A DNA stretch of 64,000 nucleotides from Cellulosimicrobium sp. Marseille-Q4280 (GTDB lineage: Bacteria > Actinomycetota > Actinomycetes > Actinomycetales > Cellulomonadaceae): positions 620,001-684,000 of the forward strand of contig NZ_CALPBY010000003.1 of assembly GCF_943181405.1 (NCBI RefSeq). The letters run 5' to 3'. The notes under the pieces were generated by a model. That model ran no database searches, had not been told where the DNA came from, and was given only the letters and a program-made list of their open reading frames with translations. Position 1 is the first letter of the stretch. Each line of letters opens with the position of its first letter. The translations under genes and the position numbers were made by a program. Positions 1-64,000 of this stretch are shown here, in pieces.

Positions 1-1143
1 CGCCGCCGTCGGGAACGAAGCCCACGTAGGCCGCGAGGCGCGCGAGCGCCGCCGTGGCACCCTCCCGGTAGAACGCGTAGGTCGCGGCGAACCGGCTCGG
101 GAGCTGGGCCGGGTGCAGGTCCCAGCCCTGGTAGTAGCCGCGCTCGAGCGAGCGCCGCACGAGCCGCCCGTGCAGGCGCCACGCGGCGTCGACGGCCTCG
201 GCGTCACCGACGGGCAGCACGTTCGTGGAGCCGTCCGACAGGCGTACCCCCGTGCCGGCGACCGCGAGCTGCATGACCTGCTTCGCGTGGTCGGCCGCCG
301 GGTGCTCCATCGACTGGTAGGCGGCCGCGATCCCGAGCGAGGCCGAGTAGTCGTACGTGCCGTAGTGCAGGCTCGTCACCCGGCCCGGGGCCGCGTGCAC
401 GAGCCGCGCGACCGCGGCGGTGCCGTCCGCCGCGAGGATCGCCTGGGGCGTCTCGACCTGGACCTCGAACCGCAGGCTCCCGGGCTCGAGCCCGTTCGCC
501 TCCTCGACGCGCTCGCACACGCGGGCCATCGCGACGACCTGCTCGGGCGCGGTCACCTTGGCGAGGGTGACGACGAAGCCCTCGGGCAGCCCGGCGAGTC
601 CGCGCGCGCCGCGCTCGGCCACGAGCTCGGCGACGAACAGGACCGCCGTCCGTACGCCGCGCCGGCGCGTCGCCGCCTCGAGGCACTTGATGCGGATGCC
701 GCTGAACGGTGTCGACGTGCCGTGCGCCTCCGACGCGGCGAGCGCACGCGCCGCGGCGACCACGGCGGCGTCCTCGGCGGCGTCGCCCTGGTCGCCGAAG
801 CCGTCCTCGAAGTCGATGCGCAGGTCCTCTATGGCCTCCACGGCGAGCTTGGCCGTCACACGCTCCGTGACCGCCGCGGCGAGCACGGGGTCCTCGATGC
901 CCAGGACGTCGACGAGCCGACGCACCCCGCCCGCCGCCTCGACGGCGGAGCGGGCCTCGGCGGCCCACTCGCCCGCGAGGCCGGCGGCGTACCGGTGGCC
1001 CGGGACGTAGACGGTGTGCACGGGCTGGCGCGAGGCGTCGTCTCCCGGGTAGCGCGCCTCGAGCTCCGCGTCCCAGGACCCGAGCAGGCCGTCGAGCGTC
1101 GCGTGCAGGGCCTCGACGTCGCCCTCGGTGAACCCGGCGGGCA

Positions 1144-1144
<1 letters not shown>
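1..1144 (-). CDS. DUF6986 family protein (HpcH/citrate-lyase-beta-like aldolase), partial
   Basis: The 3' end lies beyond the left edge of the window. Translation from the ATG at 1144 gives an acidic protein of at least 381 residues with the (beta/alpha)8 pattern of HpcH/HpaI/CitE-type lyases: an RIDFEDGFG segment near residue 90, FEVQVETPQAI near 235, and SLHYGTYDYSASLGIA near 265. This pattern fits the DUF6986 family, which in other actinobacteria often sits beside malate synthase; its reaction is not known to me. The ATG overlaps the malate synthase stop codon (ATGA), so it is co-translated as the last visible gene of a malic enzyme - malate synthase operon. A role in glyoxylate or C4 acid metabolism is inferred from that position only. 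Confidence 0.82.
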
Positions 1145-2796
<1,652 letters not shown>

Positions 2797-2845
2797 GGTG
2801 TGTCCTCTCTGCGGGATGCTGTCGGCGCGACGCGCGTGGTGGCTG

Positions 2846-4339
<1,494 letters not shown>

Positions 4340-4372
4340 GGTTGTTCCTTCTTCTCGTATGCTGAGGCGTAT

Positions 4373-4389
4373 CTTCCGTGATGCGGAAG
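4373..4389. promoter_or_regulatory. candidate IclR operator between malic enzyme and iclR
   Basis: Perfect inverted repeat CTTCCG-N5-CGGAAG in the 127-bp gap between the divergent genes. Position and symmetry fit an autoregulated operator. The same TTCCG/CGGAA arms recur, in the opposite order, at 7202-7219 at the uricase operon promoter. Binding by the adjacent IclR protein is inferred. Confidence 0.55.
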
Positions 4390-4466
4390 CGAGGGCGGGC
4401 GGACCGCTCTCGTCAGGTCGAGGTGCGTGCCCGTCGTCGGGACCACCTGGTGGACAGGAGATGGTG

Positions 4467-5240
4467 ATGGCCGAGAGCTCCGCAGCGAAGCCGGCAGGTG
4501 GCGTGCAGTCCGTCGACCGGGCCATCGAGCTGCTCGAGCTGCTCGCGGACTTCGGCGGCGAGTCGGGGCTGAGCGAGCTCGCGCAGCACGCAGGCCTCCC
4601 GCTGCCGACGATCCACCGCCTCCTGCGCACGCTGCTCGCGCAGGGATACGTCCGCCAGACGCCGTCGCGCCGCTACACGCTCGGCCCTCGCCTCATCCGG
4701 CTCGGGGAGTCCGCGGGCCGCCAGCTCGGCGCCGGCGCCCGCCCGTACCTCGAGCGGCTCGCGGAGGAGCTCGGCGAGTCGGCGAACCTCGCGATGATCG
4801 ACCGCGACATGGCCGTGTACGTCGCGCAGGCGTCGTCCCGGCACTCGATGCGGATGTTCACGGAGGTCGGACGCCGCGTCTTCACGCACTGCACGGGCGT
4901 CGGCAAGGCCGTGCTCGCCCAGCTCCCCGACCAGACCGTCCGCGAGATCGTCGCCCGCGTGGGCATGCCGCCCGCGACGGACCAGTCGATCACCGACGTC
5001 GACGACCTCCTCAAGGAGCTCGACCGCACGCGCGAGCGCGGGTACGCGATCGACGACGGCGAGCAGGAGCTCGGCGTGCGGTGCTTCGCCGTGGCCGTGC
5101 CGGCCGCGCCGACACCCACCGCGCTGTCCGTCTCCGGGCCGGCCGCCCGCGTGACCTACGAGTTCGGCGAGCGGGCCGTCCCCGTGCTGCACCGCGTGGC
5201 CGCAGAGCTCACGCGAGAGCTCATCACGACGACGGCCTGA
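4467..5240 (+). CDS. IclR family transcriptional regulator
   Basis: The 257-residue product has IclR layout: an N-terminal winged HTH (VQSVDRAIELLELLADFGGE, then LSELAQHAGLPLPTIHRLLR, about 15-60) followed by the effector-binding domain. The ATG at 4467 is preferred over the one at 4461 because AGGAG (4456-4460) abuts 4461 but sits 6 nt before 4467. It is divergent from malic enzyme and convergent with uricase. In other actinobacteria, IclR proteins next to malate synthase and ureide genes repress allantoin/urate use and respond to allantoate or glyoxylate, so an AllR-like role is likely; the ligand itself cannot be read from sequence. Confidence 0.92.
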   Translation: MAESSAAKPAGGVQSVDRAIELLELLADFGGESGLSELAQHAGLPLPTIHRLLRTLLAQGYVRQTPSRRYTLGPRLIRLGESAGRQLGAGARPYLERLAEELGESANLAMIDRDMAVYVAQASSRHSMRMFTEVGRRVFTHCTGVGKAVLAQLPDQTVREIVARVGMPPATDQSITDVDDLLKELDRTRERGYAIDDGEQELGVRCFAVAVPAAPTPTALSVSGPAARVTYEFGERAVPVLHRVAAELTRELITTTA

Positions 5241-5284
5241 GCGACCGGCGCGCGTTCGGACCGACGGCGGCGCGCCCCGCCGGG

Positions 5285-5301
5285 CCGCGGTTCTCCCGCG
5301 G
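5285..5301. terminator. possible bidirectional terminator
   Basis: CCGCGG-TTCTC-CCGCGG hairpin between the convergent iclR and uricase genes. There is no T-tract on either side, so this is weak. Confidence 0.3.
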
Positions 5302-5346
5302 TCCGTCCGGGCGCGTCGCGTCGTCATGGTCGTCGGCGCCGGCTGC

Positions 5347-6291
5347 TCAGCAGAACCCGGCCACGGTCGCCCAGGCGCGTGGCTCGGCCGCCACGCCCTC
5401 GCGCTGGACGGTCGCCTCGATGAGCCCGTACGGGCGGTCGGCCGCGTAGAAGACCTCGTTCGGGTTGTCGAGACCGAACGGCCCGAGGTCCACGAGGAAG
5501 TGGTGCTTGTTGGGCATCGAGAACTTGATCTCGGCGATCTCCGGGACCGCCTCGAGCACGGCCTTGCCCATCGCGAACAGGGTCTGCTGCAGCGCGAGCG
5601 AGTGCGTCGTCGCGAACGCCTCGAGCTGGATCGCGCGGACCTTCGCGTAGACCGCGTCGAAGTCGAGGTCCGTCGTCGTGTACCGCCAGCGCGACGTGAC
5701 CGACGTCGCGAGGATGCGGTCGTCCGTCTCCACGAGCGTCGTGTAGCGGTCCCGCGGGAAGCCGTGGAACTCCGAGCCCGTCGACTTGAGCACGACGAGG
5801 TCCGTGAGCCCGGAGACGACGAAGACCTCGTCGCCGTCGCGCTGGACGACGGTCGTGCGCGTCTCCTGGTTGTTCCGGACGAACGCGTGGTCGTGCTCCC
5901 CGTCCGCGGTCTCGATGCGCTGCCAGGAGTACTGCTCGATCTCCCAGCGGCCGCCCTCGATCCAGTCGAAGTCCTCGACGAAGTGCGTACCGAGCCGGAT
6001 CGCGAAGTCCTCGATCGCACCCACGCCGTCGCGGGCGAACGCGTAGACCGTGTTCTTCTGCGTGTCGGTCGCGACGCAGCGCGAGTTGTCGCCCTCGTAG
6101 TGCGTGGCCTCCTGGCCGCCTCGCAGCTGCGAGGAGACGTTGAGGTCGGTGATGCGGTGGCGCGGGGTGGAGCGGTCGACGCGCACGAGGCGCACCTCCG
6201 CCTTGCCCCACTGGTTGTCGCCGAGCACGATGGCGCCGGTCGCGCCCGTCGTCTGCTGGGCTGCCCCGGTGCTGCTCAGGGTCTCGGTCAT
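5347..6291 (-). CDS. pucL: factor-independent urate hydroxylase (uricase)
   Basis: Oxidises urate to 5-hydroxyisourate with O2 and no cofactor. The 314-residue product has the two T-fold halves of uricase: GKAEVRLVRVDR near 29-40, DNSRCVATDTQKNTVYA near 68-84 (the active-site Thr lies here in the family), SGLTDLVVLKSTGSEFHGF with the urate-contacting Phe near 177, and FSMPNKHHFLVDLGPFGLDN near the C-terminus. The start codon is 1 nt after the uraH stop, so it is the last gene of a tight uraD-uraH-uricase operon. The three enzymes together convert urate to S-allantoin. Allantoinase and allantoicase are not in this window. Confidence 0.96.
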   Translation of the reverse strand: MTETLSSTGAAQQTTGATGAIVLGDNQWGKAEVRLVRVDRSTPRHRITDLNVSSQLRGGQEATHYEGDNSRCVATDTQKNTVYAFARDGVGAIEDFAIRLGTHFVEDFDWIEGGRWEIEQYSWQRIETADGEHDHAFVRNNQETRTTVVQRDGDEVFVVSGLTDLVVLKSTGSEFHGFPRDRYTTLVETDDRILATSVTSRWRYTTTDLDFDAVYAKVRAIQLEAFATTHSLALQQTLFAMGKAVLEAVPEIAEIKFSMPNKHHFLVDLGPFGLDNPNEVFYAADRPYGLIEATVQREGVAAEPRAWATVAGFC

Positions 6292-6292
6292 G

Positions 6293-6661
6293 TCAGCTCC
6301 CTCGATAGGTCGAGTAGGCGAACGGGCTGAGCAGGACGGGGACGTGGTAGTGCTGCTCGGCGCTCGCCACCCGGAAGACGATGACGACCTCCGGGTAGAA
6401 GGACACGGTGTTCTGCCGGTCGAAGTACGAGCCCGTGTCGAACACGAGCCGGTACGTGCCGGGGACGAGGGTCTGGGGCCCGAGCTCGGGCACCCGACCG
6501 TCGTCGTTCGTGCGGGAGGACGCCACCAGGGACCAGCCCTGCCCCGTCGTCCTGCCCGCGATCTCCGGAGCCGCCTCCAGGCGGACGTCGATCCCCTCGG
6601 CGGGCCTACCGCTGGCCGCGTCGAGTACGTGCGTGGTGATGTGGCTGGCGTGCGCGCTCAT
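6293..6661 (-). CDS. uraH: 5-hydroxyisourate hydrolase (transthyretin-like)
   Basis: Hydrolyses 5-hydroxyisourate to OHCU, the second step of urate breakdown. The 122-residue product is of family length and has the HIUase marks: THVLDAASGRPA near 10-21 with the catalytic His, TNDDGRV with the active-site Arg, and the C-terminal signature YRGS. The ATG overlaps the uraD stop codon (ATGA, 6658-6661), and its own stop is 1 nt from the uricase start. Plain transthyretin-like binding proteins lack this motif set, so the enzyme call is firm. Confidence 0.96.
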   Translation of the reverse strand: MSAHASHITTHVLDAASGRPAEGIDVRLEAAPEIAGRTTGQGWSLVASSRTNDDGRVPELGPQTLVPGTYRLVFDTGSYFDRQNTVSFYPEVVIVFRVASAEQHYHVPVLLSPFAYSTYRGS

Positions 6662-7155
6662 GCGGACAGCACCCCTTCCAGCCGCAGCGCGGCGATCTCG
6701 CGCAGGTTGCGCGCGGCGTTCGCCCGCTCCGTCCGTGCGTCGTTGCCCAGGCGCTCCGTGAGCTGCTCGAGGATCTCCTCGGCGCTGCGACCGGCCGCCC
6801 GGACGAGGAAGACGTGACCGAACGTCTCCTCGTACGCACGGTTGCCGTCGGCGAGGCGCCGGGCGACGTCGTCGTCGCTCGTGTCGACGCCGGACTGCTC
6901 GCTGCGCGACATGCGCGCGTCCGTCTGCTCGCCGTCCGCCCGCTCGCCGATGCGCGGGTGGCGGCTGAGGGCCGCGTCGATCTCCGCGTCCGTCCAGGGG
7001 TTCGCGGCGGTGGCGGCTGCGTCGACGGCGTCCGCGACGGTCGCGTACGGCCGTCCCGCGGCGACGTCGTCGGCCCACCGCTCGACGTGCGCGCACGCCA
7101 GCAGCGCGTCCCGCGCGTCCTGCGCGGACAACCGGTTGAACTCGTCCAGCGTCAT
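6658..7155 (-). CDS. uraD: OHCU decarboxylase
   Basis: Decarboxylates 2-oxo-4-hydroxy-4-carboxy-5-ureidoimidazoline to S-allantoin. The 165-residue, mostly helical protein has MTLDEFNRLS at the start, the catalytic-His motif SRHPRIGER (about 63-71), and EETFGHVFLVRAAGRSAEEIL (about 108-128), all typical of UraD. The ATG at 7155 follows GAAGAGGAC. First gene of the operon; the promoter is 71 bp upstream of the start codon and the candidate operator lies in between. Confidence 0.95.
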   Translation of the reverse strand: MTLDEFNRLSAQDARDALLACAHVERWADDVAAGRPYATVADAVDAAATAANPWTDAEIDAALSRHPRIGERADGEQTDARMSRSEQSGVDTSDDDVARRLADGNRAYEETFGHVFLVRAAGRSAEEILEQLTERLGNDARTERANAARNLREIAALRLEGVLSA

Positions 7156-7201
7156 CGCCGTCCTCTTCGCCAGTCGGAACGTGGAGGTGACTATCCATAT
7201 C

Positions 7202-7219
7202 GCGGAAGTTTGTTTCCGC
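7202..7219. promoter_or_regulatory. candidate operator at the uricase operon transcription start
   Basis: Perfect inverted repeat GCGGAA-N6-TTCCGC. With the -10 at 7226-7231, transcription would start near 7219, so the palindrome would occupy about +1 to +18, a good place for a repressor. It shares CGGAA/TTCCG arms with 4373-4389. Confidence 0.55.
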
Positions 7220-7225
7220 TCAATG

Positions 7226-7255
7226 AATGTACGCCGTCCTCTGATGACGTGTCAA
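7226..7255 (-). promoter_or_regulatory. promoter of the uraD-uraH-uricase operon
   Basis: On the minus strand TTGACA (7255-7250), an 18-bp spacer and TACATT (7231-7226) form a near-consensus primary sigma promoter. Confidence 0.65.
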
Positions 7256-7333
7256 CCAGCCTTCCGCTCCCACGGTGATCGTGCACGCTCGAACCCCTGC
7301 GCGCGCCCAGCCCCAGGTGGCGCGTCACCGCTC

Positions 7334-7397
7334 GTGCCGAACCCCGGGTCGTTCGTCGCCAGGGGGTGCATGTGGCGCACAACCCGGGGTTCGGCAC
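7334..7397. repeat. REP-like palindrome
   Basis: Two perfect 16-bp inverted arms (GTGCCGAACCCCGGGT and its complement, 7334-7349 and 7382-7397) enclose a 32-nt loop with a further 5-bp CGCCA/TGGCG stem. It lies in a 366-bp gene-free stretch between uraD and the acetyltransferase. It looks like a dispersed repetitive extragenic palindrome, but no second copy is in this window. Confidence 0.5.
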
Positions 7398-7436
7398 CTT
7401 CCGTGCACCTGCGTGGGCGTCGACAGGAACGACGGC

Positions 7437-7464
7437 GGGCCCGGCAGCGGGTGCTGCCGGGCCC
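7437..7464 (-). terminator. terminator of the gatCAB-acetyltransferase operon
   Basis: Perfect 12-bp stem GGGCCCGGCAGC with a GGGT loop, 57 bp after the acetyltransferase stop. The U-tract is poor (GTCGTTCC), as is common in high-GC actinobacteria. Confidence 0.6.
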
Positions 7465-7472
7465 GGTGGCTC

Positions 7473-7514
7473 GTGACGGGTGACGGATGCCAGGTGACGG
7501 GTGACGGGTGACCG
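7473..7514. repeat. heptamer tandem repeat
   Basis: Six 7-bp units: GTGACGG, GTGACGG, ATGCCAG, GTGACGG, GTGACGG, GTGACCG. They end 7 bp before the acetyltransferase stop codon, so lie in its 3' untranslated region. No function recognised. Confidence 0.6.
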
Positions 7515-7521
7515 CCGAGAG

Positions 7522-8127
7522 TCAGGCGGAGCCGAGACCCACCCGGAACTCGTCCTCCAGGATGCTCATGACCGTCGCGTCCGCCCAGCCGTCGCCGTCG
7601 CGGTAGACGTCGCGCAGGCGACCCTCCTCGCGGAAGCCGAGCGACTCGTACAGCATGCGCGCCCGAGGGTTGATGCTCAGGACGTCGAGGCTCACCCGGT
7701 GCAGGTGGGGCCCGTCGTGCCGGACGCCGTCGACGTCGGTCGTCCCGTCGAACGCGAACCGGAGAACCTCGAAGATCGCCTCCCTGCCGTAGCCGCGACC
7801 GCGGTAGTTCGGCAGCAGCGCGAGGCGCAGGTTCGCCGAACCCGCGTGGTCGTCGATCTCGTTGAGGACGATCTCGCCGATCATCTCGTCGCTGACCTGC
7901 TGCCCGTCGCGCACGGCGCCGGGTGTGATCGCCCAGTCGTACCGGCCCTCGCGGTCGCTGATCGTCGCCGCCCACTCGTCGATCTGCTCACGGGTGAACG
8001 TCGCCGTCGTCCCCGTGAGCCGGTTCGACTCCGGGTCCTGCAGCGACTCCCACATCCGGTCCGCGTCACGCGCCTCGATCGGCCGGAGCCGCATCATCTC
8101 GCCGAGCAGGACAGGCCCCCTGGTCAT
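7522..8127 (-). CDS. GNAT family N-acetyltransferase (RimJ/RimL-like)
   Basis: Acetyl-CoA-dependent acetyltransferase of unknown substrate. The 201-residue product begins MTRGPVLLGEMMRLRPIEARDADRM, the typical N-terminus of the RimJ/RimL/SpeG-like branch. It has the acetyl-CoA P-loop LLPNYRGRGYGREAI (about 103-117) and the C-terminal NPRARMLYESLGFREEGRLRD motif. The ATG at 8127 is 4 nt past the gatB stop, so it is probably translationally coupled as the last gene of the gat operon. An upstream in-frame ATG at 8166 would overlap gatB and is less likely. The link to gatCAB may only be co-transcription. Confidence 0.88.
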   Translation of the reverse strand: MTRGPVLLGEMMRLRPIEARDADRMWESLQDPESNRLTGTTATFTREQIDEWAATISDREGRYDWAITPGAVRDGQQVSDEMIGEIVLNEIDDHAGSANLRLALLPNYRGRGYGREAIFEVLRFAFDGTTDVDGVRHDGPHLHRVSLDVLSINPRARMLYESLGFREEGRLRDVYRDGDGWADATVMSILEDEFRVGLGSA

Positions 8128-8131
8128 GCGA

Positions 8132-9637
8132 TCACCCGATCCGCTCGAGGACGAGCTCACGCACACGCCCGGCGTCCGCCTGGCCGCGCGTCGCCTTCAT
8201 GACCGCGCCGATGATCGCGCCGACCGGACCGAGGTTGCCGCCCCGGACCTTCTCGACGACGTCGGGCTGAGCGGCGAGCGCGTCGTCGATCGCGGCGAGC
8301 AGCGCGCCGTCGTCCGACACGACCTCGAGACCGCGGGCCACGACGACCTGCTCGGGGTCCCCCTCGCCCGCGAGGACACCCTCCAGCACCTGGCGCGCGA
8401 GCTTGTCGTTGATGCGGCCCGAGTCGACGAGACCCTGGAGCTCGGCGATCTGGCCGGGGGTGACGGCGAGCCCGGCGAGCTCGACGTCGTCCTGCTTCGC
8501 GCGGCGCGCGAGCTCGCCCATCCACCACTTGCGGGCGCCGGCCGCGCTCGTCCCGGCAGCGACGGTCGCCTCGATGAGGTCGATCGCGCCGGCGTTGACG
8601 ACGTCGCGCATCTCCGCGTCCGCGTAGCCCCACTCCCCCTGCAGGCGCCGACGGCGCGCCACGGGCAGCTCCGGCAGCCCCGCGCGGATCTCCTCGATCC
8701 ACTCGCGCGGCGGCGCGACCGGGACCAGGTCGGGCTCCGGGAAGTAGCGGTAGTCCTCGGCGTCCGACTTCACGCGGCCCGACGTGGTGATGCCGGTGTC
8801 CTCGTGCCAGTGCCGCGTCTCCTGGGTCACGGTCCCGCCGGCGTCGAGCACCGCGGCCTGCCGTGAGACCTCGTAGCGCACCGCACGCTCGACCGAGCGG
8901 AAGGAGTTGACGTTCTTCGTCTCGGTCCGCGTGCCGAGCGGCGACTCCGGGGTCGGGCGCAGCGACAGGTTGACGTCCGCGCGGACGTTGCCACGCTCCA
9001 TGCGGGCTTCCGACACGTCGAGCGCCCGGAAGATGTCGCGCAGCGTCTGGACGTACGCCCGAGCGACCTCCGGCGCCCGGTCCCCCGCGCCCGTGATCGG
9101 GCGCGTGACGATCTCGACGAGCGGGATCCCGGCACGGTTGTAGTCGACGAGCGAGTACTCCGCCCCGTGGATCCGTCCGGTGGCGCCGCCGACGTGCGTG
9201 TTCTTGCCCGCGTCCTCCTCCATGTGCGCGCGCTCGATCTCCACGCGGAACACGGTGCCGTCCTCGAGCTCGACGTCGATCCACCCGTCGTGGGCGATCG
9301 GCTCGTCGTACTGCGACGTCTGGAAGTTCTTCGGCACGTCCGGGTAGAAGTAGTTCTTCCGGGCGAAGCGGCAGGTCTCGGCGATCTCGCAGTTGAGCGC
9401 GAGCCCGATCCGGATCGCGTACTCGACGGCCTTGCCGTTGACCACCGGCAGCGCGCCGGGGAGCCCGAGCGAGACGGGAGTCACCTGGGTGTTCGGCTCG
9501 GCGCCGAAGCTCACCTCGGCGGCGCAGAACATCTTGGTCAGCGTGCCCAGCTCGACGTGCACCTCGATCCCGATGACGGGGTCGTAGCGGCGTGTGGCGT
9601 CGGCGTAGTCGACCAGCTCGACGGTCGTGGCGGTCAT
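8132..9637 (-). CDS. gatB: Asp-tRNA(Asn)/Glu-tRNA(Gln) amidotransferase subunit B
   Basis: The tRNA- and ATP-binding subunit of GatCAB, which amidates mischarged Glu-tRNA(Gln) and, in some species, Asp-tRNA(Asn). The 501-residue product has the GatB signature GIEVHVEL near 23-30, [18 protein letters not shown] near 94-111, a kinase-like core ([14 protein letters not shown]), and a helical C-terminal YqeY-like tail ending in [22 protein letters not shown]. The start at 9637 is 4 nt after the gatA stop. Actinobacteria normally lack GlnRS, so this operon is expected to be essential. Confidence 0.98.
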
Positions 9638-9641
9638 CGGC

Positions 9642-11177
9642 TCAGCCCTCCTGCTCGGCGGTGGCGGTGGGCAGCGCGGGCGCGCGGTCGAGCAGCGGGC
9701 CACCCCAGGCCCCGTGCAGCGCGGCCTCGAGCGCCGCGCCCACGCGGTACATGCGGTCGTCGGCCTTCGCCGGGGCGAGGACCTGGAAGCCGACCGGGAG
9801 GCCGTCGTCCGACAGTCCGGCGGGCACGGACATGCCCGGCACACCGGCGAGGTTCGCGGGGATCGTCGCGACGTCGTTCAGGTACATCGCGAGCGGGTCG
9901 TCAAGCTTCTCGCCGAACCGGAACGCGGTCGTGGGAGCGGTCGGCGAGACGAGGACGTCCACCTGTCCGAACGCGGCGTCGAAGTCACGCTGGATGAGCG
10001 TGCGGACCTTCTGGGCGCTGCCGTAGTACGCGTCGTAGTAGCCCGCGGACAGCGCGTAGGTGCCCAGGATGATGCGGCGCTTCACCTCGTCGCCGAAGCC
10101 GGCGCCGCGGGTCGCCGCCATGACGCGCTCGGCGGTCACGGGGCCCTCCTCGGGCTCGACGCGCAGGCCGAACCGCATGCCGTCGAACTTGGCCAGGTTG
10201 CTCGACGCCTCGCTCGGCATGATCAGGTAGTAGGCGCCCAGTGCGTACTCGAAGTGCGGGCAGGAGACCTCGACGACCTCCGCACCCAGGCCCCGGAGCA
10301 GGTCGAGGGACTCCTCGAAGCGGGCGCTCACGCCCGCCTGGTACCCGTCGCCGCTCAGCTCCGTGACCACGCCGACGCGGACGCCGCGCAGGTCTCCCGT
10401 CGCGCCCTGCCGTGCCGCCTCGACGAGCGCAGGGGTCTTCTCACGGATGGACGTCGAGTCCCGCGGGTCGTGCCCGCCGATGAGCTCGTGGAGCAGCGCC
10501 GAGTCCAGGACGGTGCGCGTGACAGGACCGGCCTGGTCGAGCGACGACGCCATCGCGATGAGCCCGTACCGGGACACACCTCCGTACGTGGGCTTCACGC
10601 CCACGGTCCCGGTGACGGCGCCCGGCTGGCGGATCGAACCACCGGTGTCGGTGCCGATCGCGAGCGGTGCCTCGAACGCGGCCACCGCGGCGGCGGACCC
10701 ACCACCGGACCCACCGGGGATCCGGTCGAGGTCCCACGGGTTGTGGGTGTTCCCGTAGGCGGAGTGCTCGGTCGAGGAGCCCATCGCGAACTCGTCCATG
10801 TTCGTCTTGCCGAGGATCGGCAGCCGGGCGGCGCGGAGACGCTCGACGATCGTCGCGTCGTACGGCGGCACCCAGCCCTCGAGGATGCGGGAGCCGGCCG
10901 TGGTCGGCATCCCCTTCGTCACGACGACGTCCTTGACGGCGATCGGGACGCCCGCCAGCGGGTGCAGCTCCTCGCCGGCCGCACGTCGCTCGTCGACGTC
11001 ACGCGCTGTCTCGAGCGCGTCGTCGGCGCTCACGTGGAGGAAGGCGTTGACGGCACCGTCGACGGCACCGATCCGGTCGAGGTGCGCCTGCGTGGCCTCG
11101 ACGCTGCTCACGTCGCCCGCGGCGAGGCGCGCGGCAAGCTCTGCGGCGGAGATCCGGGTCAGGTCGTCGGTCATCAT
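9642..11177 (-). CDS. gatA: Asp-tRNA(Asn)/Glu-tRNA(Gln) amidotransferase subunit A
   Basis: The glutaminase subunit of GatCAB, of the amidase signature family; it frees ammonia from glutamine and channels it to GatB. The 511-residue product holds the Ser-cisSer-Lys triad: VAVKDVV (Lys near 80), the Gly/Ser-rich [14 protein letters not shown], and [11 protein letters not shown] with the nucleophile Ser. Two adjacent ATGs are possible: 11177 overlaps the gatC stop (ATGA), while 11174 has better spacing from GGAGG. They differ by one residue. Confidence 0.97.
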
Positions 11178-11470
11178 TCCTCCCCGAGGATCTGCGGGAC
11201 GGCGAAACGGCCGTCCTCGGCCGACGGCGCACCCGCGAGGACGTCCGCGACCGGCAGGGCCGGCACGGGTACGTCGTCACGGAAGACGTTGGTGAGCGGA
11301 AGCGGGTGGCTCGTCGAGGGGACGTCGGGCGTGGCGACCTCGCTGACCTTCGCGATGGCGTCGACGATCACGTCGAGCTCCCCCGAGAGCCGGTCCAGCT
11401 CCTCGGGTCGCAGGTCGATGCGGGCCAGCGCGGCGACGCGCGCGACCTCGTCACGGGAGATGGTGGACAT
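11174..11470 (-). CDS. gatC: Asp-tRNA(Asn)/Glu-tRNA(Gln) amidotransferase subunit C
   Basis: Small subunit that braces GatA against GatB. The 98-residue product begins [20 protein letters not shown], which is the conserved GatC N-terminus, and ends with [13 protein letters not shown]. There is no Shine-Dalgarno sequence. A TAGAAT box lies exactly 7 nt before the ATG at 11470, so the mRNA is probably leaderless and this start is preferred over the ATG at 11479, which overlaps the box. First gene of the gatCAB operon. Confidence 0.95.
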
Positions 11471-11477
11471 GGTCGCC

Positions 11478-11483
11478 ATTCTA
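11478..11483 (-). promoter_or_regulatory. -10 box of a leaderless gatC promoter
   Basis: TAGAAT followed by 7 nt and the gatC ATG. No convincing -35 hexamer is visible. The remaining 300 bp up to the rRNA terminator (about 11484-11782) show no gene; only a 13-bp direct repeat TGCCTCGACCGGA (about 11535 and 11571) was noticed. Confidence 0.5.
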
Positions 11484-11782
11484 GAGGGGCGCGGGAGCCA
11501 CGAGAGCGTGACGAGCTCGACGAACCCCGGCTCGATGCCTCGACCGGACCTCGCCGAACCGCCGGTCGGTGCCTCGACCGGAACCCGAAGGGCGGCAGCA
11601 GCGCCGCGCCAACAGGACAGCGCCCGCCGGCAGTCGTGCCGGCGACGAGCCCGCGGTCGTGTGGCACCCGAGACGTGTAGTGCCACGCAGGCCGGCGGTC
11701 GTCACGAGGCCCGGGTCTCTGCCCTGCCCGGCGGGCGCGAGAATGGCCCTGCCCGGTTGGACCGAAAAAGAGTCCGGACATG

Positions 11783-11816
11783 CCGAAGGCCCACCCCGTG
11801 TGGGGTGGGCCTTCGG
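11783..11816 (-). terminator. rRNA operon terminator
   Basis: Perfect 15-bp stem CCGAAGGCCCACCCC with a 4-nt loop, about 11 nt past the 5S 3' end. A T5 run on the minus strand (11769-11765) follows about 13 nt after the stem. Confidence 0.85.
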
Positions 11817-11826
11817 TGAAGGGTTG

Positions 11827-11944
11827 TCCGGCGGCGTCCTACTCTCCCACCCCGTCTCCAGGGCAGTACCATCGGCGCTGAAGGGCTTAGCTTCCGGGTT
11901 CGGTATGGGACCGGGCGTTTCCCCTTCGCTGTGACCGCCGTAAC
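11827..11944 (-). rRNA. rrf: 5S ribosomal RNA
   Basis: The minus strand reads GUUACGGCGGUCACAGCG at the 5' end, has the conserved CCCAUACCGAACCCGGAAG loop region, and ends in AGUAGGACGCCGCCGG, which pairs with the 5' end. About 118 nt; the ends are estimated to within a few bases. Third gene of the rRNA operon. Confidence 0.95.
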
Positions 11945-12005
11945 TCTGTCGAACACTTTCCCGGGTGCCGCCCCCGGTGTGGGGGTGGTGGGGTTGGTGG
12001 TTCGG

Positions 12006-12030
12006 GAACCGCACAGTGGACGCGTCGCAT
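12006..12030 (-). other. 3' strand of the 23S precursor processing stem
   Basis: This stretch in the 23S-5S spacer is complementary to 15248-15272 in the 16S-23S spacer over a 25-nt window, including 14 contiguous bases (GCACAGTGGACGCG and its complement). The two flank 23S and would form the double-stranded stem cut by RNase III. Confidence 0.75.
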
Positions 12031-12041
12031 GAGAGTGTGAT

Positions 12042-15153
<3,112 letters not shown>

Positions 15154-15247
15154 ACACACTACAATCTATTCGCAGAGACCAAGAACAAAAACCACGGACA
15201 CACCCCGAAGGGCACACCCGTACTTTTTGCATCTTGATCACTTCAAA

Positions 15248-15272
15248 GATGCTCGCGTCCACTGTGCAGTTC
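15248..15272 (-). other. 5' strand of the 23S precursor processing stem
   Basis: Partner of 12006-12030. The rest of the spacer (15154-15633) carries no tRNA gene, as is usual for actinobacterial rRNA operons. Confidence 0.75.
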
Positions 15273-15282
15273 TCAAACAACC
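15260..15282 (-). promoter_or_regulatory. boxA-like antitermination element in the 16S-23S spacer
   Basis: The minus strand reads GGTTGTTTGAGAACTGCAC, the actinobacterial rrn boxA core TGTTTGAGAACT bound by NusB-S10. It matches the copy upstream of 16S and partly overlaps the processing stem. Confidence 0.65.
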
Positions 15283-15628
15283 AACGACCCCGACCCGCAC
15301 AGACCCGCCTACCCACCAAGACCAGCTCGGCGAGCGGTTCGCGATCCACGGACCGACCCGTACCAGGCACCACCACCAAAGTGGCCGGCGACCTGAGGAC
15401 CCAACAGTGTGCTCGACAAGCCCCGGACCCACCCGCGATGTTCCACCACACCCCCCGGACACCACCGAACCCCCCGAAGGAGAACCCAGCAGACCAGGCG
15501 ACGCAGGTACTGACACCAGCGAGACCGACGCTCTTTCGTCAATGTTCCACCCATGAGCAACCACCCCCACACGCGAACGGCGTGGGCCGTGGCCACCACA
15601 CACCCCCGAAGAGGCGTGCGTTGAAGCT

Positions 15629-17157
<1,529 letters not shown>

Positions 17158-17380
17158 ATGATCAACGCCCACCACCAGACCCAAAGACCCGGCAGCGAAC
17201 AATCCATACGAAGCGAACCCCGAAAGGTTCACAAAACTGGCCTACAAACGAAAAACAATCTGACGATCATTCTCCGAAATCAACCAAAAACATCCCCAGA
17301 CACAACCAACCAGCCACCCCGAACGGGACAACCCAGCCAGCCACGCCCACAAGGGACAAAAATTGGCATTGACTAACAAG

Positions 17381-17403
17381 CACACTGTTGAGTTCTCAAA
17401 CAA
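17381..17403 (-). promoter_or_regulatory. boxA of the rRNA leader
   Basis: The minus strand reads TTGTTTGAGAACTCAACAGT, matching the mycobacterial/actinobacterial rrn boxA, about 225 nt upstream of 16S. It allows Nus-factor antitermination. Confidence 0.7.
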
Positions 17404-17462
17404 CCGACACACACCAACTCAGCCGGACCCTCAGGCCCAACCTCGCTTGGGGCAACTTCTCA

Positions 17463-17491
17463 ACCCTACCAGGTCCTACTCGGCTTCTCAA
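17463..17491 (-). promoter_or_regulatory. rRNA promoter P2
   Basis: TTGAGA (17491-17486), 17-bp spacer, TAGGGT (17468-17463) on the minus strand, about 300 bp upstream of 16S. Confidence 0.6.
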
Positions 17492-17630
17492 CCCGGGCTC
17501 GTCGCCCTGGTCACGCAGAGTGATCGCCGACGCACGTCTGTCGACGGAACGTCCTGCGAAGGTAGGATTTTGGCCCCGGGACCAGCCACCGTCGCGGTGT
17601 CTGTTCCTCCCTGTCGGGCCGACATCCAGA

Positions 17631-17660
17631 ACATTACGCGGCTCTGCGCGGCGTGGTCAA
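17631..17660 (-). promoter_or_regulatory. rRNA promoter P1
   Basis: TTGACC (17660-17655), 18-bp spacer, TAATGT (17636-17631) on the minus strand, just past the end of the pxpBC gene. Tandem promoters fit an rRNA operon. Confidence 0.6.
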
Positions 17661-17748
17661 GCCGCGCTCCGGTGACCCGGCGCACATCGTGCGGACCTGC
17701 CCGGGAGCGGTGCCCCGACCCCGCCCGCGCACCCGTCGGCCGTCCTGG

Positions 17749-19524
17749 TCAGGATCCCGGGCGCACCCCTCGCAGGCGGACCGCCTCCCCCGGACGCAGC
17801 TGTCCGGCACGATCCGCGGCCTCCTCCGTGAGGACCCCGATCACCGGGTACCCACCGGTCACGGGATGGTCGGCGAGGAAGACGACGGGTCGTCCGTCCG
17901 GCGGAATCTGGACCGCTCCTCGCACGACACCCTCCGACGGCAGCTCCCCACCACGGCGCGGGACCGCCTGGCCGTCAAGGCGCAGGGCTACGCGGTTGCT
18001 GTCCGCGGTGACCGTGCGCAGCGCGCCGAGCGCCCGCCACGCGCCGGGCAGGAACCAGTCAGGCCGAGGCCCGGCGAGGACGGGAAGCACCACGTGGCGC
18101 TCGCCCGGCCGCAGCACGCCGGCCTCGTGACGGACCGGAGCGGTCTCGACCGGGGCAGGGACGCCGCCGGCCACGCCGACCCGGAGCACGTCGCCTGCGG
18201 CGAGCGGCTGCGGCCCCAGTCCGGAGAGGACGTCGCGCGAGCGCGACCCGAGCACGGGGTCGACGTCCACGCCTCCCCGCACGGCGACGTAGGTACGCAC
18301 CCCGTGCGACGGCGTCGCGAGGCTCAGGACGGCGCCCGCCCGTACCCGCAGCGCGGCGTGCCGGCCGACGGGCGTCCCGTCGACCGTCGCGGGTGAGTCG
18401 GCACCGGTCAGCGCCACGACGGCGGGTGCGTCGAACCGCAGCGTCAGACCCCCGAGCGTCACCTCGAGGAGCGCTGCGGTCCGGTCGTTCCCGACGAGCC
18501 GGTTGGCGAGGGTCGCCGCCCCGCGGTCGGCGGCGCCGGAGGGCCCGACCCCGATCGCTCCGAGCCCGGGACGACCCGCGTCCTCGACGAGGGCCAGCGG
18601 TCCGGCCGAGACCACGGTCAGCGCAGGCCGTCGTCCACGGGCGCGGGCAGAAGGGCCTCCAGGGGCACCGGCCGTGCCGCCGGCTGAAGGGCGGTCGGCG
18701 GGGGCGTCGCCCCCACCGTCGACCGCAGATCGGGCCACGTTCCCGGCAGCCGTGGCGACGGCCGTCCCGGCGACGGTTGCCCCCGGGTCCGTTCCGCGCG
18801 CGCCGGGACCGCTCCCGGCGACCACGGCTCTCGTGGGCAGGAACCGGACCCTCGCACCCGGCGCCACGAGCGCGGGCGGGACCCGGTCGACGTCGAACAT
18901 GCGCTCGCCGGTCGTGCCCAGCAGCCGCCAGCCTCCCGGCGACGACGTCGGATAGACGGCGGTGAGCTCCCCCGCGAGCGCCACGGCGCCCGCGGGCACC
19001 CGCGGGCGCGGGGTGACGAGCCGCGGCGCTGCGATCACGGGGTCGACACCGACGAGGTAGACGAAACCGGGCGCGAAGCCGCCGAACGCGGCCTCGTACT
19101 CCCGGTCGGCGTGCCGTGCGACGACCTCTGCCTCGCTGACGCCGGCCCATGCCGCGACGTCCGCCAGGTCGGCGCCGTCGTAGACCACGGGGAGCTCGAC
19201 CACCGCGGCCCCGGCCACCGGCGTCTCGCCGGGGCTGCCGGCCACCGTAGCGGCGTCGTCCGTGCCGGCGGCACCGGCCCTCGGTGCGGCGTGCCGGTCG
19301 GCGGTGCGCCCCAGCGCCTCGCGGACCCAGCGCTCGACCGTCGGCGAGCCGGCCGGGTCCCGGAAGGTGACGAGGACGGTCCGCGCGGCGGGGACGACGT
19401 CGAGCACCTCGCCCGGGCGGTCGGACGTCAGCCAGCGGTCGAGCGCGCGCACCGCGGCAAGGTCGGGGAGGTCGACGAGGAACGCCGTCTCGCCGTAGCG
19501 GCGCACGTCCCCGCCTCGTGTCAC
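17749..19524 (-). CDS. 5-oxoprolinase subunits B and C, fused (PxpB-PxpC)
   Basis: Subunits of the ATP-dependent 5-oxoprolinase that opens pyroglutamate to glutamate together with PxpA. This 591-residue protein is a natural fusion. Residues 1 to about 230 are PxpB/KipI-like ([12 protein letters not shown] at the start; [11 protein letters not shown] near 131; [13 protein letters not shown] near 168; [15 protein letters not shown]). A low-complexity Ala/Gly/Pro linker follows, to about 300. The rest is PxpC/KipA-like ([64 protein letters not shown]). In most bacteria the two are separate genes. The start codon overlaps the pxpA stop (ATGA). Older annotations call these parts allophanate hydrolase or urea amidolyase subunits; PxpBC is preferred because pxpA is adjacent. 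Confidence 0.93.
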
Positions 19525-20303
19525 GGCGCCTCCCTCTCGTCCCCGCCGGCGAACGCCCGCACGACGACACCCGCCTCCTCGAGCGCGCGCCGCACCGCAC
19601 GGAGGAGGTCGACAGCACCCGGGGTGTCGGAGTGCAGGCAGACGGAGTCGGCGACGACGCGGACCGGCGTCCCGTCGACGGCGCGCACCGTGCCGCCCGT
19701 CACGAGGCCGACGACGCGCGCGGCGACCTCGGCGGCGTCGTGCAGGACCGCGCCGTCGCGCCCGCGGGGCACGAGCTCGCCCGTCGGGAGGTAGCCACGG
19801 TCGGCGAAGGCCTCGCGCACGGTGGGGAGCCCCGCCTCCTCGGCGAGGCGCAGGACGGCCGAACCCGGGAGGCCGACGACGGGCAGCGTCGGGTCGTACT
19901 CGCGCACCGCGTCGACGACGGCACCCGCCTGCCCCTCGTGGCGCACGATCGCGTTGTAGAGGGCGCCGTGCGGCTTGACGTACCGGACCCGGTCACCGGC
20001 GACGCGCGCGAACCCGTCGAGCGCCGCCAGCTGGTAGAGCACGTCGTCGGTGAGCTCGGCCGGGGCGACGTCCAGGAAGCGGCGGCCGAACCCGGCGAGG
20101 TCGCGGTAGCCGACGTGCGCCCCGACGCTCACGCCGGCGGCCACCGCGTCGCGCGTGACCGCGCGCATGGTCCCCGGGTCCCCGGCGTGGAAGCCGCACG
20201 CGACGTTCGCGCTGGTCACCAGGCCGAGGAGGGCGGCGTCGTCGGTGAACGCCCAGGGGCCGAAGCCCTCGCCGAGGTCCGCGTTGAGGTCGATGCGCGT
20301 CAC
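19521..20303 (-). CDS. pxpA: 5-oxoprolinase subunit A (LamB/YcsF family)
   Basis: Catalytic-core partner of PxpBC in 5-oxoproline hydrolysis. The 260-residue product begins [17 protein letters not shown], the diagnostic YcsF/PxpA N-terminus, and has the metal-site-like [13 protein letters not shown] near 30-42, [13 protein letters not shown] near 60-72 and VKPHGALYN near 108-116. The GTG start at 20303 is directly preceded by GGGGGA. First gene of the two-gene pxpA-pxpBC operon, divergent from a GNAT gene. Confidence 0.95.
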
Positions 20304-20419
20304 TCCCCCATCATGCCGTCGCCACCGGCGTCAGGGCGCACCGCGCAGCACCGCCAGGACGTGGCGCGCGCGGTACGCGGCGGAGAGTGCCGGTCGTGCC
20401 GGGCGTCCCGGCCGCCGGG

Positions 20420-20425
20420 TACATT
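20420..20425 (+). promoter_or_regulatory. -10 box of a leaderless GNAT gene promoter
   Basis: TACATT exactly 7 nt before the GTG at 20433. No ribosome binding site precedes the GTG. Confidence 0.5.
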
Positions 20426-20432
20426 CGCCGTC

Positions 20433-20999
20433 GTGACCGATCCCGACCTCGCGGCACCGCGCGTGCGGACCGCGACGCCCGACGACGCGCCGTCCCTCGC
20501 CCGGCTCGCCGCGCTGACGTTCCCGCTCGCGTGCCCGCCCGGTACGTCACCGCAGGCGATCGCCGAGCACGTCGCGGTACAGCTCTCGCCCGACCGCTTC
20601 CGGGCGTGGGCCGCGAGCGCCGACCACGTGCTGCTCGTCGCGGAGTCGCTGGGGACCGGGGAGGACGAGCCGCTCGTCGGGTACGCGCTGCTCGTCCGCG
20701 CGGTGCCCGACGACGCCGACGTCGCCCGGGCCGTCGGGCCCGGCGAGGCGGTGGAGCTCTCGAAGATCTACGTGCACCCCGAGGCGCAGGGGACGGGGGT
20801 CGCGGCCGCGCTGATGGCGGCCGCGCGCGACGCCGCCGCCGCGCTCGCCCCCGGCCGGAGGGTGTGGCTCGGCACCAACGTGCTCAACGCCCGCGCGCAG
20901 GCCTTCTACCGCAAGAGCGGCTTCGCCCTCGTCGGGGAGCGGACGTACGTCGTGGGCGGCGAGGAGCACTCCGACGTCGTCATGGTGCACGGCGCCTGA
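20433..20999 (+). CDS. GNAT family N-acetyltransferase
   Basis: 188-residue acetyltransferase with VRTATPDDAPSLARLAALTFP at the N-terminus, strand beta4 VELSKIYVHPEAQGTGVAAALM with the acetyl-CoA loop (about 107-128), and the C-terminal NARAQAFYRKSGFALVGERTYVVG segment. Substrate unknown. The GTG start is chosen because homology begins within a few residues of it and a TANNNT box sits 7 nt upstream; the much longer open frame upstream overlaps pxpA. It is monocistronic, convergent with the downstream membrane-protein gene. Confidence 0.87.
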   Translation: MTDPDLAAPRVRTATPDDAPSLARLAALTFPLACPPGTSPQAIAEHVAVQLSPDRFRAWAASADHVLLVAESLGTGEDEPLVGYALLVRAVPDDADVARAVGPGEAVELSKIYVHPEAQGTGVAAALMAAARDAAAALAPGRRVWLGTNVLNARAQAFYRKSGFALVGERTYVVGGEEHSDVVMVHGA

Positions 21000-21014
21000 C
21001 CGGTCGCGTCCTGC

Positions 21015-21043
21015 CGGCACCCGGCCGGGCGGTCGCGGTGCCG
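21015..21043. terminator. possible bidirectional terminator
   Basis: CGGCACC/GGTGCCG 7-bp stem with a 15-nt loop between the convergent GNAT and membrane-protein genes. Confidence 0.3.
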
Positions 21044-21044
21044 C

Positions 21045-21914
21045 TCAGTGGTCGTGGCCGTCGTCCTGGGGCTCCCCACCGTGCATGTCGAGGCCGCCGT
21101 CGAGCGAGTCACCCGGTCGCACGGGCAGGAAGACGTGCACGTGGCCCTGGTCGGCCGCGACGGCGCGCAGGTCCAGCTGGATCGCCGCGAGGCCCCAGGT
21201 CTCGACCGCGCGCGAGCGCAGCTCGCCGGCGAGGGCGTAGAGGTCCGGCGCGGCGCTCGCGTCCGCCGAGCGCGCGAGGTCGACGGCGTCGACCGTGTCG
21301 CCGATCAGCTCGAGCGAGGTGAGCATCCCGTTCCGCACGATGTTGTGCTCGGACGTCCCGCTCGCGAGGTTCTCGGTCTCGCCCGTCAGCGCGTCGAGCT
21401 CCGCGCGCCACGACGCCACGTCCTCGGCGGTGGGCGGCGTCGCGGTCGTGCCGTCCACCGGAAGCACCGCGTGGAGGTCGTGCAGCACCGGCACGAGCTC
21501 GGCCTGGACGTGGCGTGCGTGCTCGATCGAGGCCGTGAGGTTCTCGGCGTCGCGCTCGACCTCGGCGGCCTCGAGCTCGGCGACGCGTGCCGGGTCGACC
21601 GCGAACGCGCCGTCGGCGGGCTCGTCGCCGTCGCCGCGCGTCAGCGCGACGACGAGGACGACGACCACCACGGCGACCGCGAACGCACCGGCGGCGACCA
21701 GGACCCAGCCGCGTGGTCCGGCGCCCTGCAGCCACCGGCGCACGCGGACGTGCGCCGGTGGCCGAGGCTCGGGGCGGCCGGCACCGCCCCGGTCGGCAGG
21801 ACGGGAACGGGCCGCGGACGGCGTCGTGCGCTCGGTCGGGCGCCTCGGCGCCGGACGTGCTCCGGTGCGCGGTGCCCGCGTGGTGGAGGGCCGGCCCCCG
21901 GTCCGCTGTGCCAT
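21045..21914 (-). CDS. single-pass membrane protein with His-rich C-terminus, unknown function
   Basis: I do not recognise a family. The 289-residue product has an Arg/Pro-rich cytoplasmic N-terminus (about 1-65), one membrane span near 70-92 (WVLVAAGAFAVAVVVVVLVV), and a mainly helical outside domain rich in Ala, Glu and Asp. The C-terminus is rich in His, Met and Asp (VHVFLPV, then LDMHGG and DDGHDH), which suggests metal binding. The ATG at 21914 is used. It follows the ThuA/dehydrogenase fusion by 136 bp of strong hairpins and is the last gene of operon A, the position comparable to the membrane-anchored 36484-37161 protein in operon B. It may be a surface partner or metal chaperone for the secreted fusion; that is inference. 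Confidence 0.75.
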   Translation of the reverse strand: MAQRTGGRPSTTRAPRTGARPAPRRPTERTTPSAARSRPADRGGAGRPEPRPPAHVRVRRWLQGAGPRGWVLVAAGAFAVAVVVVVLVVALTRGDGDEPADGAFAVDPARVAELEAAEVERDAENLTASIEHARHVQAELVPVLHDLHAVLPVDGTTATPPTAEDVASWRAELDALTGETENLASGTSEHNIVRNGMLTSLELIGDTVDAVDLARSADASAAPDLYALAGELRSRAVETWGLAAIQLDLRAVAADQGHVHVFLPVRPGDSLDGGLDMHGGEPQDDGHDH

Positions 21915-21973
21915 GTCGTCGTCCCGTCCTGTGGTCGTGGTCGTCCCGCGCGGTCCGTCCGCGCGGTCGAGGT

Positions 21974-22010
21974 CCTCGCCCGTCCGGCCGGACCGGCCGG
22001 ACGGGCGAGG
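21974..22010 (-). terminator. strong hairpin after the ThuA fusion gene
   Basis: Perfect 16-bp stem CCTCGCCCGTCCGGCC with a 5-nt loop. It is the second of two hairpins after the stop at 22051 and before the membrane-protein gene; it may be an attenuator or transcript-protecting stem rather than a full stop. Confidence 0.5.
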
Positions 22011-22013
22011 GGT

Positions 22014-22045
22014 GCCGGTGGCGGGCCTGCAGGCCCGCCACCGGC
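22014..22045 (-). terminator. 32-bp perfect palindrome after the ThuA fusion gene
   Basis: GCCGGTGGCGGGCCT, GC, then the exact complement; it begins 6 nt past the stop codon. Could act as a terminator, an attenuator or an RNA 3'-end barrier. Confidence 0.5.
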
Positions 22046-22050
22046 GGTCG

Positions 22051-25000
22051 TCACCCGCAGGTGTGGGCGTCGAACGGCACTTCGAGGGTGGCCGTCCTGT
22101 CCCCGATCGTCGCCGTGACGGTCGCAGCGCCCGCCTCGACGTCCGCGGCACGGACGGCGAACGACTGGTACGCGCTCGTGCCGACCGCGACCTCGCCGAA
22201 CTCCTTCGTGCCGTACGGCGTGGCGAGGGTGATCGCCGCGGCCGCCTCGTCGGCGTTCGTCGCGCGGACCGCGACGTACGCCTTGCCGGCGAGGCAGCGG
22301 ACCGAGGCCTCGGCCTCGACCGCCACCGCGGGCTCCTCGTCACCGGCCGTGAGCCGGAACCAGTCGAACGCCACGGTGACGGGCGTCTCCTGCTCCGGGC
22401 CGATCGCCATGACGCCGATCGAGGTGAGCGGCACGTCGTTCGTCACCGGCTCCCCGAGGGGCTCCCAGCTCACGCCGCCGTCGCTCACCCAGCCCTGGTA
22501 CGTCGTGCCGGTCTTCTCCAGCCGCAGGTACCAGTACCCGGACTCCGTGGAGTCCGCGATCTCCAGCGCACGGTTACCGCCGTTGCCGAACTGGGCGCCC
22601 TTCTCCGAGACGAGCTCGGCACCGAGGTTCAGCGCGGCACCCGGCGCGTTCTTGGCGACCACGTCGAGCTTGACGTAGTTGTCGTCGTCCGCGTACGCGA
22701 GCAGCCCGGCGAGCTGCCAGCGGTGCGCGAGCGGCGCCTCGAACCGCGTCTCGGCGACCCAGTCGCCCTCCGGTGCCGTCTGGAGGACGAAGTTGCGCGG
22801 GTCGCCGTTGGCGGCGGCGTTGATGTCGCCCGGCTGGGTGGTGATGCGCAGCTCGCCGTCGGCGACCGCGGCCTTCGTGCCGTCGTACCGCACGACCGCG
22901 TCCCAGCGGCAGCCGTCGAGGGCGTCGCCCTCGAACTCGTCGCTCGGCTCGCGCACGCCGTCGTCCGGCTCCGCACCGCTGACGCGGACGTAGTCGACCC
23001 GTGCGACGGTGTCCGCCGTGGCGGTGTCACCGCCGGCCATGACGCCGAACGTCGCGCCGTCCTTCACCGGGGCGGCCCCGGCGAGGTCGGTCCACGTCTC
23101 GCCGTCGGCGGAGTACGCCGCCGTGATCTGCTCCCCGTCGGACACGAGGCGCAGGTGGATGGCCGAGGGGAAGTCCGCGGCGACGTTCTCCTGGCCGTGC
23201 CAGGTCCGCGTACCGCCCGTCTCGGTCTGGAACTCGAGGAAGCGGTTGCCGTTCTGGTTCTTCGTGAACGCGAGCTTGGTGTACTCGTCGTCGTCCACGT
23301 GCACCAGGAGGCCTGCGTGCTGCCAGTGCCGCGCGAGCGGCACGTCGAGCTTCGTCTCCAGCGTCCAGGCACCGGCGGGCGCGGGCTGACCGAGGTAGCT
23401 GATCGGACCGGTCACCGCCTCGTTGATGTCGCCCTGGACGACCGGCAGGACCGCGTGGCCGTCGGCGACGCCGATCGCGCTGCCCTCGGCCTGGCGCACG
23501 ACGGTCCACCGACCGTCGAGCTCGTCGCCGTCGAACTCGTCCGACGCGTGCGCGAGGCACTGCGGCGGCGTCTGCTCGCCCGGCTCCTCCGGCGTGGTCG
23601 GGTCGTCGTCGAAGACGAAGCCCTGGAACTCGACCGCGCTGGTCGTGGTCGTGCTGTGGGCGGTGACGAACATGCCCACGTCCTGGACGGCCGCGGCGCC
23701 CGGGAGCGTCTGCGGCTCGCCGATCTGGGTGAACGTCTCCCCGTCCTTGCTCCAGGAGGCCGTGTACAGGTCGCCGTCACGGACGATGCGCACCCACGCG
23801 GGGTAGCTCGTCGTGCTGGCGCTGGTCGACGTCGCGAGCTGGCCGCTCGCGTTGCCGCGCAGCCACTCGAACCCACCGCTGGGGCGGATGCCGAGCGCGG
23901 CGTAGCCCTGCGAGCTGCCCGCCTGGGTGACATCGTTGCGGACGATGATCCCCGCCTTGGCGGACCCGTTCGAGTTGCCCTGGCTGTTGATCCGCACCGT
24001 CGCCGACCAGTTCTCGTCGGCGGCCTGCTCCCGGTAGACGGAGGAGTACTCGTTCGTCCCCTGCCACATGTTCGCGCCGCCCGACGTGACGAGGTACCTG
24101 CCCTCGGCGAGCTGCTCGAACGTCCCGTTCGCGTTGGTGAAGGTCTTCATGCCGGCGAAGAGGTCGCCGACCTGGGCGACCACGATGCGGGAGCGGGTGT
24201 ACAGGCCCTTGTCGTTGGTGGCGACCGCGGTCAGCTCGTAGTTGTTGTCCTCGGTCACCTCCCACGTCGCCTCGTACGGTGCCTCGGTGTCCGTCCCGAT
24301 CGACTCGCCGTCGACGAAGAACTCGACCTCGGTGACCGTGTTCTCGGTGTCGTCGGCCTCCGCCGTCACCGTGATCTCGCCCTGCTCGAGCCGGACTCCC
24401 GCCTCGGGCGCGGTGATGCTGACCTTCGGGCGCGTCGTGTCCGACACGGCCTTGCCGTCCGCCTCGATGAAGTTGAGGCGGCGCTCGCCCGCACCGGGGA
24501 AGACGACGTAGAGCGTGAACGGCTCCATGGGGTCCGTCGCCTCGACGCGCACGTCGGTGAACGTGCCGAGCCCGGTCTGCGGGATCTCGGCCGTGCCGAG
24601 CAGCTCCCCGTCCGGGGCGTCGCGACGCAGCTCGACCGTGCCCTCGGCCGCCGAGGCGACCCGCAGGTTCAGCGCCTCGACGCCGTACAGGCTCACGGGG
24701 TCGTACGACGCCCACGCGCCGTCGGCGCCGGTGATGACGGACCCGCCGCCCTCGACGTCACGGCTCGGGATCGTCGTCGTGCCCTCGCTCGCCGCGGTGA
24801 ACTCGGCCTCGCGCTTCTTCGGGAAGATGAGCGTCGTGTCCGAGCCCGTGAGCGCGGGCACGTCACCCTCGCCCCCGTTGTCCGTGTACCGGGCGTCGAT
24901 CACGTAGAAGACGTTCATGTCCTCGCTGTGGCCGCCGCCCAGGCTCGTCTGCACCGTGCCCGTGCGGCCGTGGAGCGGCTCGGCCGGGTGCGCGTGCGCG

Positions 25001-27642
25001 TCGTGCCCGAGCGCCGGCTGGATGACGACCTGCTCGTCGTCGATCGCGTCGCCGTCCGGCGAGTCCTCCGCGTCCGTCACCGCGACGTCCCACGTGATCG
25101 CGTCGCCGAAGTTGAAGAACGCACCCGTCGGCGGCAGGCCGAAGTCGACCTCGGGCCGCGTGTTGCCCACCGTGATCGGCACGGTCGCCGTGCCGGTCTT
25201 GCCCGCGGTGTCGGTCACCGTGAGGCGGGCGTCGTAGACGCCGTTCGCGGTGTAGGTGTGGCTCGGCGCGACCTCGGTCGAGTCGGTCTGGCCGTCACCG
25301 TCGAAGTCCCACGCGTACGTGAGGTCCTCGTTCTCCGGGTCGGAGCTCTCCGAGCCGTCGAAGGAGACGACGAGCGGCGCGATGCCGGAGTCGGGCGTCG
25401 CCGTCGGCGACGCGACCGGCGAGCGCGAGCCCGACACGTAGTCGATCCGGTGCAGGCCCGAGCTGGGGTTGTCGCGACCGAAGCCGCCGCCCCAGTCGAG
25501 CACGTACATCGAGCCGTCCGGCCCGAACTTCGAGTCGATCGGCGCGAGGAACTCCTCGTCGGGAAGGAACGGGTTGACCTTCTCGACGTCGCTGGCGCCG
25601 GAAGCGGCCTCAGGGTCCTTGAGGTCGATCGAGTACATCGCGTTGCGCGCCCACTCGTAGAAGAAGGGCTTGCCGTCGTAGTACTCGGGGAACTTGGTGT
25701 CGGACTCCAGCTCGGGGTCGAACTGGTAGAACGGACCGCCCATGGGGGCGAGGCCGCCGCCCGCGTTGATGGCACCGGGCACCGAGGAGCGCTGGTACCC
25801 GTAGAAGAGGTCGGCCGGCTGCGCCGGGGGCAGCTCGGTCAGGCCCGTGTTGAGGACCGAGTCGTTGACCGGGGCGTCGCAGTCGAAGAAGTCACCGACG
25901 GTGACCGGGCTCGTCCGGTAGTCGACGTCACGGAACGGCTCGTTGTTCCCCATGCACAGGGGCCACCCGAAGTTCCCGGCCTCCTTGACGAGGTTCCACT
26001 CCGCGATGCCCGCGGGACCGCGGTTGGCCAGGTTGTCCGACCCGTTGTCCGGCGAGTAGTCGGCGACGCCGAGGTTGCCGGTCTCCGGGTCGATCGTGAA
26101 CCGGAACGGGTTGCGGAAGCCCATCGCGTAGATCTCGGGGAGCGTCTTGTCGTCCGCGTCGGCCGCCTCGTCGAAGAGGTTGCCCTCGGGGATCGAGTAC
26201 GTGCCGTCGGCCTCGGGGTGGATGCGCAGGACCTTGCCGCGCAGGTCGTTCGTGTTCGCCGACGTCGCGCGCGCGTCGTGCAGACGTCCGGGCCGCTCCG
26301 AGAGGGGCGCGTAGCCGCCCGACGGCTCGGAGTGCGGGTTCACGTCGTCGCCGACGCCGATGTACAGGTCACCGCTCGCCGGGTCGACGATGATCCCACC
26401 GCCGGTGTGGCCCGGCTCGTCGGGCAGACGCCCGGCGGGGATCTCGATGACCACGACCTCCGACGCCGGGTCGATGACGGTCGCACCCGGTCCGTCCGAC
26501 GTCACGGTGAACCGCGAGACGCGGCTGACGAAGTTCGCGGGGTCCGAGTCGTCCTCGCTCGCCGGTGAGTAGTACTGGTAGAGGTACCCGTTGGTCGCGA
26601 AGTCCTTGTCGAGCGCGAGCCCGAGGAGCCCGTCCTCGCCGCCCGAGTAGACCGGGATCGTGAGCGCCGTCGTCGTGTTCTGCGTCCGCGGGTCGTAGAC
26701 GCGGATCTGCCCGCGCACCAGCTCGGTGTAGAACACGCGGCCGTCGGGCGCGATGTCGATGCCGAACGGGGCGCTCGTGTTGGTGTCGAGCGCGACCTTC
26801 TCGAACTGGCTCCAGTCCGTGCCGCCGCAGTCGCCCTCGACCAGGCCCGCGGCCCACTGCACGCCGCCGACGAGGTGCTGCACGAAGTCGGGCTCGTCCG
26901 TGTAGTGCGCACCGAAGTGGCCCATGCCGGTCATCCAGGCGCGGCCGCCGTCGTAGGGCTTGCACCACGAGATGGGGTGGTCGTAGCCCATGGCGTTGCC
27001 GCCCGGGGCGTAGGTCGACTCGTCCATCGTCGCGAGCACGTGCGCGTCGCCCCGCACGTTCGCGGAGAAGTTGTACCACTCGTCGGCACGGTCCCAGCGC
27101 TGCGGGAGGTGCTCCGTGGACGGGTGCGTCCGGTCCTCGACGCGGACCGTGCCGGGCAGGCCGGGGCTCGTCCCGGTGGCGGCGTGACCGGGCATCAGCG
27201 CGCCGATCATGTCGTCCCACCACTGGTAGCTGCCGCGCATGTCCGTGGCGTTGTGGATGGCGACGATGCCGCCGCCCGCCTGCTGGTAGCGCTCCAGAGC
27301 GGCCTTCTGGTCCGCGTCCCACGGGTCGCCCGAGGTCTGGAACATGACGAGGGCGTCGTACTCGGCGAGTCCCTCGTCGGTGAAGACGCTCGAGTCCTCC
27401 GTGTGGTCGGACTCGATGCCCACCTCGGCGAACGCGGCCTCGAGCACCGGGGTGCCCTGCGTGATCGCCTCGGTGTGCCGGAACTGGGTCGTCTTGGTGA
27501 AGATGAGCACCTTGTGCTCGTCGTCGGGCTCGATCGGTACGACGTCGGCCGTGGCCATCGTGACGGGCGCGAGCGTGAACGCCAGCGCTCCGATGGTCAG
27601 GGCCGCGACGGACCTCCCCCTGCGGGGACGTCGTGCGGTCAT
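22051..27642 (-). CDS. secreted ThuA - sorbosone/glucose dehydrogenase-like - PKD - CBM6 - lectin-like fusion protein
   Basis: A 1863-residue exported protein. A signal peptide (about 1-33, ending ATMATA-type) is followed by a ThuA-like amidotransferase-fold domain (about 43-267; VLIFTKTTQFRHTEAI, GGGIVAIHNATD, DEWYNF). Next is a PQQ-type sugar dehydrogenase beta-propeller (about 278-735; GGEDGLLGLALDKDF, HTGGGIIVDPASGDLYIGVGD, GKVLRIHPE, YAMGFRNPFRFTIDP). Then come a PKD domain (about 740-828), a His-rich GHDAHAHPAEPLHG segment, a CBM6-like domain (about 945-1065), an Ig-like domain (about 1070-1160), three DUF1349-type concanavalin-like modules (about 1160-1345, 1362-1560, 1570-1760) and a C-terminal beta domain. 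Start ATG follows GGAGG by 8 nt. Likely a cell-surface oxidoreductase bound to glycans. Substrate and PQQ dependence are unproven, and no PQQ biosynthesis genes are in view. Paralogue of 37448-42460. Confidence 0.88.
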   Translation of the reverse strand: MTARRPRRGRSVAALTIGALAFTLAPVTMATADVVPIEPDDEHKVLIFTKTTQFRHTEAITQGTPVLEAAFAEVGIESDHTEDSSVFTDEGLAEYDALVMFQTSGDPWDADQKAALERYQQAGGGIVAIHNATDMRGSYQWWDDMIGALMPGHAATGTSPGLPGTVRVEDRTHPSTEHLPQRWDRADEWYNFSANVRGDAHVLATMDESTYAPGGNAMGYDHPISWCKPYDGGRAWMTGMGHFGAHYTDEPDFVQHLVGGVQWAAGLVEGDCGGTDWSQFEKVALDTNTSAPFGIDIAPDGRVFYTELVRGQIRVYDPRTQNTTTALTIPVYSGGEDGLLGLALDKDFATNGYLYQYYSPASEDDSDPANFVSRVSRFTVTSDGPGATVIDPASEVVVIEIPAGRLPDEPGHTGGGIIVDPASGDLYIGVGDDVNPHSEPSGGYAPLSERPGRLHDARATSANTNDLRGKVLRIHPEADGTYSIPEGNLFDEAADADDKTLPEIYAMGFRNPFRFTIDPETGNLGVADYSPDNGSDNLANRGPAGIAEWNLVKEAGNFGWPLCMGNNEPFRDVDYRTSPVTVGDFFDCDAPVNDSVLNTGLTELPPAQPADLFYGYQRSSVPGAINAGGGLAPMGGPFYQFDPELESDTKFPEYYDGKPFFYEWARNAMYSIDLKDPEAASGASDVEKVNPFLPDEEFLAPIDSKFGPDGSMYVLDWGGGFGRDNPSSGLHRIDYVSGSRSPVASPTATPDSGIAPLVVSFDGSESSDPENEDLTYAWDFDGDGQTDSTEVAPSHTYTANGVYDARLTVTDTAGKTGTATVPITVGNTRPEVDFGLPPTGAFFNFGDAITWDVAVTDAEDSPDGDAIDDEQVVIQPALGHDAHAHPAEPLHGRTGTVQTSLGGGHSEDMNVFYVIDARYTDNGGEGDVPALTGSDTTLIFPKKREAEFTAASEGTTTIPSRDVEGGGSVITGADGAWASYDPVSLYGVEALNLRVASAAEGTVELRRDAPDGELLGTAEIPQTGLGTFTDVRVEATDPMEPFTLYVVFPGAGERRLNFIEADGKAVSDTTRPKVSITAPEAGVRLEQGEITVTAEADDTENTVTEVEFFVDGESIGTDTEAPYEATWEVTEDNNYELTAVATNDKGLYTRSRIVVAQVGDLFAGMKTFTNANGTFEQLAEGRYLVTSGGANMWQGTNEYSSVYREQAADENWSATVRINSQGNSNGSAKAGIIVRNDVTQAGSSQGYAALGIRPSGGFEWLRGNASGQLATSTSASTTSYPAWVRIVRDGDLYTASWSKDGETFTQIGEPQTLPGAAAVQDVGMFVTAHSTTTTSAVEFQGFVFDDDPTTPEEPGEQTPPQCLAHASDEFDGDELDGRWTVVRQAEGSAIGVADGHAVLPVVQGDINEAVTGPISYLGQPAPAGAWTLETKLDVPLARHWQHAGLLVHVDDDEYTKLAFTKNQNGNRFLEFQTETGGTRTWHGQENVAADFPSAIHLRLVSDGEQITAAYSADGETWTDLAGAAPVKDGATFGVMAGGDTATADTVARVDYVRVSGAEPDDGVREPSDEFEGDALDGCRWDAVVRYDGTKAAVADGELRITTQPGDINAAANGDPRNFVLQTAPEGDWVAETRFEAPLAHRWQLAGLLAYADDDNYVKLDVVAKNAPGAALNLGAELVSEKGAQFGNGGNRALEIADSTESGYWYLRLEKTGTTYQGWVSDGGVSWEPLGEPVTNDVPLTSIGVMAIGPEQETPVTVAFDWFRLTAGDEEPAVAVEAEASVRCLAGKAYVAVRATNADEAAAAITLATPYGTKEFGEVAVGTSAYQSFAVRAADVEAGAATVTATIGDRTATLEVPFDAHTCG

Positions 27643-27745
27643 CGTGGTGCCTCCAGGGGCATGACGTGCGGGACCGGGCGTCGTCGCCCGGTCAGGGTGG
27701 TCGTCATCCCGCGGCGTGCCGGCGCCGGCGGTCGTCCTACGACTG

Positions 27746-28639
27746 TCAGGGCTCCGGTACGGGCATCAGTCCCTTCAGGTGGGCCAGGCCATCGACGGCG
27801 ATGGCGTCCTGGGTCGGGGCCAGCGGCCGCCAGATCGAGGCGGCGGTGGCGATCGTCGCGTTCTCGGCCGTGAAGGACTCGATCACGAGCGGGCCGTCGT
27901 AGCCCGTCTCGTCGAGCGCGGCAAGGAACGCGGGCCAGTCGAGGTGGTCGGCGCCGGGTGCACCGCGGTCGTTGCCGCAGACCTGGACGTGCGCGATGCG
28001 CTCGCCCGCGCGCCGCACGGCGGCGGGCAGGTCCGTCTCCTCGATATTCATGTGGTAGATGTCGAGCATCAGGCCGATGCCCTCGGCGGGCAGTCGCCGC
28101 ACGACCTCGAGGCCCTGGTCGACCGTGTTGACCAGGCTCGTCTCGTACCGGTTGAGCGGCTCGAGCCCGACGACCACGCCCGCCCCGACGGCGTGCTCGA
28201 CCACGGGTCCGAGGTTCTCGGCGAGCTCGTCGTAGGCGGCCTCGCGCTCCGCGGGGCTCAGCCGCCACGTGCGGCCGACCGACGCGTACGCCGGTCCGCC
28301 GATCACGGGCGCCCCGACCGTGCGCGCGGCGTCGGCGACGCGGCGCAGGTAGTCCTGCGTGGACCGGACGGTCGCGGCGTCGGTCGCGACGAGCTCGCGC
28401 CCGTCGCCCATGACGAGCGACACGCTCGCCCCGAGGCCGTGGTCGGCAAGGACGCGCGCGGCGAGCGCCGGGTCCCAGTCGCCGGGGTTCTCGACGGGGA
28501 GCTCGAGCACGTCGAACCCCCAGCCGGCGACGCGCGGCGCGATCTCGCGCAGGGACGCGTCGGTGAGCGGGGAGGTCCACACCCAGGTGTTGACGCCGAG
28601 GCGGCGGGGGCGCAGGGCGGGTCGGTCCGGTAGAGCCAC
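27746..28639 (-). CDS. sugar phosphate isomerase/epimerase family TIM barrel (tagatose 3-epimerase-like)
   Basis: The 297-residue AP-endonuclease-2/xylose-isomerase-like TIM barrel resembles the D-tagatose/D-psicose 3-epimerase branch. The four metal-binding acidic/His positions are visible: GLEPLNRYE (about 159-167), LDIYHMNIEE (about 192-201), HVQVCGNDRGAPG (about 218-230) and VIESF (about 252-256). The GTG start at 28639 is preceded by GAGAGAG. It lies between the binding-protein gene and the ThuA fusion gene of operon A. Family members isomerise keto-sugars, and relatives in 3-keto-glycoside pathways carry out eliminations or hydrations, so a role downstream of the Gfo/Idh dehydrogenase is plausible; the exact substrate cannot be read. 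Confidence 0.87.
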   Translation of the reverse strand: MALPDRPALRPRRLGVNTWVWTSPLTDASLREIAPRVAGWGFDVLELPVENPGDWDPALAARVLADHGLGASVSLVMGDGRELVATDAATVRSTQDYLRRVADAARTVGAPVIGGPAYASVGRTWRLSPAEREAAYDELAENLGPVVEHAVGAGVVVGLEPLNRYETSLVNTVDQGLEVVRRLPAEGIGLMLDIYHMNIEETDLPAAVRRAGERIAHVQVCGNDRGAPGADHLDWPAFLAALDETGYDGPLVIESFTAENATIATAASIWRPLAPTQDAIAVDGLAHLKGLMPVPEP

Positions 28640-28666
28640 GTCGCTCTCTCTCGTCGGTGGTCCGTG

Positions 28667-28731
28667 CCCGGTGCCCGACGACGGGCCGTCGCCTCCGCGG
28701 AGGAGGTGACGGTCCGCCGTCGGGCACCGGG
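28667..28731 (-). terminator. long hairpin between binding-protein and epimerase genes
   Basis: A perfect 14-bp outer stem (28667-28680 with 28718-28731) continues inward with an 8-bp stem holding one G-U pair. It could lower expression of genes downstream of the binding protein or protect its transcript. Confidence 0.5.
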
Positions 28732-28734
28732 CGG

Positions 28735-28759
28735 CGGGCGGTCCCTTCAGGACCGCCCG
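28735..28759 (-). terminator. hairpin directly after the binding-protein gene
   Basis: Perfect 10-bp stem CGGGCGGTCC with loop CTTCA, 32 nt past the stop codon and immediately before the longer hairpin. Confidence 0.5.
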
Positions 28760-28760
28760 C

Positions 28761-28796
28761 GGTCGGTCAGCGGGTCGGTCAGCGGGTCGGTCAGCG
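28761..28796. repeat. 12-bp tandem repeat that repeats the stop codon
   Basis: Three exact copies of GGTCGGTCAGCG. Read on the minus strand each unit carries TGA in the same frame, so the binding-protein gene ends in three in-frame TGA codons spaced four codons apart. Confidence 0.8.
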
Positions 28797-30023
28797 GTCC
28801 GTCCAGGCCTCGGGGTATCCCGGCAGGTCCTCGCCGCCGAACTTCGCGTAGTGCAGCGACGGCATCTCGGAGTTCGCCTCGAGGTACGCGTCGAGCTCGT
28901 CGGCCTCGATCGGGACCTGCGGGAGGACCCACTCGGAGGGGACCTCCTCGCCGGCCCAGATCATCTGCGCGGCGAGGATCGGGGTGCGCCACTGGAAGTT
29001 GGAGTACACCGCCCCGATCGCGTTCATGTCGGTCTCCTGCCACTTGCGCAGGAAGCTCATCTCGTCCTCGCCCATGAACACCGGGTACGGCTTGCCGGCG
29101 TCCTCGAACGCCTCGACCGCGGCGACGGCGCCGTCGCCCGCGTCCATCCAGATGCCGTCCACGTCACCGCGCTGCAGGTACTGCGTGACGATGTCCTTGA
29201 TCTGCGCGGCGTCGCCGCCGGTGAACTCCTGCCCGACGACCTCGAGGCCCGACTCGGAGAAGATCTTGTCGGCCGCGGCCCAGCGGTTCTCCAGGACGTC
29301 GACGCCCGGGAGGATGCGCAGGGCGAGGACCGTCGAGCCCTCGTCGAGGTTGTCGACGAGGTACTCGGCGCCGTCGGCGCCGTACGCGTAGCCGCCGATC
29401 GGGTGGATGAAGGTCACCATGCAGTCGGTGTTGACGCCACGGTCGAACACGATGACGGGCTTGCCGGACTCGCAGGCGGCCTCGACCGCCGGCGTGAGCG
29501 TCGCGGTGGTCGACGGGGACACGATGATCGCGTCGCAGTCGCCGGCCGCGACGAACGCCTGGATGTCGGAGATCTGCTTGTTGTCGTCGTCGGCCGCGTC
29601 GGACACGCGGAACTCGCCGATGACGCCCTCCTCCGTGAGGACGTCGACCTGCTGCTGCATCGTGATGAAGCCGGTCACGCGCCACGGGTTCGAGACCGAC
29701 GCGTTGGAGAAGCACAGCGTCTTGCCGCCGCCCTCGCTCGCGAACTCGGCGGTGTCCACGTACTCGGGCTCGATCGCCTGGAGCCACGGCTGGTCGGCCG
29801 GCCCCTCGGGCTCGATGTCGCGCTGCGCGAGCTGACGGTCGTAGTCGGCCTGGACGAACCACTCGGAGTCGGCGCCGCCGGTCTCCTCGCCGCCCTCGGT
29901 CTCCTCGGCCGAGGTCTCGCCGCCGCCCTCCGGCGCGTCCGTCGGGGTGTCGGTGGTGCAGGCGGCGGTGAGGAACAGTGTCGCCACTGCCGCGCCGGCC
30001 AGGAGTGCTCGTGTACGTCGCAT
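28791..30023 (-). CDS. sugar ABC transporter substrate-binding lipoprotein (operon A)
   Basis: The 410-residue product has a lipoprotein signal peptide with lipobox LTAAC (Cys22), a long acidic Thr/Glu/Gly-rich tether to about residue 50, and a two-lobe periplasmic-binding-protein fold of the RbsB/LacI type: TLCFSNASVSNPWRVTGF (about 102-119), DAIIVSPSTTATLTPAVEAACESGKPVIVFDRG (middle), and GDVDGIWMDAGDGAVAAVEAFEDAG. It captures the sugar for the two permeases and ATPase encoded upstream. It is well separated from the permease gene (111 bp) and has its own GGAGAGAGAAGGAC ribosome site, as usual for a highly expressed binding protein. Ligand unknown. Confidence 0.93.
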   Translation of the reverse strand: MRRTRALLAGAAVATLFLTAACTTDTPTDAPEGGGETSAEETEGGEETGGADSEWFVQADYDRQLAQRDIEPEGPADQPWLQAIEPEYVDTAEFASEGGGKTLCFSNASVSNPWRVTGFITMQQQVDVLTEEGVIGEFRVSDAADDDNKQISDIQAFVAAGDCDAIIVSPSTTATLTPAVEAACESGKPVIVFDRGVNTDCMVTFIHPIGGYAYGADGAEYLVDNLDEGSTVLALRILPGVDVLENRWAAADKIFSESGLEVVGQEFTGGDAAQIKDIVTQYLQRGDVDGIWMDAGDGAVAAVEAFEDAGKPYPVFMGEDEMSFLRKWQETDMNAIGAVYSNFQWRTPILAAQMIWAGEEVPSEWVLPQVPIEADELDAYLEANSEMPSLHYAKFGGEDLPGYPEAWTDR

Positions 30024-30134
30024 GTCCTTCTCTCTCCTTGGTGAGACGTCGTCGTCCCGCGGGGTGCGGGGGAAGGGGTGGTGCTGGGTGACGTGGTGGT
30101 GCGGGACTGCCGCCGCGTCGGCGGAACGGGTGCG

Positions 30135-31217
30135 TCAGGCGTGGGCGGGGGCGGGCTCCTTCGGCTCGGCGGACGGCCCGGCGGCGGTCGGGGTGTCGCC
30201 CGAGGTGGCGCGGCGCCGGCCCCGGCGGGGCATCGCCGCGTACGCGACGGCGGCGATGATGATGACGCCCTGGACGGCGGGCCGGATCGTGGACGGCAGG
30301 CTCAGCTGGTTGAACAGCGTGAACAGCGCCTCGAGCGTGAGCGCCCCAGCCATGGCGGCGACGACGGTCCCCCGGCCCCCGCCGAGGACGACGCCGCCGA
30401 GGACGACGGCTGTGATGGCCATGAACTCCAGGCCCTCCCCCACCTGCGCGGTGACACCCGCGTACCCGCCGATGAGGACGGCCGCGACGGTCGCCATGAA
30501 GCCCGAGAGCAGGAAGGCCCGCGTGCGCACCCACCACACCGACGAGCCGGCGTACCCGGCGGCCACGTCGTTGTCGCCCGTGGCGACGAGCGTGCGGCCG
30601 AACGGGCGGCGCATGAGCAGCGCGGCGAGCACGCCCAGCACGACGACGACCATCAGTGCCCACGGGACCTGGAACTGCCCCGGGTTGTCGGGGACGCCCC
30701 CGCGACCCCACTGCCGGAAGCCCTCGGTGAGGGCACCCGTCGGCGCGCCGCCGGTCCAGAGCCGGATCGCCCCGTACAGGACGAGCATCATGCCGAGCGT
30801 CGTGATGAACGACGGCACCTTGAGCAGCGTCGTCACGAGGCCGTTGACGAGTCCGACCGCGAGGCCGAAGAGGAGCATGAGCCCCATGACGGGCCACGTC
30901 ATGGAGTCCTCGCCGTCCATGAGCTTGGCTGCGATGACGACCTGCGCACCCACGAGGGAGCCGACCGAGAGGTCGAACTCGCCCGACACGATGACGAAGT
31001 ACTGCCCGATCGCGAGGATCACGAGCGGCGCGGCCTTCTTGACGAACGCCATGAGCGACGTCGGCTCGCCGAAGGACGGGTTGATCACGAGGATCGCGAC
31101 GAACACGAGGACGAGCAGGGCGAAGACCGTCCAGCTCCCGCCCGCGGTGAGCCGCTCGACGAGGCCCGCGCGAGGTGCGCGCGCGGGGATGGTGCGACGC
31201 GGGTCGACGGTGGTCAT
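30135..31217 (-). CDS. sugar ABC transporter permease (RbsC family, operon A, second)
   Basis: 360-residue inner-membrane permease with about eight to ten spans and RbsC-family landmarks: VIVSGEFDLSVGSLVGAQ (about 75-92), GLVNGLVTTLLKVPSFITTLG, the cytoplasmic GRTLVATGDNDVAAGYAG loop that contacts the ATPase, and TAVVLGGVVLGGGRGTV near the end. The C-terminus is Pro/Ala/Glu-rich. Its ATG overlaps the stop of the other permease gene (ATGA, 31214-31217). Together they likely form a heterodimeric channel, unlike operon B, which encodes one permease. Confidence 0.94.
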   Translation of the reverse strand: MTTVDPRRTIPARAPRAGLVERLTAGGSWTVFALLVLVFVAILVINPSFGEPTSLMAFVKKAAPLVILAIGQYFVIVSGEFDLSVGSLVGAQVVIAAKLMDGEDSMTWPVMGLMLLFGLAVGLVNGLVTTLLKVPSFITTLGMMLVLYGAIRLWTGGAPTGALTEGFRQWGRGGVPDNPGQFQVPWALMVVVVLGVLAALLMRRPFGRTLVATGDNDVAAGYAGSSVWWVRTRAFLLSGFMATVAAVLIGGYAGVTAQVGEGLEFMAITAVVLGGVVLGGGRGTVVAAMAGALTLEALFTLFNQLSLPSTIRPAVQGVIIIAAVAYAAMPRRGRRRATSGDTPTAAGPSAEPKEPAPAHA

Positions 31218-32314
31218 GCGGACGCACCTCCTGCGGTGGTCGTCGGGGTGGCGGGTCGGGACGGCTCGGCGCCCGGTGGCGCCCCGCGGCCGCCCGACCG
31301 GAACCGGGCGCGGCTGCTCGCCGGGTCGATCTGGCGGCGGGCGTAGAGGGCCACGGCGGCGATGATCACGACGCCACGCAGGACGTCCTTGAAGAACGGG
31401 TCGACGTCGAGCACGTTGAACACCGTGTCGAGCACGGCGAGGATCAGCACGCCCCCGACGGTGCCGACGACCGATCCACGACCGCCCAGCAGCAGGGTGC
31501 CCCCGAGGACGACGGCGGCGATCGAGTCGAGGTCGAGGCCGTAGGAGTACACGAGCGCGTTGCCCGTGCCGAAGCGCGCGGCGATGAGCAGCCCCGCGAC
31601 CCCCGCGCACACCGAGCAGAGCACGTGCGCGAGGATCAGCGTCCGGTCGGTCCGGATGCCCGAGAGCCGCGCCACGTCGGCGTTCCCGCCGACGGCGAAC
31701 ATGTGGTAGCCGGGCCTGGTGCGCGTGAGCAGGACCACGCCGACCGCGGCGACGACGAGCATGACGATCGTCGAGACCGGGACCGGACCGACGCGCGTGT
31801 AGCCGAACATCTGGAACGACGCCGGGACCTCCCCCGCCGGACCCTTGAACTGGGTGTCGAGGTAGCCCTTGACGATCAGCCCGACGCCGAGCGTGGCGAT
31901 GAACGGGTTGACGCGCAGCTTCGTGATCACGAGCCCGTTGACCAGCCCGACGAGGGCCGCGACCCCGAGAGCCGCCAGCACCCCGAGCCACACGCGGGAC
32001 GGGTCGCCGGCCATCGTCGTGGCGCCGACGATCGAGCACAGCGCGACGACGTAGCCGACGGACAGGTCGAGGGAGCGGCACAGGATGACGAAGGTCTGCC
32101 CGATCGCGACGAAGCCGAGCAGGCTCGTCTGCGTGAGCATGTAGGCCGTGTTGGCCGTGCTGAACAGGTTGCCGCCGCCCGCTGCCACGAGCACGCCGGC
32201 GATCACGAGGATGCCCACGAGGGCGAGGTAGACGATCTCCGTCGACCCGATCCGCCGCCGGCGTCGTGCGGCGGGGCGGGTGGTGGGGGCGGCGGTCGCG
32301 ACCGCGGTGCTCAT
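31214..32314 (-). CDS. sugar ABC transporter permease (RbsC family, operon A, first)
   Basis: 366-residue permease. The Arg-rich N-terminus is followed by multiple spans with VILCRSLDLSVGYVVALCS, GLVNGLVITKLRVNPFIATLG, the ATPase-contact loop GYHMFAVGGNADVARLSG and AAVVLGGTLLLGGRGSVVG. The start at 32314 overlaps the ATPase stop (ATGA) and the stop overlaps the next permease. The tight coupling indicates a stoichiometric ABC complex. Confidence 0.94.
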   Translation of the reverse strand: MSTAVATAAPTTRPAARRRRRIGSTEIVYLALVGILVIAGVLVAAGGGNLFSTANTAYMLTQTSLLGFVAIGQTFVILCRSLDLSVGYVVALCSIVGATTMAGDPSRVWLGVLAALGVAALVGLVNGLVITKLRVNPFIATLGVGLIVKGYLDTQFKGPAGEVPASFQMFGYTRVGPVPVSTIVMLVVAAVGVVLLTRTRPGYHMFAVGGNADVARLSGIRTDRTLILAHVLCSVCAGVAGLLIAARFGTGNALVYSYGLDLDSIAAVVLGGTLLLGGRGSVVGTVGGVLILAVLDTVFNVLDVDPFFKDVLRGVVIIAAVALYARRQIDPASSRARFRSGGRGAPPGAEPSRPATPTTTAGGASA

Positions 32315-33993
32315 CGGTCCTCCTTCGGGCCGTCGGAGCCGGTCCTGGTGCCGGTCGGTGCGCCGTCCCGGGTGCTCGCCCCCGGTGCGGGCTCGTCGTG
32401 CCCGGGAAGGTCGTCGGTGTGCACGACGGCGTCGAGGTCGACCGCGACGTGCTCCGCCGACTCCTCGCCCGCTCCGGTCGCGAGCGCCATGACGGTCTCC
32501 TCGTCGCTGCCCGCGGGAAGCTCCCCGGCGAGCCGCCCGTCGCGCATCACGAGGATGCGGTCGGCCATGGCGACGACCTCGGGCAGCTCCGAGGAGATGA
32601 CGAGGACGGCCACGCCCTGCGCGGTGAGCTCGCGCATGAGGTCGTACACCGCGCGCTTCGCGCCCACGTCGATGCCGCGCGTCGGCTCGTCGAGGACGAT
32701 GACCTGCGGGTCCGTCACGAGCCACTTGGCCAGGACGACCTTCTGCTGGTTGCCGCCCGACAGGTACTGGACCTCCGCCTCCTGCGAGCTCGCGACGAGC
32801 TCGAGCGAGGTGAGGATGCCGGGGATGCGGCGGGCGCGACGGTCCGCCGAACCCGGCACCACCGCGTCCAGCACGAGGCGCGCGTTGGCGAGGATGGACT
32901 GACCGAGCGCGAGGCCCTCGGCCTTGCGGTCCTCCGTCACCAGGGCCAACCCGGCCCGGACGGCCTGCCGCGGCGAGCGGACGTCGACCGGCTTCCCGCC
33001 GACGAGCACGCGGCCGCGCGTGAAACCCGCGATCCCGAAGATCCCGTGCGCGATCTCGGTGCGCCCGGAACCCTGGAGGCCCGCGAGCGCCACGATCTCG
33101 CCCGCGCGCACCTCGAGGGAGACGCCGTCGACCTGGGCGTTGCCCACGTCCTCCAGCGCGAGCCGCACCTCGCCCGGCACGGTCGCCGGGTCCTTGTCGG
33201 GGAAGTACCCGGCGAACTCGCGGCCCACCATGGTGCGCACGAGCCCGTCGGGGTCGATGTCCGCGGTGGGAGTCGTGAGTACGTGGTTCCCGTCCTTGAG
33301 CACGGTGATCGTGTCGCAGAGGTCGAAGATCTCCTTGAGCCGGTGCGACACGTAGAGGATCGCGACGCCACGCTCCTTGAGCCGGTGGACGAGCTCGTAG
33401 AGCAGCTCGACCTCCTGGTCGGCGAGGGCCGCGGTCGGCTCGTCCATCGAGATGATCCGGGCGTCGTAGGACACCGCCTTGACGATCTCGACGACCTGCT
33501 GCTGCGCGACCGAGAGCGAGCCGACGCGCTGGTGAGCCGAGAGGCTCGACAGCCCGAGGTCGGCGAGGAGCCGGTCCGTGTCGTCGTGCATGCGGCGCCG
33601 GTCCACGAGCCCGGCGCGGCGCGGCTCACGGCCGAGGTAGACGTTCTCTGCGACGGACCGCTCGGGCAGGAGGTTGAACTCCTGGAAGACGGTCGAGACG
33701 CCCGCGTGCTGGGCGGCGAGCGGCGACGCGAAGGTCGTGACCTGCCCGTCGAGCTCGAGCGTGCCGCCGTCGGGACGGTGGACGCCGGCGATGATCTTCA
33801 TGAGCGTGGACTTGCCGGCGCCGTTCTCCCCGACGAGCGCGTGCACCTCTCCCGCACGCACGTCCAGGTCGATGCCGCGCAGCACGGAGTTGCCGAAGAA
33901 CTCCTTGCCGACGCCACGCAGGCGCAGGAGCGGCTCCGGCCCGCCGTCCCCGGGGGCAGGACGCTGCGGCTCGTGCGTGGTCGTCGCGGTCAT
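32311..33993 (-). CDS. sugar ABC transporter ATP-binding protein (RbsA-like, operon A)
   Basis: 560-residue protein with two fused nucleotide-binding domains. The first has Walker A GENGAGKST, signature LSVAQQQVVEI and Walker B RIISMDEPTAAL. The second has the degenerate P-loop GLQGSGRTEIA typical of this family, signature LSGGNQQKVVLAKWL and Walker B VIVLDEPTRGIDVGAK. RbsA-type proteins are usually about 500 residues; this one has an extra acidic, Pro/Thr/Gly-rich tail of about 50 residues after the second domain. It overlaps the Gfo/Idh gene upstream and the permease downstream by 4 bp each, so the first four genes of operon A are translationally coupled. Confidence 0.95.
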   Translation of the reverse strand: MTATTTHEPQRPAPGDGGPEPLLRLRGVGKEFFGNSVLRGIDLDVRAGEVHALVGENGAGKSTLMKIIAGVHRPDGGTLELDGQVTTFASPLAAQHAGVSTVFQEFNLLPERSVAENVYLGREPRRAGLVDRRRMHDDTDRLLADLGLSSLSAHQRVGSLSVAQQQVVEIVKAVSYDARIISMDEPTAALADQEVELLYELVHRLKERGVAILYVSHRLKEIFDLCDTITVLKDGNHVLTTPTADIDPDGLVRTMVGREFAGYFPDKDPATVPGEVRLALEDVGNAQVDGVSLEVRAGEIVALAGLQGSGRTEIAHGIFGIAGFTRGRVLVGGKPVDVRSPRQAVRAGLALVTEDRKAEGLALGQSILANARLVLDAVVPGSADRRARRIPGILTSLELVASSQEAEVQYLSGGNQQKVVLAKWLVTDPQVIVLDEPTRGIDVGAKRAVYDLMRELTAQGVAVLVISSELPEVVAMADRILVMRDGRLAGELPAGSDEETVMALATGAGEESAEHVAVDLDAVVHTDDLPGHDEPAPGASTRDGAPTGTRTGSDGPKEDR

Positions 33994-35249
33994 CGGGGCA
34001 CCTCCACCCAGCCGCCGGACCGCACGGACTCGCCGACGGCCGCGGCGAGCCGTGCGGCGCGCAGCCCGTCGTCGAACGTGGGCAGCCCGTCGGGGACGGT
34101 CCCGCGGACCGCGGCGGCCGTGTCGGCGACGAGCGCGTCGAAGCAGTCCTGGTAGCCCTGGGCGTGGCCTGCGGGGAGCCGGGAGTACCGCGCGGCGGCC
34201 GGTGACAGCGTCTCCGGGTCGCGCACGAGCAGGCGGCTGCCGTCGCGGCGCCCCTCCCACAGGGTCTCGGGCTGCTCCTGGTCGAAGGAGAGTGTCGACT
34301 CGGTACCCGAGATCTCGAGGTGCAGGCGGTTCTTGCGGCCCGCCGACACTTGGGAGATCACGGCCGTCCCCAGCGCGCCGCGGTCCGTCTCGTACTGCAG
34401 CGTGACGAGGTCCTCGGTCGCGACGGGACGCGCGACCCCGTCAGCGCCGCGGCGGAGCGGGTTGACCGTCGCCGACCGGGCGACGAGGCGGGCGATCCGG
34501 TGGCCCGTGGTGAACTCGAGCAGGTCGCAGAAGTGGGACCCGATGTCGCCGAACGCGCGGCTCTCGCCGCCGAGGGCGGGGTCGACGCGCCAGTTGTCGT
34601 CCGAGTCGCGCAGGAGCCAGTCCTGCAGGTAGGAGCCGTGCACGAGCGAGACGGCCCCGACCTGCCCGGTGCGGACGCGCTCGCGCGCCTCGCGGACCAT
34701 CGGGTGGAACCGGTAGACGAACGGCACGACGGCGACCCGCCCGTCGGCAGCACGGGCCTCGGCGGCGAGCGCGGCGAGCTCCTCCGCACCCGCCACGTCG
34801 ACGGCGAGCGGCTTCTCGCACACGACGTGCTTGCCGGCCCGGAGGGCGGCCCGGGCGAGCTGGACGTGGAGGTGGTTGGGCGTGCACACGTGCACGACGT
34901 CCACCTCGGGCGACGTCACGAGCTCCTCCGCGGTCGCGACGGCCGCCTGGGCGCCGAGCGCTCCGGCCCCGTCACGGGCCGTCTCGAGGTCGGCGGCCGC
35001 GACGAGGGTGACGAAGCCCCCGCCGGTCCGCACGGCGCGGGCGTGGACGCCGCCCATGAACCCGGTCCCGAGGATGCCCGCGCGATACCCGGACGCGGGC
35101 AGGGCGGCAGGCACGGGCTCAGGGCGTGCGGCGGCGCGGGGGGACGCGGCGGTCGGTGCTCCGGTGGCAGTGGTCGTCGCTCCCGGGACCCGCGTGCCCG
35201 GCACCAGTGCCGGGTCGACCAGGTCCTGCGCGACGTCGTCGGCTCGCAT
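33990..35249 (-). CDS. Gfo/Idh/MocA family oxidoreductase (operon A)
   Basis: NAD(P)-dependent sugar/polyol dehydrogenase family, 419 residues from the ATG at 35249. A low-complexity N-terminal extension of about 55 residues precedes the Rossmann motif AGILGTGFMGGVHARAV. The family marks VDVVHVCTPNHLHV, GKHVVCEKPLAVDVAGAEEL (catalytic Lys), FVYRFHP and GGESRAFGDIGSHFCDLLEF (catalytic Asp/His) follow. The LQDWLL...WRVDPALGG segment resembles levoglucosan-dehydrogenase/DgpA-like members. The start is set by a TTGACG-N17-TACGTT promoter whose -10 is exactly 7 nt before this ATG, making the mRNA leaderless; an in-frame ATG at 35285 would lie inside the -35 box. First gene of operon A. Substrate and cofactor not determinable. 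Confidence 0.92.
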   Translation of the reverse strand: MRADDVAQDLVDPALVPGTRVPGATTTATGAPTAASPRAAARPEPVPAALPASGYRAGILGTGFMGGVHARAVRTGGGFVTLVAAADLETARDGAGALGAQAAVATAEELVTSPEVDVVHVCTPNHLHVQLARAALRAGKHVVCEKPLAVDVAGAEELAALAAEARAADGRVAVVPFVYRFHPMVREARERVRTGQVGAVSLVHGSYLQDWLLRDSDDNWRVDPALGGESRAFGDIGSHFCDLLEFTTGHRIARLVARSATVNPLRRGADGVARPVATEDLVTLQYETDRGALGTAVISQVSAGRKNRLHLEISGTESTLSFDQEQPETLWEGRRDGSRLLVRDPETLSPAAARYSRLPAGHAQGYQDCFDALVADTAAAVRGTVPDGLPTFDDGLRAARLAAAVGESVRSGGWVEVPR

Positions 35250-35256
35250 GACTGAC

Positions 35257-35285
35257 AACGTAGGGGCACTTCTGACGACCGTCAA
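35257..35285 (-). promoter_or_regulatory. promoter of operon A
   Basis: TTGACG (35285-35280), 17-bp spacer, TACGTT (35262-35257), then 7 nt to the ATG at 35249 on the minus strand. The -35 box is one arm of the operator. Confidence 0.8.
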
Positions 35286-35292
35286 CCAAAAG
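35269..35292. promoter_or_regulatory. ROK operator, site A
   Basis: A 24-bp element that covers the -35 and half of the spacer of the operon A promoter. It matches sites B (47717-47740) and C (47999-48022) at most positions; shared features are a 5' CTT, an arm ending in CG, CGTCAA, and a terminal AAG. Binding by the ROK regulator at 48083 is inferred. Confidence 0.75.
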
Positions 35293-35350
35293 CCGACCGA
35301 TTGTGGTCTCGTTTAGGTGAAGTCACCCATAAAACAATCACGAACGAACA

Positions 35351-35391
35351 CGCCACCGCCCCCGGCCGCGAAGCGGACGGAGGCGGTGGCG
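35351..35391 (-). terminator. terminator of operon B
   Basis: 10-bp stem CGCCACCGCC/GGCGGTGGCG with an inner CCGC-GAA-GCGG hairpin, followed on the minus strand by a T-rich tail (TTGTTTTA about 13 nt on). It ends operon B about 65 bp before the operon A promoter. Confidence 0.75.
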
Positions 35392-35444
35392 CATCGGACG
35401 TCGTGCCCCGGGCGCAGGACCCGGGAGCCGTGCGGCGGCAGGCG

Positions 35445-36446
35445 CTACTTCGTCGAGAACGCGGCGTCGAACGCGGCGTCGGGCGCGTCGAACGCGTACT
35501 TCTTGACGAACTCGAGGGCTTCGGGGGCGCCGATCAGGCGGTCCATGCCGGCGTCCTCCCACTCGACGGAGATCGGGCCGTCGTAGCCGATCGTGTTGAG
35601 CATGCGGAACGCGTCCTCCCAGGGCACGTCCCCGTGGCCGGTCGAGATGAAGTCCCAGCCGCGACGCGGGTCGGCCCAGGCGAGGTGCGAGCCCATCCGG
35701 CCGTTGCGGCCGTTGCCCATCCGCTTCTTCGTGTCCTTGCAGTCCACGTGGTAGATGCGGTCCTTGAAGTCCCACAGGAAGCTGACCGGGTCGAGGTCCT
35801 GCCACACCATGTGGCTCGGGTCCCAGTTGAGGCCGAAGGCCTCGCGGTGCCCGATCGCCTCGAGCGTGCGCACGGTCGTCCAGTAGTCGTACGCGATCTC
35901 GCTCGGGTGCACCTCGTGCGCGAACCGCACGCCGACCTCGTCGAACACGTCGAGGATCGGGTTCCAGCGGTCGGCGAAGTCCTGGTAGCCGGCGTCGATC
36001 GCCTCCTGGGAGACCGGCGGGAACATCGCGACGTACTTCCAGATCGCGGAGCCGGTGAACCCGACGACGGTCTTCACGCCGAGCTTCGCGGCGAGGCGCG
36101 CGGTGTGCTTCATCTCCTCCGCGGCACGCTGGCGCACGCCCTCGGGGTCGCCGTCGCCCCAGACGACGTCCGGCAGGATGTCGCGGTGGCGCTGGTCGAT
36201 CGGGTCGTCGCACACGGCCTGACCCTTGAGGTGGTTCGAGATGGCGTAGACCTTGAGGTCGTACTTCGCCAGCAGGTCGAGCTTGCCCTGGACGTACTCC
36301 TCGTCGTCCCAGCGCCACGGGTCGAGGTGGTCGCCCCAGCAGGCGATCTCGAGCCCGTCGTAGCCCCACCCGGAGGCCAGGCGGGCCACCTCCTCGAACG
36401 GCAGGTCGGCCCACTGCCCCGTGAAGAGGGTGATCGGTCGTGCCAT
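35445..36446 (-). CDS. sugar phosphate isomerase/epimerase family TIM barrel (operon B)
   Basis: The 333-residue xylose-isomerase-like TIM barrel has likely metal ligands in [12 protein letters not shown] (about 179-190), [14 protein letters not shown] (about 213-226), [10 protein letters not shown] and ISVEWEDAG (about 287-295). It begins [20 protein letters not shown] and has [14 protein letters not shown] near 28-41. This longer branch differs from the tagatose-epimerase-like barrel of operon A; relatives occur with Gfo/Idh oxidoreductases in oxidative glycoside-cleavage clusters. The ATG at 36446 follows GAAGGAG. Last gene of operon B, followed by a good terminator. Whether it isomerises, eliminates or hydrates a keto-sugar is not known. 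Confidence 0.88.
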
Positions 36447-36483
36447 GGTCGTTCTCCTTCGTCGATCTCGGTTCGGCCCGGGG

Positions 36484-37161
36484 TCACCGGGTGGACGTGC
36501 TGGTCAAGGATCGGGCGCGTCGACGTGCCACGACGACGCCGAGCGCACCCACCGCGACGACGGCCGCGGCGAGCAGCACCCACAGGAGCGGCCCGGACCC
36601 GGAGGACGACGCCCCGTCGCCCTCGCCGGGGTCGGCGGCCGCGTCGGACCCGGCCGTCGACCCCTCGGTGGCGTCGCCGTCGGCCGCGTCCGCGGCGCTC
36701 CCGTCGCCCTCCGCGGGCGCCGGTGGCTCGGCCGGCGGGACGACGTCGACCTCGGCGCTCGCGGTCGCCTCGGACGGGTCCGTCATCGTCGCCGTGAGCA
36801 CCCAGTGGCCCTCGGCCAGGACGCCGGGGTCGGACACGTACCAGCCGACCCCCTCGGAGGCGGAGCGCAGCGCGATCGGTCCGACCGTCTCCCCCGCGTC
36901 GGACTCGGCCGTGACGGAGACGTCGGCCGCCTCTTCGACCGGGTGCCCGTCGATCTTGTAGGTGAGGTTCGCCGAGACCCCGCCCGCGCCGTCGGTCCCG
37001 AGCGAGATGACGATGTCGCCGCCGTGCGCCGTCGCCGGCGCCGTCAGCCCCGCGAGGACGAGGACGGCACCGAGCGCAGCGGTCAGCAGCACGCGGACCG
37101 CGGTCACGGGCGCCGTCAGGGCCGTCGACCGCCGCGGGGCGGTCCGGGGGGAACGAGACAT
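36484..37161 (-). CDS. membrane-anchored extracytoplasmic protein with predicted N-terminal histidine (CopC-like)
   Basis: 225 residues. A signal peptide of about 45 residues (hydrophobic core [19 protein letters not shown]) ends APATA, so cleavage would leave a mature protein starting HGGDIVIS. A single beta-sandwich-like domain follows (about 46-140; [34 protein letters not shown]). Then comes a Pro/Ala/Gly/Asp-rich stalk, and a C-terminal span (about 193-213) with an Arg-rich inside tail. A mature N-terminal His plus inner His residues recalls copper-binding histidine-brace proteins (CopC, LPMO-like), but I cannot confirm the family. It lies between the ThuA fusion and the TIM barrel of operon B. 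ATG follows GAGGAG. Confidence 0.8.
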
Positions 37162-37177
37162 CGGGTGGTCTCCTCGT

Positions 37178-37213
37178 CGTGTCGGTCGGACGTGTCGTGT
37201 CGGTCGGACGTGT
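37178..37213. repeat. 18-bp tandem duplication
   Basis: Two exact copies of CGTGTCGGTCGGACGTGT, followed by a partial CGTGTCGTGTC, upstream of the membrane-anchored protein gene. Confidence 0.75.
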
Positions 37214-37233
37214 CGTGTCGTGTCAGTCGTCTC

Positions 37234-37325
37234 ACGGGGACCGTGCGGTCCCCGGGGTGCCCCGGCGCCGGGCCGGAGCGCCCGGTACCCGGGCGCCGGG
37301 GCCGAGGACCGCGGACGGTCCCCGT
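37234..37325 (-). terminator. 92-nt extended inverted repeat after the second ThuA fusion gene
   Basis: An outer stem of 18 bp with a 2-nt bulge (37234-37251 with 37306-37325) encloses a 10-bp stem CCCCGGCGCC/GGCGCCGGGG (37260-37269 with 37292-37301). It lies 122 bp past the fusion stop. Very stable; could terminate, attenuate or stabilise. Confidence 0.5.
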
Positions 37326-37447
37326 CGTGCTCGTCGTGCGGGCAGGGTACGGGCGGTCCGGCCGATGGACCTCCCGTACCCCTGTGCGCCCGTGCGGCGA
37401 GCGCGTCGCCCGGCGGGTCGGCGCGTGCGCCGACCCGCCGGAACCTG

Positions 37448-40400
37448 TCAGGCGCAGCTCTGAGCGGCGTGCTCCACCGTCTCGGAGAACGTCCTCCCCT
37501 CGGCGTCGGTGGCCGTGACGGTCACGGACCCGGCGTCCACCGCGACGGCGCGCGCGGCGAACGACTGGTACGCGGCCTTGCCCGGCGCGACGTCGGCGAA
37601 CGACTTCGACCCGTACGGGGTCTCGAGGGTCACCGCGAGCGGCACCTCGTCGTCGTTCGTCGCCCGCACCGCGAGGAAGACCTTGCCGGCGATGCACCGC
37701 GGCTCGGCCGTCACGGTGACCGCGAGCGGCGCCGGCTCGTCGTCGACCACCCGGAAGTAGTCGAACGACGCCGGAGCACCGGTGTCGGCCGCGGCACCGA
37801 GCGCGAAGAGACCGACCTGGGCCCCGGCGGCGGGAGCGTTGGTCACGCTCTCGTCGAACGTGGTCCACGTCGTGCCGTCCGCGCTGTACGCACCGGCGAA
37901 CGTGTCACCGGAGCGCGTCAGGCGCAGGTGCCACACGTCACCCGTGAGGCTCCCCGTCTGGGGCTGCGGGTTCTGCACCACGCCGCCGACCTCGCTGCGC
38001 AGCTCGATCCGGGCGTTCTTGGCCTGGCCCGCCGTGTTGTCGACGACGTAGTCGAGCTTGACGTAGTTGTCGTCGTCGCCGTAGACCAGCAGGCCGCCCT
38101 GCTGGTACTGACGATCCAGCGCCGAGCCGTCGACCACGGTCTCCACCGTCCACTCCTCACCCGGCTGGTCCTGCAGCACCAGGTTCGGCACGGGTCGGTT
38201 GTCCGTCCCGTAGATGTCGGTCGGGGTCGTGTCGATCTGCAGCGAGCCGTCCGCCACGCGGTAGCCCGTCGGGTCCTCGTTCACGACCGTCCAGCGGCAC
38301 GCGTCGAGCGCGTCGCCGTCGAACTCGTCGTCCGGCCCGGGGGCGGACGCCGTGTCGTCGGGCGTGATGTGGAACCAGTCGAACTGGGCGTCCAGGATCG
38401 GCGACGCCGTCCCGTTGCCCTTGAGCGACACGAGGCCGATCTGCGCGTTCTCGAGGTCGGCGATCGACTTGGTCTGCGGCATCGTCGTGAAGGTGGTGCC
38501 GTCGGCCGAGTATGCCGCCTGGAGAGACGCCCCGTCACTGACGAAGCGCACGTAGACCGTGTCGGGGAACGCCGCGCCGAGAGCGGCGGAGTTGGACTCC
38601 CCGACCTCGTTGGGAGCGGCGTTCTCCTCCCGGATGAACTGGAAGATGCGCGTCGCCGGGTCGGCCGCGGCCGAGCGTCCCTGGATCACCATCTTCGCGT
38701 AGTTGTCCTGGTCCTCCCAGATGACGAGGCCCGCCTGCTGGTACTGCTGGCGTGCCGGCAGCGTCAGCTTGGCCGTGGCCGTGAACGGCCCGTCCGGCAG
38801 GTCCTGGAGCACCAGGTTGGGCACCGTCGTGTTGTTCGTGCCGTAGAAGTCGGTCGCCGTGGTGGGCACCACGAGCTGACCGTCCTCGACCGCCAGGTTC
38901 TGGTCGCGGTTCAGGACCGTCCAGCGGTCCTCGTCGAGCTCCGCGCCGAGGAAGTCGTCCGAGCGGCCCGAGAAGCACATCCCCGGGTCGGTCTGCTCGG
39001 CCTCCACCGTCACGGTCGTGTACTCGACCGAGTACGCGCCGCGCTCGTCCGTGGCACGGACCTGGAGCCGGTACTCGCCCGGCTCGTCGTACGTGACCTC
39101 GAACGAGCCCGTACCGTCGACGAAGCCGTCACCGAGACCGGCGTCCCAGGCGAACTTGACCGCCTCGTCCTCCGGGTCGGTGGCCGTCGCCGTCGCCGTG
39201 ACGGTCAGCGGTGCGGTGCCCGAGGTCGGCGTGACCTCGAACGTGTCGATCGACGGACGGACGTTGTCCGTGACGCCGCGACCGTTGACGACCATCCAGT
39301 TGACGTTCGACTGGCCTGTCGTCTGGACGAAGTACAGCGTGCCGCTGCCCTCCGGGACGTCGTGCAGCTCGGCCGTGATGTCCGAGTAGGTCTGCCAGGC
39401 ACCCGCAGGAACGGTGAGGCTGCCGATCTCCGGCCCCTCCGGGTCGTCCCAGCGCAGCGAGACGGTCCCGCCGGGCTCCGACGCCGCGCGCAGCGTGATC
39501 GAGTCGACGTTCGCCAGGGAGATCGGCTCGTGCGCCCACCAGTCGTCCACCTCGATGAACCCGATGTTCAGGCCACCGCCCGCGGTGTCGCCCGTGGTCT
39601 CGGTCTGCACGCCGGGGTCGCCCGCGCTCGTCGAGCCCTCGAGACGACCGGTCGACGTGAAGAACTCCGACTGGAGCAGCTTCGGCTGGAGGATCTGCAG
39701 GTCGTTCGCCGTCAGCGGGACGCCCACGGCGCCACCGTCGTCGGTGTACATCGCCTCGACCACCCAGAAGATGTTCGACTCGATGCCGTGGCCCTCGTCG
39801 CGCGCCGTCTGGAGCGTGCCCTCGCAGCCCGTGAGCTCCTCCATCGGGTGAGCGTGCGAGTCGTGGCCGAGCGACGTGAACAGCGTGACGTTCTCGCACG
39901 TGACCTCCCCGTCGGGGTCGTCCACGGCGATCTCGTACCTCACCTGGTCACCCCACTCGAAGAAGCCGCCGTTCTCCGGGAACGTGATGGAGACGGTCGG
40001 TGCCTCGTTGCCGACGACGATCGTCACGTTCGCGACGCCGGTCGCGCCGTTCTCGTCCGTCGCGACCAGCTGGGCGGTGTAGCTGCCGTTCTCCGTGTAC
40101 GTGTGCACGGGGTTCGCCTCGGTGGACGGCTCCGAGCCGTCGCCGAAGGTCCACTGGAGCGTGAGCGGGTCGCCCGCCGGGTGACGGGTGCCCTCCGAGG
40201 AGAACTGCACCGTCAGCGGCGCGGCGCCGCTCGTCACGTCCGCGCTCGCGCGGGCGATCGGGGCGGGGTCGCCCTGGACGTAGTTGACCTTGTAGACGCC
40301 GCTGGAGTCGTTGTTCCCGCCGAAGCCGGAACCCCAGTCGATGACGTACAGCGCGCCGTCGGGCCCGAAGTCGAAGTCCATCGGACGGTCGAAGCCGACC

Positions 40401-42460
40401 GACGGGTCGAAGACCCCCGGCAGGACCCGGTTGATGTCGACGAGGTCGTCACGCTGCTCGCCGTCGAGCTGGAACGAGTACATCCGGCCCTGGTTCCACT
40501 CGCCGAACAGTGCCTTGCCGTCCCAGTACTCCGGCCACTTGACGTCCGAGTCGAGCTCGGGGTCGTAGTCGTACACCGGTCCGCCCATGGGCGCACCGCC
40601 GCCGCCGATCTCCGGGAAGAGCGGGTTCGTCTGGTAGCCGTACCAGACCTCGGCCTCGATCGCCCCGGGCAGCTGCTGCAGACCCGTGTTGTTGGGAGAG
40701 TTGTTCACCACGCCCGCGGCGCAGTCGAAGGCCGCGCCGGACTGCCCCGTGGCGAAGTTGTAGTCGACGTAGTCGTTGTTCGCGCCGGTGCAGTACGGCC
40801 AGCCGTAGAACCCCGGGTCGCTCACGACGTTCCACTCGACCGTGCCGGCCGGGCCACGCGTCGCGCTGGCGCTGCCCGCGTCAGGACCGTAGTCCCCGAC
40901 GAGCACGTTGCCCGTCGAGGGGTCGACGCCGATGCGGAACGGGTTGCGGAAGCCCATCGCGAAGACCTCGGGCTTCGTCTGCGCGGTGCCCGGCGCGAAC
41001 ATGTTCCCCTCGGGGATCGTGTACGTGCCGTCGTCCTCCGGGTGGATCCGCAGGACCTTGCCGCGCAGGTCGTTCGTGTTGGCCGACGTGCGCTGCGAGT
41101 CGTAGTTCTGCCGCCCCGCGCGCTCGTCGATCGGCGCGAAGCCGCCCGACTCGAACGGGTTGGTGTTGTCACCGGTGACGACGAAGAGGTTGCCCTCGGC
41201 GTCGAAGACCATGTCGCCGCCCGCGTGGCAGCACGTCTCGCGCTGGGTCGGGATGACGAGGACCTTCTCCTCCGACGCGAGCGAGATCGTCCGCGCCGCG
41301 GCGTCGTAGTCGAACCGCGAGACCCGGTTGTGGGGACCGTCGGTCCCGACGTCCTGGGGCGACCAGAAGAGGTAGACCCAGCCGTTCTCGGCGAAGTCGG
41401 GGTCGAGCACGACGCCCGTGAGACCGTCCTCGTTGGCCTGCGTGACCGACAGCGTCGCGGCGGTGGTCGTCTGGTTCGTCGCCGGGTCGATGACACGCAC
41501 GCGCCCGTCGCGCTCGACGTAGAAGACCGTCCCGTCGGGGGCGACGTCGAGCATCATCGGGTTCGCGGTGTTCTCGTCGAGCGGCACCATCTCGTAGCTG
41601 TCGGACTGCGTGGCGTTGCAGTCCGAGGGCACGACGCCCGCCGCGGTCTGGATGCCGCCCAGCAGGTGCTGGAGGAACTCCGGCTCCGCGTACGACTCGT
41701 CCGTGTGGCCGCCGCCGGTGTACCAGGAGCGGCCGCCGTCGTAGACCTGGCACCACGCCGTGGGGTGCTCGGCGCCCATCGCGCCGGAGCCCGCGGAGTA
41801 GGTGGTCTCGTCGAGGCTCGCGAGCACGTGCACCGTGTCGCGCGGGTTCGTGCGGAAGTTGTACCACTCGTCGAAGCGGTCCCAGCGCGCCGGGAGGTGC
41901 GCCGTGGACTCGTGGACGTGGTCCTCGACCTTGATGGTCGCGTCCTGGTTCTGCGGGTGCGCGCTGAAGTAGGCGCCGACGAGCTCGCCGTACCACGGCC
42001 AGTCGTACTCGGTGTCGGACGCCGCGTGGATGCCCGCGTACCCGCCGCCGGACTGGACGTAGCGCTCGAACGCCGCCTGCTGGTCGTCGTTCAGCACGTC
42101 GCCGGTCGTGGAGAGCCACACCACGGCCTCGTACTGCGCGAGGTTCTCGTCGGTGAACGCCCCCGCGTCCTCCGTGGCCGTCACCTCGAAACCGTTATCG
42201 GTACCGAGCTGCTGGATCGCCGCGATCCCCGCGGGGATCGACCCGTGGCGGAACCCGGCGGTCTTGCTGAAGACGAGCACGTCGAACGGGACGGTCTCCG
42301 CGGCCGCGGCCACGGGTGCTGTCGCGATCGGGCTCGTGGAGGGAAGGGCTGCCGTGGCGGACGTCGCCGTCGCCAGGGTCAAGGGCAGAGCGACCGCTGC
42401 CGCGGCGACCGCCGCGACCGTGCGCCTCCGGGCGCGCGATCCTCCAAGCACGTTTCTCAC
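37448..42460 (-). CDS. secreted ThuA - sorbosone/glucose dehydrogenase-like - PKD - CBM6 - lectin-like fusion protein, second copy
   Basis: 1670 residues from the GTG at 42460, which follows GAGGAG by 5 nt; a longer frame to 42715 would put about 85 Arg/Pro-rich residues before the signal peptide. Order of domains: signal peptide (about 1-38), ThuA-like domain (about 55-275; VLVFSKTAGFRHGSIP, GGGYAGIHAASD, DEWYNF), sugar-dehydrogenase propeller (about 285-730; NEDGLTGVVLDPDF, CCHAGGDMVFDAEGNLFVVTGD, FAMGFRNPFRIGVDP), PKD, a cradle segment with GHDSHAHPMEEL, CBM6-like domain, a second PKD, two DUF1349-type modules and a C-terminal beta domain ending in SCA. The paralogue in operon A has an Ig-like domain in place of the second PKD and one more DUF1349 module. 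Presumed surface glycan oxidation; reaction unproven. Confidence 0.87.
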   Translation of the reverse strand: MRNVLGGSRARRRTVAAVAAAAVALPLTLATATSATAALPSTSPIATAPVAAAAETVPFDVLVFSKTAGFRHGSIPAGIAAIQQLGTDNGFEVTATEDAGAFTDENLAQYEAVVWLSTTGDVLNDDQQAAFERYVQSGGGYAGIHAASDTEYDWPWYGELVGAYFSAHPQNQDATIKVEDHVHESTAHLPARWDRFDEWYNFRTNPRDTVHVLASLDETTYSAGSGAMGAEHPTAWCQVYDGGRSWYTGGGHTDESYAEPEFLQHLLGGIQTAAGVVPSDCNATQSDSYEMVPLDENTANPMMLDVAPDGTVFYVERDGRVRVIDPATNQTTTAATLSVTQANEDGLTGVVLDPDFAENGWVYLFWSPQDVGTDGPHNRVSRFDYDAAARTISLASEEKVLVIPTQRETCCHAGGDMVFDAEGNLFVVTGDNTNPFESGGFAPIDERAGRQNYDSQRTSANTNDLRGKVLRIHPEDDGTYTIPEGNMFAPGTAQTKPEVFAMGFRNPFRIGVDPSTGNVLVGDYGPDAGSASATRGPAGTVEWNVVSDPGFYGWPYCTGANNDYVDYNFATGQSGAAFDCAAGVVNNSPNNTGLQQLPGAIEAEVWYGYQTNPLFPEIGGGGAPMGGPVYDYDPELDSDVKWPEYWDGKALFGEWNQGRMYSFQLDGEQRDDLVDINRVLPGVFDPSVGFDRPMDFDFGPDGALYVIDWGSGFGGNNDSSGVYKVNYVQGDPAPIARASADVTSGAAPLTVQFSSEGTRHPAGDPLTLQWTFGDGSEPSTEANPVHTYTENGSYTAQLVATDENGATGVANVTIVVGNEAPTVSITFPENGGFFEWGDQVRYEIAVDDPDGEVTCENVTLFTSLGHDSHAHPMEELTGCEGTLQTARDEGHGIESNIFWVVEAMYTDDGGAVGVPLTANDLQILQPKLLQSEFFTSTGRLEGSTSAGDPGVQTETTGDTAGGGLNIGFIEVDDWWAHEPISLANVDSITLRAASEPGGTVSLRWDDPEGPEIGSLTVPAGAWQTYSDITAELHDVPEGSGTLYFVQTTGQSNVNWMVVNGRGVTDNVRPSIDTFEVTPTSGTAPLTVTATATATDPEDEAVKFAWDAGLGDGFVDGTGSFEVTYDEPGEYRLQVRATDERGAYSVEYTTVTVEAEQTDPGMCFSGRSDDFLGAELDEDRWTVLNRDQNLAVEDGQLVVPTTATDFYGTNNTTVPNLVLQDLPDGPFTATAKLTLPARQQYQQAGLVIWEDQDNYAKMVIQGRSAAADPATRIFQFIREENAAPNEVGESNSAALGAAFPDTVYVRFVSDGASLQAAYSADGTTFTTMPQTKSIADLENAQIGLVSLKGNGTASPILDAQFDWFHITPDDTASAPGPDDEFDGDALDACRWTVVNEDPTGYRVADGSLQIDTTPTDIYGTDNRPVPNLVLQDQPGEEWTVETVVDGSALDRQYQQGGLLVYGDDDNYVKLDYVVDNTAGQAKNARIELRSEVGGVVQNPQPQTGSLTGDVWHLRLTRSGDTFAGAYSADGTTWTTFDESVTNAPAAGAQVGLFALGAAADTGAPASFDYFRVVDDEPAPLAVTVTAEPRCIAGKVFLAVRATNDDEVPLAVTLETPYGSKSFADVAPGKAAYQSFAARAVAVDAGSVTVTATDAEGRTFSETVEHAAQSCA

Positions 42461-42545
42461 AAGGTCTCCTCGTCGAGATGGGGGAACAGTGCTGCGCTCC
42501 GCCCGGGGCGGCGTCGTCGGCCTGCCTGCCGAGTCCCGGGACCGT

Positions 42546-42568
42546 CGGCGGGCCGTGTCGGCCCGCCG
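42546..42568 (-). terminator. intergenic hairpin upstream of the second ThuA fusion gene
   Basis: CGGCGGGCCG-TGT-CGGCCCGCCG, a 10-bp stem in the 262-bp gap between the Gfo/Idh gene and the ThuA fusion gene. No clear internal promoter was found in this gap. Confidence 0.4.
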
Positions 42569-42679
42569 GTCGTCGGCCGCTGCGTCGCGGCCTGCGACCT
42601 CCTCTCGTCCGACCGGTCCGCCGGCCCGCACCGTCGCGGGTCCGGCAGCGCCGGTGGTTCCAGTGGTTCCGAGCGCAGA

Positions 42680-42701
42680 CCCGACGCCGGACGGCGTCGG
42701 G
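42680..42701 (-). terminator. hairpin directly after the operon B Gfo/Idh gene
   Basis: CCCGACGCCG-GA-CGGCGTCGGG begins about 21 nt past the stop codon at 42723. Possible partial terminator inside operon B. Confidence 0.4.
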
Positions 42702-42722
42702 CCCGCTCGGGTCATCGCCCGG

Positions 42723-43895
42723 TCAGGGCTCGACCCAGCTTCCGGACGCCGCGCTGCGCTCCACCGCGTCGAGCACGCGCTGGACCGCGAGACCGTCCGC
42801 GAACGTCGGCGACGGCTGCGTGCCCGACGCGATCGCCTCGACGAGGTCGACCACCTGGTGGGTGAACGCGTGCTCGTACCCGAGGCCGTGACCCGCGGGC
42901 CACCAGTTCGCGACGTACGCGTGCTCGGGCTCCGTGACGACGATGCGCCGGAAGCCCGCCGTCGCGGCGTCCTCGGCCGCGTCGAAGAAGTGCAGGACGT
43001 TCATGTCCTCGAAGTCGAACGCGAGCGAGCCCCGGGAGCCGTTGATCTCGAGGCGGATCGCGTTCTTGCGCCCGTAGGCGAACCGGGTCGCCTCGAAGGT
43101 CCCGATCCCACCCCCGGAGAGACGCGCGAGGAAGATCGCGGCGTCGTCGACCGTGACCGGACCACGCTCGGCGCCGCCCTGCCCGGTGAGACCGGTGAAC
43201 TCCGTGGCGACGGGACGCTCGGTCACGAAGGTCTCGAGCAGACCCGACACGCTCGTCACGCGCTCGCCCGTGATGAACTGCGCGAGGTCGATGACGTGCG
43301 CGCCGATGTCGCCCAGCGCGCCGCTGCCGGCCTTGGTCTTGTCGAGACGCCACGAGAGCGGGGCGTCCTCGTCGGCGATCCAGTCCTGCAGGTACTGGGC
43401 CCGCACGTGGCGGACGGTACCGATCCGGCCGTCGGTGACGAGCCGGCGCGCGAGCTGGATCGCCGGGACACGACGGTAGGTGAAGCCGACCATCGCGACC
43501 TGGCCGCGCGAGGCGGCCGCCTCCGCCGCGGCGACCATCTGCTCCGCCTCGGCGACCGTGTTGGCGAGCGGCTTCTCGCACAGCACGTGCTTGCCGGCCT
43601 CGAGCGCGGCGATCGCGATCTCCGCGTGGGTGTCGCCGGGGGTGCACACGTCGACGAGGTCGACGTCGTCCCGTGCGACGAGGGACTGCCAGCTCGTCTC
43701 CGTGGACTCCCACCCGAGACGCTCCGCGGCGGTCTTGACCGCCTCCGGGTTGCGCCCGCCGAGCACGCGCATGCGCGGCTCGAGGGGGAGGTCGAAGAAC
43801 CGGGGGGCGGTACGCCATGCCTGCGAGTGCGCTGCCCCCATGAACGAGTACCCGACCATGCCGACGCCGAGCTGCGCGCCGTTGCTGTGTGTCAT
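42723..43895 (-). CDS. Gfo/Idh/MocA family oxidoreductase (operon B, levoglucosan-dehydrogenase-like)
   Basis: 390-residue NAD(P)-dependent dehydrogenase. Rossmann motif GVGMVGYSFMGAAHSQAW (about 10-27), VDLVDVCTPGDTHAEIAI, GKHVLCEKPLANTVAEAEQM with the catalytic Lys, GFTYRRVPAIQLARRLV, YLQDWIADEDAPLSWRLDK, and AGSGALGDIGAHVIDLAQF with the catalytic Asp/His pair. The LQDW...PLSWR and GSGALGDI segments closely recall bacterial levoglucosan dehydrogenases and related C3-oxidising sugar dehydrogenases, so 3-keto-sugar formation is a reasoned guess. ATG at 43895 follows AAAGGAA. It lies between the binding-protein gene and the ThuA fusion gene. Confidence 0.93.
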   Translation of the reverse strand: MTHSNGAQLGVGMVGYSFMGAAHSQAWRTAPRFFDLPLEPRMRVLGGRNPEAVKTAAERLGWESTETSWQSLVARDDVDLVDVCTPGDTHAEIAIAALEAGKHVLCEKPLANTVAEAEQMVAAAEAAASRGQVAMVGFTYRRVPAIQLARRLVTDGRIGTVRHVRAQYLQDWIADEDAPLSWRLDKTKAGSGALGDIGAHVIDLAQFITGERVTSVSGLLETFVTERPVATEFTGLTGQGGAERGPVTVDDAAIFLARLSGGGIGTFEATRFAYGRKNAIRLEINGSRGSLAFDFEDMNVLHFFDAAEDAATAGFRRIVVTEPEHAYVANWWPAGHGLGYEHAFTHQVVDLVEAIASGTQPSPTFADGLAVQRVLDAVERSAASGSWVEP

Positions 43896-43988
43896 GACGT
43901 TCCTTTCGTGCGCGCGCCCACGGTCCGGCCGGGCTCTCACCCGGGCGGACCGTGGGCGCGGTCCGCGTGCTGCTGTCTGCCTAGGCGC

Positions 43989-45056
43989 TCAGGACTGGAA
44001 CGCGGTGGGCAGGTACTGCTCGACGTTGTCCGCGGTGACGACCGGGGCGAAGAGCTGGACGGTGCGCGGCACGCCGGACGATGCGAGGTCGCTCATGTTC
44101 TTCTCGTGCGCGACGAGACGGGCGAGCTTGATGCCGTCCGCGGCCTGGGTCGACGGGTAGACGACCGTGGCCTGGAGGACCGAGTCGTCGGCCTGGATGT
44201 GCTCCATGACCTGCTGCGAGCCGGCGCCGCCGACCATGAAGAACTCGTCGCGGCCCGCGTTCTCGATGGCCGAGAGCACGCCGACGCCCTGGTCGTCGTC
44301 GTGGTTCCAGATGGCGTCGATCTGGGGCTCGGCCTGCAGCAGGTTGGCCGTCGCCGCCTCGCCGCCCTGGACGGTGAAGTCGCCCTGGACCTGCGTCGAG
44401 ACCTCGAGGCCGCAGTCGGACAGCGCGTCCGCGAAGCCCTGGCTGCGGTCCTGGGTGAGCGGGAGCGACGCGATGCCCTGGATCTCCGTCACGACGGCGT
44501 CGGGGTTGTCGCCGAGCTCCTCGCAGATGTAGGTGCCGGCGGACACGCCCATGCCGTAGTTGTCGCCGAGGACCGTGGAGCGCGCGGCGAACGGGCTCGA
44601 GAACTCGCGGTCGACGTTGATGACCGGGATCCCGGCCTCCATCGCCTGCGTCGCGACGTCGGTGAGCGCCGCGCCGTCGAACGGCAGGAGCACGATCGCG
44701 TCGACGCCGTCGTTGATGAAGCCCTCGATCTGGCTGATCTGCACGTTGACGTCGTTCGTGCCCTCGGCGACGCGGAGCTCGACGTCCTCGTAGTTCTCCG
44801 CCTCGGCCCTGGCGGCCGCCGTGATGGCACCCATCCAGCCGTGGTCGGCGGCGGGGGCCGAGAAGCCGATGACGACCTCCTCGCCCGCGGCGTCGTTGTC
44901 GGAGACGGCCTGGTTGGTGCCGCCCCCGCCGTCACCGTCCGCCGTGTCCTCGTCGGCCGGGGTGTTCGAGGTGCATGCCGTGGCGATCAGCGCGATCGAC
45001 GCGGCGGAGACCGTCGCGATCGTGATGCGGCGACGGAGGGTGGTGCGTGCGGACAT
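43989..45056 (-). CDS. sugar ABC transporter substrate-binding lipoprotein (operon B)
   Basis: 355 residues with signal peptide and lipobox ATAC (Cys near 28), an acidic Asp/Gly tether to about 57, and a periplasmic-binding-protein domain of the RbsB/xylose-ribose type: VVIGFSAPAADHGWMGAI (about 61-78), DAIVLLPFDGAALTDVATQAMEAGIPVINVDREF, IWNHDDDQGVGVLSAIENAG. ATG at 45056 follows GAAGGAGA. It serves the permease and ATPase encoded just upstream. It is not closely similar to the operon A binding protein by eye, so the two importers may differ in ligand. Confidence 0.93.
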   Translation of the reverse strand: MSARTTLRRRITIATVSAASIALIATACTSNTPADEDTADGDGGGGTNQAVSDNDAAGEEVVIGFSAPAADHGWMGAITAAARAEAENYEDVELRVAEGTNDVNVQISQIEGFINDGVDAIVLLPFDGAALTDVATQAMEAGIPVINVDREFSSPFAARSTVLGDNYGMGVSAGTYICEELGDNPDAVVTEIQGIASLPLTQDRSQGFADALSDCGLEVSTQVQGDFTVQGGEAATANLLQAEPQIDAIWNHDDDQGVGVLSAIENAGRDEFFMVGGAGSQQVMEHIQADDSVLQATVVYPSTQAADGIKLARLVAHEKNMSDLASSGVPRTVQLFAPVVTADNVEQYLPTAFQS

Positions 45057-45148
45057 GGGATCTCCTTCGATGCTGTCCTGCTGGGAGCGGGGACTACGGG
45101 GGTGGTGCTTGAGGACGGGGTGGGTGGTGCGACGACGACGCCGGGGCG

Positions 45149-46180
45149 TCATGTCCGGCGGACGAGGCGCTGCTGGAGCAGGACCGCGCCGACGATGATG
45201 GCCCCCTTGACGATCTGCTGGACCGAGCTGTCGACGTCGTTGAGGATGAAGACGTTGGTGAGCGTCGTGAAGATGAGGACGCCCAGGACCGTGCCGACGA
45301 TCGTGCCGCGGCCGCCCACGAGGAGCGTGCCGCCGACGACCACCGCGGCGATGGCGTCGAGCTCGAGGAGCAGACCGTTGGTCGAGGCGCCGGCGCTCGT
45401 GCGAGCGAGGATCATCACCGCGGCGATGCCGGCCGTGAGGCCGGAGAGCGCGTACACGTACATGAGGTGACGCTTGACCTTGATGCCGGCGAGGCGCGCG
45501 GCCTCGGGGTTGCCACCGACGGCGACGGTACGACGACCGAACGTCGTGCGGTTGAAGAGGAACCAGCCGAGCACGGCGACGAGCGCGAAGATCCAGACGA
45601 TCTTCGGGACGCCGATGAGGTTGCCCTTGAAGACGTCGTCGAACGCCTGGACGTCCACGATCTGCGTGCGCCGCTGCGCGATGAGCTCGGCGAGCCCGCG
45701 CGCGGCGACGAGCATCGCGAGCGTCGCGATGAACGCCACGACCCTGCCGTACGCGATGATCACGCCGTTGATGAGGCCGGCGCAGAGGCCGACGGCGACC
45801 GCGCACACGAGCATCACGGGCCAGCCGTACGACTGGGTCGCGAGGGTCGTCGCCCAGACCGAGGCGAGCCCGAGGACCGAACCGACCGACAGGTCGATGC
45901 CTCCCGTCGTGATGACGAACGTCATCCCGATGCTCACCACTCCGAGGACGGAACCCAGGCTGAGGATGGTCATGAGGTTGCTGACGCTCGCGAAGCGTTC
46001 CCCCCCGGTCGCGAAGCCCACGACGCACAGGAGGAGCAGGGCCACGACCAGACCCACGTTGCGTCCCGCTGCTCCTGACAGGAGGCCGCTGCGACGCGAG
46101 CCGCTCGCCGCGTCCTGCTTCTCGACGCGGGCTGACTCGTCCGCGTTCGGCGTCGACGCCGACACCCTTTGCTCGCTCAC
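45149..46180 (-). CDS. sugar ABC transporter permease (RbsC family, operon B)
   Basis: 343-residue permease from the GTG at 46180, which overlaps the ATPase stop (GTGA) behind GGAAGGAAG. Landmarks: VITTGGIDLSVGSVLGLAS (about 86-104), GLINGVIIAYGRVVAFIATLAML, GRRTVAVGGNPEAARLAGIKV (ATPase-contact loop) and AAVVVGGTLLVGGRGTIVG. It probably works as a homodimer because the operon has only one permease gene. Confidence 0.94.
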   Translation of the reverse strand: MSEQRVSASTPNADESARVEKQDAASGSRRSGLLSGAAGRNVGLVVALLLLCVVGFATGGERFASVSNLMTILSLGSVLGVVSIGMTFVITTGGIDLSVGSVLGLASVWATTLATQSYGWPVMLVCAVAVGLCAGLINGVIIAYGRVVAFIATLAMLVAARGLAELIAQRRTQIVDVQAFDDVFKGNLIGVPKIVWIFALVAVLGWFLFNRTTFGRRTVAVGGNPEAARLAGIKVKRHLMYVYALSGLTAGIAAVMILARTSAGASTNGLLLELDAIAAVVVGGTLLVGGRGTIVGTVLGVLIFTTLTNVFILNDVDSSVQQIVKGAIIVGAVLLQQRLVRRT

Positions 46181-47697
46181 GCGACACTTCCTTCCATGAC
46201 CATGTCGAGCACCTGGTGCTCGTCGATCGATGCGGTGGGTCCTTCGTGCACCACGCGACCCTCGGAGATGACGAGGACGCGGTCCGCCAGACCCAGGACT
46301 TCGGGGATCTCGCTCGAGACGACGACGACGGCGGCGCCCTCGTCGGCGAGGCGGCGGATCAGGGCGTAGATCTCCGCGCGCGCCCCGACGTCCACGCCGC
46401 GCGTGGGCTCGTCGAGGAGCAGGACGCGGCACCCGTGGACGAGCCACCGGGCGAGCATCGCCTTCTGCTGGTTCCCGCCCGAGAGCGTGCGGATGGGGCG
46501 GTCCACGCCGGTGGGGCGCAGCTCGAGCGAGTCGGCCTGCTCCTTCGCCGCGCGGCGCTCGGCCCGCTCGTCGAGGAAGCCTCCCTTGGCGAACCGGGAG
46601 AAGGTCGAGAGCGTGACGTTGCGGTAGACCGGCTCGTCGAGGAGGAGCCCCTGGCTCTTGCGCTCCTCGGGCGCGAGACCGATGCCCGCGTCCACGGCCG
46701 AGGCGACCGAACCGACGCGCAGCCGGCGCCCGTCGACCTCGACGCGGCCGGCGGTCGCGCGGCGCGCCCCGTAGACGGTCTCGAGGATCTCCGACCGTCC
46801 CGAGCCGACGAGGCCCGCGAGCCCGACGATCTCCCCGGCACGGACCTGCATGCTCACGTCGGCGAACGTGCCGCGCAGGGACAGGCCCGCGACGTCGAGG
46901 ACGACGGGGGCGCCGTCGGGCAGCTCGGTGGCGTCCGGGAACACGTACTCGACGGACCGGCCCGTCATGAGGGTGATGAGCTTGACCGTCGGCGTCTCGG
47001 AGACCGGGAGGTTCTGGGCCACGGTGCGCCCGTCCTTGAGGACGGTGATGCGGTCGCCGATCTCCCGGATCTCCTCGAGCCGGTGCGAGATGTAGACGAC
47101 GGCGACACCTGCGGCCGTGAGCTCCTTGACGACGCGGAAGAGGTTGCCGACCTCCTCGGAGTCCAGGACCGCCGACGGCTCGTCCATGACGATGACGCGC
47201 GCGTCGTGCGACAGGGCCCGCGCCATCGAGACGATCTGCTTCCCGGCGGCCGAGAGGTTCCCGACCTCCTTGCTCGGCGAGATCTCCGAGTGGCCGAGCC
47301 GCTTGAGGATCTCCCGCGTGCTGCGCACCGCCTCGCGGCGCTGGGAGAACCCCATCGTGGACAGCTCGTGACCGAGGTAGACGTTCTCGGCGACGGTCAG
47401 GCCGTCGACGACGTCGAGCTCCTGGTACATCGTCGCGACCCCGTGCCGCAGCGCGGCGACCGGGTCGGAGATGTTGATGGGCTCCCCGTCGAGGAGGATC
47501 TGCCCTTCGGTCGGCTGGTGGGCGCCGGCGAGCACCTTGATGAGCGTGGACTTGCCGGCGCCGTTCTGACCGAGAAGGCAGTGGACCTCACCGGGGAGGA
47601 TCTCGAGGTCCACCCCGTCGAGCGCTCGCGCTCCGGGGAAGACCTTGACGATGCCCTGCATCTGCAGGAACGGCTGGTGGGGGTCTGCTCTGACCAT
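46177..47697 (-). CDS. sugar ABC transporter ATP-binding protein (RbsA-like, operon B)
   Basis: 506 residues, the normal size for a two-domain RbsA-type ATPase. First domain: Walker A GQNGAGKST, signature LSAAGKQIVSMARAL, Walker B VIVMDEPSAVLD. Second domain: GLVGSGRSEILE, LSGGNQQKAMLARWL, LLLDEPTRGVDVGAR. The ATG at 47697 is chosen because a TAGGTT box lies exactly 7 nt upstream, making a leaderless transcript; a longer frame reaching 47733 would cover the promoter. First gene of operon B. Confidence 0.95.
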   Translation of the reverse strand: MVRADPHQPFLQMQGIVKVFPGARALDGVDLEILPGEVHCLLGQNGAGKSTLIKVLAGAHQPTEGQILLDGEPINISDPVAALRHGVATMYQELDVVDGLTVAENVYLGHELSTMGFSQRREAVRSTREILKRLGHSEISPSKEVGNLSAAGKQIVSMARALSHDARVIVMDEPSAVLDSEEVGNLFRVVKELTAAGVAVVYISHRLEEIREIGDRITVLKDGRTVAQNLPVSETPTVKLITLMTGRSVEYVFPDATELPDGAPVVLDVAGLSLRGTFADVSMQVRAGEIVGLAGLVGSGRSEILETVYGARRATAGRVEVDGRRLRVGSVASAVDAGIGLAPEERKSQGLLLDEPVYRNVTLSTFSRFAKGGFLDERAERRAAKEQADSLELRPTGVDRPIRTLSGGNQQKAMLARWLVHGCRVLLLDEPTRGVDVGARAEIYALIRRLADEGAAVVVVSSEIPEVLGLADRVLVISEGRVVHEGPTASIDEHQVLDMVMEGSVA

Positions 47698-47704
47698 GTG
47701 CCTG

Positions 47705-47733
47705 AACCTAGGGCATCTTTTGACGAGCGTCAA
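47705..47733 (-). promoter_or_regulatory. promoter of operon B
   Basis: TTGACG (47733-47728), 17-bp spacer, TAGGTT (47710-47705), then 7 nt to the ATG. Identical design to the operon A promoter. Confidence 0.8.
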
Positions 47734-47740
47734 TCATAAG
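47717..47740. promoter_or_regulatory. ROK operator, site B
   Basis: A 24-bp element with the central palindrome TTGACG-AG-CGTCAA. It covers the -35 box and most of the spacer of the operon B promoter, so a bound repressor would block RNA polymerase. Confidence 0.75.
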
Positions 47741-47916
47741 TCGTGGACTTTCACCCGCGTTACCGGACCGTTACCGTCAAAAGTGCCTCGACGCGCGGCC
47801 CGCTGCAGAGCTGGCGCCGCGGCGACCGCTGCAACCGGACGCCGCATCGACGGGGCCGTGGGACAGGAGCTGAGAGGGAGAGGCGCTCGTGCCTCTCGTG
47901 ACGGGTCGCGGAGCAT
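47734..47916 (-). CDS. possible 60-residue small protein (doubtful)
   Basis: An open frame from the ATG at 47916 with GAGG 8 nt upstream; its stop overlaps site B. The product is Arg/Pro/Ala-rich with no recognised domain. A TTGACG-N17-TACCGT pattern on the minus strand inside site C could drive it. Arg/Ala-rich open frames arise by chance in such GC-rich DNA, so this is only a candidate. Confidence 0.12.
   Translation of the reverse strand: MLRDPSREARAPLPLSSCPTAPSMRRPVAAVAAAPALQRAARRGTFDGNGPVTRVKVHDL
47758..47783. promoter_or_regulatory. direct repeat and operator half-site
   Basis: CGTTACCG occurs at 47758-47765 and 47769-47776, one helical turn apart, and runs into CGTCAAAAG (47775-47783), a half-site of the ROK element. 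May bind a second regulator. Between here and site C (47784-47998) I see only a weak 60-codon leftward open frame (47734-47916). Confidence 0.35.
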
Positions 47917-47998
47917 CGGCGTGGCCTCGGGGCGGTTCGAACCTCCCGCCGGGAGCGCGGCGACCTCGCTGTCGCCGTACTGCAGGACGGTAGGGTAT

Positions 47999-48022
47999 CT
48001 TTTGTCGATCGTCAAGCAAAAG
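47999..48022. promoter_or_regulatory. ROK operator, site C (autoregulatory)
   Basis: A 24-bp match to sites A and B, upstream of the ROK gene. A TAGGGT box at 47991-47996 on the plus strand would place the ROK transcript start near 48003, inside the operator. On the minus strand the same element also shows TTGACG-N17-TACCGT (48015-47987). Confidence 0.75.
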
Positions 48023-48082
48023 ACGTCAGAGTTGCCGTCGATACGGGGCGGCCGTCGAGAGGCTTCGTGGTTCACTGTGCTC

Positions 48083-49264
48083 ATGGAGGAGCTCCTGAAG
48101 TTCGCACCGCGTCCGACTGGCGCCGGAGACATGTTCCAGCTGCTCCGGGACGGCCAGCCGCGCACGCGTGCGGACCTCGCGTCGATCACCGGTCAGGCAC
48201 GGTCGACGATCGCGGCGCGGATCGACCTCCTCATGTCCTCGGGCCTCATCGCCCCCGCCGGCGAGGCGAGCTCGACCGGCGGGCGCCCGCCCGTGACCTT
48301 CGCTTTCAACCCGGGCGCGCGCATCGTGCTGGCCGTCGACCTCGGCGCGACCCACGCACGACTCGCCGTGACGGACCTCGCGTCCAACGTCCTCGCGGAG
48401 ACCGACGCCGCCCTCGCGATCGCGGACGGACCGGACGTCGTGCTGTCCTGGGTCGCCGAGACGGGCGAGAAGCTCGTCGCGACGACCGGTCGCAGCATCG
48501 ACGACCTCGTGAGCGTCGGCGTGGGCCTCCCCGGCCCGGTCGAGCACTCCACGGGCCGGCCGATCAACCCGCCGATCATGCCCTCCTGGGACGACGTGGA
48601 CGTACCGGGCATCCTGGCGAAGCGCTTCAACGCGTCGGTGCTCGTCGACAACGACGTGAACATCATGGCCCTCGGTGAGCACCGGACGGCCTGGCCGGAC
48701 GTCACGGACATGCTCTTCGTCAAGGTCGCCACGGGCATCGGCTCGGGCATCATCGCCGACGGCGAGCTGCGACGAGGCGCCCAGGGAGCGGCCGGCGACA
48801 TCGGGCACGTCGCGGTGCCCAGCGCCGCCGACGTGCCGTGCCGGTGCGGCAACGTCGGGTGCCTCGAGGCCGTCGCCAGCGGGCAGTCCGTCGCGAGCAT
48901 CCTCACGGCCGCCGGGCTCGACGCCCGCACCAGCGCCGACGTCGTGGCGCTGGTCCGCGCGGGCGACCTCACCGCGAGCCAGGCGGTGCGCCAGGCCGGA
49001 CGCGACATCGGCTCCGTGCTCGCGGCGTGCGTGAGCCTGCTCAACCCCTCCCTCATCGTCATCGGCGGCATCGTCGCCGAGGCCGGAGAGCACCTCATCG
49101 CCGGCATCCGGGAGATCGTCTACCAGCGGTCGCTGCCCCTGGCGACGCAGCACCTGCGGATCGTCACGTCGCAGGCCCGGGGCCAGGCCGGGGTGCTCGG
49201 TGCCAGCGCCATGGCGGTCGATCACGTACTCTCTCCCGCAGCGATCGACGCGCTCGTCGGCTGA
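48083..49264 (+). CDS. ROK family transcriptional regulator
   Basis: 393 residues. An N-terminal winged HTH (about 15-75; MFQLLRDGQPRTRADLASIT, GQARSTIAARIDLLMSSGLI, then the GGRPP wing) precedes a ROK sugar-kinase-like domain with DLGATHARLAV (phosphate loop), VGLPGPV, LVDNDVNIMALGEH, GIGSGIIADG, DIGHVAV and the zinc motif CRCGNVGCLE. This is the NagC/XylR-type repressor family, which usually binds a sugar or sugar phosphate to release DNA. The ATG at 48083 lacks a good ribosome site; GTG 48077 is in frame and possible. Site C upstream suggests autoregulation, sites A and B regulation of both uptake operons. Confidence 0.93.
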   Translation: MEELLKFAPRPTGAGDMFQLLRDGQPRTRADLASITGQARSTIAARIDLLMSSGLIAPAGEASSTGGRPPVTFAFNPGARIVLAVDLGATHARLAVTDLASNVLAETDAALAIADGPDVVLSWVAETGEKLVATTGRSIDDLVSVGVGLPGPVEHSTGRPINPPIMPSWDDVDVPGILAKRFNASVLVDNDVNIMALGEHRTAWPDVTDMLFVKVATGIGSGIIADGELRRGAQGAAGDIGHVAVPSAADVPCRCGNVGCLEAVASGQSVASILTAAGLDARTSADVVALVRAGDLTASQAVRQAGRDIGSVLAACVSLLNPSLIVIGGIVAEAGEHLIAGIREIVYQRSLPLATQHLRIVTSQARGQAGVLGASAMAVDHVLSPAAIDALVG

Positions 49265-49338
49265 GGCGTCGGTCGTCGGCCGGTGCCGACGTGGGCGACC
49301 GCCGAGACGACGAGTGTGACGATGCACGAGGAGGACTC

Positions 49339-50004
49339 ATGACCGAGCGGAACCGTCGGGCGCTCGTGGTCCGAGGCGGTTGGCCCGGGCACGCGCCCGA
49401 GGAGGCGGCGGAGCTGTTCGTCCCGTTCCTGGAGGCGTCAGGCTTCGACGTCACGCTCGAGGGCTCCCTCGAGGCCTACGCGGACACGCAGTTCATGACC
49501 GACCTCGACCTCGTCGTCCAGTGCTGGACGATGGGCGAGATCCTCCCGGACGAGATGCGTGGCCTGCGCACCGCCGTCGCGAACGGCACGGGCTTCGCCG
49601 GCTGGCACGGCGGCATCATCGACTCGTTCCGCCTCGCGACCGACTACCTGCAGATGGTCGGCGGGCAGTTCGCCGCCCACGCGCACGACCTCGTCGACCA
49701 CACGATCGACGTGGTGCCCGAGCGGGCCGACCACGACATCGTCTCGGGCCTCGGCACGATCGCGCTGCGCTCCGAGCAGTACTGGGTGCTCACCGACTCC
49801 TACAACGACGTGCTCGCGACCACCACGATCCACCCGCAGGCCGGCGACCCCTGGCACGAGCCCGTCGTCTGCCCCGCCGTGTGGACGCGGCAGTGGGGTG
49901 AGGGCAGGGTCTTCGTCTCCACCGCCGGCCACCAGCTCGCCGACCTCGAGGTCCCCGCCGTCCGCACGATCGTGGAGCGCGGCATCCTCTGGGCGAGCCG
50001 CTGA
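49339..50004 (+). CDS. ThuA domain-containing protein (cytoplasmic)
   Basis: 221 residues with a stand-alone ThuA (class I glutamine amidotransferase-like) fold: RALVVRGGWPGHAPEEAAEL (about 6-25), VVQCWTMGEI, GTGFAGWHGGIIDSFR (about 87-102), GRVFVSTAGHQLAD. No signal peptide, unlike the ThuA domains of the two secreted fusions. GAGGAGGA sits 4 nt before the ATG. It follows the ROK gene by 74 bp and precedes the aldolase-like gene by 16 bp. ThuA was named from trehalose utilisation and is tied to 3-keto-disaccharide handling in rhizobia, which supports a keto-sugar theme. The catalytic Cys of true amidotransferases is not evident, so the chemistry is open. Confidence 0.9.
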   Translation: MTERNRRALVVRGGWPGHAPEEAAELFVPFLEASGFDVTLEGSLEAYADTQFMTDLDLVVQCWTMGEILPDEMRGLRTAVANGTGFAGWHGGIIDSFRLATDYLQMVGGQFAAHAHDLVDHTIDVVPERADHDIVSGLGTIALRSEQYWVLTDSYNDVLATTTIHPQAGDPWHEPVVCPAVWTRQWGEGRVFVSTAGHQLADLEVPAVRTIVERGILWASR

Positions 50005-50020
50005 CGTCCCAGCCCGCCGC

Positions 50021-50929
50021 GTGACGTCCTTCCGCGGCCTGCTCGCCTACCTCGTCACGCCCCTCACGCCCGACGACGTCCCGCACCTCGACGCGCTCGG
50101 CCACCTCGTGCACGACGCGGTCCACGAGGGGGTCGACGGCCTGGTCGTCCTCGCGTCGTCCGGCGCGGGGGTGACGTTCGACGCGGCGGAGCGAGGCGCC
50201 GTCGTGCACGCCGCGGTCACGGCGGCAGCGGCCACGACAGGGGCCGCTGCCCGGCGGGTGCCGGTGCACGTCGCGGTGGGCGGCACGTCGACGCGCGAGG
50301 TCGTCGCGCGGGCGCGTGCCGCGCGGGACGGCGGAGCGGACGGGCTCGTGCTGGCGCCGTTCTCGTACCTGCCTCTCGTCGAGGACGAGGTCGTGGCGAT
50401 CTTCGACGCCGTCGCGGACGCCGTCGACCTGCCGGTCTGCTACTACAACAGGAGCGTGCAGACCTCCTACGACGTGACGCCGACGACGCTCGCGCACCTC
50501 GCGCGGACGACGACGGTGACCGCGGTCAAGGATCCGGCGTCGCTGCCCTCGCGACCGGGCGGTCGCGTCGCCGCTCTCCGGTCCGCGGTCGACGGCCTGG
50601 GCGTGAGCGTCGGTCTCAGCGGCGACCCCTCGCTCGTCACGGACGCCGAGGCCGCGGACGCCTGGCACACCGGTCTGGCGGGCCTCGTCCCCCGGGAGTA
50701 CGTCGCACTGCGCCGTGCGCGGGTCGACGGCGACGTGCCCGACCCGGACACCGCGGCCTGGTTGCGCGACCTGACCGGGGTGCTCGCCGGGCTGCGGCCG
50801 GTGAGCGGGTTCCACGCGCTCGCGAACCTGCTCGGCACCCCGACCGCTCCCCCGCGCGGACCGTCGCTCCCGGTGGACGACGACGGGCGTCGGCGGCTCG
50901 CCGAGGTCGTCGCCCGTCGACCTGCGTGA
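50021..50929 (+). CDS. dihydrodipicolinate synthase family protein (DapA/NanA-like aldolase)
   Basis: 302-residue TIM barrel of the N-acetylneuraminate lyase / DHDPS superfamily, from the GTG at 50021. It has LLAYLVTPLTPDDVPHLDAL at the start, a VLASSGAGVTFDAAER loop, APFSYLPL, CYYNRSVQTSYDVTP holding the conserved Tyr (about 147-161) and TAVKDPASLP with the Schiff-base Lys. It departs from DapA: the usual GTTGE-like loop reads ASSGAG and the YNxP motif reads YNRS, so a true lysine-biosynthesis role is unlikely. Family members of this type cleave or dehydrate 2-keto-3-deoxy sugar acids. Third gene of the ROK-thuA cluster, and a candidate for the last carbon-carbon step of the pathway. Confidence 0.86.
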   Translation: MTSFRGLLAYLVTPLTPDDVPHLDALGHLVHDAVHEGVDGLVVLASSGAGVTFDAAERGAVVHAAVTAAAATTGAAARRVPVHVAVGGTSTREVVARARAARDGGADGLVLAPFSYLPLVEDEVVAIFDAVADAVDLPVCYYNRSVQTSYDVTPTTLAHLARTTTVTAVKDPASLPSRPGGRVAALRSAVDGLGVSVGLSGDPSLVTDAEAADAWHTGLAGLVPREYVALRRARVDGDVPDPDTAAWLRDLTGVLAGLRPVSGFHALANLLGTPTAPPRGPSLPVDDDGRRRLAEVVARRPA

Positions 50930-50991
50930 CGGCCTGACCGGCCGGCACGACGCGGCGCGCGAGCACGCCGACCGTCCGCCGAGAGGACGGC

Positions 50992-53469
<2,478 letters not shown>

Positions 53470-53477
53470 TCACGCCG

Positions 53478-54074
53478 TCACCAGCCGTGCGACGCGTCGT
53501 CGTGCATCTCCGGGCACCCGCCGCCGGGCTCGGTCGCGGCCTCGTAGTGCCACACCTCGTTGGCGTAGGTCTGGCACAGCCCGAAGTCCGCGCCGTGCTG
53601 CTGGAGCCAGTACGCGCCCTCGGTCGGACCGACGTCGATCGCGGTACCGGCGACGTGCTCCGACGACTCGGGCGGCAGGACCCACCGCCGCGCCTCCTCG
53701 ACGGACCCGTAGCGCTCGACCGCGTCGTCGACGAGCTGCTGCTGCTCGTCCGCGGTACGCCACCCCGAGGTGATCCACAGCTCGACACCCTCGGCGGCAG
53801 CGGCGGCCCGGGCGTCGTCGAACCGCTGCTGCAGCCCGGGGCCGAGCCCCACCGCCGTGACCGGTGCCGCGTCGGTCTGGCGGGTCACCAAGCCCGCGAC
53901 GTGGTCCGTCGGTGCGGAGACCAGCTGGACGACGGCGACCGCGGACGCGGCCAGGCCCGCGACGACGGCGCCGGCGTAGACCCGGCGCCCGACGCGTCGC
54001 CGTCGCCCGACCCTGGTGGTGACCGACCTGGTCCGGACCGGGTGGGGCGGCGTCGGCGCGTCCCGCAGCGTCAT
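53478..54074 (-). CDS. VanY-like D-alanyl-D-alanine carboxypeptidase (M15), membrane-anchored
   Basis: 198 residues. A basic inside N-terminus, one span near 33-54, then an M15 peptidase domain with ITSGWRTADEQQQLVDDAV, the zinc motif SSEHVAGTAIDV (His and Asp ligands; about 138-149) and EVWHYE with the second His. It ends with two Cys-containing segments (LCQTYANEVW, GGCPEM). Expected to trim stem peptides outside the membrane. The ATG overlaps the stop of the upstream membrane-protein gene (ATGA). Whether it alters wall cross-linking or glycopeptide response is unknown. Confidence 0.9.
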   Translation of the reverse strand: MTLRDAPTPPHPVRTRSVTTRVGRRRRVGRRVYAGAVVAGLAASAVAVVQLVSAPTDHVAGLVTRQTDAAPVTAVGLGPGLQQRFDDARAAAAAEGVELWITSGWRTADEQQQLVDDAVERYGSVEEARRWVLPPESSEHVAGTAIDVGPTEGAYWLQQHGADFGLCQTYANEVWHYEAATEPGGGCPEMHDDASHGW

Positions 54075-55003
54075 CGTCGGACTCCTGCGGTCGGGCTCGA
54101 GCGGGGCAGGAGTCGCCGACCCGGGGCGAGCCCGAGCGGCACGGCGACGGCCGCGACGGTGAGGACCCAGGCCGAGTAGTCGAGACCGAGGAACACCCAG
54201 ATGCTCGCGTGCATCGTCGCCACCGCGAGGACGAACGGGATCCGGGTGAGCCGCACGGCGAGCCACACAGGTGCGGTGAGCTCGAGCAGCAGCGCGCCCG
54301 TGGCGAGCGCACGCGTGAGCAGCGGCTGGTCGGCGACCACACGCGTCAGCCCGTCGCCGAACGGCGAGGCACCCTGCCGCAGGATCCAGGCCATGGAGTC
54401 CCCCAGCGCCCACGCCGGTCCGCTGTGCACGAGCTTCTGCGCCCCGGTGAGGAAGTAGACGCACGCCACGACCGCGAGCGCCGCACGCACCGTCCACCCG
54501 GTCCGCGCCGGTTCCTCGCCGTGCGCGGTCCCGCGAGCGGGCGGTGCCGCGAAGAGCAGGACGAACCCGACCGTCACCGTGAGGACGTCGGTGTGCATCA
54601 CCTTCCCCGAGCTCCCCCACAGCGCGGTCAGCACGAGGTAGGCGGTCCAGGCGACGGCGAAGCCGACTCGTGCCCGGATGCCCGCGAGCACGAGCGCGAC
54701 GCCGAGGATCCCGAGGACCTGGACGGCGAGCAGGGCCGCGACCGAGGGCTCGACCGGCAGCCAGCCGAGGATCGTCGGGCCGCCGGTGAGCACCGCAGGG
54801 CGCTGGGCCACGAGGGTCCAGTCGTGCACCGCGAGCCGGACCCCGACGACCGTCGCGACGAGCGAGTGGACCTCGACGAGCCGGTACCAGGGCACGGGCG
54901 CGACGAGCCGGCGGTCGACGCCGCGCACGGCCCGGAGCACGTGCGGGCGGGACGACCGGGCGACGACGACCGGCTCCGGCACGCGCGTCCCCCGCGCGCT
55001 CAC
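54071..55003 (-). CDS. HTTM-like multi-pass membrane protein
   Basis: 310 residues with about seven spans. VHDWTLVAQRP, SSGKVMHTDVLTVTVGFVLLF, VYFLTGAQKLVHSGPAWALGDSMAW and ELTAPVWLAVRLTRIPFVLAVATMHASIWVFLGLDYSAW fit the horizontally transferred transmembrane (HTTM) / vitamin-K-dependent gamma-carboxylase-like group. The GTG start overlaps the preceding stop (GTGA), and its own stop overlaps the VanY-like gene. No biochemical role can be given. Confidence 0.78.
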   Translation of the reverse strand: MSARGTRVPEPVVVARSSRPHVLRAVRGVDRRLVAPVPWYRLVEVHSLVATVVGVRLAVHDWTLVAQRPAVLTGGPTILGWLPVEPSVAALLAVQVLGILGVALVLAGIRARVGFAVAWTAYLVLTALWGSSGKVMHTDVLTVTVGFVLLFAAPPARGTAHGEEPARTGWTVRAALAVVACVYFLTGAQKLVHSGPAWALGDSMAWILRQGASPFGDGLTRVVADQPLLTRALATGALLLELTAPVWLAVRLTRIPFVLAVATMHASIWVFLGLDYSAWVLTVAAVAVPLGLAPGRRLLPRSSPTAGVRR

Positions 55004-55425
55004 GGCCGCACCTCGAGGACCGGCTCGCGCGCGACCTCGGTCCACTCGAGCGACGCGGGGTCCAGCGTGCGCCGCACGCGCTCGAGACGGACCGACGTGA
55101 CGTGGCCGGGCCGGGTACCCGCGACGCCGAGCCACGCCCGGACCATCGCCTCCCGCTCGGCGGGCGGGGTGGACGTGAGGTCGGCGTAGCGGTGCGTCGT
55201 CGCGGCGAGCACGGGGTTCCCGGTGCCGGGCCGCAGGAGCACGGTGCCGTCCGCGCCGTCCGCGGACAGCTCGAGGCTCGTGCGTGCGCCGGTGCGCACC
55301 TCGCTGAACAGGCGGTACGACGTGAGGGGCCACGCCTCGACCCCCGCCGCGGCCGTGGCGAGCAGCAGGCCGACGACGCCGTACGTGACGGTCCGGGCGA
55401 GGACCGGTTCGGGCATTCTCCGCAT
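55000..55425 (-). CDS. small membrane-anchored protein of unknown function
   Basis: 141 residues with an N-terminal span (VTYGVVGLLLATAAAGV) and an outside beta-rich domain that begins WPLTSYRLFSEVRTGARTSLEL. Small proteins with a similar WP...LFS segment seem to accompany HTTM-like genes, but I cannot name a family. First gene of a three-gene overlapping operon (this, HTTM-like, VanY-like), divergent from the histidine kinase gene. ATG 55425 chosen; GTG 55434 is possible. Confidence 0.7.
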   Translation of the reverse strand: MRRMPEPVLARTVTYGVVGLLLATAAAGVEAWPLTSYRLFSEVRTGARTSLELSADGADGTVLLRPGTGNPVLAATTHRYADLTSTPPAEREAMVRAWLGVAGTRPGHVTSVRLERVRRTLDPASLEWTEVAREPVLEVRP

Positions 55426-55589
55426 GACCCAGACACTGCCGGGTGCGCAGGCACGCAGGCATCGGCCCGAGGGGCGGTCGCGACCCTCGACCGAGGGCGT
55501 GGCACCGGCCCCGAGCCTCAGCCCTGGGGCTGAGGCGCGGGCGGGCGACGCCCGCCCGGGGTCTGTCCCGCCGTGCGCGGCCCGCCCGC

Positions 55590-55595
55590 TACCGT
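55590..55595 (+). promoter_or_regulatory. -10 box of a leaderless histidine kinase promoter
   Basis: TACCGT 6 nt before the GTG at 55602; no ribosome site is visible. Confidence 0.4.
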
Positions 55596-55601
55596 GGGCC
55601 C

Positions 55602-56831
55602 GTGCCGTCCGCCCCCCGCGTGCCCGTCTGGGCACAGGACCTCCTGGTCGCCCTCGCGGCGGGCGCCGCGTGGTTCGCCGTCATCACGGTCATGGAGAAC
55701 GGGGACTACTGGTACCCGCGGAACCCTGGCTCGTACCGCGTGGCCGGGCTCTGGATCGTCCTGACGCTCGCGTTGCGGCGCGTGACGCCCGGCCTGCTCT
55801 TCTGGACCACGGTGATGCTCTACCCGCTCGCCCTGCCCTGGATCATGCAGACTCCGTTCGAGCTGCTCCCGCTGATGATCGCCGGCTTCGCGGCGACGCG
55901 CTCCGGGGCCGTGCCCTGGCCGCTCGCCGCGGTCGCGGGAGGCCTCTCCGCGTTCTCCCTGCTCCTCTTCAGCCGTCCGGTCCTCACCTTCCCGCCCTCG
56001 GCCTTCTACCCCCAGGACCTCGAGATCGGGCGGTCGCCGTCGGACGTCCTCGTCGCGCTCGCGCTCGTGCTCGGCGCGGTGGCCGCCGGGGTGTTCTTCC
56101 ACCGCCTGGCCGTGACGTCCGAGACCCTGCGCGAGCGCAACGCCGAGCTCCAGGCGCTGCAGGCCGAGCTCGCGGAGCGGGCGGTGCTCGCGGAACGCAC
56201 CCGTATCGCGCGCGAGCTGCACGACGTCGTCGCGCACCACGTGTCCGCGATCGTCGTGCGCGCGCAGGCCGCGGACCGGGTCGCGGCGAACCAGCCGCGG
56301 GCCCCGCACGAGGCGGTGCGCTGGATCACCGACGAGGGCAAGCGTGCGCTGACGTCGATGCGGTCCGTCGTGCACGTCCTGCGCCGGGAGGACGCCCTCG
56401 ACGGCGGCGTCGCGGCGCTCGCCCCCACCCCGGGGACCGACGACGACACCGCCGACCAGCTGCGCGCCGCGGCGCGCCGGCTCACCGATGCGGGGCGGGA
56501 CGTCTCCCTGACCCTGCCCGACCCGTGGCCGACGACGAGCGCCGAGACGGGTCTCGCCGTCGTCCGCATCACCCAGGAGGCCCTGACCAACGTGCTGCTG
56601 CACTCCCTCGCCCCCGACGTCACCGTGACGGTGACCACCACCGGCACCCGTCTCGGGGTGCGCGTCCACGACGCCGGTCCCCCGCTCCCCGACGACCCGT
56701 CGGGTCGCACCGGCTTCGGCCTGTCCTCGATGCGCGAGCGCGCGGCCGCGGCCGGCGGGCACCTCGGCGCGGGGCCGGACGGGCGGGGCGGCTGGCTCGT
56801 CGAGGCGACCCTCCCCCTGGACGTGCGGTGA
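55602..56831 (+). CDS. two-component sensor histidine kinase (NarL/DesK-type)
   Basis: 409 residues. Four to five N-terminal spans (about 10-165) are followed by a coiled coil (ETLRERNAELQALQAELAER), the dimerisation/phosphoacceptor motif ERTRIARELHDVVAHHVSAI with phospho-His near 208, and a HATPase domain with RITQEALTNVLLHS (N box) and GFGLSSMRERAAAAGG (G2 box). This is the HisKA_3 class that pairs with NarL/LuxR regulators, encoded next. The stop overlaps the regulator start (GTGA). Sensing is presumably membrane-linked, as the protein has no large outside loop; the signal is unknown. Confidence 0.94.
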   Translation: MPSAPRVPVWAQDLLVALAAGAAWFAVITVMENGDYWYPRNPGSYRVAGLWIVLTLALRRVTPGLLFWTTVMLYPLALPWIMQTPFELLPLMIAGFAATRSGAVPWPLAAVAGGLSAFSLLLFSRPVLTFPPSAFYPQDLEIGRSPSDVLVALALVLGAVAAGVFFHRLAVTSETLRERNAELQALQAELAERAVLAERTRIARELHDVVAHHVSAIVVRAQAADRVAANQPRAPHEAVRWITDEGKRALTSMRSVVHVLRREDALDGGVAALAPTPGTDDDTADQLRAAARRLTDAGRDVSLTLPDPWPTTSAETGLAVVRITQEALTNVLLHSLAPDVTVTVTTTGTRLGVRVHDAGPPLPDDPSGRTGFGLSSMRERAAAAGGHLGAGPDGRGGWLVEATLPLDVR

Positions 56832-57562
56832 GCAGCGCGGCCTCGGGCGGGCCGGTCGTCGACCCCGTGCGCGTCGTCGTCGCCGACGACCAGGCGACGA
56901 TCCGTCTCGGGCTGCGCATGATCCTCGACAACGAGCCGGACGTCACCGTGGTCGGCGAGGCGGGTGACGGGGAGACCGCGGTGGCGATGGCGCGAGCGCT
57001 GCGGCCCGACGTCGTGCTCATGGACGTGCGCATGCCGCGCCTCGACGGGATCGGGGCGACGGCGCGCATCGCCGCCGACCCCGACCTGGCAGGCGTGCGC
57101 ACGCTCGTCCTCACGACGTTCGACGACGACGAGTACGTCTACGGGGCGCTGCGCGCCGGGGCTGCGGGGTTCCTGCTCAAGGACGCGGACCCGCAGAGCC
57201 TCGTCGACGCGGTGCACCGCGTCCGCGCGGGCGACTCGCTCCTCGACCCGGCGGTGACGGGACGGATCATCTCGACGTACGTCGAGCTCGCGCGGCACTC
57301 GCCGCTCGCGGGCGGCGGGGCCGGGGACCGGGCGGGCGCGAGGGACGGGCTCGACGCCGTGACGCCGCGGGAGCGCGAGGTCCTGCTCGCGGTCGCGCGC
57401 GGGCTGTCGAACCGCGAGGTCGGTGCCGAGCTGCACCTCACCGAGGCGACGGTGAAGAGCCACGTGCGCTCGCTGCTCACCAAGGTCGCGCTGACGAACC
57501 GCGTGCAGCTCGTCGTCCTCGCGTACGAGGCAGGGCTCGTCCGCCCGGGCGACGGCGCCTGA
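56828..57562 (+). CDS. NarL/FixJ-type response regulator
   Basis: 244 residues. Receiver domain with VVVADDQATIRLGLRMIL (acidic pocket), VLMDVRMPRLDG (phospho-Asp near 64), TTFDDDEYVYGALRAGAAGFLLKDA (conserved Thr and Lys), an Ala/Gly/Arg-rich linker, and a C-terminal LuxR-type HTH (VTPREREVLLAVARGLSNREVGAEL, then EATVKSHVRSLLTKV). Partner of the histidine kinase by overlap and type. Target genes are unknown. Confidence 0.95.
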   Translation: MSSAASGGPVVDPVRVVVADDQATIRLGLRMILDNEPDVTVVGEAGDGETAVAMARALRPDVVLMDVRMPRLDGIGATARIAADPDLAGVRTLVLTTFDDDEYVYGALRAGAAGFLLKDADPQSLVDAVHRVRAGDSLLDPAVTGRIISTYVELARHSPLAGGGAGDRAGARDGLDAVTPREREVLLAVARGLSNREVGAELHLTEATVKSHVRSLLTKVALTNRVQLVVLAYEAGLVRPGDGA

Positions 57563-57569
57563 GCCAGGC

Positions 57570-57619
57570 CCGGGCACGACCGTGCCCGGCGACGCGAGGG
57601 GACGCGCGTCGTCGGGCAC
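57570..57619. terminator. bidirectional terminator region
   Basis: Two mutually exclusive hairpins share GTGCCCG: CCGGGCAC-GACC-GTGCCCGG (57570-57589), and GTGCCCG-g-CGACG with CGTCG-t-CGGGCAC (57582-57619). They lie between the convergent response regulator and adhE genes. Confidence 0.5.
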
Positions 57620-57643
57620 GGTGTCCTGTGGCCGACGGTCGGG

Positions 57644-60367
57644 TCAGCCGGCCGGCACGACCTCCCCGGCCCGCTCGCGGTCGGTCGCGAGGCGCGCGGC
57701 CCGGACCTCCTCGCGGCTCGTGCCGCGGTACGCGGCGGCGAGGATGTCGCGCATGTCCTCCAGCACGGGCATGCGGGGGTTGGCGGGTGCGCACTGGTCC
57801 TCGAACGATCGCAGCGCGAGCTCGTCGAGGCGGCTCATGAAGGCCTTCTCGTCGACGCCCTGGTCGGCGAACGTGGACTCGATGCCGACCTTCGCGCGCA
57901 GCTCCTCGACGGCCCGGGCGTAGGACTCGACGCCCTCCTCGGGCGTCGACGCCGGGAGGCCGAGGTGCTGCGCGATCTGCTGGAAGCGCTCCGGGGCGAC
58001 GTAGCGCTCGTACTTCGGCCAGCTGGTGAGCTTGGTCGGGACCTGCCCGTTGTAGCGGATCACGTGCGGCAGGAGCACCGCGTTGGTGCGGCCGTGCACG
58101 AGGTGGAACGTCGAGCCGACGGTGTGCGCCATCGCGTGCACGATGCCGAGCATCGCCGAGCCGAACGCCATGCCCGCGATGGTCGCGGCGTTGTGCATCC
58201 GTTCGCGCGCCCTGGGGGCGGACGAGCCGCGCGTGACCGACTCCTCGATGCTCTCGAAGACCATCCTGATGGCCTGCAGGCACAGGCCGTCGGTGAAGTC
58301 GTTCGCGTAGACGGACACGAACGCCTCGGTCGCGTGGGTCAGGGCGTCGAAACCCGAGTCCGCGGCCAGCTTCGCGGGCATGGTCTCGGTGAGCACCGGG
58401 TCGACGATCGCGACGGTCGGCGTGAGCGCGTAGTCGGCGAGCGGGTACTTGAAGCCCGTCGCCTCGTCGGTGATGACCGCGAACGGCGTCACCTCGGCGC
58501 CCGTGCCCGACGACGTCGGGACGCACACGAGCTTCGCCCGCTCCCCCAGCTCGGGGAACTTGTACGCGCGCTTGCGCACGTCGAAGAACTTCTCCCGCAT
58601 GTCGGAGAACTCGATCTCCGGGTGCTCGTAGCGCAGCCACATGACCTTGGCGGCGTCCATCGGCGAACCGCCGCCGATCGCGACGATCGTGTCCGGCTCG
58701 AAGTCGCGCATCGACTCCGCCCCGCGGTTCACGGTGCCGACGCTCGGCTCGGGCTCGACGTCGTCGATGACCTGGATCGCGACGCGCTCCTCACGACGGG
58801 CGAGGACGTCGAGCACGCGGTCGACGACGCCGATGCGGCTCATCACCTTGTCGGTGACGATCGTGACGCGGTGCACGTCGCGCATCTGGGCGAGGTACTG
58901 GAGCGAGTTCGGCTCGAAGTACGTCTTCGCGGGGACCTTGAACCACTGCATGTTGTTGTTGCGTCGTCCGATCCGCTTGATGTTGATGAGGTTGACCGCG
59001 GAGACGTTGTTCGACACCGAGTTGGCGCCGTAGCTGCCGCAGCCGAGCGTGAGGGACGGCAGGAGCGCGTTGTAGATGTCGCCGATGCCGCCGAGCGACG
59101 TCGGGCTGTTCCACAGCACGCGCACGGCCTTGACCCGCGAGCCGTACCGCTCGACGAGCGCCTCGTCCGAGGTGTGGATCGCGGCCGAGTGGCCGAGCCC
59201 GTCGAGCTCGACCATGCGCTCGGCGAGCGTGATGCCGTGCTCGGTGTCCCGCGCGCGCAGCACGGCGAGGACGGGCGTGAGCTTCTCGCGGCTGAGCGGC
59301 TCCTGGGGGCCGACGTCGTCGATCTCCGCGAGGATGATCGACGTGTCGTCGGGGACGGTGAACCCGGCCTGCTCCGCGATCCACACCGGGGACTGCCCGA
59401 CGACCTTCGGGTTGAGCCTCGCCCCCGCACAGTTCGCGCCGCTCGCCTCGACCCCGAAGATCAGCCGTTCGAGCAGCGCCTTCTCCTGCGGCGTCGCGCG
59501 GTAGGCGTGCAGGCGGTCGAGCTCGCGCATCGCGTCGTCGTAGACCGCGTCGTCGAGGATGAGCGCCTGCTCCGACGCGCACACCATGCCGTTGTCGAAC
59601 GCCTTGGACATCACGACGTCGTTGATGGCCCGGCCGAGGTCGGCGCTCTTCTCGACGTACGCGGGCACGTTGCCCGCACCGACGCCGAGGGCCGGCTTCC
59701 CGGCCGAGTACGCGGCGCGGACCATGCCGTTGCCGCCCGTCGCGAGGATGAGCGAGACGCCCGGGTGGTGCATCAGCGTGCTCGTCGCCTCGATGGACGG
59801 GTGCTCGACCCACTGGATGCAGTCGTCCGGCGCGCCGGCCGCCACCGCGGCGTCGCGCACGACGCGCGCCGCCTCGACCGAGGAGCGCTGCGCGCTCGGG
59901 TGGAAGGCGAAGACCACGGGGTTGCGCGTCTTGAGCGCGATGAGGGACTTGAAGATCGTGGTCGACGTCGGGTTCGTCACGGGCGTGACCGCGCACACGA
60001 CGCCGACGGGCTCGGCGATCTCGACGACGCCCGTGAGCGCGTCGCGACCGACGACCCCGACGGTCTTGAGCCTCGCCATCGAGTTCGGCACGTGCTCGCA
60101 CGCGAAGATGTTCTTCGTCGCCTTGTCCTCGAACACCCCGCGGCCGGTCTCGGCGACGGCCATCTGCGCCAGGTGGCCGTGCTTGCTCAGCCCGGCCACG
60201 GACGCCTTGAGGACGATGCGGTCGACGTCCTCCTGGGTGAGGCCCATGTACTGGTCGAGGGCCTTGCGGGCCCGCTCGACGAGGACGTCGATCTCCTCGG
60301 TCGTGCGGGTGCGGACCTCGTCCTGACGGGTCTCGGCGGCCTTCGTGCTCGCGCCCTTCGCGCTCAT
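57644..60367 (-). CDS. adhE: bifunctional acetaldehyde-CoA/alcohol dehydrogenase
   Basis: Converts acetyl-CoA to ethanol with two NADH during oxygen-limited growth. The 907-residue product has an N-terminal CoA-acylating aldehyde dehydrogenase domain (PVTNPTSTTIFKSLIALKTRNP; GVGAGNVPAYVEKSADL; catalytic Cys in DNGMVCASEQ). A C-terminal iron-type alcohol dehydrogenase domain follows (AIGGGSPMDAAKVMW, ready NAD motif; metal ligands in DALTHATEAF, GIVHAMAHTVG and LVHGRTNAVLLPH). Length and order are those of standard AdhE, which forms spirosomes. Transcribed leftward from a 193-bp gap that holds a Rex/CRP-like palindrome, about 90 bp upstream of the ATG. Convergent with the two-component genes. 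Confidence 0.97.
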   Translation of the reverse strand: MSAKGASTKAAETRQDEVRTRTTEEIDVLVERARKALDQYMGLTQEDVDRIVLKASVAGLSKHGHLAQMAVAETGRGVFEDKATKNIFACEHVPNSMARLKTVGVVGRDALTGVVEIAEPVGVVCAVTPVTNPTSTTIFKSLIALKTRNPVVFAFHPSAQRSSVEAARVVRDAAVAAGAPDDCIQWVEHPSIEATSTLMHHPGVSLILATGGNGMVRAAYSAGKPALGVGAGNVPAYVEKSADLGRAINDVVMSKAFDNGMVCASEQALILDDAVYDDAMRELDRLHAYRATPQEKALLERLIFGVEASGANCAGARLNPKVVGQSPVWIAEQAGFTVPDDTSIILAEIDDVGPQEPLSREKLTPVLAVLRARDTEHGITLAERMVELDGLGHSAAIHTSDEALVERYGSRVKAVRVLWNSPTSLGGIGDIYNALLPSLTLGCGSYGANSVSNNVSAVNLINIKRIGRRNNNMQWFKVPAKTYFEPNSLQYLAQMRDVHRVTIVTDKVMSRIGVVDRVLDVLARREERVAIQVIDDVEPEPSVGTVNRGAESMRDFEPDTIVAIGGGSPMDAAKVMWLRYEHPEIEFSDMREKFFDVRKRAYKFPELGERAKLVCVPTSSGTGAEVTPFAVITDEATGFKYPLADYALTPTVAIVDPVLTETMPAKLAADSGFDALTHATEAFVSVYANDFTDGLCLQAIRMVFESIEESVTRGSSAPRARERMHNAATIAGMAFGSAMLGIVHAMAHTVGSTFHLVHGRTNAVLLPHVIRYNGQVPTKLTSWPKYERYVAPERFQQIAQHLGLPASTPEEGVESYARAVEELRAKVGIESTFADQGVDEKAFMSRLDELALRSFEDQCAPANPRMPVLEDMRDILAAAYRGTSREEVRAARLATDRERAGEVVPAG

Positions 60368-60453
60368 GCGTCCCCTCCGGAGCCCGGCCTGGCCGGGCGA
60401 CGGGCCGCGGGTGCTGCCAGGGCCGGATGCCCCGGCTCCTTCAGCGGTCTCTA

Positions 60454-60473
60454 CTTGTGAAGACTTTCACAAG
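60454..60473. promoter_or_regulatory. Rex-like (or CRP/GlxR-like) operator upstream of adhE
   Basis: Perfect inverted repeat CTTGTGAA-GACT-TTCACAAG. It matches the Rex site pattern TTGTGAA-N4-TTCACAA and equally the CRP-type TGTGA-N6-TCACA. Rex, an NADH/NAD+ sensor, is the likely owner because adhE is a classic Rex target; this is inferred. Confidence 0.7.
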
Positions 60474-60560
60474 CCTCCTTCGGGAGCAAGACCCCGCAGG
60501 TGTCGCGCCGGACACAGGTCTTTGGTCCCGCCGCCGGAGGTCGCCGTAGGGTGGGGTCCC

Positions 60561-62747
60561 ATGACAGCCGAGCACGTGACGGACGCGATCACCCCTGCGA
60601 CCACCGACACCGACCCGTACCTGTGGCTCGAGGAGGTCGAGGGCGACGAGGCGCTCGCCTGGGTCCGCGCCCGCAACGCCGAGGTCGCGGCGACCCTCGA
60701 GGTCCCCGAGGACTTCGCCACGACGGAGGCGGCGATCCGCGAGGTCCTCGACTCCGACGCGAAGATCCCCGAGGTCTCCCTCATCGGCGACCGCCTGTAC
60801 AACTTCTGGCGCGACGCCCGCCACGAGCGAGGCCTGTGGCGCCGCACCACCGTCGACTCCTACCGCACCGACGCCCCCGAGTGGGAGACGGTCCTCGACC
60901 TCGACGCCCTCGCAGCGCAGGAGGGCGAGAGCTGGGTGTGGCACGGCGCCAGCGTCCTGCGCCCGACGCCGGAGCGGCTCGCCGCGGGCGAGCCGTGGCG
61001 GCACGCCCTCGTCGAGCTCTCCCCCGGCGGCTCCGACGCGGACGTCACGCGCGAGTTCGACCTCGTCGAGAAGCGCTTCGTCGACCCCGCCGACGGCGGG
61101 TTCCACCGCGCCGAGGCCAAGGGCTCGCTCGGCTGGGTCGATCCCGACACCGTCTACGTCTTCACCGACTTCGGCCCGGGCACGCTGACGCCGTCCGGCT
61201 ATCCGCGGGTCGTCAAGCGCTGGACGCGCGGCACGCCGCTCGCCGACGCCGTGACGGTGTTCGAGGGCACCGACGAGGACATGTACATCTCCGCGTGGCG
61301 CTCGCACACCCCCGGCTTCGAGCGCGACTTCGTCCACCGCTCCAAGGCGTTCTACTCCGACGAGCTCTACCTCGCCGAGAACCCCGGGACGCCCGAGCAG
61401 GTCCTCACGAAGATCGACGTCCCCGACTCCGCCGAGGTCGGCGTGCGCCGCGAGTGGATGCTCGTCGAGCTGCGCGACGACTGGACCGTCGGTGGCGCGA
61501 CCTACGCCGCGGGCTCGCTCCTCGTCACGCGCCTGGACGACTTCCTCGCCGGCGACCGCGGCTTCACCGTGCTCTTCGAGCCGACCGCGACGACGTCGCT
61601 CGCGGGCGCCACGTGGACGCGCCACCACCTCGTCGTCAACGTGCTCGACGACGTGAAGAACCGCCTCCACGTCCTCACCCCGTCCGCGGGGACGGCGGAG
61701 GACGCCGCCTGGGTGCGCTCCGAGATCCCGGGCCTCCCCGCGCTCGGCACGATCGGCGTCGGTGCGGTCGACCCGGTCGAGACGGACGACCTGTGGCTCG
61801 TCACGACCGACTACCTCACGCCGACGACGCTCTCGCTGCTCCACCTCGGCGATCGTCCGGGCGAGGCCGGGACCCCCGAGCCGCTCAAGTCGAACCCGGC
61901 GTTCTTCGACGCGTCCGGCATGACCGTCGCCCAGCACTTCACCGTGTCCGACGACGGCACGCGCGTCCCGTACTTCGTCGTCGGCCGCGCGGACCTCGTC
62001 GCGGGCGCCACCGGCGCCGACGGCACAGCCGACGGCACGACCTCGGGCAGCGGCACGGCGCCCACGCTCCTCTACGGGTACGGCGGTTTCGAGGTCTCCC
62101 TCACGCCCGGCTACTCGGGCGCGCTCGGCCGGGCGTGGCTGTCGCAGGGCGGCGTGTACGTCGTCGCGAACATCCGCGGCGGCGGCGAGTACGGCCCGGC
62201 GTGGCACCAGGCCGCGCTCAAGGCGGACCGGCACCGGGCCTACGAGGACTTCGCCGCGGTCGCGCGCGACCTCGTCGCGCGCGGGATCACGACGCACGAG
62301 CACCTCGGCATGGAGGGCCGCTCGAACGGCGGTCTGCTCGCGGGCAACATGCTCACGCAGTACCCGGACCTGTTCGCCGCGGTGATCGTCGGCGTCCCGC
62401 TGCTCGACATGAAGCGCTACACGAAGCTCCTCGCGGGCGCGTCGTGGGCCGCCGAGTACGGCGACCCGGACGACCCGGACCAGTGGGAGTTCCTGCGCAC
62501 CTTCTCGCCGTACCACCTGTTCGAGGGCGACCGCGAGTACCCGCCGGTGCTCTTCACGACGTCGACCAAGGACGACCGCGTCCACCCGGGCCACGCCCGC
62601 AAGCTCGCGGCGCTCATGCTCTCCGCGGGCAAGGACGTCACGTACTACGAGAACATCGAGGGCGGCCACGGCGGCGCCGCGAACAACGCCCAGGCCGCCC
62701 ACATGGCGGCGGTGCACTACCGCTTCCTCGCCGAGCGCCTGGCCTGA
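60561..62747 (+). CDS. prolyl oligopeptidase family serine peptidase (S9A)
   Basis: 728 residues without a signal peptide. It begins with the family's DPYLWLEEVEGDEALAWVRARN segment (about 18-39), has a seven-bladed propeller region, and a C-terminal alpha/beta-hydrolase domain with YGYGGFEVSLTPGYSG, ANIRGGGEYGPAWHQAA, the nucleophile motif MEGRSNGGLLAGNML, and late Asp and His in TKDDRVHPGHARKL and IEGGHGG. It probably degrades short peptides in the cytoplasm; an Ala/Gly/Thr-rich loop (GATGADGTADGTTSGSG) is unusual. The ATG at 60561 is preceded by TAGGGT 8 nt upstream and no ribosome site, so the transcript may be leaderless. Confidence 0.93.
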   Translation: MTAEHVTDAITPATTDTDPYLWLEEVEGDEALAWVRARNAEVAATLEVPEDFATTEAAIREVLDSDAKIPEVSLIGDRLYNFWRDARHERGLWRRTTVDSYRTDAPEWETVLDLDALAAQEGESWVWHGASVLRPTPERLAAGEPWRHALVELSPGGSDADVTREFDLVEKRFVDPADGGFHRAEAKGSLGWVDPDTVYVFTDFGPGTLTPSGYPRVVKRWTRGTPLADAVTVFEGTDEDMYISAWRSHTPGFERDFVHRSKAFYSDELYLAENPGTPEQVLTKIDVPDSAEVGVRREWMLVELRDDWTVGGATYAAGSLLVTRLDDFLAGDRGFTVLFEPTATTSLAGATWTRHHLVVNVLDDVKNRLHVLTPSAGTAEDAAWVRSEIPGLPALGTIGVGAVDPVETDDLWLVTTDYLTPTTLSLLHLGDRPGEAGTPEPLKSNPAFFDASGMTVAQHFTVSDDGTRVPYFVVGRADLVAGATGADGTADGTTSGSGTAPTLLYGYGGFEVSLTPGYSGALGRAWLSQGGVYVVANIRGGGEYGPAWHQAALKADRHRAYEDFAAVARDLVARGITTHEHLGMEGRSNGGLLAGNMLTQYPDLFAAVIVGVPLLDMKRYTKLLAGASWAAEYGDPDDPDQWEFLRTFSPYHLFEGDREYPPVLFTTSTKDDRVHPGHARKLAALMLSAGKDVTYYENIEGGHGGAANNAQAAHMAAVHYRFLAERLA

Positions 62748-62927
62748 GGTCCCGCGGCCGAGCGAGACGACGGGCCCGCCCTCGAGAAGGTCGGTGACGG
62801 GGCGAGCGAGGACCAGGGCGAGGCGACGCCAGGAGGGGTGGGCGCCCCCAACCCACCCCGACGCCCAGGGCGACCACTCGTCGTCGGGCGCACGACCGCG
62901 GTACCACCTCGGCGAGAGGCGCGCGGG

Positions 62928-64000
62928 TCAGGAGTGCGGGACCGTCGCGGTGATGAGCGTGCCGTCCTCGCGCCGGTTGCCGGAGAGTGCGCGCAGGCTC
63001 GGGCGGCCGGGCCGGACCGGACCCTGGCCGTCGAGCGGGACCCGCACGACGTCGGCCCCGACCTCGACCTGCTTGCCCCGCACCCCGACCTGCACGGCGT
63101 CGCCCGTCTCCACGACGAGCTCGATCGCGTCGGGCAGCACGGTGACCTTGAGCCGTGACCCCTGCCACGCGAGGCGGTACGCGAGCGACTCCCAGCCCTG
63201 CGGCAGGCGCGGGTCGAACGTCAGCTCGCCGTTGTGGTCCCGCATGCCGCCGAACCCGCACGCGAGCGCCGTCCAGGTGCCGCCGGCCGACGCGACGTGC
63301 ACGCCGTCTGCCGCGTTCGCGTGGAGGTTCGCGAGGTCGACGAACAGCGACGAGAGGAAGTACTCGATCGCGAGCTCGTGGTACCCGACCTCGGCCGCGA
63401 TGATCGACTGCACGACGCCCGAGAGCGTCGAGTCGCCGGTCGTCAACGGGTCGTAGTACTCGAAGTCGGCGAGCTTCTCCTCCGCCGTGAAGTGCTGGCC
63501 CTGGAGGAACAGCGCGAGCACGACGTCGGCCTGCTTGAGCACCTGGTAGCGGTAGATGACGAGCGGGTGGTAGTGGAGCAGGAGGGGCCGCTTGTCCGCC
63601 GGGGTGTGCGCGAGGTCCCAGATCTCGCGCTCGAGGAAGTGCGAGTCCTGCGGGTGGATGCCGATGCTCTCGGCGTACGGGATCGACATGTGGTCGGCGG
63701 CGCGCACCCACTCGGCGGGCTCGGTCATGCCGAGGCCCAGCCGGTCGACCATCTGCGCGTAGTCGTCGGGGAAGTCCTCGCGCATGCGCTCGACGACGAA
63801 CGCGGCGGCACGCAGGTTGAACCGCGCCATGACGTTCGTGAAGAGGTTGTCGTTGACGACCGTCGTGTACTCGTCGGGTCCGGTGACGCCGTGGATGTGG
63901 AAGTTGTCGTCGCCGTTGGCGCGCCAGAAGCCCAGGTCCTCCCACATGCGCGCGGTCTCCACGAGGATGTCGACCGCCTCGCGCCGCAGGAAGTCGGTGT
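62928..64000 (-). CDS. glycoside hydrolase family 65 protein (maltose/trehalose/kojibiose phosphorylase-like), partial
   Basis: The 5' part lies beyond the right edge; the visible 357 codons are the C-terminal half. It has WEDLGFWRANGDDNFHIHGVTGPDEYTTVVNDN, with the GH65 catalytic-acid motif GPDEYT, then the (alpha/alpha)6-barrel helices with KRPLLLHYHPLVIYRYQVLKQADVV and YDPLTTGDSTLS (phosphate-contact region in phosphorylases), and the C-terminal beta-sandwich. GH65 enzymes cleave alpha-glucosides with phosphate; the exact disaccharide cannot be set from this half. Convergent with the S9 peptidase gene; the 180 bp between them hold no recognisable feature. Confidence 0.93.
   Translation of the reverse strand, partial: TDFLRREAVDILVETARMWEDLGFWRANGDDNFHIHGVTGPDEYTTVVNDNLFTNVMARFNLRAAAFVVERMREDFPDDYAQMVDRLGLGMTEPAEWVRAADHMSIPYAESIGIHPQDSHFLEREIWDLAHTPADKRPLLLHYHPLVIYRYQVLKQADVVLALFLQGQHFTAEEKLADFEYYDPLTTGDSTLSGVVQSIIAAEVGYHELAIEYFLSSLFVDLANLHANAADGVHVASAGGTWTALACGFGGMRDHNGELTFDPRLPQGWESLAYRLAWQGSRLKVTVLPDAIELVVETGDAVQVGVRGKQVEVGADVVRVPLDGQGPVRPGRPSLRALSGNRREDGTLITATVPHS

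What the first reader, a model, noticed from the sequence alone, without database searches (positions are those of the whole stretch)
21045..47697. Two parallel operons repeat the same cast of parts
Operon A and operon B each encode an RbsA-type ATPase, RbsC-type permease(s), a binding lipoprotein, a Gfo/Idh/MocA dehydrogenase, a xylose-isomerase-like TIM barrel, a giant secreted ThuA/dehydrogenase fusion and a single-span surface protein. Gene order differs, and the two TIM barrels and binding proteins are from different branches, so this is not a simple recent tandem duplication. It may be a two-substrate, surface-oxidation-plus-import system not described as a unit.
Basis: partly seen in the sequence, partly recalled or inferred. 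Interest (0 to 1): 0.85.

Follow-up and report, generated by a model that had tools for sequence, protein, structure and literature searches.

The report
Two-module sugar-cleaving locus, one shared switch
A soil bacterium carries two look-alike gene sets, tied together by one switch sequence, that appear to cut sugars off plant material with giant secreted enzymes, import them and finish processing them inside the cell; it gives a possible home to an enzyme whose activity was published but never explained.

Summary
In a Cellulosimicrobium genome, 15 genes form two modules (A, B), each with Rbs-type ABC genes, a Gfo/Idh/MocA enzyme, a TIM barrel, a giant ThuA-GSDH fusion and a one-span protein; ROK, ThuA and DHDPS-like genes lie beside them. 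The module order is kept in 5 of 5 congeners read. A and B partners are 22-44% identical; the split is old.

(2) The B fusion matches, in domain order and truncated mass, M768_06655 of C. cellulans, a published secreted beta-xylosidase/beta-glucosidase of unexplained mechanism. (3) Inside partners resemble 3-keto-sugar enzymes; a paralogue fuses ThuA-GSDH to a 3-keto-disaccharide hydrolase domain. (4) 'Surface oxidation' is unproven: 54 of 54 dereplicated fusion cores keep the catalytic His/Arg/Asn, none has Lys377 or Arg408 of the sGDH PQQ site, and pqqB/pqqC were not found in the genus genomes searched.

Best reading: extracellular glycoside cleavage by ThuA-GSDH, uptake, 3-keto processing. 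The chemistry is inferred.

The parts
46177..47697 (-). RbsA-type ABC ATPase, module B
   Evidence: PF00005 x2; 87-92% identical in five congeners
45149..46180 (-). RbsC-type permease, module B
   Evidence: PF02653
43989..45056 (-). sugar-binding lipoprotein, module B
   Evidence: PF13407 1e-40
42723..43895 (-). Gfo/Idh/MocA enzyme, module B, levoglucosan-dehydrogenase-like
   Evidence: PF01408/PF22725; PDB 4h3v 1.5e-192, 6a3f 2.2e-96; NCBIfam LevoglcsnDh 384 bits, cut-off 650
37448..42460 (-). predicted secreted ThuA-GSDH-PKD-CBM6-PKD-GH43_C2 x2-CTD fusion, module B (start uncertain; longest ORF to 42715)
   Evidence: mass arithmetic
37451..37744 (-). C-terminal ~95-aa domain (CTD) of the B fusion
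36484..37161 (-). one-span surface protein of module B; predicted mature N-terminus is His
   Evidence: no Pfam; position conserved; N-terminus seen also in L174 and L176
35445..36446 (-). TIM barrel of module B (2-hydroxy-3-keto-glucal hydratase-like)
   Evidence: PF01261; PDB 2zds 2.9e-166, 8ro4 6e-34; 97-99% in congeners
35270..35292 (+). operator-like palindrome before module A (1 mismatch)
33990..35249 (-). Gfo/Idh/MocA enzyme, module A (start uncertain)
   Evidence: PF01408/PF22725; PDB 4h3v 1e-53
32311..33993 (-). RbsA-type ABC ATPase, module A
31214..32314 (-). RbsC-type permease 1, module A
30135..31217 (-). RbsC-type permease 2, module A
28791..30023 (-). sugar-binding lipoprotein, module A
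   Evidence: PF13407 9.6e-30; probe for 80 named loci
27746..28639 (-). TIM barrel, module A (ketose 3-epimerase superfamily)
   Evidence: PF01261; PDB 8yeb 3.4e-41
22051..27642 (-). predicted secreted ThuA-GSDH-PKD-CBM6-Big7-GH43_C2 x2-CTD fusion, module A
22054..22347 (-). C-terminal ~95-aa domain (CTD) of the A fusion
21045..21914 (-). one-span surface protein of module A, predicted extracellular helical bundle
   Evidence: conserved family of 22 aligned rows; model pLDDT 87.5
47718..47740 (+). operator-like palindrome before module B (0 mismatches)
48000..48022 (+). operator-like palindrome before ROK (0 mismatches)
48083..49264 (+). ROK-family regulator
   Evidence: PF00480 2.7e-57
49339..50004 (+). 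stand-alone ThuA-domain protein
   Evidence: PF06283 3e-42; beside ROK also in G262
50021..50929 (+). DHDPS-family aldolase/lyase-like gene
   Evidence: PF00701 2.3e-23

Best explanation
One ROK-controlled regulon with two parallel glycoside-utilisation modules. Outside the cell each module's ThuA-GSDH fusion, held near plant polymers by its CBM6 and concanavalin-like domains, releases the sugar (or a keto/unsaturated sugar) from beta-glycosides. The Rbs-type importer takes up the small product. Inside, the Gfo/Idh/MocA enzyme and the TIM barrel carry out 3-keto-sugar steps (oxidation or reduction at C3, hydration or isomerisation) to give an ordinary hexose or pentose. ROK senses a product and releases all three promoters. 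Shown: gene content, conservation, shared palindrome. Shown in print for a protein of the same architecture in C. cellulans: secretion and aglycone release from beta-xylosides and beta-glucosides. Inferred: the 3-keto chemistry, ThuA as the bond-breaking domain, GSDH as a redox or substrate-holding partner, ROK binding the palindrome. My confidence by step: one regulon about 0.85; fusion is a secreted glycosidase about 0.75; 3-keto chemistry about 0.5.
For: Module order conserved in 5 of 5 congeners read. Palindrome: 3 sites in the window, 0 expected from 100 shuffles, though the pattern was drawn from these sites. Independent of that: 3 in-locus sites also in G005, G009 and G012, and one between ROK and module A in G179; reversed control 0 in 7 of 7 genomes; 64 of 80 operon-A loci at <=4 mismatches (51 of 66 outside the genus), reversed control 0 of 80. 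M768_06655 (PMC4562250; parts 1-4 of 5 read): order ThuA, GSDH, PKD, CBM_6, PKD as in the B fusion. Its active form of 118 kDa lacks about 500 residues; B-type and third fusions give 504-524, against 714-731 for A, 413-432 for the C7 paralogue and 151-166 for a lone paralogue, taking the mature start 2-20 residues before ThuA. What would be lost is the CTD and concanavalin-like end, leaving ThuA, GSDH, PKD and CBM6. Gfo_B scores best with levoglucosan dehydrogenase among NCBIfam families; its module's TIM barrel matches 2-hydroxy-3-keto-glucal hydratase. A paralogue in this genome is ThuA-GSDH-PKD-3-keto-disaccharide hydrolase, a CTD protein is GSDH-PKD-TIM barrel, and three CTD proteins carry 3-keto-disaccharide hydrolase domains.
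Against: M768_06655 is matched by architecture and truncated mass, not sequence; C. cellulans strains also have a third fusion in this locus with the same architecture. The paper puts the full-length protein at ~200 kDa on a gel; B-type fusions compute to 172-174 kDa and the A fusion to 194-196, which on that point fits A better. The assays I read in the methods for the fusion's substrates followed the aglycone, so the sugar product is unknown. Half of the sampled fusions lie without the transporter genes (15 of 30), and 31 of 66 operon-A loci outside the genus lack a fusion core. None of 54 dereplicated GSDH cores has Lys377 or Arg408, so redox activity is uncertain. NCBIfam cut-offs for levoglucosan dehydrogenase are not reached. 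A fourth palindrome lies before a myo-inositol-1-phosphate synthase gene in G000, G005, G009 and G012, which this reading does not explain. G262 and G140 show no site at <=2 mismatches; 16 of 80 operon-A loci show none at <=4.
Confidence: 0.5

Rival explanations
1. The fusion is an ordinary (non-redox) glycoside hydrolase of a new family, catalysis in ThuA or in the propeller; the GSDH domain is a degenerate binding propeller. The modules import and process plain sugars.
For: PMC4562250 reports activity in buffer with calcium; no redox partner is listed in the assay. Lys377 and Arg408 of the sGDH PQQ site are absent in 54 of 54 dereplicated fusion cores. pqqB 0 of 20 genomes; pqqC 0 of 20, five of them Cellulosimicrobium, and 6 of 296 in the class.
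Against: His144, Arg228 and Asn229 equivalents are invariant in 54 of 54, unusual for a mere binding propeller. Partner genes and paralogous fusions point to keto-sugar chemistry.
Confidence: 0.27
2. Surface oxidation: GSDH oxidises sugars with PQQ and the oxidised sugars are imported.
For: Pfam GSDH hits well above cut-off; catalytic His and Arg/Asn kept; AA12 enzymes also lack Lys377 yet bind PQQ (PMC6881789 passages); 5 of the 6 pqqC-positive genomes are among the 68 positives; PQQ could also be taken up.
Against: Arg408 absent in 54 of 54 and Arg406 kept in 20 of 54, while 2ism and 2g8s keep both arginines in the printed alignment; TIGR03606 54.5 and 77.4 bits against a cut-off of 434.55; PQQ synthesis genes not found in the genus genomes searched; no electron acceptor recognised among the locus genes.
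Confidence: 0.13
3. An inositol-linked regulon: the modules import and rearrange inositols or inositol glycosides.
For: Fourth palindrome before a myo-inositol-1-phosphate synthase family gene in four of four Cellulosimicrobium genomes searched; Gfo and TIM partners have weak IolG and IolE matches.
Against: IolG 104 and 119 bits against 355, IolE 44 against 290; CBM6 and the published glycosidase activity point to glycans.
Confidence: 0.08

Closest known systems
Levoglucosan (Lgd) pathway clusters, e.g. Bacillus smithii lgdA-lgdB1-lgdB2-lgdC with ABC genes
   Same: Gfo/Idh/MocA-type dehydrogenase, sugar-isomerase-annotated enzymes, ABC importer and binding protein (PMC7676230 passages, PMC10066097 part 1 of 5)
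   Different: Neither Gfo reaches the LGDH cut-off; LacI regulator there, ROK here; giant secreted fusions and two modules here
A. tumefaciens GlycDH / OGE / HYD / Gfo operon (3-keto-glycoside elimination)
   Same: Oxidation, elimination, hydration, reduction logic (PMC10628242 passages); the module-B TIM barrel matches 8ro4, named 2-hydroxy-3-keto-glucal hydratase; that 8ro4 is this operon's HYD is recalled
   Different: GlycDH and OGE sequences were not compared; the secreted ThuA-GSDH fusion is not mentioned there (ThuA 0 occurrences)
Xyl_I / Xyl_S of C. cellulans F16 (M768_06655)
   Same: Domain order, truncated size and secretion of the B-type fusion
   Different: Gene neighbourhood, regulation and a 3-keto mechanism are not treated in the parts read (1-4 of 5)
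thuEFGKAB trehalose operon of rhizobia
   Same: ThuA domain and a Gfo/Idh/MocA partner with an importer (recalled)
   Different: Importer here is Rbs-type; ThuA is in a predicted secreted fusion with GSDH
PQQ-dependent sugar dehydrogenases (sGDH, Asd, AA12)
   Same: GSDH domain and catalytic His/Arg/Asn
   Different: Lys377 and Arg408 missing; no PQQ synthesis genes found in the genus genomes searched

Membership tests
Levoglucosan dehydrogenase (LgdA) pathway | LGDH equivalog score | tested here: not met
   384 (Gfo_B) and 149 bits (Gfo_A) against cut-off 650
Levoglucosan dehydrogenase (LgdA) pathway | Gfo Lys and Asp/His motif residues present | tested here: inconclusive
   EKP and GDIG.H motifs read by eye in both proteins; the role of these motifs is recalled; not scored
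Levoglucosan dehydrogenase (LgdA) pathway | LgdB1 eliminase homologue | not tested
   LgdB1 sequence not compared
Levoglucosan dehydrogenase (LgdA) pathway | hydratase-type TIM barrel | tested here: inconclusive
   8ro4 E 6e-34 over residues 18-328; activity unknown; LgdB2 itself not compared
Levoglucosan dehydrogenase (LgdA) pathway | linked ABC importer with binding protein | tested here: met
PQQ-dependent GSDH / AA12 | catalytic His144, Arg228, Asn229 equivalents | tested here: met
   130 of 130 non-identical core stretches, 54 of 54 after dereplication at 88%
PQQ-dependent GSDH / AA12 | Lys377 and Arg408 equivalents (bacterial enzymes) | tested here: not met
   0 of 54 each; Arg406 20 of 54; the Lys377 column rests on a weak alignment
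PQQ-dependent GSDH / AA12 | NCBIfam TIGR03606 cut-off | tested here: not met
   54.5 and 77.4 bits against 434.55
PQQ-dependent GSDH / AA12 | PQQ synthesis in the host | tested here: not met
   pqqB 0 of 20 (its control rang only below cut-off); pqqC 0 of 20 and none in the own genome where 6 of 296 of the class are positive
M768_06655 / Xyl_S glycosidase | ThuA-GSDH-PKD-CBM6-PKD order | tested here: met
   (B fusion and third fusion); the A fusion has Big_7 in place of the second PKD
M768_06655 / Xyl_S glycosidase | 118 kDa active form lacking about 500 residues | tested here: met
   504-524 residues for B-type and third fusions, mature start assumed 2-20 residues before ThuA
M768_06655 / Xyl_S glycosidase | full length at ~200 kDa on a gel | tested here: inconclusive
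   B-type 172-174 kDa computed, A 194-196
M768_06655 / Xyl_S glycosidase | sequence identity to M768_06655 | not tested
   its sequence was not met among the records I fetched
3-keto-disaccharide hydrolase (PF06439) | Pfam domain present in fusions A and B | tested here: not met
   no match at E<=1e-3; present in the C1 paralogue at 2.7e-30
thuEFGKAB operon | ThuEFGK-type importer (recalled as MalFGK-type) | tested here: not met
   PF02653/PF13407 Rbs-type importer
D-psicose/allulose 3-epimerase (TIM barrel of module A) | NCBIfam PsicseEpim cut-off | tested here: not met
   137.7 bits against 300
Inositol catabolism (IolE/IolG) | NCBIfam IolE and IolG cut-offs | tested here: not met
   43.8 against 290; 103.8 and 119.3 against 355

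The most novel reading that the evidence does not exclude
ThuA-GSDH proteins are an unrecognised class of extracellular glycosidase that works by a 3-keto (oxidation-elimination) route without NAD and without canonical PQQ binding: GSDH makes or holds the keto form, ThuA breaks the bond, and the product feeds a dedicated importer and 3-keto pathway under one ROK switch. In Cellulosimicrobium these enzymes and dozens of other predicted secreted proteins share a C-terminal Ig-like domain, probably disulfide-closed, that could assemble the reported cohesin-free 'hemicellulosome'.
Probability: 0.25. Interest if true: 0.88.

Novelty: new variant of a known kind. Interest (0 to 1): 0.66.

Why it matters
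A published enzyme (M768_06655) cleaves bulky beta-xylosides and beta-glucosides without any known glycosidase domain. Placing its architecture in a conserved regulon with 3-keto-sugar-like partners gives a testable mechanism and a possible function for ThuA, a domain for which my searches met no mechanism. The fusion core is common: 68 of 296 actinomycete genomes matched its profile at E<=1e-80, though that threshold also admits proteins aligned over the GSDH part only. If redox-type glycoside cleavage happens outside actinomycete cells, plant-biomass breakdown has a branch that hydrolase-based annotation misses. The shared palindrome makes the regulon directly testable.

Tried and rejected
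Recent tandem duplication: rejected. In the core tree (55 rows, midpoint root, two long rows meet) the A fusion sits in a clade of 14 rows from several families and the B fusion in another clade of 21 rows that also spans families; partners are closer to orthologues elsewhere than to each other.

TIM barrel 35445-36446 as part of A: rejected for this locus on spacing and on order in five other genomes. Against this, of 31 operon-A loci outside the genus without a fusion core, 29 carry this TIM barrel nearby, against 6 of 35 with a fusion; the 10-kb flank may hide it behind the long fusion.

Strict levoglucosan, allulose-epimerase or inositol assignment: cut-offs not reached.

First pqqC search had a silent control; repeated over the class it found 6 of 296. 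pqqB's control rang only below cut-off.

Dropped rows: one search scored at most 3 candidates per genome and its list was cut; I followed 30 loci, one each from 30 of its positive genomes, chosen by hand. Of 46 CTD matches in the genome, 40 stretches were fetched; one (L260) only repeats the CTD of L254, so 39 proteins; 32 of them were Pfam-scanned, not counting the two window fusions. One search kept 158 non-identical cores that reach the profile end out of 222 matched frames; 130 include ThuA, some being overlapping pieces of one gene, hence the recount on 54.

Full report
What is there. The window lies in a 4.86-Mb, 12-contig genome; its closest named relatives by the module-A binding protein are Cellulosimicrobium records at 90-96% identity. 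Two modules of the same make-up run on the minus strand from 47697 to 21045, with ROK, a stand-alone ThuA protein and a DHDPS-like gene diverging on the plus strand. Both fusions carry ThuA and GSDH domains at the N-terminus, then PKD, CBM6, a Big_7 (A) or second PKD (B), and concanavalin-like GH43_C2/DUF1349 domains; the final ~95 residues match no Pfam family at E<=1e-3.

Conservation. In five congeners read over the locus (G002, G005, G008, G009, G012) the module order is kept; the DHDPS-like gene was not seen in the stretch read from G008. G009 and G012 have a third fusion behind the one-span protein of A; one search shows rows at a like distance in G004, G006 and G007. The module-B TIM barrel is 97-99% identical among congeners, the two fusions 76-89%. 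A and B partners are only 22-44% identical, and the two fusions fall in separate clades. The duplication is therefore old.

Across 296 genomes of the class, 68 had a match to the ThuA-GSDH profile at E<=1e-80, in 21 of 115 genera; some weaker rows align over the GSDH part only. Of 30 fusion loci outside the genus, one per genome, 16 had RbsA, 15 had RbsA+RbsC+binding protein, 12 had Gfo, 15 had a TIM barrel and 11 had all five classes within the fetched flanks; 13 had none of BP/TIM/Gfo. Some flanks were cut by contig ends. Ten control stretches from 10 of these genomes had none of these classes. In the reverse direction, 80 named loci around the module-A binding protein (best 80 of 451 relatives) hold RbsA in 78, TIM_A2 in 77, Gfo in 69 and ROK in 52. 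A fusion core is present in 47 of 80, and in 35 of 66 outside the genus. In two fusion-less loci the order is TIM_A2, the one-span protein, then the other TIM barrel (L195, L211); the one-span protein was detected in 9 of 31 fusion-less loci. So the importer, Gfo, TIM and ROK form the core, and the fusions are a frequent but not obligatory addition.

One regulon. Three near-identical palindromes lie before module A (35270), module B (47718) and ROK (48000); shuffles expect none, but the pattern was drawn from these sites. Genome-wide at <=2 mismatches there are 4 sites in G000, 4 in G005, 4 in G009 and 5 in G012, three of them in the locus each time; G179, of another family, has one between ROK and module A; G262 and G140 have none; the reversed pattern finds none in all 7. 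Among the 80 named loci 64 carry a site at <=4 mismatches (51 of 66 outside the genus), in most cases about 5 kb upstream of the binding protein where module A begins, with 0 of 80 for the reversed pattern. The extra conserved site lies before a myo-inositol-1-phosphate synthase family gene; I cannot explain it. That ROK binds these sites is inferred.

What the fusion does. PMC4562250 (parts 1-4 of 5 read) purified from C. cellulans F16 a large secreted complex with 27 identified proteins, without cohesin or dockerin. Its key catalytic subunit M768_06655 has ThuA, GSDH, PKD, CBM_6 and PKD, and releases aglycones from beta-xylosides and beta-glucosides. The active short form of about 118 kDa lacks about 500 C-terminal residues. 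Computed on B-type and third fusions, 118.4 kDa leaves 504-524 residues; for the A fusion 714-731, for two paralogues 413-432 and 151-166. Against this, the full-length band at ~200 kDa is nearer to the computed mass of A (194-196 kDa) than of B (172-174). On domain order and truncation I take M768_06655 to be the B fusion's orthologue or the third fusion of the same locus. The methods followed 10-DAP by HPLC and p-nitrophenol by absorbance, so the sugar product is open.

Is it oxidation? In 130 non-identical ThuA-GSDH core stretches, and in the 54 left after dereplication at 88%, the equivalents of His144, Arg228 and Asn229 of sGDH are invariant; Lys377 and Arg408 never occur; Arg406 occurs in 41 of 130 and 20 of 54. 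The roles of His144, Arg228, Asn229, Lys377 and Arg408 are from passages of PMC6881810 and PMC6881789, that of Arg406 is recalled. PMC6881789 shows that an AA12 enzyme also lacks Lys377 and still binds PQQ, so PQQ use is doubtful, not excluded. pqqB was absent in 20 of 20 genomes and pqqC in 20 of 20, five of them Cellulosimicrobium, with a silent control; over the class pqqC was found in 6 of 296, not in this genome. Five of those six (G089, G169, G239, G255, G275) are among the 68 positives, which speaks for PQQ use in some lineages.

Why 3-keto chemistry. Gfo_B is nearest to 4h3v, deposited only as an oxidoreductase domain protein, and then to 6a3f, which I recall as levoglucosan dehydrogenase; NCBIfam places it nearest to that family but below its cut-off. 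The module-B TIM barrel matches 2zds and 8ro4, a 2-hydroxy-3-keto-glucal hydratase, and nothing else in the PDB sequences at E<=1e-3. Described 3-keto pathways use such families (passages of PMC7676230 and PMC10628242, part 1 of PMC10066097). In this genome a paralogue fuses ThuA-GSDH-PKD to a 3-keto-disaccharide hydrolase domain, a CTD protein fuses GSDH-PKD to a TIM barrel, and three CTD proteins carry 3-keto-disaccharide hydrolase domains. Module A's TIM barrel is nearest to ketose 3-epimerases, so A and B may differ in substrate.

The C-terminal domain. It has 46 matches in this genome and 57 in G009 at E<=1e-4. Of 39 proteins fetched (L260 left out as a repeat), 36 end with a Cys in the last four residues and 32 pass a crude signal-peptide check. 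Of 32 Pfam-scanned, many are glycoside hydrolases (GH43, GH92, GH2, GH10, GH30, GH59 and others). The model is a seven-strand beta sandwich (pLDDT 93) with Ig-like rows in the fold comparison. The published active short forms lack about 500 C-terminal residues and are described as monomers, which would fit a role of this end in complex assembly; this is a guess from PMC4562250, not a test.

Verdict. Its oxidation claim is unproven; glycoside cleavage by the fusion is better supported. The 3-keto mechanism is my preferred but inferred reading.

Noticed in passing
window 22054-22347 and 37451-37744; 46 places in the genome: A C-terminal ~95-aa domain without a Pfam match (and no NCBIfam match in 5 proteins tried), mostly ending in Cys, on dozens of predicted secreted proteins, many of them glycoside hydrolases; predicted beta sandwich.
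   Followed up: partly
L319:3267 (own genome C1:465267), L311, L315, L320: A fourth copy of the palindrome lies before a myo-inositol-1-phosphate synthase family gene in four of four Cellulosimicrobium genomes searched.
   Followed up: partly
window 36484-37161: The module-B one-span protein is predicted by eye to start, after signal cleavage, with His (ATA-HGGD), also in L174 and L176; N-terminal His can bind copper in other proteins (recalled).
   Followed up: no
L265, L270: TIM-barrel proteins with the C-terminal domain, one fused to GSDH and PKD; L265 passes the crude signal check, L270 does not. A possible extracellular keto-sugar toolkit.
   Followed up: partly
L182: A record titled Sphaerisporangium cinnabarinum ATCC 31213 carries the locus at Cellulosimicrobium-level identity (91%); it may be misnamed.
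   Followed up: no
L310: In G012 a perfect palindrome lies before an unnamed membrane-protein-like ORF without a Pfam match.
   Followed up: no
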